Shown here one piece after another: positions 1 to 64,000 of a DNA stretch of 64,000 nt. Position numbers and translations under genes: made by a program. This DNA is from Streptomyces sp. NBC_01264 (GTDB lineage: Bacteria > Actinomycetota > Actinomycetes > Streptomycetales > Streptomycetaceae). Numbering within the stretch: the first letter of the stretch is position 1; each line of letters begins with the position of its first letter. Where the stretch lies: NCBI RefSeq assembly GCF_026340675.1, contig NZ_JAPEOX010000006.1, forward strand, positions 1 to 64,000, written 5' to 3'. The notes under the pieces are model-generated. The model saw nothing but the letters and a program-made list of their open reading frames with translations, was not told the origin of the DNA and did no database searches.

Positions 1-170
1 TCATGACCGCCGGCCGGTACCGCTTCGAAATGAGGGTCCGCTTCACCATCTGGAACCACATCACCGGCACCACCGGCCTGCCCGTCACGGCCTGAACAGC
101 AGACCGCCGGCACCCCACCACGCCCTGACGCGCCATCAAACGATCATGCCCTCGATAACGTGACAGTGCC
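1..170 (+). mobile_element. IS6-family element, 3' remnant
   Basis: The first 92 bases encode the last ~30 residues of an IS6-family transposase (…RFTIWNHITGTTGLPVTA, stop). The terminal inverted repeat follows, ending GATAACGTGACAGTGCC at 170. The rest of the element lies outside the window. The same C-terminal sequence and terminus recur in the other IS6 copies here. Confidence 0.85.
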
Positions 171-334
171 TCGCCGCCGGACTCCGCCACGCCTCCTCCG
201 ACCCCTTTCAGGAGGCCGGTCCGCCGATTGGAGGACTACGGCAGGGCCAGGGAGGAGGGGACGATGTCGAACCGAACCTCGAGAGACTCCGCAAAGTCGG
301 GTGCCTCCATCCCCTTCAGAAATGGAGTCAATCC

Positions 335-1510
335 ATGACTATCAAGACAACAGCTTCCAGGGTTGCCGTACTTCTCGCCACGGCCGCGCTTACCAGTGCC
401 GGTGCCGGTTCTGCCTGGGCCGCCACCCCGACCGCCACGCGGGCCGCCGGCGCGCACTACCCCAATGCCAAGACGGGCGACTACATCTTCTTCAATGGCA
501 CGCCGTGGACAGCGAGCCTGGGGCAGAACGAGGACCCCCTCTACGATCCGATCAAGATCGCACCGGGTGCAAGCGCACTCGTCACAGCTGCCCAGATGGC
601 CACTCTGGCCCCTGGTGCCGGCGCCAACGTAGTCATGGCCGTCACACCTTCGGACTACGCGAACGGCCACGATCTGGCAATCATCGACCCCCACGGCAAC
701 ACGCCAGGCGTTCAGACATGTGCCACCGGGCCCAGCGGTCTCCTGTCCGGCCTCGGCTGCATCGCGCAGAGCCCGAACGTAGTGGCCGGAGAGACGGGCC
801 CCACACAGATCTCGATCTACGGCAAGGACTCCACCAACCAGACCGCGCCGCTGACGCTCGATGCCACCGCACCCGACGGCGACGCGAACGCGATGGGCAA
901 CTTCCTGTCCGGCATGGCCCTGCTCGACCCGAACTCGATCAGCTTCACACCCGATCAGGCCAACCCTGTCAGCTGGGGCCATGGCCCGCAGGTCCTTGCC
1001 GGGTCGCCGGCCTGGAACTGCGGCGACGGTGAAGCCTCCGAGCAAATTGGCGGCCAGGTCCAGAACTCCGAGACCACCAACATCTCCAGCACGGTCTCCG
1101 TTCAGCAGCAGATCAAGCTGTTCGACACGGTCAACACCAGCATCACCGCCAGCGTGAGCGTCGGGCATGCCTGGACTACCACCGACATCACCACCCACAC
1201 CGAGACCAAGAACGTCGACCCGTGGAACGTGGGATGGATCAACTCCATCCCGAGCACCCAGAACGTCACCGGTAACGTCACGATGACCGGCGACGCCGCC
1301 CAGCCGATCAAGTTCAGCAACGTCACGTTCTCCGAGCCCGGCCGCAACGCCTCCAACAACCCCAACCTGAACTACACCTACGTCATGCACTCCCGGAAGA
1401 TGACCCAGGACGAGATCCAGACCATGTGCGGCGGCCCTGGACCGGATGGCAACCACGTCGTCGTCGGAGGCACCCTGCCCGACATCACCGCCGGCAAGAC
1501 CAGCCACTGA
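335..1510 (+). CDS. Secreted protein, possible aerolysin/ETX-MTX2-like
   Basis: A 391-residue protein of unknown function. It begins with a Sec signal peptide: Lys/Arg start, alanine-rich core, and predicted cleavage after AWA at residue 29. The ATG has a GGAG seven bases upstream. The mature N-terminal half (~45-210) is acidic and Pro/Gly-rich. The second half (~245-345) has long runs of alternating Ser/Thr and hydrophobic residues, with repeated TxT patterns and a PWNVGW motif. That pattern resembles the amphipathic beta-hairpin region of aerolysin/ETX-MTX2 pore-forming proteins. The resemblance is by eye only and is not proof of toxicity. An IS256-type terminus starts immediately after the stop codon, so the original downstream context is lost. 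Confidence 0.75.
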   Translation: MTIKTTASRVAVLLATAALTSAGAGSAWAATPTATRAAGAHYPNAKTGDYIFFNGTPWTASLGQNEDPLYDPIKIAPGASALVTAAQMATLAPGAGANVVMAVTPSDYANGHDLAIIDPHGNTPGVQTCATGPSGLLSGLGCIAQSPNVVAGETGPTQISIYGKDSTNQTAPLTLDATAPDGDANAMGNFLSGMALLDPNSISFTPDQANPVSWGHGPQVLAGSPAWNCGDGEASEQIGGQVQNSETTNISSTVSVQQQIKLFDTVNTSITASVSVGHAWTTTDITTHTETKNVDPWNVGWINSIPSTQNVTGNVTMTGDAAQPIKFSNVTFSEPGRNASNNPNLNYTYVMHSRKMTQDEIQTMCGGPGPDGNHVVVGGTLPDITAGKTSH

Positions 1511-1708
1511 GGGACTGTAAAAGTAACGGTGTAACTCTGATCATGGAGGATTGCACCTGTGACCAGCGAGAACATAGCGACACCGTCCGAGGCGGAGGCC
1601 GTGTCGGCGGGCGTGGATGACCGGTTCCTGAACGAGCTCGTGGCCCGGGCCCAGGCCGAGGGCCTGCAGCTGACGGGCGAGGGCGGTCTGCTCCAGCAGC
1701 TGACGAAG
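1511..1708 (+). pseudogene. IS256-family transposase, 5' remnant
   Basis: The segment starts with an IS terminus (GGGACTGTAAAAGTAACGG). A GTG start at 1559 follows, preceded by GGAGGA. The ~50 residues contain [10 protein letters not shown], the conserved N-terminus of mutator/IS256 transposases. Coding homology stops where an IS6 inverted repeat begins at 1709. The remaining ~350 residues are absent. Confidence 0.75.
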
Positions 1709-2247
1709 GTGCTGTCACGTTGTCGGTGGTGTGATCTCTGGGGGCGTGAGGAAGCCGTCGGCGGCTGGTTGTTCAGGCCGCGGAGGGCATGCCGGCGACG
1801 CCGGTGATCTGGTTCCAGATGGTGAAGCGGACGGTCATCTCGAGGCGGTGGCGGCCGGCGGTCATGAGGTGGCGTCCGGTTCGGAAGTGGGGCGAGATCC
1901 CGGTGAACGCGGACAGGAACCGCTGCGCCCCGCCCATGCTGCGGAAGCCTTTCATCGCACGTTCGCGCTGACGGGTGGGCTGGTGGGAGTTCTCCGCCCG
2001 GTTGTTCAAGCCCTTGTGCGAACGGTGCTCCACCGACGGCATCACCTCACGGTGCGCGGCCCCGTACGACTTCAGCTTGTCGGTGACGACCACCCGGGGC
2101 ACCCGCCCGGTAGAGGTGAGGAGCCGACGGAAGAAACGCCTGGCCGCAGCCTTGTCACGCCGGTTCTGGACGAGAATGTCGAGGACGTTCCCGTCCTGGT
2201 CGACGGCCCGCCACAAGTACTTCGACGCCCCGTTGATCTTGATGAAG
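1709..2247 (-). pseudogene. IS6-family transposase, N-terminally truncated
   Basis: The reverse-strand reading frame 2247-1773 gives FIKINGASKYLWRAVDQDGN … VVVTDKLKSYG … NNRAENSHQPTRQRE … and a normal C-terminus. It keeps the second catalytic Asp (VVVTDK) and the Glu (NNRAENSH). The part with the HTH and first catalytic Asp (KWHLDE) is missing, because another IS6 end begins exactly where the homology stops. The 1709 end carries the inverted repeat GGTGCTGTCACGTTGTCGG. Confidence 0.85.
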
Positions 2248-2768
2248 GGCACTGTCACGTTGTCGGTGGGGGTCTGGGATGATCTTGGGGTTGTCCGTCT
2301 GGGGAGGGGATCCGTTCGTGTCATCTGGGGTGCCGTCGTACGCGAATCACCGCGACCCGGTGGAGATCATTGCGCACTGCGTGTGGCTGTACTTCCGCTT
2401 CCCCCTCAGCTACCGGGAGGTGGAGGAGATGATGCTCGAGCGGGGCGTGGTCGTCTCCTACGAGACGATCCGCCGGTGGTGCCTGAAGTTCGGGCAGGCG
2501 TATGCGAACAGCCTGCGCCGCAGGCGGCCGAAACCGGGCGACAAATGACACCTGGACGAGGTCTTCATCAAGATCCGCGGGGAGCAGAAGTACCTGTGGC
2601 GGGCCGTGGACGCCGACGGCAACGTCCTGGACATCCTGGTCCAGAGCCGTCGTGACAAGGCTGCGGCCACGCGTTTCTTCCGCCGGCTCCTCACCACCAC
2701 CGGGCAGGTGCCCCGGGTGGTCGTCACCGACAAGCTCAAGTCCTACGGCGCCGCGCACCGCGAGGTGC
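2248..2768 (+). pseudogene. IS6-family transposase with nonsense codon, 3'-truncated
   Basis: A left inverted repeat (GGCACTGTCACGTTGTCGG) is followed by a likely GTG start at 2318 behind GGGGAGGGG. The frame reads SSGVPSYANHRDPVEII … VSYETIRRWC … RRRPKPGDK, then TGA where other copies have TGG (KWHLDE). This removes the Trp just before the first catalytic Asp. The frame continues after the stop through VVVTDKLKSYGAAHREV and then loses homology at about 2768. Inactive. Confidence 0.85.
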
Positions 2769-3109
2769 CCGACAGGCCCTCCTCGAAGCCGCCTTCCACG
2801 AGCGATCTACTGGCCGTGTCCTTGGCGCAGTCGTACGCGTTGGAGGGCATGACGCGTGCACGAGGCTGGACCCCCACGTTGGGTCCTGTGCGGTCCGCGG
2901 CTCCGATTCCTGCGCGGCGTCGGAGCCGTGGCAGTTTCCCCGGCGCCGAAGGTCCCTGATCTCCCGAGCGGTCGGGGCCTTCGTGCTGTGGGAGCTGTCC
3001 CGTGCGGGCTTGGTGATGGGGGCTGTCGGACCGGGGGCCCAACCACGGTGCCCGTCCGACAGCCTCGGAAGCGCGGCGAAATCGCCATCGCGGAACTATT
3101 GGGGCGGAA
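2769..3109. other. No recognisable gene
   Basis: About 340 GC-rich bases between the truncated IS6 element and the next reading frame. All frames are arginine/proline-rich, as expected for antisense or non-coding high-GC DNA. I see no RNA gene, repeat or inverted repeat that I can support. Confidence 0.4.
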
Positions 3110-3310
3110 TCAGCGGCTGGGCCAGGGGTAGCGGCGGGCGAGGATCGTCCCCTCCTCGTCCGCGCGGCCTGGCACCAAGCGGCCGGCACTCTTCCAGTGC
3201 TCGGGGAGCTCGCTGAAGATCGGTTCCAGGTCGGGGCGCGGAACCGCCGGTGGTTGAAGAGGTGTCTTCAGGGGCTGCCCTGGCCTGAGGTCTTCACGCT
3301 GTATGCCCAC
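3110..3310 (-). CDS. Unrecognised small ORF or 3' gene fragment
   Basis: The reverse frame ends …IFSELPEHWKSAGRLVPG … ARRYPWPSR with a TGA stop at 3110. Its third-position GC is high, unlike neighbouring frames, so it is probably coding. The apparent GTG start lies inside the hairpin downstream of the EF-hand gene, so this may be the 3' end of a gene whose beginning was lost. No family recognised. Confidence 0.3.
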   Translation of the reverse strand: MGIQREDLRPGQPLKTPLQPPAVPRPDLEPIFSELPEHWKSAGRLVPGRADEEGTILARRYPWPSR

Positions 3311-3334
3311 ACCAGCAGTGGTGTGGGCATACAG
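3299..3334 (-). terminator. Hairpin downstream of the EF-hand gene
   Basis: A perfect 16-bp stem with a 4-base GCAG loop (arms 3299-3314 and 3319-3334) lies 25 bp past the stop of the EF-hand gene. It has no clear U-tract, which is common for Streptomyces hairpin terminators. Confidence 0.6.
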
Positions 3335-3358
3335 GCCTGTGCCGCATTTAGGGGTTCG

Positions 3359-3910
3359 TCAGTCGGCGATCCTGCCGAAGAGGTGGTTGGCGGGAGCGTC
3401 TGGATTGTTGCCGTAGAAGAACTCCGTGAGTGCTTGGTGGAATTCGCCGCGGTCCAGCGCGCCGGAGCCGTCCCGGTCCAAAGCGGTGAAGACGGCGGCG
3501 CAGTCGTCTCCGGGAACGCCGGCGACCGAGTCGAACATCTGCTGGAACTCCGCCTGGTCGATCTTGCCGTCTGCGTTGAGATCGACGAGGTCGAAGAAGC
3601 AGTTGGTGACCGGCTCGATCTGTTCCGGGTACAGGGCGGGGTCGGTCAGGACCCGCCTGAATCCTTCCGTCATCTCCCGCAGGTCGACCTTGCCGTCACC
3701 GTCCTGGTCCATGGGGGCGATCACGTTGGTCCAGAACGCGTCCATGCCATCGGTGAGCAGACGGGCGGTCGCGGGGGCCGGCGTGGTGCTGCGGGCGGCG
3801 ATGTAGCGCTCGCTCATCATGCGGACGTCCCGCTGGGTGATGAACCCGTCGCCGTCGATGTCGGCGCCCCTGAACCACTGGCCGTACTTGAGGTCTTGAA
3901 GTGCAGTCAC
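3359..3910 (-). CDS. EF-hand calcium-binding protein (calerythrin-like)
   Basis: A 183-residue, probably cytoplasmic protein with four EF-hand loops: residues 17-28 (DIDGDGFITQRD), 68-79 (DQDGDGKVDLRE), 110-121 (DLNADGKIDQAE) and 145-156 (DRDGSGALDRGE). Loops 2-4 end in the canonical bidentate Glu; loop 1 ends in Asp, which usually weakens or alters calcium affinity. Size and spacing match actinobacterial calerythrin/sarcoplasmic-type proteins, which buffer or sense calcium. No signal peptide is seen. The GTG start lacks a strong ribosome site. It lies 137 bp downstream of the molybdoenzyme gene on the same strand. Confidence 0.88.
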   Translation of the reverse strand: MTALQDLKYGQWFRGADIDGDGFITQRDVRMMSERYIAARSTTPAPATARLLTDGMDAFWTNVIAPMDQDGDGKVDLREMTEGFRRVLTDPALYPEQIEPVTNCFFDLVDLNADGKIDQAEFQQMFDSVAGVPGDDCAAVFTALDRDGSGALDRGEFHQALTEFFYGNNPDAPANHLFGRIAD

Positions 3911-4047
3911 AAATGCGCACAGTATTCATACGGTTACTCAAGCGCAAACGTGCATGTGGAGAGCCTCCCGGCAGGCGGGCGCAGCCTGCCACGCACGTGA
4001 CGATGGAGGGCGCGGAGATCGGCCCGAAGAGGCCTGCAACATTCGTG

Positions 4048-6360
4048 TCAGTGTTCGATATCGGGTGGTGTGAAGGCGAGCACCTCAGGAGGGGGATCGG
4101 CGTACGGCTCGACGTCGACCAGCGCACTGAGGGCGCTGGGCCCTTGGGAGAGGCGCGAGCAAGGCCGATCTGCCGTGAGGACGTTCGGATTGCCGTGGCG
4201 GTCCAAGGTTCCGCTCAGGCCCGGCTGGACCGGATCCCACCATGCTCCGGTGGACAGTTGTACGACGCCTGGCATGACGTCGTCCGACAGGACTGCGCCC
4301 GCGAGGCAGCTGCCGCGGTCGTTGAAGACGCGTACGATCATGCCGTTCTCGATGCCACGCGACGCGGCGTCCGATGAGTTGAGGGTCACGGGCTCACGGC
4401 CACGGATCTTCGAATCGAGGCTGTGGCCGCCGTTGTCGTACTGGCTGTGCAGGCGCGAGGCGGGCTGGTTCGAGATCAGATGCAGTGGGAATCGGTCCGC
4501 CAGGTCAGCGTGGAGCCACTCTGCCGGCTCGTACCAGGTCGGATGCCCGGCGCAGTCGTCGTAGCCGAACGAGTCGATCTCCTCGGAGAAGATCTCGATC
4601 CTGCCCGACGGGGTCTGCAGGGGGAAACGCCGTGGATCCGAGCGGAGTGCCTCGAAGCTCCCGGGAAACGGTCCGGCCAGCGCCGGCAGCTCAGCGGTGG
4701 AGCTGCGCCAGAATTCCTCGAAACTCGGCAAGGCGGCCTCGTCGCCGAGCTCGGCTCTCGTCTGCTCGTAAAGGTGCCGGACCCATTCGGTCTCGGAACG
4801 CGACTGTGTGAACTCCTTCTCGTATTCGAGCCGGGCGGCCAGGGCGGCGAAGATCTGGTGGTCGGTGCGCGACTCGCCTTCCGGCTCGCGGACCTTGGGC
4901 ATCGCGACGAGGTGGGGGTCGGAGAATCCGGCTGCGAAGTCGTCGCGCTCCAGCCCGGTGGCGACGGGCAGGACGATGTCCGCGAACTTGGCCGTGGTGT
5001 TCCACCAGGCTTCGTGAACGATCACCGTGTCGGGCCTCTGCCAGGCACGGGTCAACCGGTGCAGGTCCTGGTGGTGGTGGAACGGGTTTCCTCCGCACCA
5101 GTACACGAGGCGCAGCTCGGGCAAGGTGAGCCGTTGCCCGTCGTAGTCGATGGTCTTCCCCGGATGCAGCAGGGTGTCGGCGATCCTTGCGACCGGGATG
5201 AAGTCCGCAACGGGGTTGGACACCGCCGGAATCGTTGCCACCGAGGGGCGTCCTGGGGCGACCCCAGTCGCGTCCATCGTCGCGTAACCTGCGCCCCAGC
5301 CGCAGCCGGGCCGGCCCATAGAGCCGGCCATGGCGGCCAGTACGACGGACATCCAGATCGGCTGTTCGCCGTGGTCCGCCCGTTGCACCGCGTAGTTGAC
5401 CATGATGAGGGAACGCTGTGTGGTCAGGCGGCGTGCTAGGTCCGTGAGCGTGTCGCGGCTGATGCCCGTGATCTCCGCTGCCCATGCGGCGTCCTTGGGG
5501 ACGCCGTCGAGTTCGCCGAGCAGGTAGGAGGCGAAGCGGTCGAACCCGGTGCAGCACCGGCGCAGGAAGTCCTCGTCGTGCCACCCGTTGACCAGCATCG
5601 TGTGGGCGATGCCGAGCATCGCGGCGGTGTCGGTGTTGGGGATGACGGGCAGCCACTCGGCGTCGAGGAAGCCGGCGACGTCGCTGCGGATAGGGCTGAC
5701 GTTCACGAACCGCACCCCGGCTTCACGGCACTGGCGCTGCAGGTCCTGCGTCTGGTGCCTGGCCAGCCCACCAGGGTTGATCTGGCTGTTCTTCAGGGCC
5801 AGCCCCCCGAACGCCACCACGAGCTCGCACTTCTCGGCTATCTCGTGCCACATCGGCATCCGGGACTGGTAGCTCCACGGATGCCCGCCGATCACGTGGG
5901 GGAGGATGACCTCCAAAGCCGCGGTGCTGTACGTGTTCCGCGAATCGGTGTATCCCCCGCCTAACGACAGGAACCGGTGGAGTTGCCCCTGCGCGTTGTG
6001 GAACGCGCCCGCACTCGCCCAGCCGTAGGACCCGCCGAACACCGCACTGTCCCCGTACTGTGAACGCACCCGAGACAGTTCATTACTGACCAGGGTGAGC
6101 GCGTCGTCCCAGCTCACTTCCACGAAGGCGTCCGCGCCTCTGGCCGTGTCGTGGACGCGCGGCAGGCCGTTCAGCCAGCCCTTGCGCACCGCGGGGCGCA
6201 ACACGCGAGCGTGGTCGTTGGCGGCCGTCACCATTCCGGGGCCGATAGGCGACGGTGCAGGGTCGTCGCTCGTCGGCTCGATTCGCACCAACCGGCCGGA
6301 TTCGACCACCGCGACAAAACTGCCCCAGTGCGTCGCAACCGACATGCGTCGTTCCACCAT
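4048..6360 (-). CDS. BisC/TorA-type molybdopterin oxidoreductase (sulfoxide/N-oxide reductase)
   Basis: About 770 residues, the usual length of biotin/methionine sulfoxide reductase. It belongs to the DMSO-reductase family that binds bis-MGD molybdenum. Near residues 109-118 it has GGSYGWASAG, whose Ser (about 116) corresponds to the molybdenum-ligating Ser of DMSO/TMAO/biotin-sulfoxide reductases. There is no N-terminal Cys cluster for an FeS centre and no twin-arginine signal, so a soluble cytoplasmic BisC-like enzyme is more likely than periplasmic TorA. The C-terminal part carries the molydopterin-dinucleotide-binding domain (SNQPASRLHSQYDNG…). The true substrate cannot be read from sequence. 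I prefer the ATG at 6360; GTG at 6399 or ATG at 6345 are alternatives. Confidence 0.88.
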   Translation of the reverse strand: MVERRMSVATHWGSFVAVVESGRLVRIEPTSDDPAPSPIGPGMVTAANDHARVLRPAVRKGWLNGLPRVHDTARGADAFVEVSWDDALTLVSNELSRVRSQYGDSAVFGGSYGWASAGAFHNAQGQLHRFLSLGGGYTDSRNTYSTAALEVILPHVIGGHPWSYQSRMPMWHEIAEKCELVVAFGGLALKNSQINPGGLARHQTQDLQRQCREAGVRFVNVSPIRSDVAGFLDAEWLPVIPNTDTAAMLGIAHTMLVNGWHDEDFLRRCCTGFDRFASYLLGELDGVPKDAAWAAEITGISRDTLTDLARRLTTQRSLIMVNYAVQRADHGEQPIWMSVVLAAMAGSMGRPGCGWGAGYATMDATGVAPGRPSVATIPAVSNPVADFIPVARIADTLLHPGKTIDYDGQRLTLPELRLVYWCGGNPFHHHQDLHRLTRAWQRPDTVIVHEAWWNTTAKFADIVLPVATGLERDDFAAGFSDPHLVAMPKVREPEGESRTDHQIFAALAARLEYEKEFTQSRSETEWVRHLYEQTRAELGDEAALPSFEEFWRSSTAELPALAGPFPGSFEALRSDPRRFPLQTPSGRIEIFSEEIDSFGYDDCAGHPTWYEPAEWLHADLADRFPLHLISNQPASRLHSQYDNGGHSLDSKIRGREPVTLNSSDAASRGIENGMIVRVFNDRGSCLAGAVLSDDVMPGVVQLSTGAWWDPVQPGLSGTLDRHGNPNVLTADRPCSRLSQGPSALSALVDVEPYADPPPEVLAFTPPDIEH

Positions 6361-7144
6361 GCACCAACCCCACCCTGGAAGTTTCCCCTGCTCCCGCACA
6401 GCGGCTGCCTACGTCACAGGGACCCCCTGTCCAGCCGACGGTCCGCAGGGCAGAGACTTCCCCTGAGGCCTGCTGATCAACCCCACCTGTCAGTGTTTCG
6501 GCGCCGGCGCAGGGGCGTGCCCCTGGTGGCCGCTCCGCGGATCGTGGCGAGTGCCGTCCGCTCCCGCCGCACCCCCTTACCCCGGTCGTCGTCCCCGGCT
6601 CGCTCGGTGGTGCGCCGCCCAGTCCGATCCGGTCATGCCCGCGCGGGGCCGGCGGGCCGCGTCGGCGCGCGGGACAGGCCGCGCCGAGCAGCCGGGAGCG
6701 GATGAAGCCGGGTCGGGTGTTCACCCTGGCGCGTGGTCCCGAAGGCGGCCGGCCCCTCGGCCAGGGGGCCCGGCTCCAGGGCATCGCTCGATCCTGGGCC
6801 GGGCCCCAGGCCCGGATGTGTGCCGCGGGCTGGGCCCACAGCTGTCTCACCGACCAACACCCGCCCCGCCAGGGACGGCCAGGTGGCCGTCATCGACTAC
6901 GCGCTGGCCTACGCTTCCCGCCCCCGACACGGCTTGCCTGCGAGCTCCGAGCCGGTGGTGCGCCGGGAGTGCACAGGGCCGGGGCCGTGACCAGGATGCG
7001 CTCCGGGAGCCTACCGAGTCACCCGCTGGGGCGGTCTCCCGCATGAGGAGGACGAAGCAGACGATACGGATATCGAGGGAACTACCCCGGCATCCATGCC
7101 GACCAGGGTGGTTCTACCGAGAACTGTCCGATCGGGAGTGCGAG
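6361..7144. other. Intergenic region, no supported gene
   Basis: Nearly 800 GC-rich bases upstream of the divergent bisC-like gene and the cold-shock-like gene. The overlapping frames here have arginine/proline-rich translations and conflicting codon bias. It presumably contains divergent promoters, but I cannot point to convincing -35/-10 boxes. Confidence 0.4.
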
Positions 7145-7369
7145 ATGCAGGAAGCCGAGACACTTGAGGAGCGTGTCATGGGGTTCGTTCGGTGGTGGGA
7201 CCGGGAGCAGGGCAGGGGCGAGATCATCCCTTTGGACTCGCAGGTCCCGGTCCCCGTGGTCCGGGCCGACCTGCGGAGCAGGTCGGGGAGCCTGTCCGCG
7301 GGCCAGCAGGTCACCTTCACCCTCGAACTGGGCCCCACACGCTTCGAAGCCAGAGACGTTCGCCCCTGA
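7145..7369 (+). CDS. Divergent cold-shock-domain-like protein
   Basis: A 74-residue protein. From residue 12 it follows the CspA layout: MGFVRWWDREQGRGEIIP aligns with MTGIVKWFN…KGFGFITP. It is followed by a PVPVVRADL strand and SLSAGQQVTFTLELGPTRFEARDV, matching the C-terminal …EGQKVSFTIE…A.NV. The nucleic-acid-binding RNP1 (KGFGFI) is reduced to QGRGEI and RNP2 (VFVHF) to VPVVR, so the surface aromatics are lost. The fold may be kept while RNA binding is altered or abolished. Start could be 7145 or the internal ATG at 7178. Confidence 0.6.
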   Translation: MQEAETLEERVMGFVRWWDREQGRGEIIPLDSQVPVPVVRADLRSRSGSLSAGQQVTFTLELGPTRFEARDVRP

Positions 7370-7476
7370 CCTGCCACGCCCCGCCCCTCACAGACTCCAG
7401 CCGACACGGCCACAGCCATGCTGCACACTGCACGGCACCGTCCGGCTCCTCCCGTCCTCGCGGAAAGACCTCGTCA

Positions 7477-7702
7477 TGACCGGCAGCCCCGTCCACCTCA
7501 TCCACATCGCCGACGTACTGGAACGCGCTCTGTGCGCAGTCAGCAAGCCGGACGGCGGACCAGCGCTGATCGTGCCAGTCGTCCTGGCCGACGGCACCCG
7601 CGGGGCCTGGCCATGTCGGAGCTGGTGGCCGCCCGTCTGTGGGGTGCTCTCGACGGCCGCGACCCCGCCCTGCTCGACACACCACCCGCACACAGCCCCT
7701 GA
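7477..7702 (+). pseudogene. Small ORF, apparently frameshifted
   Basis: A frame starting MTGSPVHLIHIADVLERAL … LADGTRGA looks coding for ~44 codons. A plausible continuation (AMSELVAARLWGALDGRDPALL…) lies in the +2 frame from about 7610 to the stop at 7702. This fits a single-base frameshift in a ~75-residue gene. I do not recognise the family. Confidence 0.3.
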
Positions 7703-8405
7703 GGAGCAGACAGATACAGGTCCGCGGAGCGCGTCTTGGCGAACGCTGCGCCATGGTCAGGTGCCATGGACTCCAAGCCGCCCGGGAGAGGCTGGCCGGC
7801 GACTTCGAGCCTCATGCCCCGGAAAGCCCTGAGGTCAGGAGGGGGGACCTGCGCTGAGCGGCAGAGGATGCTGCACTCCAACACGAGTACGACGGCATCG
7901 AGGGCACCTGATCCGGTTGGTCTCGTCGATCGCGGCGAGGACCTCAGCAGGAGCAGTATGAGGTCCAGACCACCGTACGGTCTGGGTCGGCGCCTCGACC
8001 TGTGAGCCCAGCGGCCCGCGTGGGTTTCAGCGGGCGGTGTATCCGCCGTCGACGAGCTCCGCAGCTGGACGCGAACCGTGGTGACGGCCGGGGTAGTGCC
8101 ACCGCGTTGCCCCGGCATGCGGGTGGGTGCCCCCGCCGACTGAAGCACCCACAACGATCAACCCGGCCCGCGCGGCGGCGCGTTTGCCCGGAGCTCGGGA
8201 AAGCCGGGCGGCAGGACTGATCCCCGTACAGGTAACGAACGCGAGGAGAACCGGTTTTGCACTGGAAGTCCGCAACACCCATGGGATCGAATCGAACAGG
8301 GTCGGGAAGGTGACTCCTTCCGGGTTTTTCGCTCGCGCTTCGTCTGCGAGGCCGGTCCGCCGCCAGTGACCATGGGGGCCTTGTCCAGTCGGTGAGAGGA
8401 CCCTG
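7703..8405. other. Intergenic, no supported gene
   Basis: About 700 bases of high-GC sequence without a frame that shows a ribosome site, codon bias and a recognisable product together. It must contain the promoter of the operon starting at 8406. Confidence 0.4.
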
Positions 8406-8699
8406 GTGCCCGACCGTTTCGACCCTGTTCTCGACGCCGCCTGGGAGACGGCGGTATGCCGCCTGGCGTCCGGAGCGGAGGTCCTCGGCGGCGTCTACCC
8501 GATGTCCCTGGCCGGCGGGGTGGTCCTGCTCGCGGTAGCAGACGACGAGAGCCGCGCGGCCCTGGAGACGGCGGAATGGAAGCCCCGCCTGCTCATCCTC
8601 CTCGGTGAATGCCTCGGAGCCAGCCGCAACGTCACCGCCCTGGCCGGGGTCGTTGACCATCATCAGCAGGAACCGTCCTTCAGAACGGTTCCGCGGTGA
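8406..8699 (+). CDS. Small protein resembling DnaA domain I or DUF721
   Basis: A 97-residue protein with a GTG start and a GAGAGGA ribosome site five bases upstream. The order of features (W at 13, amphipathic helix, GGVVLLAVADDESRAALE, KPRLLILLGECLG, then a short beta strand VTALAGVVD) resembles the small N-terminal domain of DnaA and also DUF721/DciA-like proteins. Both are replication-associated KH-like folds. No AAA+ or DNA-binding domain follows. The stop overlaps the start of the next gene (GTGA), implying translational coupling. Family assignment is a by-eye inference. Confidence 0.55.
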   Translation: MPDRFDPVLDAAWETAVCRLASGAEVLGGVYPMSLAGGVVLLAVADDESRAALETAEWKPRLLILLGECLGASRNVTALAGVVDHHQQEPSFRTVPR

Positions 8700-8944
8700 A
8701 CACCGGGCCGCCCGAAGCCGCGAGCCACCGCACGGCCCACCCCGCGGGCAGGGGCACTGCCCGCACTGCTGGGGCGGAGGAACCCGCAGACGCGACACCG
8801 TTCGCGGATCCTCATAGAGACCGCAGCGCGACGCCCATCTACGACACGGTGGAACGGCTGTGGATTCGGCAGGGCCGCGAGGTCCCCCGCGGTGCGCCGC
8901 ACGTACGGGAAGATCAGACCTGCGACCTGTTCCACCGGGCCTGA
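8696..8944 (+). CDS. Hypothetical protein coupled to upstream gene
   Basis: An 82-residue ORF whose GTG start overlaps the preceding stop in a GTGA quartet. The N-terminal ~45 residues are Pro/Ala/Arg-rich and look disordered. The C-terminal part, ATPIYDTVERLWIRQGREVPR, resembles a short helix seen in small actinobacterial regulatory proteins. Function unknown; the coupling is the main evidence that it is real. Confidence 0.42.
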   Translation: MNTGPPEAASHRTAHPAGRGTARTAGAEEPADATPFADPHRDRSATPIYDTVERLWIRQGREVPRGAPHVREDQTCDLFHRA

Positions 8945-8992
8945 CCCGACCTTCTGGCCCTCTGTCACAAACCGCCCGGTCGACACGCTCTA

Positions 8993-10066
8993 GGGCCGGT
9001 GTGATGTCGTGATCAGTCGGCGGCTTTCAGGAGGTCGTCGATCCAGATCATGGCGGCGCGGAGGTGGAGACCGGCGAGGTAGCTGTCCGGGGACTTGTCG
9101 TAGCGGGTGGCGATCCCTCGCCAGGCTTTCAGCTTGTTGATCAGGCGCTCGACGGTGTTCCGTTCCTTGTAGAGGTCGGCATCGTGGACGACGGGCCGAC
9201 CACCTCGTGCGCCCTTCTTCTTGCGGTTGGCTGCCTGGTCCCGTTTCTCAGGGATGACGGCCTTGATTCCGCGTTTGCGCAGGTAGGCGCGGTTGCCGCG
9301 GGACGAGTACGCCTTATCCGCGGCGACCGGGCCAGGCGTTGTGCGGGGACGGCCGACCGGCAGGCGGACTCTGACCTTCGCGAGTACGGGGATGAACTGC
9401 GGGCTGTCCCCGGCCTGCCCGACAGTCAGGACCAGCGCGAGCGGACGACACCGGCGGTCCGCGGCGAGATGGATCTTGCTCGTGAGTCCGCCCCGGGACC
9501 TGCCGAGCAGGGCTTCCTTCAGGCGGAGCTTGCGCCGGTGGCGAATCCGTCGGCGTTCGTCCTGTCCGTTCTGTTCCTCCGTGCCGCCCCCTTTTGCCGG
9601 GCTGTCTCCTGCTCCCGCACGGCTTCTTCCAGGGCCTTCATCAGGTGCTTGCTGACCCGCATCCCGGCGGCGTCGTGGTGGGCACGGACCGTGGTGGAGT
9701 CCACGCTGACCAGCGACAAGTCCGTCCTTCCCACCCGGGCACCCTCGGCGATCAGGCCTTCCAGCAGGGCCGTGAACACACCGGCGTCCCGCCACACGCG
9801 GAAGCGTCCATAGACGGTGGCCCAGGGGCCGAACTCGGCGGGCATCTCCCGCCACTGACCACTGGAGCGGAACCGCCAGATCACACCCTCGAACTGCTCC
9901 CGCAACCGCTCCGGATACGGGCCGTACCTACCGATCGGCAGATACGGCTCGATGAACTTCCACTGAGCATTGGTGAGTTGCCTACGCGTCACAACCCCAG
10001 TCCTACCGGACCCCACCCCTCAAACAGGCCAGAACCCAGTAGTTGATCACGACATCACACAGGCCC
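8993..10066 (-). mobile_element. IS5-family (IS427-type) insertion sequence
   Basis: A 1,074-bp element bounded by inverted repeats (GGGCCKGTGTGATGTCGTG type, one mismatch over ~23 bp) with TA on both sides. It holds one transposase split by a frameshift. The right flank is an MFS transporter stump and the left flank does not continue that gene, so a deletion next to the IS is likely. Confidence 0.88.
9013..10016 (-). CDS. IS5-family transposase (two frames)
   Basis: The upstream frame (10016-9519) has the DUF4096 N-terminus (LTNAQWKFIEPYLP) and the first catalytic Asp (SVDSTTVRAH). The downstream frame (to 9013) has TSKIHLAADRRCRPL, the second Asp (AADKAYSSRGNR) and the terminal Glu region (ERNTVERLINKLKAWRGIATRYDK). 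The frames join at an AAAAGGGGG tract near 9590, as expected for a programmed -1 frameshift in this IS group. Probably active or recently active. Confidence 0.88.
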
Positions 10067-10189
10067 TAGGTCCTCACTGAGGAAGGGCGCCGCCAGACCC
10101 AGCACCGTCGCATCGACCGTCACCAGCAGCACACCGAGGACAAGAACCCCCAGTGCCAGCCAGCGCCCCTTCACCAGCGGACCATCCAT
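10067..10189 (-). pseudogene. MFS exporter, N-terminal stump
   Basis: An ATG at 10189 starts MDGPLVKGRWLALGVLVLG…LVTVDATVLGLAAPFLSEDL. This is the cytoplasmic start and first transmembrane helix, with the VDxTV motif, of a DHA2/EmrB-type major-facilitator drug exporter. It is cut by the IS5 terminus after ~40 residues. The remaining ~13 helices are not found on the other side of the element. Confidence 0.7.
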
Positions 10190-10289
10190 CACCACCAAAG
10201 ACCATCACATATCCGGACAGAGGCCGCGTATGTCCTGCCCCGCCCCGATCCGTGTCCTCATCAGGAAAACGAACCTCCCCGGCCAGGGC

Positions 10290-10724
10290 TCAGTCCGTGT
10301 CGATGCCTCGCGTGGCGAAGACCTCCGCCGCGTCCGGCACCGCCAGGACGCCGTCCTCCACGAAAGTGACCTCCCGCAGGTTAGGCAGCAGGACGAGGTC
10401 CTCGAGGGAACGGACGTCGAACAGGTCGTCCTCGCCGTCCCATGCCGGGGCGCAGTGCCGGAAGACCTCCGCCCCTGCGTCGAAGCACAGCTCCTCGATG
10501 CCGGCGAGCAGCTCGGCCGGTATCTCCAGGGCCTCGAAATAGGACCGGGACTCCGGCAGCACCTCCGCATGGAGGCCGTTGTCCAGGGCGTAGGACGCTG
10601 GATCGCCGATCCCCTGCTCGGCCAGCCGCGCGGGCAGGTCGTAGAGCGGGAGGAGCGGCTCGGGGCCATACATGAGCTCCTCGATGACGAGCAGCTTGAA
10701 GTTGAAGTCGCGGAACTGGCTCAT
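10290..10724 (-). CDS. DUF6892-like protein
   Basis: A 144-residue acidic, probably cytoplasmic protein starting MSQFRDFNFKLLVIEELMYG. Its layout (FNFKLxVIEEL, ELLAGIEELCFDAGAEVFRHCAPAWDGEDDLFDVRSLEDLVLLPNLREV) matches a family of uncharacterised Streptomyces proteins annotated as DUF6892. The motif DLFDVRSLEDLVLLPNL is leucine-repeat-like. I chose the internal ATG because upstream residues are arginine-rich and lack homology. Function unknown. Confidence 0.6.
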   Translation of the reverse strand: MSQFRDFNFKLLVIEELMYGPEPLLPLYDLPARLAEQGIGDPASYALDNGLHAEVLPESRSYFEALEIPAELLAGIEELCFDAGAEVFRHCAPAWDGEDDLFDVRSLEDLVLLPNLREVTFVEDGVLAVPDAAEVFATRGIDTD

Positions 10725-10922
10725 GGGAGATGCGTACCACGGAGAGACGAAAGGTCCCGAGCCCGGCCCCCGGCCAGGTATAGCCCTCCCGCTGCGCTCT
10801 CGGCAGCGCACACACGGACCTGGGCGCCGAGCGCCCTCGCCTGCCCCGTCCTCAGCCGGCCCGCGGTGCGGGGCCGCCCGGACACGGCGATCCCGCAGCC
10901 GGGCCACGTGGCAGCCGGGTTT

Positions 10923-11252
10923 TCACGAAATGGTGCCGGGGACTTCTGCGGCACCGCCGGCCAGGACGGCCTCGACCACCTGCTTGTGGAAGGCGGCGAG
11001 GCCGCCCGGTGGGAGCGGGGCGGGGCTGCCGGTGAGGGTGTACCACTCCTCGGCGCCCGTGTACTGAATACGTACCGAGGCCGTTCCGTCCGGGCCGGCC
11101 TCGGTCGTCAGGGTGACATCGCCGGTGATGACGCCGACCTCATCGGTCATCGCTCCGCCCGGGCCCGCCTTCACGTGGTCGGTCAACGGGACCGACCCTT
11201 CCGGGATGGCATCGCGGTCGGGCTGCGTGGGGTGGTCGGGCTGGTCGGTCAC
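10923..11252 (-). CDS. Hypothetical protein coupled to HNH nuclease
   Basis: A 109-residue protein with a GTG start that overlaps the stop of the nuclease gene (GTGA), so the two are probably translationally coupled. The C-terminal ~65 residues (VGVITGDVTLTTEAGPDGTASVRIQYTGAEEWYTLTGSP) look like a small beta-sandwich followed by a helix (AFHKQVVEAVLAGG). No signal peptide or membrane segment. It could be a cytoplasmic partner or unrelated; no immunity family is recognised. Confidence 0.6.
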   Translation of the reverse strand: MTDQPDHPTQPDRDAIPEGSVPLTDHVKAGPGGAMTDEVGVITGDVTLTTEAGPDGTASVRIQYTGAEEWYTLTGSPAPLPPGGLAAFHKQVVEAVLAGGAAEVPGTIS

Positions 11253-11959
11253 GAGCAGGTCTCCAGCATCTCGTTCAGCTTCTTCTTCTCCGCCTCGGTC
11301 ACCGTCAGCTGGTAGGTGGACTTCACGTTCGTCCACACCGTCGCGTAGGTGCACCAGTAGCCCTTGGCCGGGGGCTGCCACTCGTCGGGGCCCTGGTCAC
11401 CCTTGGCCCGGTTCGTCGCCGCCGATACCGCGAGGAGCTGGGGGCGGGTCAGGTCGTTCGCGAACTCCTTGCGCCGCTCCGCCGTCCACGCTCCGGCCCC
11501 CGATCGCCAGGCGTTAGCTAGGGGGACCATGTGATCGATGTCCAACTTCCCGGCGTCGGTGACGGTGATCCCGTCGTAGACGGAGACCCAGGTGCCGGAG
11601 ACGGCCTTGCACGCAGCGTCGCGCTTCACGTTCTTGCCCGCACGCTCCAGGACAACTTCGCGGGTGTCGCAGCTGTCGCCCTGCCCGGCCCAGTGCGTGA
11701 ACTTCTCCCGGGAGTACCCCGTCATCGCCTTCTGACCGGCGACCTTCAGCCCGGCGAGCTGGGTACGGGCCATCGCGGTCGTCGACAGACCCGGGAGCGC
11801 CGGCGCCCCCTGAGCACCCTGCGCTCCGCCCTTGCCCTGACCGGGCAGGGACGGCTTGCCGTCACCTCCAGCGGATGCCCCCGGATTGCAGGCCGCGAGA
11901 CCCGCCGCCAGCAGAACAGCCGTCACCGTGCGCACACCCGCACGCATCTGACGATGCAT
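11249..11959 (-). CDS. Secreted lipoprotein HNH nuclease (DUF1524/GmrSD C-terminal type)
   Basis: A 236-residue protein with an LAAC lipobox (Cys24), so it is probably anchored outside the membrane. After a low-complexity Gly/Gln/Ala linker (~30-57) comes a DUF1524 domain with the HNH core LDIDHMVPLANAW (Asp142-His143), Asn169 in FANDL, and ATNRAKGDQGPDEW (Asn183). Four Cys outside the lipobox suggest disulfides. This family contains extracellular nucleases common in Streptomyces. The ATG at 11959 is directly next to the 3' end of a group II intron; the Met five codons later may be the native start. Confidence 0.85.
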   Translation of the reverse strand: MHRQMRAGVRTVTAVLLAAGLAACNPGASAGGDGKPSLPGQGKGGAQGAQGAPALPGLSTTAMARTQLAGLKVAGQKAMTGYSREKFTHWAGQGDSCDTREVVLERAGKNVKRDAACKAVSGTWVSVYDGITVTDAGKLDIDHMVPLANAWRSGAGAWTAERRKEFANDLTRPQLLAVSAATNRAKGDQGPDEWQPPAKGYWCTYATVWTNVKSTYQLTVTEAEKKKLNEMLETCS

Positions 11960-11999
11960 GCCGAGTAGCCGGAGGGAGTCTCACCCTCCGGCTCTCACA

Positions 12000-12033
12000 G
12001 AACCGTGCGTAACAGTCTCCCGTTACACGGCTC
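12000..12033 (-). ncRNA. Group II intron domain V
   Basis: The reverse complement is a 34-nt hairpin beginning GAGCCGTGTAACGGGAGACT and ending GCACGGTTC, the canonical domain V catalytic hairpin with an AGC-type triad. It is followed (11961-11999) by a GC-rich hairpin in the domain VI position. Confidence 0.85.
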
Positions 12034-12048
12034 TTGTCGTTCTGATCA

Positions 12049-13071
12049 TCAGATCGCCACAGCGTTCGCGGTTGGAGTGAGTCGCCAGTGCGCAAACATG
12101 CGGGGGTGTCGCCGGGCGATCTCCTGCATTTTCGCGATGGCCTTCCGTTCGGCCGCGAGCCGTTTGTACTTCTGGCGGATCCAGCGCACCAGGTAGGCAT
12201 TGATGCGCATCACGAGAGGGATCAGCTCTCACGGCCTGAATCGGCTGTAGTAGTTGATCCAGCCCGCCACGACCGGGTTGACCCTGCGGGCGAGCTCGTG
12301 GAAGGACAGGTCCGAACGGGTATGCAGGTGCCAGGACCGCAGCTCCCGCCCCATTCTCTTCAGGGCTTCCTTACTGGCTGCCGGCTCGAACGACAGGAAC
12401 AGGCTCCCGTGCCGACTCCGGTTCTTCCTGGCTCGGAACGTGTACCCCAGGAAGGTGAAAGCCGTGTGCTCGTAAGAGCCGCGACGACTGCCGTCCCTGC
12501 AGTAAACGATCCGGGTCTTGTCGGGGTGCAGCCGCAACCCGACCTCGACCATCCTGTCCGTGAGCGCGGCCATCACCTGGCGGGCCTGCCGCTCAGTCAC
12601 GCAGTGCACCACCGCGTCATCCGCATAGCGTTCGAACCAGACGGACGGGAACTCCCGGCCCATCCAGGCGTCGAACGCATAGTGCAGGAACAGGTTCGCC
12701 AGGACAGGAGATACGGGGGCCCCTTGCGGAGTCCCGCACTCCCGCTCCAGCAGGGAGCCGTCGGGCATCGCGAGCGGCGCTTCAAGCCACCGCCGCACAT
12801 AAAATCTCACCCAAACGGCGTCGGTGTGCGCATCCACCGCCTTGACCAGCAGGTCCCAGGGCACACTGTCGAAGAACTTGGCGATGTCGAACTCCACCAC
12901 CCAGTCCCGCTTCCAGCATCGCTCCCGGCATTTACCCACCGCGTCCAAAGCGGACCGCCCAGGCCGGTATCCGAAGCTATCCGGGTGGAAAAGAGGCTCC
13001 ACCCTGCGCATCAGATGCCGGGCCACCACGGTCTGAGCAACACGGTCAGCAACAGCAGGAATGCCAAGCAT
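12049..13071 (-). pseudogene. Group II intron reverse transcriptase/maturase, truncated and with nonsense codon
   Basis: The frame starts at RT motif 2 (LGIPAVADRVAQTVV). It continues through FDIAKFFDSV, GTPQGAPVSPVLANLFLHYAFD, the catalytic YADD, LHPDKTRIVY and TFLGYTF into the maturase X domain (NPVVAGWINYYSRFRP). A TGA at 12229-12231 then interrupts the frame. The same frame goes on for another 59 codons (ELIPLVMRINAYLVRWIRQKYKR…) to the natural stop at 12049. The N-terminus is deleted. Confidence 0.88.
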
Positions 13072-13075
13072 TCTT

Positions 13076-13477
13076 GATCACCTACGCCGATACCGGCGGG
13101 CGCGACACGAAGCGCGGCCGGCCTTACCGGCCGGAGCTGGCCGCGCAGCTCGGGGTTTCCGTGAGCACCCTGGACCGAACGGTTTTCGGGGGTGAGTGCG
13201 CTGGCCTTTGGCGGGTCAAGCCGCGCGTCCACAAGGCGGCGACCGGCAACAAGATGAACGACGCGAACGTCTACTACCTGTTCGACGCCGAGTTCTGGCG
13301 CGGTGAGTGGACCGACCCTCTGCGACCCGGGCAGGCGGCGGCAGACGTCGCAAAGGAGCGCTTGGCCGAGCGACGCGCGGCCAAGAAGGCAGCCGGAGTC
13401 GAGCCCCTGGGCGGGCGCAAGCGACAGCCCCCCTCGGAGGGGGGTGGCGTCATGGGTGACGCCCATGTCTATATCCC
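13076..13477 (+). pseudogene. HTH protein truncated at both ends
   Basis: The frame reads TYADTGGRDTKRGRPYRPELAAQLGVSVSTLDRTVFGGECAGLW, an HTH-like segment. It continues with VYYLFDAEFWRGEWTDPLRPGQ and a basic coiled tail (VAKERLAERRAAKKAAG). It resembles Streptomyces DNA-binding proteins of mobile plasmids. The group II intron fragment replaces its 5' end and the IS630 left end starts inside its 3' region. Confidence 0.5.
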
Positions 13478-13479
13478 TA

Positions 13480-14646
13480 CTGACTTCAGCTCTTTGGGGT
13501 GAATGTTTGCGAAGTCCCTGATGGGTCTGGGTGGGTGGCTGTATCCGTGGTGTGTGAAATATGCGGATGGGGGCGGGCTGACTCCTGCGGGACGTCGGCG
13601 CCGGGAGACGGTTCGTATGCAGGCGGCTGAGCTGTTCGAGCAGAAGATCAATCCGTCGGAGGTCGCACGGCGGCTTCGGGTGAGCGTGAAGTCGGCTTAT
13701 CAATGGCATCAGTTGTGGCGGGATGGTGGTGTTCAGGCTCTGGCCTCCCGCGGTCCGAGCGGTCCACGGTGCCGTCTGTCCCCGCGGTGTCTGGAGAAGC
13801 TGGCCGCGTATCTGGAGCAGGGCCCGGCCGCTCATGGCTGGGTGGAGGACCAGGTGTGGACCGCGTCGAGGGTGGCCACGCTGATCGGCCGGAAGTTCCA
13901 CGTCACCTACAGCGTCTCGGGCGCTACCCGGTTGATGCACCGGCTCGGCTTCAGCCCGCAGGTCCCCGCCCGGCGGGTCGCCGAACGCGATGAGCAGGCC
14001 GTGAGTATGTGGCGGGAGGCGACCTGGCCGGAGGTAAAAGGGCGAGGGCGGCCTGCGGGGGCTACGTCTGCTTCGAAGACGAAGCCGGGTTCACCCGCAG
14101 GCCGCCCCGGGGGCGTACCTGGGGCCGGCGAGGAGTGACTCCGGTCGTCACCATCAGCGGCCGGCGGTCGGGACGGCTGTCGGTGGCCGGGCTGATCGCG
14201 ATGCGGCCAGGCTCGAGGACCCGGCTGTGTCACCGCCTACGGACCCATCCCGCGGGCAAGGGAACACGTCGCAGCATGAGCGAGCGGGACTTCATCGCGC
14301 TCGTCGACGGAGTCCACCAGCTGGTCAGGGCACCGATCGTGCTGGTCTGGGACCGGCTGAACACCCACGTCTCCCGCAGGATGCGCGACTTCGTCGCCGA
14401 GCGTGAATGGCTGACCGTGTTCCTGTTGCCCGCCTACTCACCCGAACTCAACCCAGTCGAGTGGGTATGGGCCCACGTCAAACGCAGCCTCGCCAACCTC
14501 GCCGTCATGGCCCTCGACCGCCTCGAAGCCCTCGTCCGCAACCGCCTCAAACGCCTTCAATACCGGCCCCACACCCTCGACGGCTTCATAGCCGGCACCG
14601 GCCTGACCCTCGACGCACCACCCTCACCCTGAAAAGCCGAAGTCAG
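13480..14646 (+). mobile_element. IS630-family insertion sequence
   Basis: Inverted repeats CTGACTTCAGCTCTTTGGGG and CTGACTTCGGCTTTTCAGGG (reverse) bound 1,167 bp, with TA at both ends as IS630 requires. The left flank is the HTH gene and the right flank is the middle of an IS1031-like transposase, so the flanks do not match each other. Confidence 0.9.
13503..14632 (+). CDS. IS630-family transposase (two frames)
   Basis: The first frame has the helix-turn-helix (INPSEVARRLRVSVKSAYQWHQLW) and the HTH_32-like region. A -1 shift at GTAAAAGGG near 14036 leads into the DDE domain: CFEDEAGFTRRPP, VLVWDRLNTHVS and LLPAYSPELNPVEWVW carry the D, D and E. The A-run fits programmed frameshifting. The element looks otherwise intact. 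Confidence 0.85.
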
Positions 14647-15349
14647 TAAGCGCACGGGACGTGGTGCTGTCGTAGCCGCGGTCGAGGTTGACGTTGACCG
14701 CCGTCGGCATTGCGCCGACCTGTGCCTTCGCCGCCTCCAGGGTGGGGCCCAGCAGGGGTGAGTCGTGCCGGTTCGCGCCGGCGGAGACGATTCCGATCGG
14801 GACACCGCAGGCGTCGGAGGCGACCGAGCGTTTCAGTCCTTGCTTGCCCCGGTCGACCGGGGAGCGTCCCGCCTTCTCACCGCCGGACGGGGCCTTGGTG
14901 ATGCAGCCGTCCACCGAGATCTCGCCCAGCCCGAGACCGATCATCCGGTCGTGCGCCTCGAGAGCCAGTGCGTGGACCTTCTCGGATATCCCCAGTTCAG
15001 ACCACTCCTTGACGCGGCGTCTGATGGTGCGGTCGGAGCATCCGGGGGTGGAGATGCGCTCGTAGCCTGAGCCGTGGACCAGCGCGAGCACGACGTGCTC
15101 GAAGACCGTCCGGTCAGCGATCCGGCGGCGGTGGCAGCCCAGCGGGTGGTCCGCAGCGAACTCTCGCCGGGCGGGCAGGAGGGCGGAGAACTGGTCCCAG
15201 AGGGGTTCGAGCAGGCAAGATGGCAGCGCGGGCACGGCCGTCCTTCGTGATCACTGAGCGTAGAGAACTCCATGATCACGTGGACCCGTGCCCGCACTGC
15301 ATCCACCGCGCTCGATCACTCGACAGAGGCTGCCTATTGCCGGTCGGTC
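14647..15349 (-). pseudogene. IS1031-like (IS5 family) element, 3' end lost at IS630
   Basis: The reverse frame from 15235 (MPALPSCLLEPLWDQFSALLPARREF…) is the same transposase as the complete copy at 60798-61649, up to SRAL. There the IS630 right end replaces the last ~85 residues. The 15349 terminus keeps the GACCGACCGGCAA inverted repeat and a TTA flank. The lost half is not found on the other side of IS630. Confidence 0.88.
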
Positions 15350-15426
15350 TTACAGACTCTGATCTTCCGGACAAGCCCTCGCCCCGCCCGGACACAAGAG
15401 CCGTTCAGGATGCGGACTCCCGCTTG

Positions 15427-15927
15427 TCAGCGCTGGAGGTGGACGATGTGTTCGCCGCCCCCGGGGTCCAGTGAAGTGCGGACGGTGCGGATGTAGCCGC
15501 GGGCGGTGGAGTAGGCGCCGGTGCCGCCGGTGATCGCGGCGTCGAAGTCGGTCGGAGGAGTGGTGTGGGGCGGCGCGAAGTGCTGGAAGCTGATCTCGCC
15601 GTCGCGCAGGCGGAAGCTGCCCTGGCACACCTCGGCGACGGTCGGTGTCACTTGAGTGCACACGGTCGCCTCCTTCCCGTATTCGACGTCGCCATCGCGG
15701 GCAAGGTTGGCAGTGACCAGGAGCCGGTTGCCGATGCCGTCCGACTGACTGCTCGGAATATGGGTGCTGCCCGTATTCGTCGCGTTCAGCGTGAACACTT
15801 CGGCACCCGGCTTCGCCTTGCCCGTCTGGCCTTCAGCCTCGTCCGCGAAGGCCGGCCCCGCGAGGGTGGCGGTGGACAGTACGAGCACGGCGGCGCCCCA
15901 TGCAATGACAGAGAACATGATCCTCAC
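15427..15927 (-). CDS. Secreted allene-oxide-cyclase-like barrel protein (copy 1)
   Basis: A 166-residue protein with a Sec signal peptide (cleavage after AFA, residue 28). The mature part has the AOC/dirigent-like barrel pattern: GIGNRLLVTANLARDGDVEYGKEATVC, CQGSFRLRDGEISFQ and FDAAITGGTGAYSTARGYIRTVRTS. Bacterial members are uncharacterised; plant relatives act on hydrophobic substrates. A GTG start at 15927 is chosen because the paralogue has the same GTGAGGATCATG start context; ATG at 15918 is possible. It lies 160 bp downstream of its paralogue on the same strand. Confidence 0.78.
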   Translation of the reverse strand: MRIMFSVIAWGAAVLVLSTATLAGPAFADEAEGQTGKAKPGAEVFTLNATNTGSTHIPSSQSDGIGNRLLVTANLARDGDVEYGKEATVCTQVTPTVAEVCQGSFRLRDGEISFQHFAPPHTTPPTDFDAAITGGTGAYSTARGYIRTVRTSLDPGGGEHIVHLQR

Positions 15928-16087
15928 CTGGTTCGGGCCGCTCTCGAGCGGCGATCAGCCCTCCACAGCCGCGACAGGGTCGGAACAGCACGTGGAGGCT
16001 CTACTGGTGTCGAGCTTCGCTGCGTTGGAGGCAGGGGGCGAACCGGGAGGGGCCATCGAGGCTCGAGTGCGGCGCCCTCCCGCGACT

Positions 16088-16600
16088 TCAGCGCTTCTTG
16101 AGGAACACCTGATATTCGCCCGGTCCGTCCAAGGAGGTGCGGATGATGTGGGCGTAGCCGGCGGCGGTGGAGTAGGCGCCGGTGCCACCGGTGATGGCGA
16201 TGTCGAAGCCGGTGGGCGGGGCGGCGTGGGGCGGCTCGTAGTGTTGCCAGCTGATCTCTCCGTCACTCAGTCGCCAGGTCCCGTTGCACAGCTCGCCCCC
16301 CGCAAAGGGAGCGGGCCCGGTCATCTGGACGCACATGGTCGCCTCCTGCCCGGTAACGGCGTCGCGGTCGCTGGTGAGGTTGGCGGTGGTGAGGATCTGA
16401 CTGCCGATCCCCTGGTCAGCCGAGCGTTCGATGCGGGTGCTCTTGACGAGTACCGAGGTCAGCGTGAACGTGGGTTCATGCTTCGGATTGCCCGCCCCGG
16501 CCGCGGCTTCGGCCGCGAGGGCCGGGCCGGCAAGGGCGGCCGTGGAGAGTACTAGCCCGGCGGCGGCGCCACGCGCAGCGACAGAAATCATGATCCTCAC
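16088..16600 (-). CDS. Secreted allene-oxide-cyclase-like barrel protein (copy 2)
   Basis: About 170 residues, with a signal peptide cleaved after ALA (~29). The barrel motifs parallel copy 1: GIGSQILTTANLTSDRD, ATMCVQMTG, CNGTWRLSDGEISWQ and FDIAITGGTGAYSTAAGY. Both copies keep two Cys at matching positions, possibly a disulfide. Tandem duplication with clear divergence suggests an old duplication. The GTG at 16600 matches the start of copy 1. Confidence 0.78.
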   Translation of the reverse strand: MRIMISVAARGAAAGLVLSTAALAGPALAAEAAAGAGNPKHEPTFTLTSVLVKSTRIERSADQGIGSQILTTANLTSDRDAVTGQEATMCVQMTGPAPFAGGELCNGTWRLSDGEISWQHYEPPHAAPPTGFDIAITGGTGAYSTAAGYAHIIRTSLDGPGEYQVFLKKR

Positions 16601-16751
16601 CTTGTTCACGCCCGGTTTCGGGCAGCCGATGCCCTCCAACGTTGTCCCGGTGGCGGGGTGGCGGTGAGGGCTCTCCGGCGATCCTCCCTACGACACCGGC
16701 CGACGGCGACCGGAGGGAGCCATCGGAGGGGCGTTGATGCCCCTATGGATG

Positions 16752-17841
16752 TCAAGGTGTGGGTGGAGCGGGTGTCGCGGGGCTGGTTGCCGTCGTGGTG
16801 GGGATGAGGAGTCGGTAGATCTCTCGTGCGACGTGGCGTTTGAGGCATCGGATGATCTCCCGCTTGGTTTTGCCTTCTGCTGTGCGTCGTTGCAGGGAGT
16901 GCTGGGTGTGTGGCTCCCAGCGGAGGCGGGAGAGGGCGGCGCGGTAGAGGGCGGCGTTGGCTTGGCGGTCGCCGCCGCGGTTGAGTCTGCGGCGTTGGGT
17001 CTTGCCGGAGGGCTGTTCGACGGGGCTGACTCCGCACAGGGCGGCGAAGGCGGCCTCGCTGGTGAGGCGCTCGGGGTTGTCTCCGGCGGCAATGAGCAGG
17101 GCGGCGGCACTGTCGGGTCCGATTCCGCGCACGTCGAGGAGGCCGGGACGGCTGGCGTTAACGGCCCGGGTTATCCGTTTGACCAGGTCGTCGATCTCCT
17201 CGGTCAGATGCTGGATGCGGCGGGCGAGCAGGCGCAGGGTGTGGCGGGCGGCGCCCGCAGGGCCGTGGTCGAGCGCGTCGTCGAGTCGGGCGCAGCGTTT
17301 GGATCAGGTGGGGGTTGGCCAGTCGGGCGAGGTCCTCGCGCAGCGCCGGGTCGGTGCAGATCAGAAGGCTATTGAGCTGGTTGATGGCCTGGGTTCGGGC
17401 TTTGACCGCGGATCCTTTCGCGATCTTGAACATGCGCAGGGTCTCGACCGGGCCGTTGCCTGTCTTCGCGGTTGCGGTGGCGCGTCCAGAGAGGACCGCG
17501 CGGGCGGCGGCCTCGGCGTCGACGGCGTCGGTCTTGCCGTGGCGGCGCCGGGCGGCCTTGTCGGGCTGGTTGACCTCGGTCACCTCGATGCCTTCGGCGT
17601 TCAGGTGACGGGCCAGCGCCTTGCCGTAGGAGCCGGTGCATTCCACCCCGGCCCGTCGGAGCGTGCCGGCCGAGCGGCCCCAGGCGGTGAGCTGGCGGTA
17701 TCCCTCGGCCGTGGTCGGGAAGCTGCGGCGGTCCACGATGGCACCGAGGACGGTGATGACGGCCGCGGCGTGGAGGTCCTTGTGGGTGTCGACGCCGAGC
17801 ACGATCTCTTCGGTGCGCTGGTGCGGGATGTGACACGGGAC
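16752..17841 (-). pseudogene. IS110-family transposase, frameshifted
   Basis: The N-terminal DEDD domain (VLGVDTHKDLHAAAVI; DKAARRRHGKTDAVDAEAAARAV) and the C-terminal transposase_20 domain (RGIGPDSAAALLIAAGDNPERLTSEAAFAALCGVSP…) are both present but in different frames. The frame breaks near 17290 in ANPHLIQTL. One indel explains it. IS110 elements lack terminal inverted repeats, so the element ends cannot be fixed. Confidence 0.82.
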
Positions 17842-18082
17842 GGCGGGGTGCGGGATGCTGGGCAAGGCTGCTGGTCTCCTGATCGCCTCGGGAACGGTGG
17901 CCGTCGCCGGGCCGGGGGCGGCCAAGACTGTGACGGTGCCTGTCGCGAGGCCCCTATCGGGACACACCCCTCTGCCCGGCGGCAGCAGTACCACCCGAGC
18001 GATGGCCGACAGATCAACACCAAGGCACCATGGCCAGTCACGTTGCGGGTCAGACCACCGCCCGAAGCAGCACCTACATCCT

Positions 18083-18953
18083 CACAGTCACGTTGTCGGC
18101 GGCATGATCGTCTGAAGGTACGTCAGGGTGTGTCGAGGCTTTGCGTGGCCCGTTGCTCAGGCCATGGCGGACATGCCGGCGGACCCGGTGATGTGGTTCC
18201 AGATGGTGAAGCGGACGGTCATTTCGAAGCGGTGGCGCTTGGCGCTCATCAAGTGCCGGTGGGGCCAGAATTGGGTGAGATCCCGGTGAACGCGGACAGG
18301 AACCGCTGCGCGGAGCCGGGGCTGCGGAGGCCTTTCATTGCGCGTCCGCGCTGCCTTGTTGGCTGGTGGGAGTTCTCCGCCCGGTTGTTGATCCCCTTGT
18401 GCGCGCGGTGTTCTACCGAGGGCATCACCTCACGGTGCGCGGCCCCGTAGGAGGCGAGCTTGTCGGTGACGACCACACGCGGCACCGTCCCGGCGGCCTT
18501 CATCAGCCTGCGGAAGAAACGCCTGGCAGCAGCCTTGTCCCGCCGGTTCTGCACCAGGATGTCTAGGATGTTCCCGTCGGCATCGACCGCCCGCCAGAAG
18601 TACTTCTGCACCCCGTTGACCTTGATAAAGACCTCGTCGAGGTGCCACTTGTCGCCGGGCTCTGGGCGGCGCCGGCGCAGCGCGTTGGCGTAGGCCTGGC
18701 CGAACGTGCGGCACCAGCGGCGGACCGTCTCGTAGGAGACAATCGCGCCGCGCTCGAGCATCATCTCCTCCACCTCGCGGAAGGAGAGCGGGAAGCGGAA
18801 GTACAGCCACACGCAGACACGCAGTGGGAGATGATCTCGGCCGGGTAGCGGTGGTTCCTGTACGAGGGCACCACAGACGACACGAGCGGTTCCCCTCCCC
18901 GGACGGAGAACCCCAAGATCATCCCAGACCCCCACCGACAACGTGACAAGGCC
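18083..18953 (-). pseudogene. IS6-family element, full length, two frameshifts
   Basis: Both termini are present (CAGTCACGTTGTCGGCGG at the left, CACCGACAACGTGACAAGGCC at the right). The transposase keeps KWHLDE, VVVTDK and NNRAENSH. Near 18815 an 8-bp tandem duplication (CTGCGTGT twice) shifts the N-terminal frame. Near 18272 a one-base deletion shifts the last ~40 codons. Non-functional. Confidence 0.85.
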
Positions 18954-19068
18954 CCATCGAGTAAGCAATCAAGCAGTTTCTACTCAATAGCTACGTCGCT
19001 TCCCCACCCTCAAGTCCTTATCAGATCACGACTCCACACTAAATGAGGGGAAGGCCATACCGAACCAA

Positions 19069-19187
19069 CAGGGCCCCTCGGGCGCTGGTGTGATGAGTGA
19101 AGTCAGCACTCCAGCGACCAGGGGCCCTGCCACGTCACCTTCGGCCTGCCTGACCCCGCGCAGTCATCCCATCAGAGCCGGGATGAC
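19069..19187. repeat. Nested inverted repeats beside IS701-type element
   Basis: CAGGGCCCCT (19069-19078) pairs with AGGGGCCCTG (19120-19129), enclosing CGCTGG/CCAGCG (19083-19088, 19111-19116). A second perfect 8-bp hairpin (GTCATCCC/GGGATGAC, 19163-19187) follows. They may be a remnant of another IS end or a terminator pair. No coding sequence is evident between 18954 and 19198. Confidence 0.5.
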
Positions 19188-19198
19188 TAGGGTTCAGT

Positions 19199-20687
19199 CA
19201 CGGCAGCTGTAGTTCTGGTTCAGGGCTGATCGTGGCGGTGGTGTCGTTGCTGGTGGCGGGTGGTCGCGACGGCTTGGTGGTGGCGCCGCCAGGCGATCCA
19301 GTGCAGGACGTGGTCACGGTCGCGGGCTGGTGGGGGTAGCACAAGGGCCCGGAGGAGACGGATGAGCTCGGGGCAGGTCAGCGGGACGAGTCCGGGCGGC
19401 GGCTCGGAGTCTTCGTGGACGGCTGCGGTGGTGAGGGCGAGGACGGCGGCGGCGATCAGGGAGAACAGTGACCAGCGCATCCAGGAGTTCCAGCAGGTCA
19501 CCTGGCCCTGGTCGAGTCCGGTGAAGCCCTTGCCGAGCTGGAAGGCTTCCTCGATGCGCCACCTGCGGCAGATCACTTCCACCAGCGTGGCCAGCGAAAC
19601 GTCGCCGGGCGCCCAGCAGCGGAAGAAGGACACCTCACCGGTGTAGCGGTGCCGCCGCGCGACCAACACACTCGTCCCGGCCCCGGCCCCGGCCCCGGCC
19701 CCGTTCTCGTTCTCGTTCTCGTTCTGGTCGGGAGTGTCGTCGGGGCGGACGTCGAGCCAGGCCCAGTCGTACTCCCGGGTGCCCTTGGTGCCATGCCCGG
19801 TCTGCCGGCGCATCCACTGCCCGGGCCGCACCCTGTTGACCAGTTTGCGGGCCTCCCGCCGGTGGCCGGCCCCGTCGGTGACCTGGTACGAAGCCGGGAT
19901 ACCGACCACGTAGCCGAGATCCAGCGCGCGTATGCCCCGGCGCAGTTCGCGTCCGCAGTACACCTCGTCGCCCGCGAACCAGCGGGCCTCGATCCCCGTG
20001 GCGAGTGCGTCGGTGACCATGGCCAGTGCCTGCTGCGGTTTCGTCGCGAAGGTGACGTGCTCCGGCACCCCGGCCATCTGGCGGCGTTCCTCGTCCGCGG
20101 CCCAGTCCGCCGGGAGGTACAGGGCCCGGTCAAGGATCATCTTCGTGGTCGAGGTGACCGCCGCCAGGTGGACCGCCACCTGGCACAGACCCACACCGCC
20201 GATCGCCCCCGAGTACTGCCTGCCGGCCCCCACGCAGTCCGTGGACGACTTCGCATCGCCCGTCTCGTCCACCACCAGCACCACTTCCTGCCCGGCGAGT
20301 TCACCGGCAAGCAGACCGGCGATCTCCCTGCGGGCCAGATCGTGATCGAACCGGGCCCGGGACAGCAGATGCTGCAACCGGTGCGGCCCCGGATGTCCCA
20401 ACGCCTGCCCGAGAGTCCAGCAGTTCCGCGTGTCCACCTCGAGCAACAGCCCCGTGACCAGCTCCGCCGCCGTCGCCCGTGCCTCACGCCGCACGAAACA
20501 GCCCGCGACCACACTCATCGCCCTTCCGAAGGCCTCGCCCCACGCCTTCTCGGCTACCGTGGCCTCCACGGCCACCGCGTCTCGATACGTCGTCACAAAC
20601 GTTCATGATCACGGTAGCCATACCCATGCCTGCACCCACCCCAGCAAGTCCCTGAACAGCGACAACGACGGAACTACAGCTGCCGTG
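19199..20687 (-). mobile_element. IS701-family insertion sequence
   Basis: Perfect 17-bp inverted repeats (CACGGCAGCTGTAGTTC at 19199-19215 and its complement at 20671-20687) flank one long transposase gene. A CTAG tetranucleotide, the usual IS701 target, occurs just left of the element (19187-19190), but no matching copy is visible on the right. Confidence 0.85.
19220..20596 (-). CDS. IS701-family transposase
   Basis: 458 residues with the DDE pattern VVLVVDETGDAKSS, FAGDEVYCGRELRRGI and a C-terminal RRWRIEEAFQLGKGFTGLDQGQV. An unusual low-complexity insert, NENENENGAGAGAGAG (~residues 290-310), is encoded by two adjacent hexanucleotide repeats (CGTTCT- and CCCCGG-type at 19676-19725). It sits between conserved blocks and probably forms a flexible loop. 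Otherwise intact. Confidence 0.88.
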   Translation of the reverse strand: MTTYRDAVAVEATVAEKAWGEAFGRAMSVVAGCFVRREARATAAELVTGLLLEVDTRNCWTLGQALGHPGPHRLQHLLSRARFDHDLARREIAGLLAGELAGQEVVLVVDETGDAKSSTDCVGAGRQYSGAIGGVGLCQVAVHLAAVTSTTKMILDRALYLPADWAADEERRQMAGVPEHVTFATKPQQALAMVTDALATGIEARWFAGDEVYCGRELRRGIRALDLGYVVGIPASYQVTDGAGHRREARKLVNRVRPGQWMRRQTGHGTKGTREYDWAWLDVRPDDTPDQNENENENGAGAGAGAGTSVLVARRHRYTGEVSFFRCWAPGDVSLATLVEVICRRWRIEEAFQLGKGFTGLDQGQVTCWNSWMRWSLFSLIAAAVLALTTAAVHEDSEPPPGLVPLTCPELIRLLRALVLPPPARDRDHVLHWIAWRRHHQAVATTRHQQRHHRHDQP

Positions 20688-20793
20688 TCAGTGCTCAGGT
20701 GTCGGAACTTCGAGGTCACTCAAATCTCCACCCACACCGGCTCAGCCCGCCCATACAGGCGAAATGCCCCGGACGTGTCCTTTGTAGCATCCT

Positions 20794-21435
20794 TTAATTG
20801 CAGGATGCGGTGACGGTGGCCGTGCCGTTCGCGGGGCGGCCGGGAAGCTTGACCCAGCTGGACGTGGCGGCGAGTTCGGTGCATTCGTTGAACCGACCCT
20901 GCTTCACGGCCGCCGACATCAGGCGGCGGGCTTCGGCGAGAGCTGCCTGGGGGTTTCCGGCCGACCCGGTGAAGGTCTGTATCCCTACGCTGAGCTCGCC
21001 GATCCAGCCGTTGGTCACGCTGGCAACGACCCGTGCGGCAGAGGGATCCTGCGTGCTGCCGTAGCGCACTTCAGTACGGGGGACGCTCAGGTCGGGGGCG
21101 AAGACAGCGCTCCTCCAGTTGCGCACAGTGGGGCGTGCGACGTCACCGCCGAATATGAACGAGCCGGCCCTGGACTGCGTGTCCGGGTTGTAGAGGAAGT
21201 AGACGCCGCCAGGTTCCACCTGCGGGTCCTCGGAGACCTTGAGCATGTGGGTGATTCCGCCGAGCGTGTGTACCAGGGTCCATTCCAGGTTGACGAGCTC
21301 TGTTCCCTGGAGGGTGCTGGCGTACGAGGCAGACGCGGAGGAAGGAGCAGGAGCAGCGAAAGCAGCAGAAGCGCCTCCGCCTGCAATCACTGCAGCGGCT
21401 GCCACGGCTGTGATGGCACGATTCCTGAGTTTCAT
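20794..21435 (-). CDS. Secreted protein A of a three-member family
   Basis: A 213-residue protein with a signal peptide (MKLRNRAITAVAAAAVIAGG…, cleavage near AFA/27). The mature domain contains GGVYFLYNPDTQSRAGSF, FGGDVARPTVRNWRSAVF, RTEVRYGSTQDPSAARVVAS and VTNGW. This order of motifs is shared with the proteins at 22875 and 62825. A C-terminal extension ends in a Cys-containing segment (FNECTELAATSSWVKL…TASCN). Function unknown; probably a small extracellular beta-domain. It lies downstream of its paralogue on the same strand, with an IS3 inserted between them. ATG chosen for its GAGAG upstream and the signal peptide. Confidence 0.8.
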   Translation of the reverse strand: MKLRNRAITAVAAAAVIAGGGASAAFAAPAPSSASASYASTLQGTELVNLEWTLVHTLGGITHMLKVSEDPQVEPGGVYFLYNPDTQSRAGSFIFGGDVARPTVRNWRSAVFAPDLSVPRTEVRYGSTQDPSAARVVASVTNGWIGELSVGIQTFTGSAGNPQAALAEARRLMSAAVKQGRFNECTELAATSSWVKLPGRPANGTATVTASCN

Positions 21436-21623
21436 TTCATTCTCTCGGTGTGTGAGACGGGTACTTTTACTTCGCTGATGCCGTCGACCGGGCCGGAACG
21501 GAGCGTTCCTGACGGCCGCACGGCCGCCGGTCAGGAGTTCCTGGTGTGCAGGAGTGAGGTTCCCCCGGGATGCGGAGAGTGTTGACATCGGGTCAGATGG
21601 GACTCATGAGAGGACCAGTGGCC

Positions 21624-21932
21624 ATGGCTGCACCCCGGAAATACTCGCTCGAGTTGCGTGAGCGTGCGGTACGGATGTATCGCACCGCGGAGCCGAAGCC
21701 CCAGATCAAGAAGCTGGCTGTCGACTTCGGCGTGCATCCCGAGGCCCTGCGCGGGTGGATCCGCCAGGCGGAGGCGGATGCCGGCGAACGCGATGACCGG
21801 CTCACCACCGACGAACGCGCCGAGCTCGCGGCCCTGCGCAAGGAGAATGTCCAGCTCAAGCGGGCCAACGACGTACTGCGGACGGCCTCGGCGTTTTTCG
21901 CGGCGCAACTCGACCCGACCCGGCCCAGGTGA
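21624..21932 (+). CDS. IS3 transposase OrfA
   Basis: 102 residues: HTH_8-type DNA-binding domain (KYSLELRERAVRMYRTAEPKPQIKKLAVDFGVHPEALRGWIRQ) followed by a leucine-zipper-like coiled coil (ELAALRKENVQLKRANDVLRTASAFFAAQL). Its TGA overlaps the OrfB start. OrfA binds the inverted repeats and regulates transposition. Confidence 0.9.
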   Translation: MAAPRKYSLELRERAVRMYRTAEPKPQIKKLAVDFGVHPEALRGWIRQAEADAGERDDRLTTDERAELAALRKENVQLKRANDVLRTASAFFAAQLDPTRPR

Positions 21933-22846
21933 CGGCGCTCGTTGACGAGCACCCGTGCCTGGGAGTCGAGTGCGTACTTCGGGAACTGCACATCCCCTCC
22001 TCCACCTACTACCGCTGGCGCCGTGCAGAGGCCGAGCCGTGCGAGCGAAGGCGCCGTGACGTCGAGCTGACCGAGCGGATCAAAGAGATCCACGCGGATT
22101 CCGGCGGCAACTACGGCTCGCCGCGGGTACACGCCGTCCTCAAGCGTGAGGGTGTCCACGTGGGCCGCAAGCGGGTCGAGCGCCTGATGCGCGAGGCCGA
22201 CATCGCGGGGGTCAGCCCACGGCGCAAGGGCTTCACGCGCCGGGACCCGAAGGCCACCCTGGCCCCGGACCTGGTCAACAGGGACTTCACCGCACCGGCT
22301 CCGAACCGGTTGTGGGTCACCGACCTCACCATGATCTCCACCGGTGAGGGGCCTCTGTGGCTCTCGGCGATCCGCGACGCCTTCTCCCGCCGGGTGGTCG
22401 CCTGGGAGACTTCCGCCCGCGCGGACGCCGACCTGGTGCTGACCACCCTGGAGTACGCCCTCGCGTCCCGCGAGGTCGAGCCCGGCCAGCTGATTCATCA
22501 CGCGGACCACGGCTGTCAATACACGTCTATCAAGCTCACAACCCGGCTAATGAGAGCTGGAGTTGAAGCGTCCATGGGCTCGATCGGCGACTCATACGAT
22601 AACGCTCTCGCGGAGAACCTCTGGATGCTCATCAAAACCGAGGGCCTCCGTGGCCGGACCTTCACCACCCGGGCTGAGGCGAACCTCGCGCTCTTCGAGT
22701 ACATCGATGGCTTCTACAACTCCCGTCGCATCCAGGAACGGCTCGGCTTCCTCAGCCCGATCGAGTACGAAGAGAAGCACTACGCCAACCAGGCGACGGC
22801 CGAACCAGCGAACCTGAACACCCGTCAACCCCTCCTGACCAGCTAA
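21929..22846 (+). CDS. IS3 transposase OrfB (rve integrase)
   Basis: 305 residues. After an HTH_21 region (NYGSPRVHAVLKREGVHVGRKRVERLMREADIAG) comes the rve core with DDE residues in LWVTDLTMIST, IHHADHGCQYTS and SYDNALAENLWMLIKTE. The GTG start overlaps the OrfA stop (GTGA). An OrfAB fusion by frameshifting is usual for IS3, but no slippery site was examined in detail. Intact. Confidence 0.92.
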   Translation: MTALVDEHPCLGVECVLRELHIPSSTYYRWRRAEAEPCERRRRDVELTERIKEIHADSGGNYGSPRVHAVLKREGVHVGRKRVERLMREADIAGVSPRRKGFTRRDPKATLAPDLVNRDFTAPAPNRLWVTDLTMISTGEGPLWLSAIRDAFSRRVVAWETSARADADLVLTTLEYALASREVEPGQLIHHADHGCQYTSIKLTTRLMRAGVEASMGSIGDSYDNALAENLWMLIKTEGLRGRTFTTRAEANLALFEYIDGFYNSRRIQERLGFLSPIEYEEKHYANQATAEPANLNTRQPLLTS

Positions 22847-22874
22847 TCAGCAACTCCCGAACAACGGGGGAACC

Positions 22875-23321
22875 TCAGAGCTTGGTGACCGAGCCGACGA
22901 ACGTGGCGTTCCACGGGTCGTCGGAGTCGCCATGCATCACCTGGAAGAGGCGCATCCCGGATGGCACGGCGAAACGGACATCCTGCCAGTCCTGAACGCT
23001 CATCGACCCGTCCTGCATCGGCACGATGCGCCTGGTGAGGATGTCGAACACGAAGAACTCGCCGCCCTCGCACGCCTGCGGCGCGCCGGAGAGCGAATAG
23101 GAGGCAAACGCGTTCTTCTTCGGGGCATCCGTGCGGTAGTCGGCACGGATATTGGTCAGGGCGTAACCATCACCGGTCACCGATACGTTTCTCGACTGAA
23201 CAGCACACTGCTGCGGACCTTCGGAGTCCGCCAGCGCTGCCGTGGCGGTACCCATGCCGATCGCTCCGGCGGCCACAGCCGCAATCGCTGCACCGGTGAT
23301 TAACTTGCGAACTCTGAGCAC
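22875..23321 (-). CDS. Secreted protein C of the three-member family, 3' end clipped by IS3
   Basis: About 148 residues. Signal peptide cleaves after ALA (~31). The domain shows GGEFFVFDILTRRIVPMQDG, VQDWQDVRFAVP, LFQVMHGDSDDPWNATFVGSVT, parallel to proteins A and B. The stop TGA is supplied by the IS3 terminus. Joining the two flanks minus one GAG copy restores …SVTKLLHTRNS and the original stop at 21531, so only six residues were lost. I chose GTG at 23321 because AGAGAGG lies six bases upstream; TTG at 23327 would place the start too close. Confidence 0.78.
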   Translation of the reverse strand: MLRVRKLITGAAIAAVAAGAIGMGTATAALADSEGPQQCAVQSRNVSVTGDGYALTNIRADYRTDAPKKNAFASYSLSGAPQACEGGEFFVFDILTRRIVPMQDGSMSVQDWQDVRFAVPSGMRLFQVMHGDSDDPWNATFVGSVTKL

Positions 23322-23397
23322 GGTCAACCTCTCTTAGAAGTCGGGGGTCTTGCGGGACACGGGGGTGTGTCCTGCCATCCCGAAAACCATATGCCGA

Positions 23398-23424
23398 CAA
23401 CTGGCTTGGTAAATCCCCCAGTTG
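23398..23424 (-). promoter_or_regulatory. Inverted repeat upstream of protein C gene
   Basis: CAACTGG and CCAGTTG, separated by 13 bases, lie ~77 bp upstream of the protein C start. The position suits an operator. No adjacent regulator gene is present, and the surrounding ~330 bases to the next IS hold no other supported feature. Confidence 0.3.
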
Positions 23425-23647
23425 GACTCTCACACTGCGAAACCTGTGCATGGAAACAAGCCACCCCGGCAAGCCCGGGGAGGAACCACGGCGTCTCCAC
23501 ACCACAGCCGCGACACCTTCGGCAGACGCCCCTGAACGCTCCGCGCCGGGTCGCGCAGCCATCGCAGACGACACTGCCGAAGCAGGAGCCAGACACACGA
23601 GATGGCGAAGACAAGCCACAAGAAGGGCCTAGTGCTTGATCTCTAAG

Positions 23648-24502
23648 AAGTCATCTCATTTGGGCTTCGCGGTAGGCTGTCGGCCATGGTGGGGATCGTT
23701 GAACGGCTGGTGCCGGACGAGTTGTGGGAGCTGTTCCAGCGGGTGGTGCCGCAGGCGCCGTCGCGGCCGCAGGGCGGTGGTCGGCGCCGGCACGGCGACC
23801 GGGAGGTGCTTGCCGCGATCGTGTTCGTGGCGACGTCGGGTTGTACCTGGCAGCAGGTGCCTTCGGCATCGTTCGGGCCGTCGGGGGCGACAGCTCACCG
23901 GCGGTTCACCGAGTGGAGCAAAGCGCGGGTGTGGGCCAAGCTCCACCGCCTGGTCCTCGACGAACTGGGCGCCCGCGGCGAGTTGGACTGGTCTCGCTGC
24001 GCGATCGACTCCGTGAACATGCGGGCCCTGAAAAAGGGGACCTGACAGGTCCGAATCCTGTCGACTGGGGCAAGTTCGGGTCGAAGATCCACTTGATCAC
24101 CGAGCGGACCGGTCTGCCCCTGTCCGTCGGCATCTCGGGCGCCAACCTGCACGATAGCCAGGCCCTTGAGCCCCTTGTCCGTGGCATACCGCCCATCCGC
24201 TCACGCCGCGGACGCCGACGGCGCCGACCCGGCAAGCTCCACGCGGACAAGGCCTACGACTACGCCCACCTGCGGCGATGGTTACGTGAACGCGGAATCA
24301 GGCACCGCATTGCCCGCCGAGGCGTTGAATCCTCGCAGCGGCTGGGCCGCCACCGCTGGACCGTCGAGCGCACCATGGCCTGGCTCTCCGGCTGCCGCCG
24401 CCTACACCGCCGCTACGAACGCAAAGCCGAGCATTTCCTTGCCTTCGCCAGCATCGCCTGCACTCTCATCTGCTACCGCCGGCTCACCAAATGAGATGAC
24501 GT
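23648..24502 (+). mobile_element. IS5-family (IS427-type) insertion sequence
   Basis: Perfect 14-bp inverted repeats (GTCATCTCATTTGG at 23650-23663 and its complement at 24487-24500) bracket a two-frame transposase. A truncated relative lies at 49685-50172 in the opposite orientation. Confidence 0.88.
23686..24494 (+). CDS. IS5-family transposase (two frames)
   Basis: Frame 1 has the DUF4096-type N-terminus (MVGIVERLVPDELWELFQRVVP) and the first Asp (CAIDSVNMRA). It ends after the tract AAAAAGGGG. Frame 2 continues with DLTGPNPVDWGKFGSKIHLITER, LHADKAYDYAHLRRW and RRWTVERTMAWLSG-type Glu motif. The A/G run is the expected -1 slippage site. Confidence 0.87.
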
Positions 24503-24505
24503 CTC

Positions 24506-26129
24506 AGCTTGAGTTTTATCCTGTTCGGCGGGGTTTGGTGCCGACCTTGTGGTGGGCGGGTCGCTGGTAGGGCTGGCCTGTGACGAGGACTCTTCCCACG
24601 TTGTGGCGTGCTGCGGGGTGCCGGTTCTTCGATCCGGGTGGCCGTCCGGGGCCGGGGCGGGCGGGTTTGGGTGCACCGGCTGGTGAACCAGTGGCGGTTC
24701 GGATGTTCCTGAACCCGCGTCGGACCCGGGCGGGGGTGAGTCGTTCGGGTGGGGTCGGCTTCTCCCAGGGATGCCGGAGGTCCTGTGCGAGCGGCCGGGC
24801 GAGATTGAGCTGGGTGTGGGCGGCAGCCAGGAGCCATGTCCACCGGTCTGCGGCCTCGGGGCTGCGGAGCTTGGGGCGGGTCCAGCCCAGGGTCTGCTTC
24901 CAGAAGCGGAATGTGTGCTCGACGTCGAACCTTCGCAGGAAGGCCTGCCAGCAGCGGTCGACGTCAGCCGCGGTGGCGCCGGTCCTGGACCACCACAGCC
25001 ACACCGGCTTCGGGTCTCCGCCCGAGGGCAGGTGCCCGACCTTCAGGCGGATGACGGTGCCCTCGATGACGGGCAGCTCGGCAGAATGGTCGATCCAGGC
25101 CGCCCGGCGGGTCAGCCGAGGATGGAGCCGGTCCCACGCTTGCGCGGTCGCTTTCCCGTAGCGGCGGGTGTCGGTGACGGTGACCGCCTGCTCGCCGCCC
25201 CAGGTGTCCGGCCGGCCGAAGACGAACTCGCCTCCGTGCCTGGGCGGGCGTCCGCCGGCGGGGTGGTCCCGGTGGAATTCCTCGCGGGAGGGCGCCGGCC
25301 GGCGCATCACCCGGTCCGATCGCGTCCGGCCCAGGATCTCGAGGGGCAGGTCGGCCAGCAGGTGGGCCAGGCGCGGAGCGTCATAGCCCGCGTCGACCAC
25401 GATCATGATGTCGGGATCGCCCTCCCGCCACTGGCCCGCTTCGACGAGGCGATCGACGACCTCTCTGATCTGGGCGGTGGTAACCGCGGCGACGTCGGCG
25501 CCCGGCTCGATCCGGATCGCGTCCAGCACGGCGGTCCACGAGGTCCGGCCCGTCTCCAGAGCGGCCACGATCTGGTAGGGCCAGCCCGGGATCATCAGAT
25601 GCTTGTTGTCGCCGTACCCGTAGGTATGGCAAAAGCACCGCTCAGGGGCGGTGTCCGCATCCGGCCGCAACCACGGCGAGACATCGACGGCCAGGACCAG
25701 ACGGCCGTCGGCCGCCTTCGGCAGCGGGACAGAGACCAGGGCCCTCCGTAGCCGGCCCACATCCAGTCGCCCATGATTCAGCCCGGCATACAGGGCTCCA
25801 TGGCCACGCCGGTGCTCCGGCGCAAGTGCCAGACCGACCAGCGTCTTCACCGGACCGTCCGCACACAGCACCGCGTCGGTCAACTCGAACAGTGCGTCGC
25901 CACGGGCCGTCATCGACGCGTACAACTCCGTCCGGAAGCGTGACAACACCCCGAACGGCTCCCGCTGGACATCGTGATACAGCAGACTCACCCCTACGGC
26001 CTTCGGCTGATTTCGTGCCTCTGTGACGGAGCACAGGATCAGACGAAGGCCGCCCTGCCGTACGGGAGTTACCACCACGAGTGGTCGAGTTCGAAGAACG
26101 ATTCGACCCTCGAGGATAAAACTCAAGCT
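24506..26129 (-). mobile_element. Insertion sequence with NF041680-type transposase
   Basis: Perfect 17-bp inverted repeats AGCTTGAGTTTTATCCT (24506-24522) and the complement at 26113-26129 delimit 1.62 kb. It abuts the IS5 element on the left and an IS5 fragment on the right, with no unique DNA between. Confidence 0.85.
24516..25991 (-). CDS. Putative transposase (NF041680-like)
   Basis: About 491 residues. Blocks typical of this Streptomyces transposase group: FRTELYASMTARGDALFELTDAVLCADGP, HRRGHGALYAGLNHGRLD, LVLAVDVSPWLRPDA, IMIVVDAGYDAPRLAHLLADLP and FDVEHTFRFWKQTLGWTRPKLRSPEAADRW. The Asp/Asp/Glu spacing fits a DDE nuclease. The GTG at 25991 is preferred because the longer frame runs through the terminal repeat. 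The C-terminus is basic (GRPPGSKNRHP…). Confidence 0.82.
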   Translation of the reverse strand: MSLLYHDVQREPFGVLSRFRTELYASMTARGDALFELTDAVLCADGPVKTLVGLALAPEHRRGHGALYAGLNHGRLDVGRLRRALVSVPLPKAADGRLVLAVDVSPWLRPDADTAPERCFCHTYGYGDNKHLMIPGWPYQIVAALETGRTSWTAVLDAIRIEPGADVAAVTTAQIREVVDRLVEAGQWREGDPDIMIVVDAGYDAPRLAHLLADLPLEILGRTRSDRVMRRPAPSREEFHRDHPAGGRPPRHGGEFVFGRPDTWGGEQAVTVTDTRRYGKATAQAWDRLHPRLTRRAAWIDHSAELPVIEGTVIRLKVGHLPSGGDPKPVWLWWSRTGATAADVDRCWQAFLRRFDVEHTFRFWKQTLGWTRPKLRSPEAADRWTWLLAAAHTQLNLARPLAQDLRHPWEKPTPPERLTPARVRRGFRNIRTATGSPAGAPKPARPGPGRPPGSKNRHPAARHNVGRVLVTGQPYQRPAHHKVGTKPRRTG

Positions 26130-26250
26130 AAGAGCTTGTAAAACGATCATGATTCGGGCTTGTTTGAGGCGTCGCCAGCAGATGAGGCTGAAAGTCAGGG
26201 AGGCGAATGCGGCGTGGAGTTCGGTGCGGCGTTCCCAGCGGCAGGGCGGC
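26130..26250 (-). pseudogene. IS5-family transposase, C-terminal fragment
   Basis: The terminus AGAGCTTGTAAAACGATC is followed on the reverse strand by …RWERRTELHAAFASLTFSLICWRRLKQA. This is the same C-terminus and end as the complete element at 56774-57672. The remainder is missing, and IS630 sequence starts soon after. Confidence 0.8.
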
Positions 26251-26299
26251 TGCAGGTTCCGGGGTGGTGGGGATTGGGGTCATGTCCCCTGGAGTGGTG

Positions 26300-27342
26300 T
26301 ACTGATCTTTATGGCTTTGCTTGACCATCTGTCGGTTCGGGCATACGGGCGGCATGGGGACTTGAAATGCCGTGCGTTCGGGGCTGGTTGAGCGGGAGGC
26401 GCGGCGGATGCGGGCCGCCGGTCTGTTCGAACAGGGTGTGAGGCAGGTGGAGGTCGCCCGGTTGCTGGGGGGTGTCCCGAAAGACGGTCGGCCAGCGGCA
26501 TACGGCGTGGCGGGAGGGCGGTCCTGAGGCGCTGGTGGCGCGGTCGGGCCGAACTCACTTCCATCTGACGGAGTAGCAGGAGCATGAGTTGCTGTGCCTG
26601 CTGCGGCTGGGGGCGTCGGCGCATGGCTGGGAGGGCCAGGGCTGGACGCTGTCGCGGATCGCGTGGGTGATCGAGGAGAGGTTCGGGGTGCGGTTCTCGG
26701 TGCCGGGTGTGTGGTACCTCATGGACCGTCTGGGCTGGTCGTGGCAGGTGCCGAAGACGCAGGCCCTCCAGAGGGACGAGGAGGCGATCGCCGCATGGCG
26801 CACGAGGACGTGGCCGGCGGTATCCCATCCGCGCAGGCCGTGACCGAGGGACGCTGGATCGTCTTCGAGGACGAGTCAGGGGCGGCGCTCATCGGGGTCG
26901 TGCGGCGTACCTGGGGGCAGCGGGGCGTCACCCCGGTGATCAAGTTGAACGGGTCGCGCGGGGACCGGGAGAACATAGTGGCGTGCGTGGCCTGCCGGCC
27001 CGGATCCGAACCGCGGCTGTTCGTGTGGCACAAGAGCGGCGAGGGTACATCAGGAAGCACTTCCCGCTCCTGCTGACCATGCTGCACGCCCGCCTCGGCG
27101 AGCCCGTCACACTCGTATGGGACAACTACTCCAGCCACACCAGCGCCGAGGTACGTGAGTGGGCTGCGGGGCAGGAGCGCTGGCCCAGGATTGTCCAGTT
27201 GCCCCCCTACGCGCCCGAGTTGAATCCCGTGGAACACATGTGGAAGATCGTCAAGGACCTCCTCGCGAACCGCGCATTCCGTTCGATCCGGGAGCTGGCA
27301 GACGCCGCCGACGCCGCGCTCAGCTACGGCAGCTGTAGATAG
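26300..27342 (+). pseudogene. IS630-family element, multiply frameshifted
   Basis: Pieces of one transposase lie in order in three frames. The HTH is REARRMRAAGLFEQGVRQVEVARLLG, then a shift, then HFHLTE followed by TAG. The middle domain is LLCLLRLGASAHGWEGQGWTLSRIAWVIEERFGVRFSVPGVWYLMDRLGWSWQVPK. The DDE region is VFEDESGAALIG…, a shift near 27040, then VTLVWDNYSSHTS and PPYAPELNPVEHMWK. Two other truncated copies of this family lie at 32410 and 35828. Confidence 0.85.
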
Positions 27343-27502
27343 CAGCTGGCGTGGTTTCTGATCATGGTGTGGTGTCGGAGTGGGCGTGCCATCGCCGGTG
27401 GCAGAGGCGGGCTAAGGGCTGTCCCGTAATGATCAAGGGAAAGTGCGGCTCCGCCCTCTGGCTAGTTGACACCTGGGGCTCCGGGAGCGGTTGAATGCAG
27501 TG

Positions 27503-28237
27503 GTGACGGACTGGACGCAGGTGGTGGACGCCCACGGGGAGACTGAGCGAGTGCCGGTGCTTCTCGATTTGGTCGAGCGGGAGGAAGTTCCCGAGGCATG
27601 GGAGGAGCTTTGGGATCGTCTATGCCTACACGGTGAGACTGTCTCGCCGGCGAGCTTTGCCGCTCTGTCCCGGTTGGCTGGCCTGGCCCCCGCAACTGCG
27701 CAGGCTCTTGAACTGGCGGGCGCCATCGCGCGCGGCACTTTGCAGCATCCTGACGGGGAAGTCCTGCTCGCGGGCCGTCCAGAGGTGCTCAGCCGGCTGC
27801 GCGACCTGGCGGACCAGCGACTGCGGAGCCGCCCTGCCGAGTACCACCGGGTCTTCGGTGATCTGCTCGCGCTCGCGGGGCAGTACCACTGGAGTGCCGC
27901 CCTGGAGAACTTCGCCGACGACTTCTACACGGTGTCCTGTCCGCACTGCGTGGCGGAGGTGACCATCGCGATCGGGGACTACGGCTTCTACTCGGCCATC
28001 CGCGACTGGGATCGCGGCGACGTCGAGCGGCGGGAGCTGCTGCCGGCCAAAGTGGAGGGGCTTCCTGACCCCGGCCGCTGGATGCACGCCACTGCGGTCC
28101 GCGACGGGCAACAGCGCATCGCGGAGGGCATCAGGCACCTCTTCGGCCGTGCTGAGTGCCCGACTTGCGCCAGTGTGTTCAGCGTCGCGGACGCCTACAC
28201 GAGCGCGAACCTTCCCCCAGCGCTGGAAACTTCCTGA
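27503..28237 (+). CDS. Hypothetical protein with zinc-ribbon-like CPHC…CPTC
   Basis: About 244 residues, GTG start (…VTDWTQVVDAHGETERVPVLLDLVEREEVPEAWEELWDRLCLHGETVSPASF…). The N-terminal half is helical and resembles a large Streptomyces family with the block 'LW.RLCHQG.V..AS.AALP.L', often annotated hypothetical. The C-terminal part carries CPHC (~150) and CPTC (~228), a likely split zinc ribbon. Full length by appearance. It lies between two ends of an ISL2-like element, so it may be passenger cargo. Function unknown. Confidence 0.65.
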   Translation: MTDWTQVVDAHGETERVPVLLDLVEREEVPEAWEELWDRLCLHGETVSPASFAALSRLAGLAPATAQALELAGAIARGTLQHPDGEVLLAGRPEVLSRLRDLADQRLRSRPAEYHRVFGDLLALAGQYHWSAALENFADDFYTVSCPHCVAEVTIAIGDYGFYSAIRDWDRGDVERRELLPAKVEGLPDPGRWMHATAVRDGQQRIAEGIRHLFGRAECPTCASVFSVADAYTSANLPPALETS

Positions 28238-28278
28238 GCTGGGGAAAGGCGTGATCTTCGCCTGCCATGATCTTGGTA

Positions 28279-29101
28279 TGGCTGGTGTGATCATGGCTTC
28301 GGAGCCTTCGCGGATAGTCCCGTTCACCGGGCTGAGCCCGCAGCTCTTCTGCAAGCTGATCACCGTCCTTCGCCGTGAGGGCGCGGACGAGGTAAGCCGG
28401 GGGCGCCCGTGGTCACTGTCGCTTGAGGATCGGGTCCTGCTGTGGCCGTCTACTGGCGAACCAACCTGACGCTGCGGCAGATCGCGCCCCTGTTCGGCAT
28501 CTCGAAGTCCGCGGCGGACCGGATAGTCACCAGCACGGCACCGTTGCTCGCGCTCAAGCAGCGGCAGCGGTTCCGCAAGGGCACCGTGCTCATCGTGGAC
28601 GGCACTCTCGTGCCCACCCGCGATCACACGATCGCGGAGCAGTCGAAGAACTATCGATACTCCACGAACCACCAGGTGTTCATCGACGCAGACAGCCGCC
28701 AGGTCGTTCTCGTGGGTCGTCCGATGCCTGGCAACCGCAACGACTGCAAGGCCTGGTCCGAGTCCGGCAAAAGCCGCCGTCGGTAGGACTGCAACGATTG
28801 CCGACGGCGGCTATCCGGGAACCGGGCTGATCATTCCCCATCGCCGTCCTGCTGGCGGCGACCTGTGCGACTGGAAGCGTGAGCACAACCGCTCCCACAA
28901 GCAGGTCCGAGCCCGCGTCGAGCACGTCTTCGCGCGCATGAAGACCTGGAAGATCCTGCGCGACTGCCGCCTCAAAGGCGACGGAGTCCACCACGCCATG
29001 CTCGGCATCGCCCGCCTGCACAACCTCCTCCGGGCCGAGCAACAGGCTCAGTCCCATCTCTGCGAAGCAGCCGACCATGCTCCAGAGATCAATTGCGGGA
29101 C
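28279..29101 (+). pseudogene. IS5/ISL2-type transposase (DDE_Tnp_4), frameshifted
   Basis: MAGVIMASEPSRIVPFTGLSPQLFCKLITVLRREG… runs to RVLL. There a base is missing, and the frame changes to VAVYWRTNLTLRQIAPLFGISKSAADRIV … VLIVDGTLVPTRDH … NYRYSTNHQVFIDAD. A second indel near 28770 precedes TIADGGYPGTGLIIPHRR and KQVRARVEHVFARMKTWKILRDCR. All catalytic blocks are recognisable but split by two frameshifts. Confidence 0.82.
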
Positions 29102-29350
29102 AAACCTTAGGGCAGTCCATTCCTGGCGTGTGCCATGAAATCGTAGGGAGCAGGATCTTCCCCCGGTGCTATATGTGATCGTCGACTGGTCTGGGAAATT
29201 TCAGCCTCGTCAAGAATATCCGCATCACTGTCGGAGTCCTCCCTTGCAGGCATGAATGATTGCCCGTAAGTCGGCCTCTAGTGCACCTGTGTGGGCTTCG
29301 TGCAGCGTTTAAGTTCCTCTTTAGTGCCTGCTGAAGAGGGAGTGAGTGCG

Positions 29351-29791
29351 GTGGAAGTGAAGATTAGTACCCTGGCTGGTGGGTGCTTTGGCCGGCTGGC
29401 CATGGCTGGCTGGACATCAGCAGTTCCGGGGGGCAGCGTCCCTGCCTACGCTCTTCTCGCAGAAACTGAGGTGGAAAGCGAACCGGATTTCATGCCCTCC
29501 GTAGCCAAGGCTTTGGGGATGGATCCTGCACCGGGCGCGCTGACCAGGCACCTAAAGGGAAACTTGGTGTTCGAGCTGACGAGTGACGGGTGGGCGCATC
29601 TTGCGCTGCCAGGGAATGAGCGGGTCGAGTATCCAGCGTTCAGGGAATGGCGCGACGCCTGCTGGCGTGAGCGCTACGTATGCCTGTATGTCTCGTATGC
29701 AAAATTTCCTGCCGGAGTGCCAGTTGAAGAGCACGTGAAACAGATAGTCGCCTCGGATGCGTATGCGATGGCCATAGTTCCCGTCGCGTGA
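29351..29791 (+). CDS. Unrecognised protein in lower-GC island
   Basis: About 146 residues (MEVKISTLAGGCFGRLAMAGWTSAVPGGSVPAYALLAETEVESEPD…). GTG at 29351 is chosen because AGGGAG lies eight bases upstream; the frame itself opens earlier. Codon use is visibly less GC-rich than neighbouring genes. No signal peptide or transmembrane segment. The C-terminal part (REWRDACWRERYVCLYVSYAKFPAGVPVEEHVKQIVASDAYAMAIVPVA) looks like an alpha/beta domain. No family recognised. Confidence 0.55.
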   Translation: MEVKISTLAGGCFGRLAMAGWTSAVPGGSVPAYALLAETEVESEPDFMPSVAKALGMDPAPGALTRHLKGNLVFELTSDGWAHLALPGNERVEYPAFREWRDACWRERYVCLYVSYAKFPAGVPVEEHVKQIVASDAYAMAIVPVA

Positions 29792-29884
29792 GCTCTCCTC
29801 GACCTGGAAGTCGATCCGAACATCTGTGGCCGTTGTGGAACTTCTCGTTAATTAAAATGTTGCACTCGAATCCTGGAGAAAAGA

Positions 29885-30124
29885 ATGCCTTCTGCGAGTC
29901 TTGCTGAAATTGTCGTCAATGCTCTTGGTGGTGTGGAAAATATCGCCGATATCGAGGGCTGCATTACGAGGATTCGAGTGGAGGTTGAGGATCCGGCGCT
30001 TATCGATAAGAGTGCCCTCAAGCGGGCTGGGGCGTTCGGTGTCGTAGTGTTGGGGAATTCTGCTCAGGTTGTGATGGGAACGCAATCGGACGCGATCGCG
30101 GTGGAGATTCAGGACTGCATGTGA
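29885..30124 (+). CDS. nagF: Stand-alone PTS EIIB protein, glucose/GlcNAc type (NagF-like)
   Basis: 79 residues, the size of the separate EIIB subunit used by Streptomyces for N-acetylglucosamine uptake. It has the EIIB phosphorylation site in IEGCITRIRVEVEDPALID (Cys26), followed by ALKRAGAFGVVVLGNSAQVVMG and DAIAVEIQDCM. EIIB passes phosphate from EIIA-Glc to sugar bound by EIIC. No EIIC, EIIA, DasR-type regulator or nag gene is nearby. GC is lower than in the surroundings. GGAGAA lies upstream of the ATG. The closest function is NagF; substrate is inferred from family. Confidence 0.82.
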   Translation: MPSASLAEIVVNALGGVENIADIEGCITRIRVEVEDPALIDKSALKRAGAFGVVVLGNSAQVVMGTQSDAIAVEIQDCM

Positions 30125-30189
30125 CCTTGACTCTGAGTCGGAGATGACCCCGAGGCCAGGGCGACTTCAAGTTCCCGGAGGGGGTGAGC

Positions 30190-30392
30190 TGTCTGCGATG
30201 CCCCAGAACCAAGCGATTTGCTCGGATATCGGCCGGATCGCTCGGGTGATCTTGGGGTGTGTTGCCCATTCCCACAGACGCAGCCTGCCGACGGCCAGGC
30301 TGTGCTGGGTACTCGCGACCTACCCGATCCCGGAACTTGCAGCCGCCCGGCTCCCTGGACGATTCAAAGATCATTTGCGGGACAACCCTTAG
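30190..30392 (+). mobile_element. ISL2-like right-end remnant
   Basis: The segment ends AAAGATCATTTGCGGGACAACCCTTAG, nearly the same as the right terminus of the element ending at 29107. Little of the body upstream is recognisable. IS6 transposase sequence begins immediately after it. Confidence 0.55.
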
Positions 30393-31004
30393 GCCAACGT
30401 TCTGCGTCGGCGACGCCCGCAGCCCGGCGACAAATGGCACCTCGACGAGGTCTTCATCAAGATCAACGGGACGTCGAAATACTTGTACCGGGCCGTCGAC
30501 CGGGACGGCAATGTCCTGGACATCCTGGTCCAGAGCCGGCGGGACAAGGCTGCGGCCAGGCGCTTCTTCCGTCGGCTCCTCACCACCACCGGGACTGTGC
30601 CCCGGTGGTGGTGAGGAGCCGACAAGCTGAAGTCGTACGGGGCCGGGCACCGTGAGGTGATGCCCTCGGTGGAACACCGTTCCCACAAAGGATTGAACAA
30701 CCGGGCGGAGAACTCCCACCAGCCCACCCGGCAGCGCGAACGGGCGATGAAAGGCTTCCGCAGCCCAGGCGGAGCCCAGGGGTTCCTGTCTGCCTTCACC
30801 GGAATCTCACCCCACTTCCGATCCCACCGCCACCTCATGACCGCCAGCCGGTACCGCCTCGAAATGACGATCCGCTTCACCATCTGGAACCACATCACCG
30901 GCACTGTCGGCATGTCCGCGGCAGCCTGAACCACGCCACCACCAGGCCTCAGCACACCCTGACACACCATCAAACGATCACACCGCCGACAATGTGACAG
31001 TGCC
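30393..31004 (+). pseudogene. IS6-family element, 5'-truncated, with palindrome mutation
   Basis: The frame starts within the transposase (VLRRRRPQPGDKWHLDEVFIKINGTSKYLYRAVDRDGN…) and runs to TVPRWW, then TGA, GADKLKSYGAGHREV… and the normal C-terminus and right terminus. The stop lies in a perfect 23-bp inverted repeat with a 7-base spacer (30571-30593, 30601-30623). Other copies read VVVTDK at this site. The catalytic TDK Asp context is damaged. Confidence 0.88.
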
Positions 31005-31345
31005 CGTACCCGTCCCACATGGGCGAATTCGCGGACAGCGCCACCAGCGCCGGCAGCCAGCCGCGGATGCGGTTGAGGACCTCCACACCCGCTTCCCGAT
31101 CTGGAATGCCGATGTGGACGTGCATGCCGTTGAACAGGCGCTCCTGGACAAGCTGCGGAGCGCAGGACCGCATGCCGACGTATCGCGCGGTGGGCGTCAC
31201 CGGGACGGGTCCGGTGTCCCTTATCGCAGCGGTCCCTGTCGTGGCAAGCCGGCAGCCGTTTGCCTCGGCGGCCAGGCCAGGCCAGGCCATGGAGTGCCGC
31301 AGCCGCAGCAGGTGTCCGTCGACCTTCGAGAGGCTGTCGCACCTC
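31005..31345 (-). pseudogene. YbdK-type glutamate-cysteine ligase, internal fragment
   Basis: The reverse frame gives [34 protein letters not shown], then [32 protein letters not shown] and [17 protein letters not shown]. This is the highly conserved core of the carboxylate-amine/glutamate-cysteine ligase type 2 family, including the HVHIG metal/substrate region. Both ends are missing: IS6 cuts the downstream side and IS256 sequence abuts the upstream side. Confidence 0.82.
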
Positions 31346-31554
31346 GATCTGGGCCTGGAGCAGCTCGGTCTGTACTTCCTGCGCGCCGGCGAGGGCGGAC
31401 TGCTCCAGCAGCTGACTCAGAGGATCCTCGAGTCCGCCCTCGAGGGCGAGATCACCGACCACCTCGGGCATGAGAAGCACAAGGTGTTCGAGGGCATGCA
31501 CGAATGGCAGAACCGGCCTCTGGACTCGGTCTACCCGGTCTTGCCCCTGCTGCC
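31340..31554 (+). pseudogene. IS256-family transposase fragment with internal deletion
   Basis: [31 protein letters not shown], from the transposase N-terminus, is fused directly to KVFEGMHEWQNRPLDSVYPV, which normally lies ~80-100 residues later. The first catalytic Asp region that follows (VFIDA) is lost at the IS6 terminus. Confidence 0.78.
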
Positions 31555-32409
31555 GGTGCTGTCACGTTGTCGGTGGTGTGATCGTTTGAGGGCGTGAAGA
31601 AGCCGTCGGCGGCTGGTTGCTCAGGCCGCGGAGGGCATGGCGGCGACGCCGGTGATCTGGTTCCAGATGGTGAAGCGGACGGTCATTTCGAGGCGGTGGC
31701 GGCGGGCGGTCGTGAGGTGGCGTCCGGTTCGGAAGTGGGGTGAGATCCCGGTGAACGCGGACAGGAACTTTTGCGCGGACCCCATGCTGCGGAATCCTTT
31801 CATCGCGCGTTCGCGCTGTCTGGTGGGCTGGTGGGAGTTCTCCGCCCGGTTGTTCAAGCCCTTGTGCGCGTGGTGCTCGACCGAGGGCATCACCTCACGG
31901 TGTGCCGCCCCGTACGCCTTCAGCTTGTCGGTGACGATCACCCTCGGGACCTGCCCGGTGGTGGTGAGAAGCCGACGGAAGAAACGCCTGGCCGCGGCCT
32001 TGTCACGCCGGTTCTGGACCAGGATGTCGAGCACGTTGCCGTCCGCATCGACGGCACGCCACAAGTACTTCCGCACCCCGCCGACCTTGACGAAAGCCTC
32101 ATCCAAGTGCCACTTATCGGCGGCCTGCGGGCGCCTGCGGCGCAGGGCGGTGGCGTAGGCCTGGCCGAACTTTCGACACCAGCGGCGGAAGCTCTCGTAG
32201 GAGACGATCACGCCCCGCTCGAGCATCATCTCCTCCACCTCGCGTAAGGAGAGGGGGAAGCGGAAGTACAGCCGCACACAATGCGCGATGATCTCGGCCG
32301 GGTAGCGGTGATTCGCATACGACGGCGTGCTCGGCGACACGACAGGCTTCCTCCACAGACGGACAACCCGAAGATCATCCCAGACCCCCACCGACAACGT
32401 GACAATGCC
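31555..32409 (-). mobile_element. IS6-family insertion sequence, complete copy
   Basis: 855 bp with both termini (GGTGCTGTCACGTTGTCGG left; CGACAACGTGACAATGCC right) and an intact transposase. No 8-bp target duplication: CTGCTGCC lies left and GCAGCTCG right. The flanks are pieces of two other IS, so it was probably placed by recombination or adjacent deletion. Confidence 0.9.
31621..32340 (-). CDS. IS6-family transposase, intact
   Basis: 239 residues starting at a GTG that follows GGAGGAAGCC. It has the HTH region (HRYPAEIIAHCVRLYFRFPLSLREVEEMMLERGVIVSYESFRRWCRKFGQAY), then the DDE triad in KWHLDEAFVKV, RVIVTDKLKAYG and NNRAENSHQPTRQRER. It is the only undamaged IS6 transposase in the window and the likely source of trans activity for the defective copies. 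Confidence 0.9.
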   Translation of the reverse strand: MSPSTPSYANHRYPAEIIAHCVRLYFRFPLSLREVEEMMLERGVIVSYESFRRWCRKFGQAYATALRRRRPQAADKWHLDEAFVKVGGVRKYLWRAVDADGNVLDILVQNRRDKAAARRFFRRLLTTTGQVPRVIVTDKLKAYGAAHREVMPSVEHHAHKGLNNRAENSHQPTRQRERAMKGFRSMGSAQKFLSAFTGISPHFRTGRHLTTARRHRLEMTVRFTIWNQITGVAAMPSAA

Positions 32410-32720
32410 GCAGCTCGTGCAGCAACTCCTGCTCCTGCTGCTCCGTCAGATGGAAGTGAGTTCGGTCCGACCGCGCCACCAGCGCCTCACGACCGCCCTC
32501 CCGCCACGCCGTGTGCCACTGGCCGACCGCCTGCCCGGACACCCCCAGCAACCGGGCGACCTCCGCCTGCCTCACAACCTGATCGAACAGGCCGGCGGTC
32601 TGGCATCCGCCGCGCCTCCCGCTCAACGGGCCCCCAACGCACGGCACTTGAAGTCCTCATGCCGCCCGTATGTCCGAACAGACAGATCGTCAAGCAAGGC
32701 TATAAAAAACAGTACCGCTG
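32410..32720 (-). pseudogene. IS630-family element, 5' fragment
   Basis: Reverse strand: terminus-proximal sequence shared with 26300 and 35828, then the HTH (AGLFDQVVRQAEVARLLGVSGQAVGQWHTAWREGGREALVARSDRTHFHLTEQQEQELLHELR). It is cut by the IS6 right end. This copy shows the intact N-terminal frame that is shifted in the 26300 copy. Confidence 0.82.
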
Positions 32721-32951
32721 ATGAATCGAGGCAAATCACCACATTCATACACGAAAACGCGATCGGCGGGATATTCGTCAACAGTCCTTGGTTTTGGCTT
32801 GAATGTGCATTGTTTTTTGGCTGCATCCAACAAGTGGGGCGCATTTTTTTGTCTTTATACCTACTCTCTTTGGGTAGCGCCAATGGGGGATGCCGGGCTG
32901 GATTTTCTCCGACACGATGTGCCGCAACGGATCTTGTGAGGAGATATTGAT
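32721..32951 (+). promoter_or_regulatory. AT-rich leader of the secreted hydrolase
   Basis: About 230 bases noticeably richer in A/T than the rest of the window, with T-runs near 32812 and 32846. They end in a GAGGAG ribosome site eight bases before the hydrolase ATG. It likely contains the promoter; I cannot assign -35/-10 boxes with confidence. Confidence 0.4.
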
Positions 32952-33785
32952 ATGCGAGTCAATCGAATAGCCACCTCCCTCGGGGCGGCTGTTGTCATCG
33001 CGGCCATGGTGGCTCCCGCCGGATCGGCGGCAGCGAAGGGTACGGAAAGGGTGGCAGCCGTCAAGCCCACGGTGGTGCTCGTGCACGGGGCCTTCGCGGA
33101 TTCCTCGAGCTGGAGCCGCGTGGTTCAACAGCTTCAGGGGAATGGCTACGCCGTGATCGCTCCTGCGAACCCCCTGCGTGGCCTGGCGCAGGATTCCGCG
33201 TACCTTGCGAGTGTTCTCCGGGGGATTGACGGCCCTGTCGTCCTCGTCGGTCACTCGTACGGCGGTGAGGTGATCAGCAATGCCGCTGCTGGTGCAACGC
33301 AGGTGAAGGGCCTGGTCTACGTTGCTGCGATCGCTCCGGACAAGGGAGAAAGCGCGAACGACATTCTCGGCGCATTTCCCGGAAGTGAGCTTCCCAACGC
33401 CACCACCACCCTTCCCTACACGAACGCCAACGGGGGTGCCGGAACGGATCTCTACATCAAGCCCGACAAGTTCCGCGAAGCCTTTGCGGGTGACCTTCCC
33501 GCTGTCCAGACCGACGTCATGGCAGCGACCCAGCGGCCAGTCGAAGCGTCGAGCCTGGGCGAACCGAGCGCCGAGGCTGCCTGGCGGGACATCCCCTCCT
33601 GGTACCTCGTCGCCAACGAGGACAAGGCGATCCCTCCCGCTGCCCAGCGTTTCATGGCCCAGAGGGCCAAGTCCCAGACCACTGAGGTGAAGGCCGCTCA
33701 TGCTGTCGCGGCCTCCCGCCCCGATGCAGTGACACAGGTGATCCTCAAGGCCACCAGGACCATCGAATCCCAGCCCGGCCGCTAG
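32952..33785 (+). CDS. Secreted alpha/beta hydrolase (EstC-like)
   Basis: 277 residues with a signal peptide (cleavage near SAAA/K29). Oxyanion-hole motif VLVHGAFADSSSW, nucleophile elbow VGHSYGGEV (Ser102), acid Asp224 in VANEDKAIPP and catalytic His250 in VKAAHAV complete the triad. Such proteins are esterases or haloperoxidase-like hydrolases; the substrate is unknown. Monocistronic, with a strong ribosome site and a hairpin 20-40 bp after the stop. No neighbouring pathway genes survive. Confidence 0.88.
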   Translation: MRVNRIATSLGAAVVIAAMVAPAGSAAAKGTERVAAVKPTVVLVHGAFADSSSWSRVVQQLQGNGYAVIAPANPLRGLAQDSAYLASVLRGIDGPVVLVGHSYGGEVISNAAAGATQVKGLVYVAAIAPDKGESANDILGAFPGSELPNATTTLPYTNANGGAGTDLYIKPDKFREAFAGDLPAVQTDVMAATQRPVEASSLGEPSAEAAWRDIPSWYLVANEDKAIPPAAQRFMAQRAKSQTTEVKAAHAVAASRPDAVTQVILKATRTIESQPGR

Positions 33786-33800
33786 TGCTGTGGCCGGAAA

Positions 33801-33826
33801 GGTTCACCGGAGTTCTCTCCGGCGGA
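33801..33826 (+). terminator. Hairpin after the hydrolase
   Basis: CCGGAG-TTCT-CTCCGG (33807-33822) extended by weaker GGTTC/GGACC pairing, followed by CTTTCG. Confidence 0.5.
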
Positions 33827-33854
33827 CCCTTTCGACTGGTGGAGCCTCCTGCCC

Positions 33855-33892
33855 GCATGGACTAGGCGCATGGACTAGGCGCATGGACTAGG
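33855..33892 (+). repeat. Three tandem 13-bp repeats
   Basis: GCATGGACTAGGC occurs three times head to tail (third copy lacks the final C). The repeat contains CTAG, the IS701 target. Probably slippage; no coding role seen. Confidence 0.85.
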
Positions 33893-34075
33893 TATGTCGC
33901 CGGTGCGATCCACCGATGTGCCGCTGCCCGAGCCCTACCTAGAGTCGCGGGGTCGGTTCCCGGCTAACACGCTGCCCGGGTCCCGCACCGGCAGGCGGCA
34001 ACCGGGTGCAGGGCGGCGGTGTCGTGGGGTAGCGCTGCGCTGCACTCTCCCCTTCCTTTGTCCGGGCTGGTTGGC

Positions 34076-34573
34076 TCACGGGGAGGTGATGGCGTTCGGT
34101 GCAGGGCCGAGGGTCGTGCACAGTGACCGCGTGAGGGTGAAGACGGCGTAGACCGTTTTGCCGCCCCGTGGCGTTGTCCCGGGCGTGGTTTCGTCTCGGG
34201 GAGTGACGCCCCAGCGGTCCGTGAGGGCGGTGATCAGCTGGTAGCCGTATCCGCCGGCTTCACCCCGCGCTGCCTCCGCGATTTCCTCGGGCGGTGCGTC
34301 GGAGGTGTCTTCGACTTCCACCGTCAGCTGTCCGTCCTGCCACTGAACGCGTATCTCCTCGGCTCCGTCGGCGTGCCTGTGGGTGTTGGTGACCAGCTCG
34401 GAGACCACCAGCAGGATGTCATCGGCTCGGCTACGAGCTTCCTCGCAGGCCAAGAGGCCGTACGTTGCAAGCAGGCCGCAGACCATTCTTCTCGCGTCGC
34501 GAACGGGCTCGTCACGCCCGGCCAGGCGAAGGGTTACGGGTGGGGTGGTGAAGGTCCTGGCGCTCATGGCCAT
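34076..34573 (-). CDS. HATPase_c_2 ATP-binding protein (RsbW/anti-sigma-like)
   Basis: 165 residues, the size of the stand-alone histidine-kinase-like ATPases abundant in Streptomyces. The N box is VVSELVTNTHRHADG (Glu59, Asn63), the G1 box VEVEDTSDAPP (Asp89), and the G2 region GEAGGYGYQLITALTDRWG. No HisKA or sensor domain. These proteins usually act as anti-sigma factors or serine kinases controlling partner switching. No anti-anti-sigma partner is in the window. It lies downstream of the response regulator, separated by a hairpin. Confidence 0.86.
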   Translation of the reverse strand: MAMSARTFTTPPVTLRLAGRDEPVRDARRMVCGLLATYGLLACEEARSRADDILLVVSELVTNTHRHADGAEEIRVQWQDGQLTVEVEDTSDAPPEEIAEAARGEAGGYGYQLITALTDRWGVTPRDETTPGTTPRGGKTVYAVFTLTRSLCTTLGPAPNAITSP

Positions 34574-34781
34574 CCTCGTTCAAGCAGCACGGCGACGTCA
34601 GGTCGACGCGGAAGGTAAATCCTCCCTTCATGACAGCGGAAGGCTTCTCTTCAGACATCGGCCATAAGGCGGTGTGGAAGGGGGTGAGGAATGGTCTGCG
34701 AGGGCGTCCGCCCATCCCCCACTCGCCTCCCCCCTTCGGAACGCAAGCCTCCGGTCCATGAGTCCGGCAGCAGGGAACCAG

Positions 34782-34803
34782 GCTTGGCGTAGCCACGCCA
34801 AGC
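34782..34803 (-). terminator. Terminator of response-regulator gene
   Basis: A perfect 9-bp stem (GCTTGGCGT/ACGCCAAGC) with an AGCC loop lies 27 bp past the stop. Confidence 0.65.
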
Positions 34804-34829
34804 GACCCAACCCTGCTGCAGAATCGAGG

Positions 34830-35519
34830 TCAGGTGAGGATTCCACGCCTCATGGCTTCGGCGACGGCCGCAGAACGGCCGGAGACTCCGAGTTTGCCCA
34901 AGACGTGCTGCACGTTGGATTTGACTGTTGAAGGTGCGAGGAACATGGTGCGTGCCATTTCGGGGGTGGACATGCCTGCCGCCAGCATTTCCAGTATCTG
35001 CGTTTCCCGATCGGACAAGTGTGGGCGGCGCGCCTCGGCTCTGATCCGTATCTCGGAAACGAGAGCGGCTGTCAGTTGGGAGGGCAGGACAGTCTCGCCT
35101 CGGGAGCAGGCCATGACTGCCCGGGCGATCTCGTCCGCCTCGGCTGTCTTCGTGAGGTAGCCGGAAGCGCCGTCCTGCAGGGCCTTGTAGACGATGGCAG
35201 CCTCTGTAAACGCGGAGAGGATGAGTATTTTGGTGGGCGAGTTTTTTTCTGACAGAGCCCGAGCCACTTGGCTGCCGTTGAGCAACGGCATCCGGTAGTC
35301 GAGAACGGCTACGTCCGGCTTGACCTCGCGGATTGCGGAGAGGGCGGCTTGCCCGTCCTGGTATTCCCCCACCACCTCGAAGGAGTAGCCGCCGGCCAGA
35401 ACGCTCCGGAGACCGCTGCGGTAGACGGGGTGGTCGTCCGCGATGAGGACGCGGATCCTGGCAGGGACACGGGGGGAGGGGTGTATGGGGTGGCTCCAAA
35501 AGGGAGGGAATCGCCTCAA
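34830..35519 (-). CDS. Orphan NarL/LuxR-family response regulator
   Basis: 229 residues. Receiver domain: RVLIADDHPVYRSGLRSVL, phosphoacceptor Asp74 in VAVLDYRMP, conserved Thr/Ser in ILILSAFTEA and Lys in GYLTKTAEADEI. C-terminal GerE HTH: LSDRETQILEMLAAGMSTPEMARTMFLAPSTVKSNVQHVLGKLGV. No sensor kinase gene is adjacent, so the signal is unknown. GTG (Val18) just before ARIRVLIADD may be the real start, since the first 17 residues are atypical. The ~300 bases upstream hold the promoter and a possible 39-codon ORF. Confidence 0.88.
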   Translation of the reverse strand: MRRFPPFWSHPIHPSPRVPARIRVLIADDHPVYRSGLRSVLAGGYSFEVVGEYQDGQAALSAIREVKPDVAVLDYRMPLLNGSQVARALSEKNSPTKILILSAFTEAAIVYKALQDGASGYLTKTAEADEIARAVMACSRGETVLPSQLTAALVSEIRIRAEARRPHLSDRETQILEMLAAGMSTPEMARTMFLAPSTVKSNVQHVLGKLGVSGRSAAVAEAMRRGILT

Positions 35520-35676
35520 TGGGCTGTTGAGGTAGCAGTATTTCGTGCCAAGTTGCCGACCAGGTGACGGGCGAAATGGACCCGCTTGCTCGCATGGGGG
35601 TGGCCACGTGGCACTGCCGGGCTCGCGCGCATATCGATCTCATCTCTGAAGCTTCCCAAGTCAGGCAGGAGGCGGG

Positions 35677-35796
35677 ATGAGTAAACGCGCATCCGGGAAG
35701 GCGCCAAGTGAATCCGTTGTCATACCAGGTCGGCAGATGTGTACGAATCTTGCCCGTCGAGGTTCCAGGCAGGCAACGGACTTGAGTCAGTTCTGA
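35677..35796 (+). CDS. Possible 39-residue peptide gene
   Basis: A near-perfect ribosome site (CAGGAGGCGGG) precedes ATG. The frame reads MSKRASGKAPSESVVIPG…QMCTNLARRGSRQATDLSQF, with TGA. Third-position GC is only moderate, so coding status is uncertain. One Cys, basic, no hydrophobic segment. It could be the N-terminus of a gene lost to the adjacent IS debris. Divergent to the response regulator. Confidence 0.35.
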   Translation: MSKRASGKAPSESVVIPGRQMCTNLARRGSRQATDLSQF

Positions 35797-35827
35797 GCTT
35801 GTGTCCTGGAGTTCACCGTGCCAGGTA

Positions 35828-35925
35828 CCGATTTTTATAGCCTTGCTTGACGATCTGTCGGTTCGGGCATGCGGGCGGTATGAGGACTGAAAGTGCCGTG
35901 CGTTGGGGGCCGGTTGAGCGCAGGG
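35828..35925 (+). mobile_element. IS630-family left-end remnant
   Basis: About 100 bases matching the terminal region of the copies at 26300 and 32720 (TTATAGCCTTGCTTGACGAT…GGTTCGGGCAT). No transposase body remains. Confidence 0.75.
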
Positions 35926-36011
35926 CTGATTCATAGTCCTGATGGCCTGGCGAACCTGCTGGTCACAGGGATGTGACGAACCTTCAGTACGGCATTTGGG
36001 CATGCATCGAA

Positions 36012-36297
36012 GCTCCGATGATCAAGGGGACCGACCAAGTCACCCGATCACCGGAGCTCCGATGTGTCGTCAGTCTGACATCGCCTGTCTGTTCAAGTCG
36101 CCCTCGCGTGAACTGCGTGAGCTTCCCGGCACGGCGGCGCGGTTGGCCTGCCTGCCGTATCCACGCGCTCGGCGGGGTCGGCTTCACAGCCTCGTCTCGG
36201 TGCTTTGACCGCTGGCCGGCGCCCGTTCCTACGCCGCGATCGGGCAGTGGGCCCGCCACGCACCCCAGGACACCCTGGCCTGCCTGGGGTTTCACCC
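36012..36297 (+). pseudogene. ISAs1-family transposase, N-terminal fragment
   Basis: A subterminal inverted repeat (36012-36023/36046-36057) precedes the ATG at 36061. The frame reads LPYPRARRGRLHSLVSVL, a TGA, then PLAGARSYAAIGQWARHAPQDTLACLGFHP, the conserved N-terminus of H-repeat/ISAs1 transposases. An IS3 fragment replaces the rest. Confidence 0.7.
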
Positions 36298-37093
36298 TCG
36301 AGGGCCCCTCGTGGTCGGCCATGGCGTAGCCGACGATCTCGCGTGTGGCCAGGTCGAGCCAGCAGGCGAGGTAGAGACAGCCCTCGGCGGTGGGCAGGTA
36401 GGTGATGTCGCCGACCAGCTTGGTGCCGGGGATTTCGGCGTGGAAGTCGCGGCCGATCAGGTCGGGGGCCGGCCGGGCCTTCTTGTCCGCGCGGGTCAGT
36501 GAGCGCCGTTTGCGGCGGGTGACGCCCTGGATGCCGGCCTGCCGCATGATCCGGGCGACGCGCTTGCGGTTCGCCTTCCGGCCCAGACGCCGTAGCCCCG
36601 GCGTGAATCCGCGGGACGCCGTAGGTCTTGCGGGAGGCAATGTGGAGCACGGTGATCTCGTGGGCGAGCGCGTCGTCGGCTGCCTGGCGGGCGGCTTCAC
36701 CGTCGCACCAGGCGTAGTAGGAGGAACGGGCGATCTTCACCGCGCGGCACAGCAGGGACACTGGACAGCAGACCTTCTCCGCGTGGATGAACCGGTAGAG
36801 CTCGCTCACCGGTCGCTCTCCTTCACGAAGAAGGCCGTCGCTTTTTCAGGATCTCGATGGTCTGCTGCTGCTCGCGGTTCTGCCTGCGCAGGCGTTTCAG
36901 TTCCTCGCGTTCGGCGCTGGTCGGCTCGCCCGGGGCCCCCTCGCCGCGGTCGGCCTGATCGCGGCGGACCCAGTTGCGCAGACTCTCCGGGCTGACCCCG
37001 AGCTCCCGGGCGACCTCCGTCACCGTCCTGCCCGACGAACAGACGAGCGCGATCGCGTCCCGCCGGGTACCGCTTCGTGTACTTGTTTCCCAC
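36298..37093 (-). pseudogene. IS3-family OrfA/OrfB, frameshifted and truncated
   Basis: OrfA pieces (VTEVARELGVSPESLRNWVRRDQADRG … LKRLRRQNREQQQTIEILKKR) are followed by OrfB (MSELYRFIHAEKVCCPVSLLCRAVKIARSSYYAW…). OrfB changes frame before KANRKRVARIMRQAGIQGVTRRKRR … LVGDITYLPTAEGCLYLACWLDLATREIVGYAMADH, where it is cut. The second and third catalytic residues are missing. Confidence 0.82.
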
Positions 37094-37265
37094 CCGGCAC
37101 TACTTCCTCTGGAACCTCACGTCCCAGTCTCCAGGTGTCCAAGACCAAGGGGAAGCTTCAGTTTGGTGTTCCTCCAGAAGTCTGCATCGGCGTGGTGGTA
37201 GGGCTGGCTCACTGGACCCCTGGCGTGCGTTCGGCCCGGGGCTCCCGGTCGGAGCAGGTCGCTTA

Positions 37266-38130
37266 GGCCGTGTCCTATGTGGTGAGGCGGGCGAGCCGTT
37301 TGTAGCAGCAGATGGCTGCGGCGAGGCTCAGAAAGGCCAGGTAGTTGCGGGGGTGGCGTTCGTAGCGGTGGTTGAGGCGGCGGTAGCCGGTCAGCCACGA
37401 CATGGTCCGCTCGATCACCCACCGGCGCCGGCCGAGTCGTTCCGATGACTCGACGCCCTTGCGTGCGATACGGACCCCGATCCGTTTCCCGCGTAACCAT
37501 TTTCGCAGGTGGGGAATGTCGTAGGCCTTGTCGGCGTGGAGGCGCCGGGGCTTGAAGTAGCGGCCACGATGGGGGTCGTGTCTCGTTTGGTGGCCCGTGA
37601 TCATGGGCTTGAGCGCGAGGCTGTCGTGGGTGTTGGCGGCGCTGATGCCGACGAGGAGGGGCAGTCCGTTCGCATCCGACAGGACGTGCATCTTGGAGCC
37701 CGGCTTGCCCCGGTCCACGGGGCTCGGACCTGTGAGTTCGCCCCCTTTTTAGCGCGGACGTGGGCGGAGTCCAGGACTGCGCGGGAGAGGTCGAGGAGGC
37801 CGGCGTCGTCGAGGCGGTGCAGGATCTCCTCGTGTAGCCGGCCCCACACTCCAGCCCTCGACCAGACCAGGAACCTGCGGTGGGCGGTCGACTTCGATAT
37901 CCCGAAGCACGGCGGCAGCGACCGCCAAGCGCATCCGCTGACCAGCACGTAGATGATCGCTGCGAACAGCGTCTCATCAGGCGTATCCGCAGTTCCGCCA
38001 CCCTGCGCCCGCACCTTCGAGGGCGGGATCAGCGGCTCCGCGATATCCCACAGCCCGTCCGGAACAATCCAACTCCAAGTACCCCGCCCCATGCAAAGCT
38101 CAACGACGCCTCACCACATAGGACACGGTC
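37266..38130 (-). mobile_element. IS5-family (IS427-type) insertion sequence
   Basis: 865 bp with inverted repeats GGCCGTGTCCTATGTGGTGA (right copy GACCGTGTCCTATGTGGTGA), TA on both sides. Complete. Confidence 0.9.
37275..38092 (-). CDS. IS5-family transposase (two frames)
   Basis: Frame 1: DUF4096 N-terminus (WSWIVPDGLWDIAEPLIPPSK) to the first Asp (AVLDSAHVRAKKGA). A shift at AAAAAGGGGG near 37745 enters frame 2: MDRGKPGSKMHVLSDANGLPL, LHADKAYDIPHLRKW and RRRWVIERTMSWLTGYRRL. All motifs intact. Confidence 0.88.
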
Positions 38131-38265
38131 TAAGTAAGCCGATTGGCGGGCCGGGGAACCCGCCGTCGCGTCCGTCAGTCGGGGGAGACACCACCCGGCC
38201 GATCTCGCCGAGTCTTGTAGAGACCGCACCACACCACACCTCCGCCATCGGGCGGCCACGGGAGC

Positions 38266-39582
38266 ATGTTCATTCACCGTGGCTACGAGAACGGGGTGCA
38301 CGACCGCGAAGGGGGCCGCCTTCATGTTCATGCCTCTGAGAAGCGCCCTTCTGTTCGCCACCGCGTGATGATCGAGTCGCTCACGTCCGTACTCCGCCGT
38401 GACTGGCGCAGGTTTCTGCTGCCTCCCGCTGTCGCCTGGCTCGTCTCGAACCTGATCACCTGGATGATCGCCAAGGCCTCCATCGCCGGTGACGGTTCCA
38501 GCGTGGCCTACTGGTCCACGGCGGGGCGTCGGCGATGGGATTCCGAGCACTACCTGTCGATCGCCAAGACCGGCTACGAGATGTTCTGGTGCCATGAGCG
38601 CTACCCGAACTTCCCGGATGTGATGTGCGGGAACGTGGCCTGGTTCCCCGGGTATCCCATGATGGTTCGGGCGTTCTCCGCCACTGGGCTGTCGTACGAG
38701 ATATCCGCTGTGGTCATCACCGAAGTGGCCTTGCTCGGCATGTTCGCGGTGCTGTGGTGGCTGCTCGGCGGCAAGCTCAGCTGGTCCACCGGCCTCACGC
38801 TAGCCATCGGTGCGGTCTTCCCCGGCGGGATCTACTTCCATGCGATCTTTCCGATCGCCACCGGCACGCTCGCCCTCCTCGCTTGTGTCGTCGGCGTCAA
38901 ACGCGGGTCCTGGGTCATCGCCGCAGCGAGCGGGTTCGTGGCCACAGCCTGTCATCTCGTCGGCGCGGTCGCCGTGGGCATGCTGCTGGCCAGCGTGCTC
39001 TTCGCTTGGCGCAAGGACCCCTGGCCGGTACGGTGCGCCAAGGGCGCGGGAGCGGCGGCCATCGCCGGCAGCGGCGTGCTGTGGGCCAAATGGCTGATGT
39101 GGCAGGCCACCGGCAAGTGGGACGCGTACGAGATCATCCAGGAGTCCAGTTACAAGCAGGGCGGCCTGCACGAGCCCTTCTCCGCGATGGCCAAGGCCTA
39201 CGGCGTCCCGTTCAGCGAGTGGTACCGACCCAAGGGCCACCTGCCCTGGCTGGTGGAGCACAGCCAGGCCGCGCACCACACCCAGTTCTGGCTGAATGTC
39301 CTCTTCGTCCTGCTCGTCGTGGCGACGGCCGTCGTCCAGCTCGTCCGGCACCGGCGCCTGGAGGTCGAGCAGTGGGCCGCCTTGATCCTGACGGTGGGCG
39401 TCTTCCTTACCCCGTTCCTCGCCGACGCGCAGATGTCCTGGTACCGCAACCACGCCCAGATGTTCGTCGCGCTCATCCTGGTCCCGCGCATGCCCCGATG
39501 GGTCCAGGTGGTGCTGCTGGCTCTGTGCGCCGTTCAGTACGCCCTGCTGGGAGCGATGTTCTTCTCCGGCGTCCTCGTGTAG
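38266..39582 (+). CDS. Polytopic membrane protein, PIG-V/GT39-like mannosyltransferase
   Basis: Up to 438 residues with ~9-10 hydrophobic helices. Near the first loop it has RRWDSEHYLSIAKTGYE and WFPGYPMMVRAF, matching the WD.x.Y..IA..GY and FP.YP pattern of PIG-V-type polyprenol-phosphate-mannose transferases (GT-C fold). It would transfer a sugar from a lipid carrier to an extracytoplasmic acceptor. The next gene, a GT2 that makes lipid-linked sugar, lies 59 bp downstream, so they probably act together. The start is uncertain: ATG at 38368 (MIESLTSVL) fits homologues better than 38266. Confidence 0.7.
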   Translation: MFIHRGYENGVHDREGGRLHVHASEKRPSVRHRVMIESLTSVLRRDWRRFLLPPAVAWLVSNLITWMIAKASIAGDGSSVAYWSTAGRRRWDSEHYLSIAKTGYEMFWCHERYPNFPDVMCGNVAWFPGYPMMVRAFSATGLSYEISAVVITEVALLGMFAVLWWLLGGKLSWSTGLTLAIGAVFPGGIYFHAIFPIATGTLALLACVVGVKRGSWVIAAASGFVATACHLVGAVAVGMLLASVLFAWRKDPWPVRCAKGAGAAAIAGSGVLWAKWLMWQATGKWDAYEIIQESSYKQGGLHEPFSAMAKAYGVPFSEWYRPKGHLPWLVEHSQAAHHTQFWLNVLFVLLVVATAVVQLVRHRRLEVEQWAALILTVGVFLTPFLADAQMSWYRNHAQMFVALILVPRMPRWVQVVLLALCAVQYALLGAMFFSGVLV

Positions 39583-39641
39583 TTCCGACCGCGTCCGTCC
39601 CCAGTAACCCGCCTGACATACCACCGCCCGGAGAGTCCCGC

Positions 39642-40658
39642 ATGACGACCGCCGCGAACGACGAGACATACCTGGGACCGTTGACACTTTCGGTCGTCGT
39701 CCCTATGTACAACGAGGAAGAGGCCCTGACCGCGCTGGCCGCGCGGCTGCGGCCCACCCTGGACGGGTGCGGTGAACCGTATGAGGTCCTCGCCGTCGAT
39801 GACGGCTCGACCGACGCGACCGCCCGGATGCTGGAAGACCTGCGTGTGCTCTGGCCCCAACTGCGTGTCGTGTCCCTGCGGCGCAACAGCGGCCACCAGG
39901 CGGCCCTCACCGCCGGGCTACACCGGGCACGCGGCTCCTACGCGGTCAGCATCGACGCCGATCTCCAGGACCCGCCGGAGGCCATCCCGCGGATGCTGGC
40001 CCTCGCCCGGGCGGAGGGGCTGGACGTCGTCTACGGCGTCCGAGCCGACCGCTCCACCGACAGCGTGTTCAAGCGCCGGACCGCAGCCGCGTACTACCGG
40101 CTGGTGCGCCGCACGGTCGGGGCACACGTCCCGGCCCAGGTCGGCGACTTCCGCCTGCTGTCCCGGCCGGTCCTGGAAAGTCTCAAAGAACTGCCAGACC
40201 AGCGGCAGGTCTACCGCCTGCTCATACCCTCACTGGGCTTCCCGAGTGGACAGATCACCTACCGGCGCGAGGAACGCGTGGCCGGCGCCACCAAGTACCC
40301 CCTTCGCAAGATGGTGATGCTGGCCCTCGACAGCATCACCGGCTTCTCGGCCGCCCCGCTGCGCCTGGCAACGGCGATGGGCGCTCTCAGCCTCGTGGTC
40401 TGCTTCCTGTTCCTCGCCTGGACGATCACCGTCTACACCCTGGGAAAGGCCCTGCCCGGCTGGACCTCCCTGGTCATCACGGTGCTGTTCTTCGGCGCCG
40501 TCCAGCTCTTCTGCCTGGGCCTGCTCGGCGAGTACCTGGCCCGCATCTACACGGCCGTCCAGGCCCGACCCACCTATGCCGTCGCCCACGACACAGCCGA
40601 GGAGCAGCAGGTGAGCGACTTCGCTGGAGCGTGTCTGAAAGATCGTGTAAGTCCGTGA
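39642..40658 (+). CDS. GT2 family polyprenyl-phosphate glycosyltransferase (DPM1/GtrB-like)
   Basis: 338 residues. The GT-A domain has SVVVPMYNEEEAL, LAVDDGSTD (Asp53-54), the DxD-type SIDADLQDPPE (105-107) and QVGDFRLLSRPVLE. Two C-terminal helices (GALSLVVCFLFLAWTI… and LVITVLFFGAVQLFCLGLLGEYLARIY) are typical of GtrB-like enzymes. It likely loads a sugar on undecaprenyl phosphate for the membrane transferase encoded upstream. ATG with GGAGAG upstream. A perfect hairpin follows the stop. Confidence 0.88.
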   Translation: MTTAANDETYLGPLTLSVVVPMYNEEEALTALAARLRPTLDGCGEPYEVLAVDDGSTDATARMLEDLRVLWPQLRVVSLRRNSGHQAALTAGLHRARGSYAVSIDADLQDPPEAIPRMLALARAEGLDVVYGVRADRSTDSVFKRRTAAAYYRLVRRTVGAHVPAQVGDFRLLSRPVLESLKELPDQRQVYRLLIPSLGFPSGQITYRREERVAGATKYPLRKMVMLALDSITGFSAAPLRLATAMGALSLVVCFLFLAWTITVYTLGKALPGWTSLVITVLFFGAVQLFCLGLLGEYLARIYTAVQARPTYAVAHDTAEEQQVSDFAGACLKDRVSP

Positions 40659-40665
40659 TGTGGAA

Positions 40666-40704
40666 GCCTGGCCCGGGGCTCGGCCTCGGGCCTGTGGGCC
40701 AGGC
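40666..40704 (+). terminator. Terminator of the glycosyltransferase pair
   Basis: GCCTGGCCC and GGGCCAGGC pair (40666-40674, 40696-40704) eight bases after the stop. Confidence 0.6.
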
Positions 40705-40718
40705 GGATCGGACGAGTC

Positions 40719-41005
40719 ATGGCAGACAGAAACGAAGCGGCCGCGTCCCTCATCTTCGCCACCCTGGGCAAGCCCGACATCCGCTTCACCAGCGCCCTAG
40801 ACAACGACATCGAGATAGCCGAACGCGCCGACGAGGTGCTGGTCTACGACCGCCCCATCGGCAAAGAAGGACTCCTCTGGCGAGATCTCCTGTCCTGGTG
40901 GCAGGAAACCCGGAAGATGACCGATCAGGAGCAGGCGACACGGGCCCTCTACAGCCGCATGGAGGCTTCACTGCCACCAAACTCCCCAGGACAGAAGAAC
41001 CTGTT
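40719..41005 (+). pseudogene. DUF559-like nuclease gene, 5' part (split by IS3)
   Basis: ATG start; 95 codons (MADRNEAAASLIFATLGKPDIRFTSALDNDIEIAERADEVLVYDRP…QKNLF). The IS3 element with a GTT duplication interrupts the TTC codon of Phe. This N-terminal domain is helical and not diagnostic by itself. The 3' part continues in the same frame from 42332. Confidence 0.75.
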
Positions 41006-41036
41006 TGAGGTTCCCCCGTTGTTCGGGAGTTGCTGA

Positions 41037-41954
41037 TTAGCTGGTCAGGAGGGGTTGACGGGTGTTCAGGTTCGCTGGTTCGGCCGTCGCCTGGTTGGCG
41101 TAGTGCTTCTCTTCGTACTCGATCGGGCTGAGGAAGCCGAGCCGTTCCTGGATGCGACGGGAGTTGTAGAAGCCATCGATGTACTCGAAGAGCGCGAGGT
41201 TCGCCTCAGCCCGGGTGGTGAAGGTCCGGCCACGGAGGCCCTCGGTTTTGATGAGCATCCAGAGGTTCTCCGCGAGAGCGTTATCGTATGAGTCGCCGAT
41301 CGAGCCCATGGACGCTTCAACTCCAGCTCTCATTAGCCGGGTTGTGAGCTTGATAGACGTGTATTGACAGCCGTGGTCCGCGTGATGAATCAGCTGGCCG
41401 GGCTCGACCTCGCGGGACGCGAGGGCGTACTCCAGGGTGGTCAGCACCAGGTCGGCGTCCGCGCGGGCGGAAGTCTCCCAGGCGACCACCCGGCGGGAGA
41501 AGGCGTCGCGGATCGCCGAGAGCCACAGAGGCCCCTCACCGGTGGAGATCATGGTGAGGTCGGTGACCCACAACCGGTTCGGAGCCGGTGCGGTGAAGTC
41601 CCTGTTGACCAGGTCCGGGGCCAGGGTGGCCTTCGGGTCCCGGCGCGTGAAGCCCTTGCGCCGTGGGCTGACCCCCGCGATGTCGGCCTCGCGCATCAGG
41701 CGCTCGACCCGCTTGCGGCCCACGTGGACACCCTCACGCTTGAGGACGGCGTGTACCCGCGGCGAGCCGTAGTTGCCGCCGGAATCCGCGTGGATCTCTT
41801 TGATCCGCTCGGTCAGCTCGACGTCACGGCGCCTTCGCTCGCACGGCTCGGCCTCTGCACGGCGCCAGCGGTAGTAGGTGGAGGAGGGGATGTGCAGTTC
41901 CCGAAGTACGCACTCGACTCCCAGGCACGGGTGCTCGTCAACGAGCGCCGTCAC
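41037..41954 (-). CDS. IS3 transposase OrfB (copy 2)
   Basis: Same translation as the 21929-22846 copy: rve domain with LWVTDLTMIS, IHHADHGCQYTS and DNALAENLWM. GTG start overlapping the OrfA stop. Intact. Confidence 0.92.
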   Translation of the reverse strand: MTALVDEHPCLGVECVLRELHIPSSTYYRWRRAEAEPCERRRRDVELTERIKEIHADSGGNYGSPRVHAVLKREGVHVGRKRVERLMREADIAGVSPRRKGFTRRDPKATLAPDLVNRDFTAPAPNRLWVTDLTMISTGEGPLWLSAIRDAFSRRVVAWETSARADADLVLTTLEYALASREVEPGQLIHHADHGCQYTSIKLTTRLMRAGVEASMGSIGDSYDNALAENLWMLIKTEGLRGRTFTTRAEANLALFEYIDGFYNSRRIQERLGFLSPIEYEEKHYANQATAEPANLNTRQPLLTS

Positions 41955-42259
41955 CTGGGCCGGGTCGGGTCGAGTTGCGCCGCGAAAAACGCCGAGGCCG
42001 TCCGCAGTACGTCGTTGGCCCGCTTGAGCTGGACATTCTCCTTGCGCAGGGCCGCGAGCTCGGCGCGTTCGTCGGTGGTGAGCCGGTCATCGCGTTCGCC
42101 GGCATCCGCCTCCGCCTGGCGGATCCACCCGCGCAGGGCCTCGGGATGCACGCCGAAGTCGACAGCCAGCTTCTTGATCTGGGGCTTCGGCTCCGCGGTG
42201 CGATACATCCGTACCGCACGCTCACGCAACTCGAGCGAGTATTTCCGGGGTGCAGCCAT
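41951..42259 (-). CDS. IS3 transposase OrfA (copy 2)
   Basis: Same translation as the 21624-21932 copy: HTH domain plus coiled coil. Intact. Confidence 0.9.
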   Translation of the reverse strand: MAAPRKYSLELRERAVRMYRTAEPKPQIKKLAVDFGVHPEALRGWIRQAEADAGERDDRLTTDERAELAALRKENVQLKRANDVLRTASAFFAAQLDPTRPR

Positions 42260-42328
42260 GGCCACTGGTCCTCTCATGAGTCCCATCTGACCCGATGTCA
42301 ACACTCTCCGCATCCCGGGGGAACCTCA

Positions 42329-42881
42329 GTTCTCGCACTACCACCACGCCAACCGCGACCACTTGAACGACGTGCCCGCCCTCTTGCCGGAGATATGGCT
42401 GCACTGGGACCCCAAGACCCTCCGCCAACGCGGCGCACCCGCCATGCCGAACCTGCGCATGGACTTCCTCATGCTGCTCCCAGGCACCCGGCGCGTGGTG
42501 CTGGAGGTCGACGGCATGCAGCACTACACCCGCAACGAAGGAACCGAGCCCGACAGCGCAAAGTACGCCGCCACCATGGCCGCCGACCGCGACCTGAAAC
42601 TCCACGGCTACGAAGTGTTCCGCTTCGGCCACGACGAACTCCGCGACCGCGACCGGCCCCTGCTCGCCCGCTTCTTCAACACACTCGTCGGCACTCGCCC
42701 ATCCGCCTCGAGTGCCGCGGTCAGGCCGAAATCTGCGGAGCAAGAAAGCTCAGGTCAGCCTGGGTGCCGGGCGCTCTCGCGCTGTCGGGGTGCGGACCCC
42801 GTCGCGGCCCCGGAGGCCAGGGCCGTTCCCCGTACGGTCGACGCACCCCGCCTTCGGGCGAGCTGGCAGCACTGTCCGTGA
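42329..42881 (+). pseudogene. DUF559-like nuclease gene, 3' part
   Basis: Continues the interrupted gene: SHYHHANRDHLNDVPALLPEIWLHWDPKTLRQRG … LRMDFLMLLPGTRRVVLEVDGMQHY … YAATMAADRDLKLHGYEVFRFGHDELRD. The RMDFL … LEVDGMQHY … ADRDLKLHGYEVFRF arrangement is the PD-(D/E)xK fold of DUF559/Vsr-like endonucleases. After about 42720 the translation loses regular character, so the true stop is uncertain. As it stands the gene is inactivated. Confidence 0.7.
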
Positions 42882-43223
42882 AAGCCGCGCTCTGCTCCTC
42901 GGCCATGAGGCACCCGTCGGACGCGGCAAGGTGCTTGTGGGGAGGGCGGGGGAGTGGCCGCACGTCCGCGAAGCGGATCGTCTACCCGCCCTGCGCGCTG
43001 GGCTGGGCGGGCGCCGGGTGTGCGTAGCGGCGTCGACATCGGGGTCGCGTACCGCCCAGCTGACATGGGGTGCTGGTAAGAACGCTGTCACCAGCCGCAA
43101 ACGAGGGACGTCACGTCCGGCGACGTCCGGTGGGGTCTCGCTCGGCGACATGACGGGCGACAGCGTCAACGCCGGGGCGGGCTAGCGCTCCAGTGCGCGG
43201 ACGGAGGCGTGGCGGGAACAGGC
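42882..43223. other. No recognisable gene
   Basis: About 340 bases of GC-rich sequence between the nuclease remnant and the integrase fragment. No frame shows a ribosome site with a recognisable product. Confidence 0.4.
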
Positions 43224-43430
43224 CTAGAGCATCGGCGTGGACGTGCCACTCTCGGCGTCGTGTGTGCGGGCGCTGTGGCGGAGTCGGTGAAGGGTCCAGC
43301 CGTCCAGGTCCTTGATGTCGTCGGGTGATGCGAGCGGGTTGGCTAGCAGTCGGGTGTTCTCCTCGAAGATCTCCTCGGCCCGGCGGTAGGAGAGCCGGGC
43401 CTGGCCTAGTCGCGCTGCCAGTCCTGGCGC
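43224..43430 (-). pseudogene. Tyrosine recombinase (integrase) C-terminal fragment
   Basis: Reverse frame: QARLSYRRAEEIFEENTRLLANP … DLDGWTLHRLRHSARTHDAESGTSTPML. WTLHRLRHS carries the HxxR motif of phage-type integrases. The catalytic Tyr region beyond TPML is lost, and the N-terminal part is replaced by another frame. It is a trace of a former integrative or plasmid recombination module. Confidence 0.72.
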
Positions 43431-43651
43431 TCGGTGTCGAAGACCTGGAAACGGACCCACTTCGCGATCATCACGGGGTCGCGGGGGGCCGCGAAGCGGA
43501 GCAGCAGCCGGGTCTCCTCCTCGTCGTCGGCGGGTGCCTGGCCGATGGACGGCGACGGGTCGACGATGCGTTTCTGGTTCTCCTGCGGAATAGCGAGCAT
43601 TTCCACAGCCTTTTCATCGTGAGCCCGGAGCCCTTCCAATACCCGGACCAA
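43406..43651 (-). CDS. Unrecognised ORF or fragment
   Basis: 81 residues (MVRVLEGLRAHDEKAVEMLAIPQENQKRIVDPSP … PADDEEETRLLLRFAAPRDPVMIAKWVRFQVFDTERQDWQRD). Coding-like codon use, charged, no signal peptide. It overlaps the upstream edge of the integrase remnant, so it may be a recombinant junction. No family recognised. Confidence 0.35.
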   Translation of the reverse strand: MVRVLEGLRAHDEKAVEMLAIPQENQKRIVDPSPSIGQAPADDEEETRLLLRFAAPRDPVMIAKWVRFQVFDTERQDWQRD

Positions 43652-43920
43652 GCCCCACCGCCCGGTGTGCCAGCGCCTCCACTGCCCAGATGACGAGCGC
43701 GCCCTTCCTCACCCGCCGTAGGCGAAGTACCGGCGGTAGAAGCTGTGGACGCCGCGGAGAAAGCGGTTCGGGTCGCGTCGATGTCATCGAGAAGGCCTCG
43801 CCGGCCGGCGGAGGCCGCCGCTGGGCAGCGGGAGCGCTTGCGATGGGCAGTTCGCGCGTTGGCCCTACCCGGCAAGGTGGTTCCTGGCAACATCAATGGG
43901 ATTCGAACATAGGGGGTCCC

Positions 43921-44367
43921 ATGCGCTTCGGCGTCCGCTTGCTCACTGTCGCCACTGCTACCGTCGCCACCGGAGTGCTGCTCGTCGGCTGCTCCTCGAG
44001 CCCGGCCGAGGAGTTGGAGGACTGGTGGTCTTCGGGGGGTGACGACAGCGTCAAGGCGCTGTCCGACAGCTCGAGCCAGGTCAACACGGCGAGCATGCAA
44101 GTGATGGACGACAAGCGCACCGCTTGTCAGGAGCTGCTGGCAGCGGTGGCCAAGGCGAAGAAGTACGGCACCCCTCCGAGCGAGAAGGCCAAGGGTTTCT
44201 GGGCGGAAGCCCTTACCGACTTCGAGCAGGGAAGCAAGGCGTGTGTCGCCGGGGTCGACCAGAAGGACGAGCCCCAGACCAACGAGGGCATCCGCGAGGT
44301 GCAGAGGGCCATCGGCATCCTGGCTTCCGCGGTGTCCATGATCAGGAGCGACTTGGAGGCCAAGTGA
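43921..44367 (+). CDS. Small lipoprotein of unknown function
   Basis: 148 residues. Lipobox LLVGC (Cys24) after an Ala/Val-rich signal. The mature part is helical and charged (VNTASMQVMDDKRTACQELLAAVAKAKKYGTPP … FWAEALTDFEQGSKACVAGV … IREVQRAIGILASAVSMIRSDLEAK). It has two further Cys that may pair. It is probably a helical bundle on the outer face of the membrane. GGGGG ribosome site before the ATG and a perfect palindromic terminator after the stop, so it is monocistronic. Confidence 0.8.
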   Translation: MRFGVRLLTVATATVATGVLLVGCSSSPAEELEDWWSSGGDDSVKALSDSSSQVNTASMQVMDDKRTACQELLAAVAKAKKYGTPPSEKAKGFWAEALTDFEQGSKACVAGVDQKDEPQTNEGIREVQRAIGILASAVSMIRSDLEAK

Positions 44368-44411
44368 TCCGGTGATCCGCCGGTATCGCCCGAACCTCTG
44401 ATCGCCAGAAC

Positions 44412-44441
44412 CCCGGTGGCGCCCGGCCGGGCGCCACCGGG
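44412..44441 (+). terminator. Perfect 30-bp palindrome after the lipoprotein
   Basis: CCCGGTGGCGCCCGG followed directly by its complement. 45 bp past the stop; acts as a hairpin terminator. Confidence 0.65.
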
Positions 44442-44627
44442 TGACGTGTCGCCGGCTCCGCTGTCCCCATCGGACACCCACCCGCGTTGGGCCAGGCGGC
44501 CCGGATGGCCGTCGACTGCTGGGTCCTGCCCCGGTCCGTACGCACCGATGGCAGCCGGAAGGGTCCGGTACACGAAGAGGCGAAGTACCAGCACTGGAGG
44601 CATGGATCCCGCAGCCCGGCACTGTCA

Positions 44628-44655
44628 CGTTGTCGGTGGTGTGACCGCGGGAGGG
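44628..44655 (+). mobile_element. Solo IS6-type terminus
   Basis: GGCACTGTCACGTTGTCGG plus TGGTGTGA, identical to IS6 ends elsewhere, without any IS6 body. Truncated Mu-type transposase sequence begins immediately inside it. Confidence 0.7.
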
Positions 44656-45000
44656 TAGAAGGGGCCTAGCAGCCCGCCGACCGGACCGAACACCGCCTCG
44701 TCACGGACCAGCGCGACCCGCAGCGCCGTGAGCACCCCGTCCCTGCTGGGCGCGTGCGCGGTGACTGACGCTCCGGTGATCACCTTGTGTGCGCAGTCGA
44801 TGAACCACGTCACCCACGGAGTGACCAGCTCTCCTCCAGGTCCACCTCGACGGCCAGGTGTTTGTGATCGCCCTCCCACGCCGCGTTGCGGTGGGACGGC
44901 GGCCGCTTGCCGAACACATCGTTGGGCACGGCGCGCCGCCTCACCGGACCGCACGTAGGCGCCGTACGCGCATCGTCTCGGCCAGAGACAATGACGCCCC
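44656..45000 (-). pseudogene. Mu/TniA-type transposase fragment
   Basis: Reverse strand: NDVFGKRPPSHRNAAWEGDHKHLAVEVDLEE, a frameshift, then LVTPWVTWFIDCAHKVITGASVTAHAPSRDGVLTALRVALVRDE. WEGDH and WFIDCA carry the two Asp of the rve core. N- and C-terminal parts are absent; the IS6 terminus cuts the 3' side. Confidence 0.68.
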
Positions 45001-45601
45001 ACCCATCCCGAGACTTGAAGGAACCCTTGTCAGTCGGTCCTGCTGGCCGACGCGCTGGGCCCGGCGGCTCCCTCCCTTCGGTCGCGCCGGGCTGGCTGCG
45101 GCCCTGCGGGAACTCCCACCGAGCGGCAGACAGCAAGACGATCACGGTGATGGCCCGGCGTGTCGGCGCGCACCCGGTCCCCGTCGCCCCACATCCGTGG
45201 TGGCTATTTCGAGGAGGGCCCGGCGAGCCCGGTCGTCCTCAACGGTGGGCCGCGCCCCGGCTGCAGGGAAGGGGCCATGAGCGCGTTCGGGATCGCCTTC
45301 GACGGCCGCTCGGCAGGCAATTCGTATGAGCCGGCCACACCAACGAGAAGCCCTCGAGCCGACCGAGCAGTTGACACCGCCTTCGTGCTTCTTCGCCACT
45401 CACCAGCACTGCCCCCCAGCAGTGGGCCAGTTGAGGCGGTGCCGTGCCCCGATCGAGGGGACCCGGCGTCGGGTCCGGGTACATCGCACCAGCCGTGTGG
45501 AACGGTCCCCCTCACAGGGTCGGCACCCGGGGGTGCCCCGGCGGACAGCAGCGACGGGACGGCACGTCGGCCGGCCCCCAACGGAGCGGAAGGAGCCGGA
45601 C
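45001..45601. other. No supported gene
   Basis: About 600 bases between the transposase fragment and the beta-helix gene. Several overlapping frames exist, but none has matching start, codon bias and recognisable product. Confidence 0.4.
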
Positions 45602-46518
45602 ATGTATGAGGCGGACTCGGTGAGGCGAAGCGGCAGAGCGGCGCTGGCGGTGGTGGCAGCCACGGTCGGGTTGACGGCGGTGGGCTCGGGGGCGGCCGTG
45701 GGGAGCGTCGCCACCCCCGAGCCGGCCGGTACCCGCTTGGTCAATTGCAGGGAAGACCCCGGGGCCCTGCGGACAGCGATCGCAGCCGCCGCTCCGAAGG
45801 CCCGGCTGGAGGTAAAGGGCACCTGCGTCGGCCCCTTCGTCATCGAGAAGGACCTGTCCCTGATCGGCCGCCGGGGCGCGGTCCTGGACGGAAACTCATT
45901 GAGCTCAACGGCCCCGTCCAGGTGCTGCTGGACCACCTGAACATCGTCCACGGCTATGCCCGGGTCGTGAGTCCCGGTCCTCCCGACCAAGGTCTGGGAG
46001 GCGGCATCCACAACCAAGGCGCCAGCGTGACGGTGACCCGTTCCACGGTGCGCGACAACCGGGCCTCGTTCGGCGGCGGTATCTCCAACGGGGCCGGCGG
46101 TACCACGAAGCTGAAGCGGACCACTGTGCGTGACAACACCGCATCCGCCCGCGGCGGAGGCATCTTCAACGACTTCGTCGGCAACACCACGATCACGCTG
46201 TCCGATTCGGCGGTGCACCACAACTCCGCCGCACAGGGCGGGGGCGTCTTCAACACCGGCACCGCCTCGCTGTCGAACACCAGGGTGTACGCCAACACAG
46301 CGGGGAGCGGCGCCGGCATCACAGCCGACGTGGACTCCGTCATGACATTGATCCGCTCGTTCGTGGAGCGCAACACCGCAACTCTGTCACCCGGTCCGGG
46401 AGGTGGGGGCATCCTCGCCATCAGCGGCGGCTCGGTGGCGCTGGAGCGGTCGCGGGTGCGCCACAACCAGCCCGACAACTGTGCTCCGCCGGGCGCGGTC
46501 CAGGGCTGTACCGGCTGA
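45602..46518 (+). pseudogene. Secreted right-handed beta-helix protein, one frameshift
   Basis: ATG after GGAAGGAGCCGGAC starts a Sec signal (RRSGRAALAVVAATVGLTAVGSGAAVG) and the mature start TRLVNCREDPGALRTAIAAAAPKARLEVKGTC…LIGRRGAVLDGN. The frame then runs off, and the neighbouring frame carries the rest: VQVLLDHLNIVHG followed by ~5 repeats of TVxxN.A..GGGI.N (GGGIHNQG, GGGISNGAG, GGGIFND, GGGVFNTG). This matches pectate-lyase-like or polymorphic-repeat beta-helices. One indel near 45892 explains the break. Function unknown. Confidence 0.78.
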
Positions 46519-46619
46519 CGACCCCGGCGGGCCCCGCCCCGGCCCCGGCCCCGGAGGACGGCCCCAGGGGACGCGCGCTTCGGACAGGATCTGCGGGGGA
46601 CCCCGGTAACTGCCTTGTA

Positions 46620-48231
46620 GGTGCTGTCACGTTGTCGGTGGCGGGGTGGGATGATCTTCGGGTCGTCCGGCCAGGGAGGGGTTCGATCATGCCGTCTGTG
46701 GTCCCGTCGTACGCGAATCACCGCTACCCGGTGGAGATCATCGCGCACTGTGTGTGGCCGTACTTACGCTTCCCTCTCTCCATCCGTGAGGTCGAGGAGC
46801 TGATGCTCGAGCGGGGCATCGTCGTCTCCTAAACTTCGGCGTGCAGCGGATATGCCGTGTCCTTCGGGTTTCGCGCTCGGGCTTTTACCGGTGGCTGGCC
46901 GGCGCCGAGGCCCGTGCGGTCCGCCGCGCGGACGACGACGCCCTGGTCGCGGAGATCCGCGAGATCCACGCCAGCCACAACGGCACCTACGGGGCGCGCC
47001 GCGTCCACGCCGAACTGCGCGGGTTCGGGCACACGGTCAACCGCAAGCGCGTCGAACGGCTCATGCGCCGCGAGGGGATCGAGGGCTGGCACCTGCGCAG
47101 GCGCAGGCGCAGGCGCACCACCGTTCCCGACCGGCTCGCCCCGCCCGCCCCGGACCTGGTCCGACGCGATTTCACCGCCGGGAACCTGGACGAGAAGCGG
47201 TGCGGCGACATCACATACGTGCAGTTCGGCGGCACATGGCTCTACCTGGCTTGCGTCCTGGACATCTGCTCGCGCCGGGTACTCGGCTACTCGATGGCCA
47301 CGCACATGCGGACCGAGCTGGTCACCGACGCGCTCACGATGGCGGTGGCCACCCGCGGCGGCCGGGTCGAGGGAGTGATCTTCCCTGCGGACAGGGGCTC
47401 GCAGTACACCTCCGCGGCGTTCGCCCAGGTCAGCGACCATTTCGGCATCCGCAGGAGCATGGGGCGTGTCGGGTCGAGCTACGACAACGCGCTCGCGGAG
47501 AGCGTCTGGCACGGGTTGAAGAGGAAGCTCTGCGGGGAGCGTTGACGACGGTCCGTCAGGCCCGGCTGGAGATCTTCCAGTGGCTCACCTACTACAACAC
47601 CCGCAGGCGCCACAGCCTTGGCTACCTCTCACCCGCCGAGTTCGAACAGCAGCACCAGCGAGGCCGTAGACCCACACTCGCAGCATGAACCCCCGTGTCC
47701 ACACTCCGGGGGACACCTCACTGTGGCGGGCCGTCGATGCCGACGGCAACGTCCTCGACATCCTGGTCCAGAACCGGCGGGATGAGGCCGCGGCCAGGCG
47801 CTTCTTCCGCCGACTCCTCACCTCCACCGGACAGGTGCCGAGAGTGGTCGTCACCGACAAGCTCCGCTCCTACCAGTCGGCGCACCGGGAGGTGTTGCCC
47901 TCGGACGAGCACCGCTCCCACAAAGGCTTGAACAACCGGGCCGAGAACTCCCACCAGCCCACCAGGCAGAGGGAACGCGCGATGAAAGGCTTCCGCACCG
48001 TCGGCGGAGCGCAACGCTTCCTGTCCGCGTTCACGGGATCTCACCCCACTTCCGGGCCCGCCGCCATCTGATGACCGCCGGCACCGCTTCGAAATGGGGT
48101 CCGCTTCACCATCTGGAACCAGATCACCGGCGCCACCGGCATCCCCGCCACAGCCTGAGCGAAGAGCCAGAGCGGCCCCCATGCCCTGGTGCGCCATCAG
48201 GCACCAATGCCCTCGACAACGTGACAGCACC
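46620..48231 (+). pseudogene. IS6-family element split and partly replaced by IS3
   Basis: Left terminus GGTGCTGTCACGTTGTCGG, then the transposase N-terminus (PSVVPSYANHRYPVEIIAHCVWPYLRFPLSIREVEELMLERGIVVS) up to 46828. After an IS3 fragment it resumes at 47721 with LWRAVDADGNVLDILVQNRRD … VVVTDKLRSYQSAHREV … NNRAENSH. It is frameshifted again near 48040. The block with the first catalytic Asp is missing. Right terminus ends GACAGCACC. Confidence 0.85.
46829..47720 (+). pseudogene. IS3-family OrfB inside IS6, 5'-truncated, frameshifted
   Basis: OrfB: MQRICRVLRVSRSGFYRWLAG, HNGTYGARRVHAELRGFGHTVNRKRVERLMRREGI, rve motifs KRCGDITYVQFGG, FPADRGSQYTS and SYDNALAESVWHGLKRKL. Near 47535 the frame changes before LTTVRQARLEIFQWLTYYNTRRRHSLGYLSPAEFEQQ. 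Only the right terminus (ending CCGGGGGACACCTCA) is present; OrfA and the left end are gone. Confidence 0.83.
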
Positions 48232-48274
48232 GGCCACAATGGTCGTGCACTTGCGGGGAGTTGACGACCGCCGG

Positions 48275-48292
48275 TTCGAACGTAAGCTCGAA
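48275..48292 (+). promoter_or_regulatory. Possible LexA-like palindrome
   Basis: TTCGAACGTAAGCTCGAA is close to the actinobacterial SOS box TCGAAC-N4-GTTCGA (one mismatch in the half-sites). It lies beyond an IS6 terminus, with TTGACG 15 bases upstream. No SOS-type gene follows, so it may be fortuitous. Confidence 0.25.
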
Positions 48293-48363
48293 ACTTTGTT
48301 GAAGTGAACACGATCCAGGCTGCCAGTACCCGCCCCCTCCCGCCGCAGCCGGAGAGGCGGGGT

Positions 48364-48567
48364 CTACGGGTGCATACCGTGGGGTGGGCAGGCGCGTGGG
48401 AACCATCGGGTGCGGACGCCGGCACGGTTGATGTGCCGCTCACCCAGGTCGATGGCGGTTCCGTTGTCGAGGTGGATGCCGCAGTGAACGCAGGCGGTGC
48501 CGCGGACTTGCCGCTCGCTGAGCCCGCTGAGGGGCGGGAGGGCGGGCTGGGGTTGTGTTTTGGGCAT
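48364..48567 (-). CDS. Small zinc-ribbon-like protein
   Basis: 67 residues. The block GTACVHCGIHLDNGTAIDLGERHINRAGVRTRWFPRAC matches a common family of small Streptomyces proteins with CxxC…C metal-binding Cys. Function unknown. Flanked by IS6 debris and a divergent small-gene pair. Confidence 0.65.
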   Translation of the reverse strand: MPKTQPQPALPPLSGLSERQVRGTACVHCGIHLDNGTAIDLGERHINRAGVRTRWFPRACPPHGMHP

Positions 48568-48662
48568 GGTGTGCTCCGGGAGGGTGCGGTCTCCGGTTTT
48601 GGTTGGAGCTTGTCATGTGATGACCGGCTGCGCTTCCGGTACTGACCGGTACCCTGTGGACC

Positions 48663-48827
48663 ATGTCCCCCACCCCTCCCGACCGCAGCCCTGTGCGCTC
48701 TGCGGCCGAGGTCAATGCTGAGATCCGGGTGCTCGTCGCCGCGGGCCGGGCTGGCGAGGCGCGGTACGAGGAGCTGCTCGAGGAGTGGTCCGCGGCGATC
48801 CGGGCCACTGTCAGACCTGCCGCCTAG
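48663..48827 (+). CDS. 54-residue conserved small protein
   Basis: MSPTPPDRSPVRSAAEVNAEIRVLVAAGRAGEARYEELLEEWSAAIRATVRPAA, stop. A disordered N-terminus followed by an amphipathic helix, typical of tiny Streptomyces proteins that precede the next gene type. Ends 9 bp before it, so probably one transcript. Confidence 0.6.
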   Translation: MSPTPPDRSPVRSAAEVNAEIRVLVAAGRAGEARYEELLEEWSAAIRATVRPAA

Positions 48828-48836
48828 GATCCGGCC

Positions 48837-49118
48837 GTGGCAATCGAACTGAACGATGACCTGCTGGCCCTGCAGCGGGCCGCGGATGCGCACGCCCAGC
48901 TCAAGGCCCTGTCGGAACGGTACGGGCGGCCGACCCAGGTAGGCGGCTGGACGAATGAACAGCATCAGACCTGGGATGCGGCATTGGATGCGTGGCGGGA
49001 GCGGGCGGCCGACGTGCAGGCCGCGGTAGCCGATCATGCGGCGGCGACCGGCCAGGACCGGGCGCAGCTTGAGGCCGCAACGAAGAAAGCTGTCCGTCAC
49101 ACAGAGCCCGGCGAGTAG
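48837..49118 (+). CDS. 93-residue helical protein
   Basis: GTG start. AIELNDDLLALQRAADAHAQLKALSERYG … EQHQTWDAALDAWRERAADVQAAVADHAAATGQDRAQLEAATKKAVRH. All-helical, heptad-like coiled coil, no signal peptide. Second gene of a two-gene unit closed by a strong hairpin. Function unknown. Confidence 0.68.
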   Translation: MAIELNDDLLALQRAADAHAQLKALSERYGRPTQVGGWTNEQHQTWDAALDAWRERAADVQAAVADHAAATGQDRAQLEAATKKAVRHTEPGE

Positions 49119-49158
49119 CCCAGATAGGCGGAAGATGGGGGGCCTGAGGCTGCTTGGG

Positions 49159-49199
49159 CCGCCCCGCCTGGGCCAGGGCTGCCGTTCCAGGCGGGGCGG
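49159..49199 (+). terminator. Terminator of the small-gene pair
   Basis: Perfect 13-bp stem CCGCCCCGCCTGG/CCAGGCGGGGCGG with a 15-base loop, 40 bp past the stop. Confidence 0.75.
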
Positions 49200-49210
49200 T
49201 GTTGTTGGCC

Positions 49211-49244
49211 GGCCGGGCCCCTCGGGGGAGTGAGGGGCCCGGCC
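49211..49244. terminator. Second strong hairpin
   Basis: Perfect 13-bp stem GGCCGGGCCCCTC/GAGGGGCCCGGCC with an 8-base loop, directly after the first terminator; may act bidirectionally. Confidence 0.65.
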
Positions 49245-49247
49245 GAT

Positions 49248-49324
49248 GCTCCTGCGGTCACGCACGAGGGAGTGGGCGTGTCGCAGGTCGCACCCAGCAG
49301 CCCCTGACCTGGCCGCCGGTGCGG
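49248..49324 (+). repeat. Direct repeat, copy 1
   Basis: ~75 bases (GCTCCTGCGGTCACGCACGA…GGGCGTGTCGCAGGTCGC…CAGCCCCTGAC) repeated with about 85-90% identity at 50889-50964. Both copies are at a boundary between small-gene sequence and IS debris. Confidence 0.7.
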
Positions 49325-49684
49325 AGTCGCTGGCCTTACCCGGGTGTGCATGCCGTGACCGGGCCAGCTCGATGACCATATGCATGGATCATGCCTGGTG
49401 GTGGGCTTCCTGGGCTGAATGGTCCGCCGGTCTATGGGGTGGCGGCCGGTTGGTGGAGGGTGATCGGCGTAGACGGCACTCCGTCCCACCGGGCGCTGTT
49501 CCGGATGGGTGCCGCCTCCGAATGTCATCGCTCTCCGGCACCCGGGCAGCAGCGCGTTGCACCCTTCGCCACCAGGGCAGCAGCCTGTGCAGCGCAGGTG
49601 GTCTTCGTGCCCGTCCCCGTTACCGGCTGGCGGCCGCCTCGGAGCCTCCGCCAGCACCTCGTGAGGCACCAGCCCTGCACCCCA

Positions 49685-50172
49685 TGAGAAGTCATCTCAT
49701 TTGGTGAGTCGGCGGTAGCAGATGAGGATGCTGGCGAAGGCGAGGGAATGCTCTGCTTTGCGTTCGTAGCGGCGGTGTAGGCGGCGGCAGCCGGAGAGCC
49801 AGGCCATGGTGCGTTCGACGGTCCAGGGGTGGCTGCCCGGCCGCTGCGACGATTCAACGCCTTGGCGGGCAATGCGGTGCCTGATTCCGCGTTCACGTGA
49901 CCATCGCCGCGGGTGGGCGTAGTCGTAGGTCTTGTCCGCGTGAAGCTTGCCGGGTCGGCGTGGTCGGCGTCCGCTGCGGGATCGGATGGGCGGTATGCCG
50001 CGGACGAGGGGCTCAAGGGCCTGGCTGTCGTGCAGGGTGGCGCCCGAGATGTCGATGGACAGGGGCAGACCGGTCCGCTCGGTGGTTGAGTGGATCTTCG
50101 ATCCGAACTTGCCCCGGTCGACAGGATTCGGACCTGTCAGGTCCCCTTTTTCAGGGTCCGCATGTTCACGGA
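49685..50172 (-). pseudogene. IS5-family transposase, 3' half
   Basis: Terminus GAAGTCATCTCATTTGG, then the reverse frame RLREHADPEKGDLTGPNPVDRGKFGSKIHSTTERTGLPL … LHADKTYDYAHPRRWSRERGIRHRI … WTVERTMAWLSGCRRLHRRYE. It is closely related to 23686-24494. The first-frame half is replaced by an IS1380 fragment. Confidence 0.85.
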
Positions 50173-50203
50173 GTCGGCACACGCACGCCGTCGATGTCTA
50201 CGG

Positions 50204-50629
50204 TCATCTGCCCGCCGGCATCCGGGGCAGCGGCACGGCCACCTTCCAGACGTGTTCGCGGACTTCGGCCCGCGCGGCCCGGATTGCAGTCAGGGCCTTC
50301 GGTCCGACCCCGGCGAGGGTGTCTACGAGACCGGAGACCGTCGGATCGGAGGCCACCGGCCCAAACACACCCGGCTCGGCCCGCAGCATACCCACATCGG
50401 CCAGACCGTCCCCGCCGATCGCGACCGCGAGTGCGATATCCAGCGGGACCTTCCCCGGGTCGTGCACCGCCCGCGGCTTCCGCCAGGGCGCCATAGCCGC
50501 CGATATCGACTGATCCAGCCCGATCTTGCGGACCGTCTCCGCCATCAGCGCCGACCCGGCCTGCGAGACCACTCCGCGGCCACCGCCCTCGACACGGACA
50601 CGCGGGTACGACCCGATGCTCTTCTTCAC
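50204..50629 (-). pseudogene. IS1380-family transposase, N-terminal fragment
   Basis: GTG start: KKSIGSYPRVRVEGGGRGVVSQAGSALMAETVRKIGLDQSISAAMAPWRKP … DPGKVPLDIALAVAIGGDGLADVGMLRAEPGVFGPVASDPTVSGLVDTLA. These are the first ~135 residues of an IS1380 transposase, before the first catalytic Asp. The rest is absent. Confidence 0.75.
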
Positions 50630-50888
50630 CTGAGGAGTGCAGCTTTCTTGACGACGACCAGGACCCTAGACAAGCCCCATCGTCCCAGGTCAGAGGCATT
50701 CCTCTCCTTCTTGATCACGCTTCGGACGGACCTATTCGTGAAAGCGCGAGGTTAGCCTTCGGCCGCTCGAGCTCTTCGATCTGCCGCCCAAGCGCGATCA
50801 GTTCCGATGCCGCCATGGGCTTGCGGTGGAGCGGAAGTGTGGGGGCGGCGGCTGGGGTCGTCACCCTCGTCCAAGGTGCCCAGCCGCC

Positions 50889-50964
50889 GCTCCTGCGGTC
50901 CACGCACGGGGGAATGGGCGTGCCGCAGGTCGCGCCCAGCGGCCCCTGACGTAGCCGCTGGCGC
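50889..50964 (+). repeat. Direct repeat, copy 2
   Basis: Matches 49248-49324 in the same orientation. The surrounding 50760-51378 contains no ORF I can support. Confidence 0.65.
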
Positions 50965-51378
50965 GGTGATGCTGGCCACGGCCCGTGTGAACGCCTTGAC
51001 CTGGCCAACTCGTTGAACCTATGCGACGCGGGACTCTGACGGGAGTTTCGGACCGAGATGTGGCTAATGGTCTAGTCCCGGCCTGGTCGCGGAGCGTCCG
51101 CCTGGAGGAGGCCCGGCGGACAGGGGGACATCGGGGCCGCTGTGGCCAATGGAGTGCTCTGTGATTCTTTGCGGCGGCCGACCGAAGCGATAAGGGCGGC
51201 CGCCGCGGAGCGCCCCGGAGGGCCGTCGGCGCACGTTCGGGATCTTGGCGCCGACTGCCGGGAGCGCAGCCCTCCCCAGCGCGCCATTGAGCTGGAGAGG
51301 GGGTGCCGGTGTACCGGCAAGGCGGACGCTAGCGGTCGAGAGGCTGCCTCAGATCCACTCTTCGGAGGTTGGGGTGGT

Positions 51379-51664
51379 CTAGTGACCTGAGTCAGAGATT
51401 CGGTGGCAGTAGGCGGCGACTTTGTCGATGGTTTCGTCGGCGGTCTTCGTCCAGACGAAGGGCTTGGGCCGGTCGTTCCAGTCGGTCAGCCAGGCCCGGA
51501 TGTCGCGCTCGAGGGCCTGGACGGAGCGGTGGACTCCGCGCTTGAGCTTCTTCGGGGTGAGCTCGGCGAACCAACGCTCCACCAGGTTCAGCCACGACGC
51601 ACTCGCCGGCGCGAAGTGCAGGTGAAAGCGAGGGTGCGCCAGCAGCCACTTCTTCACGTCCGGC
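51379..51664 (-). pseudogene. IS630-family transposase, C-terminal fragment
   Basis: Reverse frame: VKKWLLAHPRFHLHFAPASASWLNLVERWFAELTPKKLKRGVHRSVQALERDIRAWLTDWNDRPKPFVWTKTADETIDKV. WLNLVERWF carries the final Glu. The upstream part is replaced exactly by the MITE at 51665. Confidence 0.82.
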
Positions 51665-51826
51665 GGCGCTGTCACGTTATCGATGTATGACATGGACGCG
51701 TCAGTGGATCTTTCGTTGGGCGCCCCGGATCGCATCGTCAGGCGAGAGATTTTCCGTGTCGGACACCTCGGAGGTGCCCAGATGTCCTGACGTGGCCACG
51801 CCAATCTCGATAACGCAACAGTGCCC
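51665..51826. mobile_element. MITE copy 1 with IS6-like termini
   Basis: 162 bp with no transposase. Ends GGCGCTGTCACGTTATCGA and (reverse) GGCACTGTTGCGTTATCGA are inverted repeats related to the IS6 termini here. The interior (GGACGCGTCAGTGGATCTTT … GAGAGATTTTCCGTGTCGGA) is ~88% identical to the copy at 53715. No 8-bp duplication is visible. Confidence 0.72.
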
Positions 51827-51939
51827 TTTTCGTGAATCGAGGTAGCGCACGGGCGCTGCCTCCACACCGTGGCCTACCACGTACGCTTCAATGGCGCTTC
51901 TTGCCGTGAGGCGAAGATCACGGAATCCCGGGGATTGAA

Positions 51940-52122
51940 TTGCGCCGCTACCGCTTGCTCTGGCTGTTTGTACCGTACGTGCTTTTCCTGGCGCCACTGC
52001 CCTGGGTCAACAGGTCAGAACCGGCGGTGGGGGGTGTGCCCTTCCTCATGTTCTGGATCATGTGCGCCACTCTGGCCACGCCCCTTGCCATCCTGGCGGC
52101 TGGTCAGCGGGGCGCACGTTGA
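51940..52122 (+). CDS. DUF3311 small membrane subunit
   Basis: 60 residues with two transmembrane helices (LLWLFVPYVLFLAPLPWVNR; FLMFWIMCATLATPLAILAAG). The PWVNR…PF..FW pattern is the DUF3311 family, nearly always encoded directly before a sodium:solute symporter. TTG start. The stop overlaps the symporter TTG (TTGA), so the two are translationally coupled and probably form one transporter. Confidence 0.85.
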   Translation: MRRYRLLWLFVPYVLFLAPLPWVNRSEPAVGGVPFLMFWIMCATLATPLAILAAGQRGAR

Positions 52123-53636
52123 AGGCCGGTGTCGCCACGGCCGTGCTGGCCGCGTTCCTGGTCCTGGCCGTCGTCCTTGGGCTACTCGCGGCCCGGGGCC
52201 GGGACTCCGGCGCCGGCACTGGTCTGGCGCACTGGTCGCTGGGCGGCCGCAGCATGGGGCCGCTCTTGAGCTGGGTGCTGCTGGCGGGCGAAGGGTACAC
52301 CAGCTTCAGCTACCTGGGTGCGGCCGGGTGGGGATACGCCTACGGGGTCCCGGTGCTGTACGTCGTCGCGTACATGTCTTGCGGATTCGCTGTCCTCCAT
52401 TTGGTCGGACCACTGCTCTGGAAGTACGCGCACACCCATCACCTCATCGGCATGAGCGATATCGTGGCCCACCGCTACCGGCGTCCCTGGCTCGGAGCGG
52501 TAGTGGCTGTCACGGCGACCGTATTCATGTTGCCCTACATCCAGTTGCAGATCATGGGTATGGGCGTCGTCGTCTCGACGGTCACCTACGGTGCGGTGAG
52601 CATCAACTGGTCCTACGCCGTGGCGTTCGTGGTCAGCACGGCTTTCATTATCGGCAGTGGGCTGCGCGGCAGCGCCTGGGTCTCGGTCCTCAAGGACGCG
52701 CTGGTCATCGGTACCCTCCTCTTCCTCGCGGCCTACCTGCCGTGGCACTATTTCGACGGATTCGGAGGATTGTTCGAGCAGGTGGCGGCCGATTACGCGC
52801 AGTGGCTTACCCTGCCGGGTCACGGCGCCGGGGCCGACGGCCGCGGAGAACTCGGCGTGACCTGGTTCGTCACGACGGTGGTCGTCAACTCTCTGGTCCT
52901 GATGGTGTTCCCCAGCACGGTCGCCGGGCTGCTGGCGGCGCGGGACGCCGATGTGGTGCGGCTCAACACGACGTGGCTCCCCTTCTATAACCTGCTGCTG
53001 TTCGTGCCGATGCTGCTTGGTATGACCGCCCTGTTTGTGGTGCCGGGCCTCACGGGGACCGAGACCGACCAGGCCCTGCTGCGGCTGGTGGTGGACGGCC
53101 TGCCCGCATGGGTGGTCGGCATCGTGGGCGTGGCCGCCGCGCTGTCCGCGCTGGTACCCATGGCGGTCTTCATGCTGGTGATCGGTACGATGTGGGGGCG
53201 CAGCGTACTGCCCCTCCTGTTTCGCACGATCTCCGACACCCGTCAGCACCAGAGCGCGAAGGCGGTCGTACTCGTCACGGGGGCGGTGGCGTTGGCGGCG
53301 ACCTATCTGGCCCCCAGCACCCTGGTCCGCTTGTCGCTGGTCTCGTGCGAAGCCATGGCTCAGTTGCTTCCCCTGGTCGTACTGGGGCTCCTGTGGCGAG
53401 GACTGCATTTCACCGCCGGGGTGTCCGGCCTGGTGGTGGGCGCTCTGTTCGTGTTCATCCTGGTCTCCACGGGCAACGACCCCCTCGCCGGGGTGAACGC
53501 TGGCCTCATCGGCCTCGCTGCCAACCTGCTCACCGTCCTCGCGGTCACCGCGTCGAGGAAGGCGACACAACGTCACGATGACGACGACAGGCCGGATTCA
53601 GAAGTCCTGGCTTGGACACGCAACGTTTCCATCTGA
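52119..53636 (+). CDS. Sodium:solute symporter (SSS family)
   Basis: 505 residues from the overlapping TTG; ~13 hydrophobic helices. SSS features: WSLGGRSMGPLLSWVLLAGEGYTSFSYLGAAGWGYAYG near the N-terminus, GMSDIVAHRYR after helix 3, and SALVPMAVFMLVIGTMWGRSVLPLLF with an Ala/Ser-rich helix that in relatives helps bind sodium. The substrate is probably a carboxylate or similar small solute, but this is inference from DUF3311-linked relatives. The short tail (ATQRHDDDDRPDSEVLAW) is acidic. The pair lies between two MITE copies. An overlapping reverse frame of 464 codons is a shadow. Confidence 0.88.
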   Translation: MKAGVATAVLAAFLVLAVVLGLLAARGRDSGAGTGLAHWSLGGRSMGPLLSWVLLAGEGYTSFSYLGAAGWGYAYGVPVLYVVAYMSCGFAVLHLVGPLLWKYAHTHHLIGMSDIVAHRYRRPWLGAVVAVTATVFMLPYIQLQIMGMGVVVSTVTYGAVSINWSYAVAFVVSTAFIIGSGLRGSAWVSVLKDALVIGTLLFLAAYLPWHYFDGFGGLFEQVAADYAQWLTLPGHGAGADGRGELGVTWFVTTVVVNSLVLMVFPSTVAGLLAARDADVVRLNTTWLPFYNLLLFVPMLLGMTALFVVPGLTGTETDQALLRLVVDGLPAWVVGIVGVAAALSALVPMAVFMLVIGTMWGRSVLPLLFRTISDTRQHQSAKAVVLVTGAVALAATYLAPSTLVRLSLVSCEAMAQLLPLVVLGLLWRGLHFTAGVSGLVVGALFVFILVSTGNDPLAGVNAGLIGLAANLLTVLAVTASRKATQRHDDDDRPDSEVLAWTRNVSI

Positions 53637-53714
53637 GCTGTGTGACGACGAATCAGAACGCGGTGGCCGCAGCGGCCACGGTAGTGCACGAGGTGTGGGC
53701 CGGTTCCTTTGAGG

Positions 53715-53875
53715 GGCGCTGTCACGTTATCGATGCATGGCATGGACGCGCCAGTAGATCTTTCGGTGAGCGCCCCGGATTGCGTCGTCGGGCGAGAGAT
53801 TCTCCGTGTCGGATACCTCGGAGGCGCCCAGAGTTCCTGACGCGGTCACGCCAATTTCGATAACGTGACAATGCC
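53715..53875. mobile_element. MITE copy 2 with IS6-like termini
   Basis: 161 bp, same orientation as copy 1, ends GGCGCTGTCACGTTATCGA and (reverse) GGCATTGTCACGTTATCGA. The differences between copies are scattered substitutions, so neither is a recent duplicate. Confidence 0.72.
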
Positions 53876-53929
53876 CCGAAACTCAATCAACCTGACAACG
53901 TCGGCTGCTCACCAGCTGGTTTCGCCCGC

Positions 53930-54215
53930 AAAATACTACGCGGCCCTCCGCAGGGTCTCCCGCTCGAGCTCGAGTTCCTTCACCCGCGCCCGCAGCTGCC
54001 GGTTCTCCTTCTCCATCGCGCTGGCCTCACCTGCCCCGGGCCGGGCGGCCTGCTCGCCCTCCCGCACCCCGACACGCAACGCCTCGTGGTGGACACCCCG
54101 GTCCTTGGCCACCGACACCTAGCTGCCTCCGGGCGTGGCCCGGTACAGCGCGACGGCATCGGCCCGGAACTCAGGCTGTACTTCGACGTCCCCAACGGGA
54201 ACTCCTGTTCCTCGG
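53930..54215 (-). pseudogene. IS3-family OrfA fragment
   Basis: Reverse strand: VSVAKDRGVHHEALRVGVREGEQAARPGAGEASAMEKENRQLRARVKELELERETLRRAAKYF, the HTH end and coiled coil of OrfA, preceded in the same frame by a stop. OrfB and both termini are absent. Confidence 0.75.
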
Positions 54216-54254
54216 ATCTAACAATCCAATGATCAGGGTGTCCACGAGCAAGGG

Positions 54255-55283
54255 TCAGGCCCCGAGGTCGTCGAGGATGCGCAGGAACGGGCGGCGCAGG
54301 GTCACCACGGCGGGGCGAGAGTCCGAGTGCACGTACGCGGTGAGCAGACCCCGAGCGGTGGCCACGGCCGACTGTGGGTCCGCACCGGACAAGGCGTGAA
54401 CGATCGCCTGGGTCGTGGGGGCGGCGATCTCTGCAAGCCGGGGCCGGGCGTCGGCCAGGACGGAGGCCAGGTCGAGCCGGTCGGCGAACGCCGCGACATC
54501 CTGGGCCAGCACCGACACGTGGACGGCCAGCCGATCGGCGGTCTCGACGGCGAGGACCAGGCGCTGCACCTCCCCTCGGTGCCGGCGATGCAGGGGGTTG
54601 AAACGCATGAGGCGCGCGGCCTCCTGGGCCCGCGCGGCGTGGCCGCGGACCGCCGCACAGTGCTCGGTGGCGGCGGCGAGGTTCTCGCGGGCGAGGACGA
54701 GGCCTGCGCCCACGGCGGCCACAGAACCGTCGATCCCTTGGATGAGGCGCGTACGGCAGTCCTCTACGAGGACGGGCAGGAAGCGGCGGGGGTCGGGGGG
54801 CCAGAGCAGGGGGGCGAGGAGGATCGTCACCACGGCCCCGGTTGCTGTCTCCCACAGGCGGTGGAAGGCGTACGCGTCGGGGGAGGGGTTGGCGAAGACC
54901 AGCAGGGATGAGACGGCCACTTGGAGGTTCAGGCCTCCAGCCCGCAGGATCATGCCCAGGGTCAGACCCACAGCCAGCACCAGGGCCAGGGCAGCGGTCG
55001 AAGGACGCATCAGGTTGAGGACCGTGATGCCTAGCAGCACACCCGCGACAACGCCGAGGACTCGCTGGAACGACACGGTCAGGGCACTCATGGGATCCCC
55101 ACGCAGGGCCACGAGCGGCACGATGGCCGCGTAGACCGGCGGGCTGTCGGCGCCCAGCCAGAGGGCGGCCTGCCAGCCGACTACGCCGGTGACGAGGATC
55201 CGCGCCGCGGTGGGGCCATCCGTGGCTGCGATCTCGCGCACGCGGCCCGGGCGCGCCGCACGGGTGGTACCCACGCTGCTCAT
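54255..55283 (-). CDS. FUSC-family membrane protein (aromatic-acid exporter-like)
   Basis: 342 residues. Four to six N-terminal helices (ILVTGVVGWQAALWLG, PPVYAAIVPLVALRGDP, VLGVVAGVLLGITVLNLM, AALALVLAVGLTLGMILRAG and VTILLAPLLWPPDP). A helical cytoplasmic domain follows (DCRTRLIQGIDGSVAAVGAG … ADARPRLAEIAAPTTQAIVHALSG). The motif PPVYAAIVPLVALRGDP is typical of FUSC/DUF939 proteins related to aromatic-acid efflux. ATG at 55283 is used because the longer frame runs through a MITE-like end. No regulator or partner adjacent. Confidence 0.82.
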   Translation of the reverse strand: MSSVGTTRAARPGRVREIAATDGPTAARILVTGVVGWQAALWLGADSPPVYAAIVPLVALRGDPMSALTVSFQRVLGVVAGVLLGITVLNLMRPSTAALALVLAVGLTLGMILRAGGLNLQVAVSSLLVFANPSPDAYAFHRLWETATGAVVTILLAPLLWPPDPRRFLPVLVEDCRTRLIQGIDGSVAAVGAGLVLARENLAAATEHCAAVRGHAARAQEAARLMRFNPLHRRHRGEVQRLVLAVETADRLAVHVSVLAQDVAAFADRLDLASVLADARPRLAEIAAPTTQAIVHALSGADPQSAVATARGLLTAYVHSDSRPAVVTLRRPFLRILDDLGA

Positions 55284-55366
55284 CCGTCCCTTTCGCCGTG
55301 TCGTTGAGGAACTGTACGAGCAGTGTGGCGCACGTGAGTCCGCGGCCGTGTGAACCGCCCCGGTGG

Positions 55367-55386
55367 GCGCTGTCACGTTATCCGGG
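55367..55386. mobile_element. Solo MITE/IS6-like end
   Basis: GGCGCTGTCACGTTATCCGG matches the outer ~17 bp of the two MITEs, but nothing of the interior follows. Confidence 0.55.
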
Positions 55387-55471
55387 TGGAGATGGGACGC
55401 AGGGCCCCGGCGAGTGCCTGGATCGTCCCGGTCTGGGGTGTTGATCTCGATGGTGGACCCCGGAAGTAGGT

Positions 55472-55534
55472 GAACACGGCACCTGTGGATCATGTAGTTC
55501 TCTATGCTGCAAGATCCACGAGGGTGCCGTGTTC
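55472..55534 (+). repeat. Subterminal hairpin of ISAs1
   Basis: GAACACGGCACC and GGTGCCGTGTTC (55472-55483, 55523-55534), plus inner GTGGATC/GATCCAC (55485-55491, 55513-55519), form a long stem just ahead of the transposase. A weaker version precedes the ISAs1 fragment at 36061. Confidence 0.75.
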
Positions 55535-56773
55535 GTTCCTCCATCATCCCCTTTTGCTGTCCCCGTGCCTCATGCGCCCTGCCTGGAACCCCTCGGGGAG
55601 GGCGCCGCCAAGGAGCAAGTCCGCTGCCTGGTCGCCGAGTTCGAGTCGGTCACCGACCCGAGAGGGGCGTTCGGGGTGCGTTACCGGCTCTCCTCGCTGC
55701 TGGCCGTGGTGGTCTGCGCGATGACTCCGTCCGGCCACGACTCGATCACCGCGGCAGCGGAGTGGTGCCGACGTGCGACGTCGGAGGAACTGGCCGCCTT
55801 CGGCCTGCCATACCACCCACTCCTCGGCCGCTACCGGGTGCCGAGCGAGAAGACCCTGCGCAGGGTCCTGGGGCGGCTCGATCCCGGTGAGATCGGCGCG
55901 GCCGGTTACGACTACCTCCGGCCTCTGCTGTCCGCACAGGCCCGCCGGCCGGAGCCGGTGATGCCCGACGGTGGCGCCGAGCGTGAACAGCACCGGGCCC
56001 ATCGGGCGGCCGCCCGCGCCGAGCCGGTACGAATCCGGCTGCGGGCGATCGCGGTGGACGGCAAGTGCCTGCGCGGCGCGAAGCGCCCGGACGGCAGCCG
56101 GATCATCGTCCTGTCCGCCGTCCGTCACGGCGACATTCTCACTCTCGCTTCCCGCGAGATCGGCGCGAAGACCAACGAGATCCCCGAGTTCGCACCTCTC
56201 CTCGACGGAATCGACGACGCGGACCTCGCAGGGGTGGTCGTTACCGCCGATGCCCTCCACGCCCAACGCGACCACGCCACATACCTGCGCGAACGCGGCG
56301 CTCACTACCTGCTGACCATCAAGAACAACCAGCGCGGCCAGGCCCCGTCAGCTCCATGCCCTGCCCTGGAAGGAGATCCCCATGATCCACCGGGATGACG
56401 CCCGGGGCCCTGGCCGTCACGAGCAGCGGCTCGTGCAGGTCGTCACCGTCGACGGCTTGCTCTTCCCGCACGCGGCCCAGTTCTTGCCCATCCAGCGCAG
56501 ACGCCGTCTCTATGGGGCGAAAAGCGGTCCAGCGAGACCGTCTACGCCATCACCGACCTGCCCGCCGAAGAAGCGAACGCAGCCGAGATCGCATCATGGG
56601 CCCGTCGGCACTGGACCGTGGAGAACACCGTCCACTGGTGCCGCGATGTCACCTTCAACGAGGACAAGTCCCAGGTCAGGGCCCACAACGCGCCCGCCGT
56701 AATCGCCGCCCTCCGCGACCTGATCCGCAGCACGCTCAAGCTCGCCGGCTACGTCAACACCGCCGTCCGCTTA
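55529..56773 (+). pseudogene. ISAs1-family transposase, frameshifted and truncated
   Basis: The DUF1/DDE_Tnp_1-associated N-terminus (EFESVTDPRGAFGVRYRLSSLLAVVVCAMTPSGHDSITAAAEW…) and first catalytic region (AIAVDGKCLRGAKRPDGSRI) are in one frame to ~56340. The middle (LHALPWKEIPMIHRDDARGPGRHEQRLVQVVTV…RRRRLYG) and the end (SSETVYAITDLPAEEANAAEIASWARRHWTVENTVHWCRDVTFNEDKSQVRAHNAPAVIAALRDL) lie in two others. The IS5 element at 56774 replaces the last residues. Confidence 0.85.
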
Positions 56774-57672
56774 GAGCTTGTAACACGATCATGAGCAGGC
56801 CTTCTTGAGGCGTCGCCAGCAGATCAGACTGCAGGCGAGGGAGACGAAGGCGTCGTGGAGCTCGGTGCGGCGTTCCCAGCGGACGGCGAGTCGTTTGAAC
56901 TGGTGGAGCAGAGCGAAGGTCTGCTCGACGACGTAACGGAGCTCGCCCATGCCCTTGATGTTCGGGGCGCCCCTGCGGGAGATGACAGGCAGGATCCGCC
57001 GCTTGCGGAGCTCTTCGCGGCTCGGATCGGAGCCGTAGCCCTTGTCTCCGAGCAGGGCTTCTGGGCGCCTTCGAGGACGACCGGGGCGGCCGGCGACGGG
57101 TGGGACGCTGTCGACCAGGGCGAGGGTCTGGGTGACGTCGTTGACGTTCGACGCGGTCGTGATGACCTTGAGCGGGGTGCCGCGTCCGTCGCAGATCAGG
57201 TGGTGTTTGCTGCCTGTCTTGCGCCGGTCGACCGGCGACGGACCGGTGTCGGCACCCCCTTTTTCGCGCGGACATGGGAGCCGTCCACGCAGGCCCGCGA
57301 CCAGTCGAGTCGGCCGGCCGCGTTCAGCCCGGCGAGCAGGATGCGGTGCAGCCGGTCGAAGACTCCTGCCCGCTGCCACCGCTCCAGGCAGCGCCAGCAG
57401 GTCTGTCCGGAGCCGAACCCCAGCTCCAGCGGCAGGAGTTGCCAGGCTATGTCGTTGCACAGGACGTAGAGAATGCCCTGGAGACAGAGCCGGTCCGCCA
57501 CAGGCCGCGGCCCCGGCGCCCGCTCGGGCCAGGGCGGCAGCAACGGTTCGATCAGCGCCCACAAGTCGTCGTCCACGATCTACGGCCGAGTGCTCACAGC
57601 ATCACAAACGGCCGAATCGTCAGACCGGTCACGCCCGACCAGCGCACCTCAACAAGATCGTGTTACGAGCTC
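56774..57672 (-). mobile_element. IS5-family (IS427-type) insertion sequence
   Basis: 899 bp with inverted repeats GAGCTTGTAACACGATC (right copy GAGCTCGTAACACGATC) and a TTA duplication (56771-56773, 57673-57675). Complete. Confidence 0.9.
56789..57576 (-). CDS. IS5-family transposase (two frames)
   Basis: Frame 1: MDDDLWALIEPLLPPWPERAPGPRPVADRLCLQGILYVL … DWSRACVDGSHVRAKKG. It shifts at AAAAAGGGGG near 57260. Frame 2: GADTGPSPVDRRKTGSKHHLICDGRGTPL, LLGDKGYGSDPSREELRKR and MGELRYVVEQTFALLHQFKRLAVRWERR. All catalytic blocks present. Confidence 0.88.
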
Positions 57673-57675
57673 TTA

Positions 57676-57826
57676 GGTATGTCTTTTTCGGGACAGTGCG
57701 ATAAGTACCGGATTGGCCTTTCTCTATAGACGCCCGTTTCCATCGCCCCGTGAGAGCCGTGAAGAATATTTCGATCATCTCGACGGTGAGGGTGACCTGA
57801 GAGGTCTGCATCTCGTAGTATTCCAC
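57676..57826 (-). CDS. Small AT-rich ORF, 3' end cut by IS5
   Basis: Reverse frame MEYYEMQTSQVTLTVEMIEIFFTALTGRWKRASIEKGQSGTYRTVPKKTY, running into the IS5 terminus. AT-rich codons and a hydrophobic IEIFFTAL segment. Its original C-terminus is uncertain. Not recognised. Confidence 0.35.
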
Positions 57827-57873
57827 ATACTCCTACATCGTCAGGCAGCCGTATCCCGTTTCGGAATATGGAG

Positions 57874-58107
57874 TCAACACATTCTCGAGCAAACTTTCAC
57901 GCTCGCAAAACTGTAGACCCCTGGCCCGATTATGTGTGATGCGGCACTTCGTGCAAGCGACTTGTATAGTTCATTTTCGGAACTTTCGAGCACTTCCAAA
58001 ATGAGGCGCGGGAAACTCATTTCCATTGGTGATTCCGTCCGGCTTCTGTTTTCGATGTCTGTGACGCCAGGCTCATTCTTATATTTTGGTAAACCCTTGT
58101 ATGGCAT
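57874..58107 (-). CDS. Small AT-rich ORF with Ser/Cys-rich tail
   Basis: 77 residues from an ATG preceded by CAGGAAGCC (MPYKGLPKYKNEPGVTDIENRSRTESPMEMSFPRLILEVLESSENELYKSLA…). The tail IIGPGVYSFASVKVCSRMC ends in Ser and Cys residues after an acidic helix. That leader/core layout resembles ribosomal peptide precursors, but no modification enzyme is present in the window. Much lower GC than its surroundings. Could also be a remnant of foreign DNA. Confidence 0.35.
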   Translation of the reverse strand: MPYKGLPKYKNEPGVTDIENRSRTESPMEMSFPRLILEVLESSENELYKSLARSAASHIIGPGVYSFASVKVCSRMC

Positions 58108-58161
58108 GGCTTCCTGTTCGTGCACACATCAGGGAACCACCAACCATCCGAACACCCGAAA

Positions 58162-58188
58162 CGGCCCGCCGAAGAAACCGGCGGACCG
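58162..58188. terminator. Hairpin before IS3
   Basis: CGGCCCGCCG and CGGCGGACCG form a 10-bp stem (one G-U pair) with a 7-base loop. Confidence 0.5.
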
Positions 58189-58247
58189 TCACGAAAGTGA
58201 ACCGCCCCGGGTCGAATGGAGACTCGAATCCGTGAAAGGATCGAGTC

Positions 58248-59122
58248 ATGGCACGCCCCTCCTCCTATCCCGCTGAGCTGCGTAGACGAGCGGTCCGCAT
58301 GGTCGCCGAAGTCCGTAGCGACTACCCGAACGAGTCGGCCGCGATCAAGGCCGTGGCCGAGATGCTCGGCATCGGCTCGACCGAGACGCTGCGCAAGTGG
58401 GTCCGTCAGGACCAGATCGACTCTGGTGCCCGCTCCGGCGTGACCAGCGAGGAATCCGCGGGCGATGAAGAAAGAGATCGCCGAGCTGAAGCGGGCGAAC
58501 GACATCCTGAAGGCCGCGGCGAGTTTCTTCGCGGCCGAACTCGACCGGCCACATCTTCGCTCGTAGCGTTCATCGACGAGCACCGGGACCGCTTCGGCGG
58601 CGTCGAGCCGGTCTGCGGGACGCTCACCGAGCACGACTGCAAGATCGCCCCCTCCACCTATTACGCCCACCGCAAACGGCTCGCCGAACCCTCCGCGCGG
58701 ACCGTGCGCGACGAGGAACTCAAGCCCCTGATCCACCAGGGATTCAAGGACAACTCACCGCCGAGCGGCTCATGCGTGAGCTGGACATCAGCGGCGTCGT
58801 CCGCGGCAAGAAGGTGATCACCACGATCCCCGACGAGAAGGCCGAGCGGGCGCCGGACCGCGTCGAGCGCGACTTCGTCGCCGATGCCCCGAACCGCACC
58901 TGGGTCGCGGACTTCACGCACGTGGCGACCTGGGCCGGCGTCGTCTACGTCGCCTTCGTCGTGGACACCTTCTCCCGCCGCATCGTCGGCTGGTCCGCCG
59001 CCACATCGAAGGAAACCCAGCTCGTCCTGGACGCCTTGGAGATGGCCCTGTGGCAGCGCGACCGCGACCAACACTCCTACGTTCGAGGCGAGTTGATCCA
59101 CCACACGGATGCCGGGTCGCAA
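58248..59122 (+). pseudogene. IS3 transposase, 5' part (frameshift, deletion)
   Basis: OrfA begins ARPSSYPAELRRRAVRMVAEVRSDYPNESAAIKAVAEMLGIGSTETLRKWVRQDQID. After EESA a frameshift displaces MKKEIAELKRANDILKAAASFFAAELDRP into another frame. OrfB continues VAFIDEHRDRFGGVEPVCGTLTEHDCKIAPSTYYAHRKRL. It has an internal deletion of ~30 codons after FKDN, and resumes as LMRELDISGVVRGKKV … RTWVADFTHVATWAG … HHTDAGSQ, where IS30 enters. Confidence 0.85.
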
Positions 59123-60548
59123 GGCGGATTCAACTGGTCGTCGCAACACCTCGTGATCGTGGAGGTGTGGGGTGGTTCGTCGTCAGCAGGCAGCGGACAG
59201 GGCGGTGCGTCCGAAGTTGAGGTCTCCGGGGCATCCGAAGTACCAGCGTCATGTCGAGGCGGCGTTCTGGACGGAGATCGCCAAGGGCCTTCTTGCCGAG
59301 GAGGCCGCGGCCGTCGTCGGCGTGGCGCCGGCGGTCGCGACGCGCTGGTACCGCCAGTGTGGCGGCATGCGACCGTTCGATCCGAAGCCGCCTTCGGGCA
59401 GATACCTGTCGTTTCGCGAGCGGGAAGAAATCGCGCTTCTCAAAGCCCAGGGCAAAGGAGTGCGCGAGATCGCTCGAGATGTCGGTCGTGATCCTGGAAC
59501 GATTTCCCGGGAACTGAGGCGCAACGCGGCCACGAGAGCCGGCAGGCGTGACTATCGGGCGTCCGTTGCCCAGTGGAAAGCCGACATGGCTGCACGCCGC
59601 CCGAAAGCGGCAAAGCTCGTTGCCAACCCGCGGTTGCACGCCTACGTCCAGGAGCGACTGTCCGGTCAGATCAGCACGCCATGCGGCAGGGCTATCGCAG
59701 GTCCTGCAACAGGCAACTGGACGGGACGGAACAAGCCGCATCGCGCGGATCGGGCATGGGTCCAGGCTTGGAGTCCGGAGCAGATCGCGAACCGGATCAA
59801 GCTGGAATTCCCGGATGATGAGTCCATGCGCATCAGCCACGAGGCGATCTACCAGGCCCTCTACATTCAGGGCCGCGGAGCGCTGAAACGCGAGCTCATT
59901 CTGTGTCTTCGAACCGGTCGCGCTCTGCGTGCGCCGCGGGCGCGTTCACGCCGGAAGACCTGGGCGCACGTGACGCCGGAAGCGTTGATCAGCGAGAGGC
60001 CCGCCGAGGTCGAGGACCGTGCTGTTCCCGGCCACTGGGAAGGGGACCTGATCATCGGGCTGGAGCGTTCCGCGATCGGCACCGTAGTCGAGCGGTCGAC
60101 CCGGTTCACGATGCTGGTCGGGACAATCCCCCGAACGAAGAACGGCCCCGCCCTGGCCGGTTACGGAGCGATCTCCATGAAGAACGCACTCGCCAACACG
60201 ATGTCGACGCTGCCCGAGCAGCTGAGGCGCTCTGTGACATGGGACCGCGGCAAGGAGATGTCGGCACACACGCAGTTCCGCATCGAGACCGGTATCCCTG
60301 TGTTCTTCGCCGATCCACACAGCCCATGGCAGCGAGGCACAAACGAGAACACGAACGGGCTCCCGCGTCAGTACTTCCCGAAAGGCACCGACCTTTCACG
60401 CTGGTCCGCCGAGGACATCGAAGCTGTCGCCCACGCACTGAACACCAGACCACGCAAGACACTCGGCTGGAAGACCCCAGCCGAGGCACTCAACGAGCAA
60501 GTACTGTTGCTCCAACAGGCCTGTGTTGCAACGACCGGTTGAGTCCAA
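59123..60548 (+). mobile_element. IS30-family insertion sequence
   Basis: 1,426 bp. Inverted repeats GGATTCAACTGGTCGTCGCA and (right) GGACTCAACCGGTCGTTGCA; GCAA target duplication (59119-59122, 60549-60552). Complete. Confidence 0.9.
59172..60542 (+). CDS. IS30-family transposase, intact
   Basis: 456 residues, GTG start. HTH_38 domain (RYLSFREREEIALLKAQGKGVREIARDVGRDPGTISRELRRN), a second HTH-like region, then the rve core with DDE in GHWEGDLIIGLE, VTWDRGKEMSAH and PWQRGTNENTNGLPRQYFPKG. The last stretch (NTRPRKTLGWKTPAEAL) is canonical. Probably functional. Confidence 0.93.
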   Translation: MVRRQQAADRAVRPKLRSPGHPKYQRHVEAAFWTEIAKGLLAEEAAAVVGVAPAVATRWYRQCGGMRPFDPKPPSGRYLSFREREEIALLKAQGKGVREIARDVGRDPGTISRELRRNAATRAGRRDYRASVAQWKADMAARRPKAAKLVANPRLHAYVQERLSGQISTPCGRAIAGPATGNWTGRNKPHRADRAWVQAWSPEQIANRIKLEFPDDESMRISHEAIYQALYIQGRGALKRELILCLRTGRALRAPRARSRRKTWAHVTPEALISERPAEVEDRAVPGHWEGDLIIGLERSAIGTVVERSTRFTMLVGTIPRTKNGPALAGYGAISMKNALANTMSTLPEQLRRSVTWDRGKEMSAHTQFRIETGIPVFFADPHSPWQRGTNENTNGLPRQYFPKGTDLSRWSAEDIEAVAHALNTRPRKTLGWKTPAEALNEQVLLLQQACVATTG

Positions 60549-60683
60549 GCAATACACGAGCTTCCGGCTCGCCGAGCACCTGGACGCCGCCGACCTCGCG
60601 GCGAGCATCGGCACGGTCGGCGACGCGCTAGACAACGCCCTGATGGAATCGACCGTCGGCCTCTACAAAACCGAGTTGCTTAA
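60549..60683 (+). pseudogene. IS3 transposase, middle part
   Basis: KQYTSFRLAEHLDAADLAASIGTVGDALDNALMESTVGLYKTELL lies between the two nested elements. It carries the rve Glu region (DNALMESTVGLYKTE). Confidence 0.85.
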
Positions 60684-61667
60684 GACCGACCGGCAATAGG
60701 CAGCCTCTGTCGAGTGATCGAGCGCGGTGGATGCAGTGCGGGCACGGGTCCACGTGATCATGGAGTTCTCTACGCTCAGTGATCACGAAGGACGGCCGTG
60801 CCCGCGCTGCCATCTTGCCTGCTCGAACCCCTCTGGGACCAGTTCTCCGCCCTCCTGCCCGCCCGGCGAGAGTTCGCTGCGGACCACCCGCTGGGCTGCC
60901 ACCGCCGCCGGATCGCTGACCGGACGGTCTTCGAGCACGTCGTGCTCGCGCTGGTCCACGGCTCAGGCTACGAGCGCATCTCCACCCCCGGATGCTCCGA
61001 CCGCACCATCAGACGCCGCGTCAAGGAGTGGTCTGAACTGGGGATATCCGAGAAGGTCCACGCACTGGCTCTCGAGGCGCACGACCGGATGATCGGTCTC
61101 GGGCTGGGCGAGATCTCGGTGGACGGCTGCATCACCAAGGCCCCGTCCGGCGGTGAGAAGGCGGGACGCTCCCCGGTCGACCGGGGCAAGCAAGGACTGA
61201 AACGCTCGGTCGCCTCCGACGCCTGCGGTGTCCCGATCGGAATCGTCTCCGCCGGCGCGAACCGGCACGACTCACCCCTGCTGGGCCCCACCCTGGAGGC
61301 GGCGAAGGCACAGGTCGGCGCAATGCCGACGGCGGTCAACGTCAACCTCGACCGCGGCTACGACAGCACCACGTCCCGTGCGCTTATAGCCGAGTTGGGA
61401 TTCACGGCCGAGATCGCGCGTAAGGGCGTGCCAGCCCCGATCCAAGCCGGCAAGCGCTGGGTGGTCGAGCGCACGCACTCGTGGATGAACGACTACGGCA
61501 AGCTGCGGCGCTGCACAGAGAAGAGCGGCAGCATCGTGGACTTCTACCTGTACCTGGCCGCCGCCCTCGTCACGCTCCGCATGCTCATCCGTCGAGCAAC
61601 GAGCCGCTACCGCTGGGCCGACCGCCCCACCACCCGACGCCTCAAGTGATCCATTTGCCGGTCGGTC
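60684..61667 (+). mobile_element. IS1031-like (IS5 family) insertion sequence, complete
   Basis: 984 bp with GACCGACCGGCAA inverted repeats and a TAA duplication (60681-60683, 61668-61670), fitting the TNA target of the IS1031 group. The truncated copy at 14647-15349 is nearly identical. Confidence 0.9.
60798..61649 (+). CDS. IS1031-type transposase, intact
   Basis: 283 residues: MPALPSCLLEPLWDQFSALLPARREF … GCSDRTIRRRVKEWSELG … EISVDGCITKAPSGGEKAGRSPVDRGKQGLKRSVASDACGVPIG … VNVNLDRGYDSTTSRALIAELG … WVVERTHSWMNDYGKLRRCTEKS. The DG, DRGYDS and ERTHSW blocks give the DDE triad. Single frame. Confidence 0.92.
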   Translation: MPALPSCLLEPLWDQFSALLPARREFAADHPLGCHRRRIADRTVFEHVVLALVHGSGYERISTPGCSDRTIRRRVKEWSELGISEKVHALALEAHDRMIGLGLGEISVDGCITKAPSGGEKAGRSPVDRGKQGLKRSVASDACGVPIGIVSAGANRHDSPLLGPTLEAAKAQVGAMPTAVNVNLDRGYDSTTSRALIAELGFTAEIARKGVPAPIQAGKRWVVERTHSWMNDYGKLRRCTEKSGSIVDFYLYLAAALVTLRMLIRRATSRYRWADRPTTRRLK

Positions 61668-61842
61668 TAAGCCGCAGCGGCCCTGGAAGACCCTCGCTCA
61701 GGTCGAGCTCGCTACCGCCGAGTGGGTCGACTGGTACTGCCACCGACGCCTGCACGGTGAGATAGGCCACGCCCCGCCCGTCGAGTACGAGAACAACTAC
61801 TACCTCACGACCACGAAACCCCAGGTCACAACCACTATCTGA
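61668..61842 (+). pseudogene. IS3 transposase, C-terminal part
   Basis: KPQRPWKTLAQVELATAEWVDWYCHRRLHGEIGHAPPVEYENNYYLTTTKPQ…, stop TGA. Normal IS3 C-terminus after the TAA junction. Confidence 0.85.
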
Positions 61843-61869
61843 GATCTCTACCGAACCCGGAACGGTTCA

Positions 61870-62568
61870 CGCTGACCTGCACCGCGTCGGGCAGGACCCG
61901 GCGGATGGCTTCGGCGTAGGTAGTGGAGCCGTCGCGGCATACGACCTCGACGCCCGGATGCTCGCGCAGCCACGCTTCCAGCGTGCCGGCTGTCCGGTCG
62001 GGCAGCACGTCAATCCGCTCATGCGTTTCCGCGTCGATCACCATGGTCGCGTATCGGTGCCGCCGGCGCAGGGCGAAGTCGTCGACACCGATCACGCGGG
62101 GCACCCGTTCGGTGGGCAGCGCAACACGTAGCAGGGTTCGCAAGGCCGTGTGACGCGACAGGCCCATCGCGAGTATCGCCAGCAGACGCGATCCCGCCCG
62201 GCCCGCCAACTCCTTGACCACGGCCTTGACCTGCCTGTTCAGGCGGGCTGTGCGCCGCTGATATCGCTCCAACACCCCCGGCAGCTGCTCGCGGAAGGTG
62301 TGACGGCAGCCGCGGGTCGGACACACCAGACGCCGAACCCGGACACGGGGACCACAACCCGCCGGCCGTCGATCGGGAGGTCGGCTACCGTCCGCCAGTG
62401 ATAGCCGTGGACCCGCCCCGACAACTCTCCGCACATCGGGCAGACCGCGGTCGTTCCCGGAGTCCGTACCCTCACTACAACGCGTTCACCCTCGTCGACC
62501 ACATTCTCGATGACCAGCGGGGATATCCCCGAAAACACCGTCGCCACCAGCTCGTTGAGACTCTCCAC
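61870..62568 (-). pseudogene. ISL3-family transposase, frameshifted and 3'-truncated
   Basis: Reverse strand: MESLNELVATVFSGISPLVIENV, zinc-binding CPMCGELSGRVHGYHWRTVADLPIDGRRVVVPV, a shift near 62325, then RRLVCPTRGCRHTFREQLPGVLERYQRRT … VPRVIGVDDFALRRRHRYATMVIDAETHERIDVLPDR … VCRDGSTTYAEAIRRVLPDAVQVS. The IS3 terminus at 61869 removes the last third. The first two catalytic Asp (GVDDFA, CRDGS) remain. Confidence 0.83.
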
Positions 62569-62711
62569 ACCGACATCAACGACCTACGCCACTGTGAGAC
62601 AGGGTCGTTGACCGTACAGACCCCCCACACTGATCGGCTACACCACGAAGAAGGACACCATCAGCAGCTCGGCAACGTGCCGAATGGGGGAGTCTCCGTG
62701 CTCGACCTTCG

Positions 62712-62750
62712 GGGGAGGTGGTCCCGCCCGTGAAGCGGGACGATCTCCCC
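62712..62750. repeat. Long hairpin upstream of secreted protein B
   Basis: GGGGAG + GTCCCGC pair with GCGGGAC + CTCCCC around a 7-base loop, with a 3x3 internal mismatch. It could insulate the gene from IS transcription or form part of its leader. The remaining 62569-62824 holds the ISL3 outer end and the promoter. Confidence 0.5.
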
Positions 62751-62824
62751 TCGTGCCGAAGCCTCCTGAATGGACATCAGGAATCAGGTGACGGCAAAAG
62801 GCTTCTCGGAAAGTTGAGGCATTC

Positions 62825-63949
62825 ATGAAAACGGCAGCATTACTTGCCGGTGCATCCACTGTGGGTGCACTGCTGTTGTGGGCTCCCGTGGCGGACGCGG
62901 AGACGGCTCCGCCGCAGGCTAACACCTCCACTGCCAGGGCTGCTTTCGGCACCGGCGGTCTGGGGGTGGTGCAGGGGAAGAAGTACGTTCTGGAACACCT
63001 CGTCGAGACCACTGTTCCCGCCAAGGCCGGCAGCATCAGGGTTCTTGCATTGGACGGCCCCCCGAACGTCTCCAGCCGGCCTGGGGAGGTCTTCTTCCTT
63101 TACGATCCGTCCGAACGGAGCGTCACCGGGTCGTTCTGGCTCAGCGGTGACACGGCCGCGACGGAGGTCGACGACTGGCGGCAGGTCAAGTTCTCCTACC
63201 CCTCACGGTCTCAGCAGCGCATCGAGGTGCGCTACGGCAGCTTCGCCACCCCTCAGACAGCCGACATCGTGGCATCGGTCACGCGCTCACACGACCAGAA
63301 GTCCGCCGAGCCCGTCCTGATAGACGACGCCTTCACCGAGTCGGAACAAGGCTGGAAACAGTTCATCGCCGACGTGCATGCCGACAGTCCCCTGGAGGAC
63401 TTCGAACTCCACTACGGCCTCGACCAGATCCCCGCGCCACTGGACGCCATGGGCCGCGCGCTTCACATGACCGGACACAACCGCAGCGACGACCTCGCCA
63501 TGTTCGCGACCAAGGAACTCGGGCCGCGGCACGGCATCAAGCCGAACACGAACTACCGCATCGACTACGACTTCGACATCGCCACCAATGCCTATAGCGG
63601 TGTAGGTATCGGTGGTGACCCCGGCGGCTCGGTGTACGTCAAGGCGGGCGCCGTCTCCATCAAGCCCGCAACCGTGCGTGAGGCGGGCCTGCTACGCGCG
63701 AACTTCGACCACGGCAACCAGTCGGAGGACGGCAAGGACGCAGTCGTGCTCGGCAACCTGATCAAGCCGTCGGGCCTTGAGGACGACACCTACGAACTCA
63801 AGCACTTCAACAATACCGACAAGCCGCTCAGTGCCACCTCCGACGCCCAGGGACGACTCTGGCTGGTCGTGGGCACCGACTCCGGCTACGAAGGCATCAC
63901 TCACGTCTACTTCCCCCGCATCGGCGCCACCCTCACGCCGGTCCCGTAA
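62825..63949 (+). CDS. Secreted protein B of the three-member family, two-domain
   Basis: 374 residues. Signal peptide cleaves after ADA (25). Domain 1 (~52-154): PGEVFFLYDPSERSVTGSF, LSGDTAATEVDDWRQVKF, IEVRYGSFATPQTADIVAS, homologous in order to proteins A and C. Domain 2 (~160-374): FTESEQGWKQFIADVHADSPLED, LHMTGHNRSDDLAMFATKEL, NYRIDYDFDIATNAYSGVGIGGDPGGSVYVKAGA, GNQSEDGKDAVVLGNL and DAQGRLWLVVGTDSGYEGITHVYF. Domain 2 resembles an uncharacterised bacterial jelly-roll-like secreted family. GAGG ribosome site before the ATG; terminator after the stop. Function unknown. Confidence 0.83.
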   Translation: MKTAALLAGASTVGALLLWAPVADAETAPPQANTSTARAAFGTGGLGVVQGKKYVLEHLVETTVPAKAGSIRVLALDGPPNVSSRPGEVFFLYDPSERSVTGSFWLSGDTAATEVDDWRQVKFSYPSRSQQRIEVRYGSFATPQTADIVASVTRSHDQKSAEPVLIDDAFTESEQGWKQFIADVHADSPLEDFELHYGLDQIPAPLDAMGRALHMTGHNRSDDLAMFATKELGPRHGIKPNTNYRIDYDFDIATNAYSGVGIGGDPGGSVYVKAGAVSIKPATVREAGLLRANFDHGNQSEDGKDAVVLGNLIKPSGLEDDTYELKHFNNTDKPLSATSDAQGRLWLVVGTDSGYEGITHVYFPRIGATLTPVP

Positions 63950-63962
63950 GAGGGCGTTTAGT

Positions 63963-63992
63963 CCAGATCTGCACGGCTTTACGCAGGTCTGG
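63963..63992 (+). terminator. Terminator of secreted protein B
   Basis: CCAGATCTGC/GCAGGTCTGG (one G-U pair) with a 10-base loop, 13 bp past the stop, followed by TCTTCGCT. Confidence 0.6.
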
Positions 63993-64000
63993 TCTTCGCT

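Follow-up and report, generated by a model that had tools for sequence, protein, structure and literature searches.

Streptomyces make many small secreted proteins of no known function. Microbial transglutaminase is used in industry to glue proteins together, and its role and partners in the producing organism are only partly known. The characterised substrates of the Streptomyces mobaraensis enzyme, SSTI, SPI and DAIP, are described in PMC4757070 as secreted proteins that act on proteases, and both the SSTI subunit (14 kDa) and SPI (12 kDa) are small, like the proteins considered here. Another described system is BsuPI, the intracellular proteinase inhibitor IPI (PF12690), a small Ig-like beta-sandwich with homologues that carry signal peptides (PMC3901451). 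Here we describe a compact unnamed family of small proteins that carry secretion leaders; one of its branches lies beside transglutaminase, which offers a first testable hint of the family's role.

One domain shared by three proteins

The window, which denotes the whole 64,000-nucleotide stretch of DNA that was analysed, encodes three members of this family, A, B and C. Protein A (20794..21435, minus strand, 213 amino acids) consists of a leader, a family domain of subfamily I (21010..21303, minus strand, residues 45–142, a predicted beta-sandwich) and a small C-terminal domain (20797..20988, minus strand, residues 150–213, predicted beta-alpha-beta-beta). Protein C (22875..23321, minus strand) begins with GTG and has 148 amino acids, comprising a leader and a family domain of subfamily II with two cysteines. 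Protein B (62825..63949, plus strand, 374 amino acids) joins a leader and a family domain (62969..63289, plus strand, residues about 49–155) to a second domain (63299..63946, plus strand). An earlier note on this DNA had placed all three genes correctly, with strands left out. By a hydropathy heuristic, used in place of a signal-peptide predictor, each N terminus has a basic-hydrophobic leader with A-x-A-type sites after it.

Three lines of evidence agree with the earlier proposal that A, B and C share one domain. In BLASTP, A and B align with 42% identity over 105 amino acids (E = 1e-16), B and C at E = 2e-6, and A and C at E = 4e-5 with 28% identity in the aligned part. A first HMM, built from 12 relatives of which none came from the window and one was a paralogue from another part of this genome, was searched against all 946 six-frame open reading frames of at least 40 amino acids in the window; its top ranks were exactly A (1e-46), B (3.6e-22) and C (4.2e-5), with the next frame at 0.022. 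When another HMM, made from 12 sequences of a distant branch, was run on the same set, it gave B (1e-11), A (2.5e-11) and C (0.0013), with the next frame at 3.1. Lastly, profile-profile comparison in hhalign gave C alone a probability of 92% against the A-type profile, compared with 0.2–0.3% for an unrelated control; scores at background level, which the earlier note had named as counting against a family, were not seen. No Pfam or NCBIfam model exceeded its cut-off for the family domain, and the claim that the family has no name thus holds in the libraries scanned. We are nearly certain that A, B and C are members of a single, so far undescribed family of small leader-bearing proteins, which is found almost entirely in Streptomyces and built on a core of ~105 residues.

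Genes A and C are separated by an insertion element (21555..22877, plus strand, two ORFs; 1323 bp with matching inverted ends and a 3-bp target duplication), which we take to be of IS3 type from the arrangement of its ORFs and the shortness of the target duplication. A second copy at 41006–42328 is identical over all 1323 bp. The earlier note saw A and C as adjacent tandem paralogues before an IS3 insertion. The element is confirmed and the genes were indeed neighbours, with 95 bp between the former stop of C and the start of A, but the element sits within the 3' end of C rather than between the genes. It supplies the present stop codon of C and shortened the protein by 6 residues, from 154 amino acids. 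Since A and C fall into different subfamilies, at 28% identity, the pair does not represent a recent duplication.

Predicted folds and additional domains

In structure prediction, the core of A was modelled well as a small beta-sandwich with weak matches of FN3/Ig type, and a Foldseek search with this model returned nothing at E ≤ 0.001. The first domain of B scored a pLDDT below 50 in a single run on whole B, a result that may reflect the mixing of two domain families in the alignment. A differing fold, which the earlier note had named as refuting the family, did not emerge from these models, of which the one for A's core was good. BsuPI, chagasin and SSI are missing from the VIA lists of the fold comparison, an absence that does not by itself exclude them.

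The second domain of B, noticed earlier from sequence, is a jelly roll spanning residues 159–374. It was modelled with high confidence, and its predicted fold is that of a carbohydrate-binding module (CBM). Its likeness to CBM27, CBM22 and cleaved-adhesin domains lies in the jelly roll, with identity of 8–14% in these comparisons, and Eph, MAM, cyclase and adhesin domains score almost as well as CBMs. The domain's family is large and spans phyla, with 379 homologues at E ≤ 0.001, and no Pfam or NCBIfam model for it was found. The C-terminal domain of A, missed by the earlier note, also occurs in P0007, P0008 and the C-type paralogue G000:C1:137974, and is thus common to two subfamilies.

These additional parts bear on a doubtful reading in which the core, together with C-terminal parts that vary, serves as a surface-binding module that fixes secreted proteins to mycelium, spores or substrate, with no regulation of enzymes. 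The presence of a CBM-like jelly roll behind the core in B, the variation of C-terminal parts among members and the sharing of A's tail domain between two subfamilies would all fit such a role, but the majority of members seen consist of a core with no anchor.

Family size and distribution

The family extends beyond the three members originally proposed, with at least seven in the window's genome, all with open frames, and more elsewhere. Matches in other genomes are nearly all from Streptomyces, and one clear member lies beyond the taxonomic family. We counted 15 family genomes from 18 matches after removing G141, G220 and G235, in which, judged by reading, the match is the front of a long, different protein (profile positions 3–93 at most, E = 1.5e-5 to 9.7e-5); the partial weak matches G419, G430, G595 and G623 (E = 2e-4 to 8e-4) and G163 were left uncounted as members. 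The tree was built without P0022, the fragments L032 and L034 and three duplicates of A, B and C.

Three domain architectures were found: the core alone, the core with a small C-terminal domain (A) and the core with a jelly roll (B). The majority of members seen have a leader and a single core domain, and C-terminal parts range over a short NGWIS end, a CPxHLxC end, the small domain and the jelly roll. Full-length orthologues of B are present in two other Streptomyces (P0022, 95% identity; P0023, 88%). Two near-identical family copies lie in duplicated segments of two contigs. A profile search of contigs with the A-type alignment found one locus, in Streptomyces sp. NRRL F-2664 (records of the window's own genome were possibly omitted), so subfamily I is rare in that collection.

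Phage or plasmid origin was considered and rejected. A search of 50,697 phage records returned no match to protein A at E ≤ 0.01, and the A-type alignment matched no viral contig. Among plasmids, an A-type gene was present on one, a linear plasmid of Streptomyces sp. JCM17656, next to an IS6 transposase; B was matched only in part and C had no match.

The patchy distribution, the presence of several paralogues in IS-rich contigs and the variable C-terminal parts would also be expected of secreted weapon- or immunity-type proteins acting between competing microbes, with the core as the delivery or recognition part. We regard this as very unlikely: there was no convincing match to a toxin, immunity or defence model, only weak ones for single members (a bacteriocin-type NCBIfam model at E = 0.024 and a phage tail PHROG at 0.035), and the tails are short or a binding-type domain.

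A branch linked to transglutaminase

One gene of branch III lies directly upstream of a PF09017 transglutaminase on the same strand, and is intact in 6 of 25 loci and in genome G779. In these seven intact linked loci, which form one clade in the tree, the gap to the transglutaminase is about 160–300 bp. In 18 of the 24 transglutaminase genomes the linked copy has decayed or was not detected, and the window's genome has no transglutaminase. The literature searched, including the available parts of PMC11157053, PMC12835111 and PMC4757070, yielded no description of the upstream gene, which does not prove its absence in print.

Immediately before the FF strand, six of the seven linked copies have Q-K or Q-R and the seventh has Q-H-K, while Q-R is found at the same place in one of ten unlinked branch III copies (L112). 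Since the linked copies are a single clade, this pattern says little about cross-linking.

This arrangement, same-stranded and directly upstream, would also suit a protein that assists the secretion or folding of a secreted enzyme encoded nearby, as the caddie protein MelC1 does for tyrosinase; transglutaminase would then be the client in one branch. Such a role seems very unlikely, because those 18 genomes keep transglutaminase although the linked copy is not intact or not detected, and abstracts on pro-transglutaminase production in other hosts stress only the enzyme's own pro-peptide. MelC1 itself was rejected as a relative: its PDB match (E = 0.88) covers profile positions 4–40, which is the leader region only, and its Pfam model matched one of 25 members (E = 0.019).

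Retention of the copies had been read earlier as a sign of selection, which these data do not establish. In the linked branch, the only one with DNA from close relatives, dN/dS is about 0.51, compared with 0.30 for the neighbouring transglutaminase. Together with the repeated decay of linked copies and the two near-identical copies in duplicated segments, this favours viewing the family as lineage-specific genes under weak constraint, carried by mobile DNA and with no important role. We consider that view unlikely, since two other strains have complete orthologues of B (95 and 88% identical) and a single genome carries seven copies whose frames are all open.

Proposed role and comparison with known families

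Our best guess, weakly held at a probability of roughly 0.3, is that the family is a secreted protein-binding module, either inhibitor-like or a cross-linking substrate. The core would be an Ig-like beta-sandwich that binds another extracellular protein and has no enzyme activity of its own, comparable in its action to the small protease inhibitors that Streptomyces secrete. In transglutaminase species one of the branches would act as a partner or substrate encoded together with the enzyme, and in B the jelly roll may anchor the core to a glycan or another surface. An extended version, which we think rather improbable, sees in the domain a protein-binding module of a new class that works outside the Streptomyces cell, with the linked branch as the dedicated co-encoded partner or substrate of transglutaminase. 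Later the module would have lost its tie to the enzyme, been combined with other secreted domains and multiplied in strains like this one.

Sequence comparison sets the family apart from named ones. The BsuPI model PF12690 matched none of A, B and C at E ≤ 1 and none of 25 members at E ≤ 0.1. The best Pfam match, RskA_C (PF10099), the C-terminal part of anti-sigma-K factor, was weak for A (E = 0.0016) and for 4 of 25 members (best 0.0011); it was rejected at 19.2 bits against a curated cut-off of 29.4 and at an hhalign probability of 0.2–0.3%, for which the comparison set comprised 26 of 28 RskA_C places, 24 with a usable translation. A PDB sequence search matched no chain below E = 0.15, and SSTI, SPI and DAIP, structures of which are presumably present in that database, were not among the matches. 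What the family has in common with SSTI/SSI, SPI and DAIP is secretion by Streptomyces and, in one branch, a link to transglutaminase.

A secreted family that extends beyond the window

The window covers 64 kb of contig C6 (140,948 bp) in a 10.67-Mb genome, and named close relatives of its proteins come from Streptomyces. Proteins A (20794–21435, minus strand, 213 aa), C (22875–23321, minus strand, 148 aa) and B (62825–63949, plus strand, 374 aa) each show, on heuristic assessment only, a basic–hydrophobic leader and A-x-A-type sites. Pairwise BLASTP linked A to B (E 1e-16), B to C (2e-6) and A to C (4e-5). An HMM built from 12 relatives outside the window placed A, B and C as the top three of 946 six-frame ORFs (fourth ORF, E 0.022), as did an HMM from 12 members of a distant branch (fourth ORF, E 3.1). 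In profile–profile comparisons, four family groups matched one another with 92–99% probability, and C alone matched the A-type group at 92%, branch III at 87% and B at 71%; four comparisons of the family with RskA_C (PF10099) as a control gave 0.2–0.3%. The family is real and is without a name in the libraries scanned. The HMM rankings and profile scores thus bear out the common domain proposed in the earlier note, but not a family of three: the window's genome alone encodes seven members (A, B, C, C1:69841, C1:137974, C7:6241 and C9:24759). Two of these, C1:69841 (locus L043) and C7:6241 (L046), are almost identical to each other and belong to a duplicated block of 1,666 bp (97.6% identity). 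At locus L006, the duplicated-block family member is preceded by another small ORF, which also has a secretion leader.

With A as query, a protein search returned 12 proteins at E ≤ 0.001, one being a form of A itself; an alignment returned 16 at E ≤ 0.01 among the best 7,997 candidates scored, two of them from C6. Across the genus, 18 of 392 genomes matched an alignment of the family and 15 were kept as family genomes; the other three were set aside as hits to the front of a different, long protein. A class-wide draw gave 8 matches in 296 genomes, four of them weak and partial; the other four are the window's own genome, G361, G366 and G605, the last of which, from another taxonomic family, has a full-length copy (E 4e-34). 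In a family-wide draw, 10 of 249 genomes matched, in 2 of 17 genera; the match in G163 was weak and that in G810, from the other genus, contained a stop.

Subfamilies and a shared tail domain

A tree of 41 core domains set apart subfamily I (A-type; moderate support as a whole, 82/93), subfamily II (C-type), a group of B and its orthologue, and branch III; long branches make the deep order unsure. Subfamily II (C, the C9 copy and C1:137974) has two cysteines; branch III has the motif NPF..M.L.GL and, in many members, MCPAG.C. The protein at C1:137974 joins a C-type core to an A-type tail. Of 392 genus genomes searched, one, that of the window, has this tail, at two places; it is also present in proteins P0007 and P0008. 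P0012, A's tree neighbour, lacks it, with no significant remnant 3' of its gene. The tail has thus either passed from one subfamily to another or been lost frequently. On a plasmid of Streptomyces sp. JCM17656 (L042), an A-type gene adjoins an IS6 transposase, with YcaO-like/TOMM genes ~3 kb away.

An IS3-type element (21555–22877, 1,323 bp) carries inverted ends that match and is flanked by a 3-bp target duplication. A second copy (41006–42328), in opposite orientation and with a 3-bp edge repeat, is identical over 1,323 bp. The former adjacency of A and C suggested previously holds, but the insertion point is within the last codons of C: the element's end supplies C's stop codon, C is shortened by six residues, and A starts 95 bp past C's former stop. 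Elsewhere on the minus strand of the window are two similar-looking neighbouring proteins that have secretion leaders and match no Pfam model (15427–15927 and 16088–16609), a protein with a lipoprotein-type leader followed by GmrSD_C (11249–11959; PF07510, E 1.9e-11) and an EF-hand protein (3359–3910; PF00036, PF13499).

Linkage of branch III to transglutaminase

Neighbourhood comparison revealed that some branch III genes are followed directly by a recurrent ORF of >400 residues; this ORF is microbial transglutaminase (PF09017, E 6e-264 in the one tested). PF09017 matched in 25 of 392 genus genomes, 24 above the cut-off (L087 being the exception), and in this search the window's genome had no match. 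The branch III HMM matched upstream (E ≤ 0.001) at 13 of the 25 loci. Classed by reading, six copies are intact (G241, G060, G058, G258, G090 and G219), and the other seven comprise one internal deletion (G018), four lacking the middle, one frameshift and one weak remnant. The remaining 12 loci gave no upstream match at this threshold, including L081, scanned over a shorter stretch, and L087, below the PF09017 cut-off. Across L063–L087 the upstream gene is seen at successive stages of decay, from intact to undetected. The linked copy is therefore intact in 6 of 24 transglutaminase genomes and not in 18, three of which (G018, G051 and G303) hold an intact family copy elsewhere. The family-wide draw added a seventh intact linked locus (G779).

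Transglutaminase occurs in 9 of 15 family genomes versus 15 of 377 others (Fisher 1e-8), which is not independent evidence because the seven linked copies form a single clade (support 100/99); the linkage probably arose in one event and was then inherited. Over 21 pairs from these seven genomes, dN/dS was higher for the linked gene (~0.51) than for the transglutaminase (~0.30). Q-K or Q-R precedes the FF strand in six of seven linked copies (Q-H-K in the seventh) versus Q-R in 1 of 10 unlinked branch III copies, a pattern uninformative alone given the clade structure.

Possible function

The conserved positions (L, G and P invariant; A, G, F, V, Y and A near-invariant) give no hint of an enzyme role. 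As a hypothesis, a protein-binding role fits best, though weakly: the proteins are small and secreted, have one predicted beta-domain, occur in many copies and change fast, and one branch is linked to an enzyme whose characterised substrates include secreted proteins that act on proteases (PMC4757070). Another reported substrate of that enzyme, however, is a beta-lactamase. For B, a surface-attachment module would fit nearly as well. B's second domain (63299–63946), confidently modelled as a jelly roll, falls in a family with at least 379 members from several phyla and no Pfam or NCBIfam match; among the homologues listed, some have a YbaY-type (PF09619) domain or a dockerin (PF00404), and some bear PEP-CTERM protein names. 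Since the window's genome lacks transglutaminase, any partner of A, B and C would be something else.
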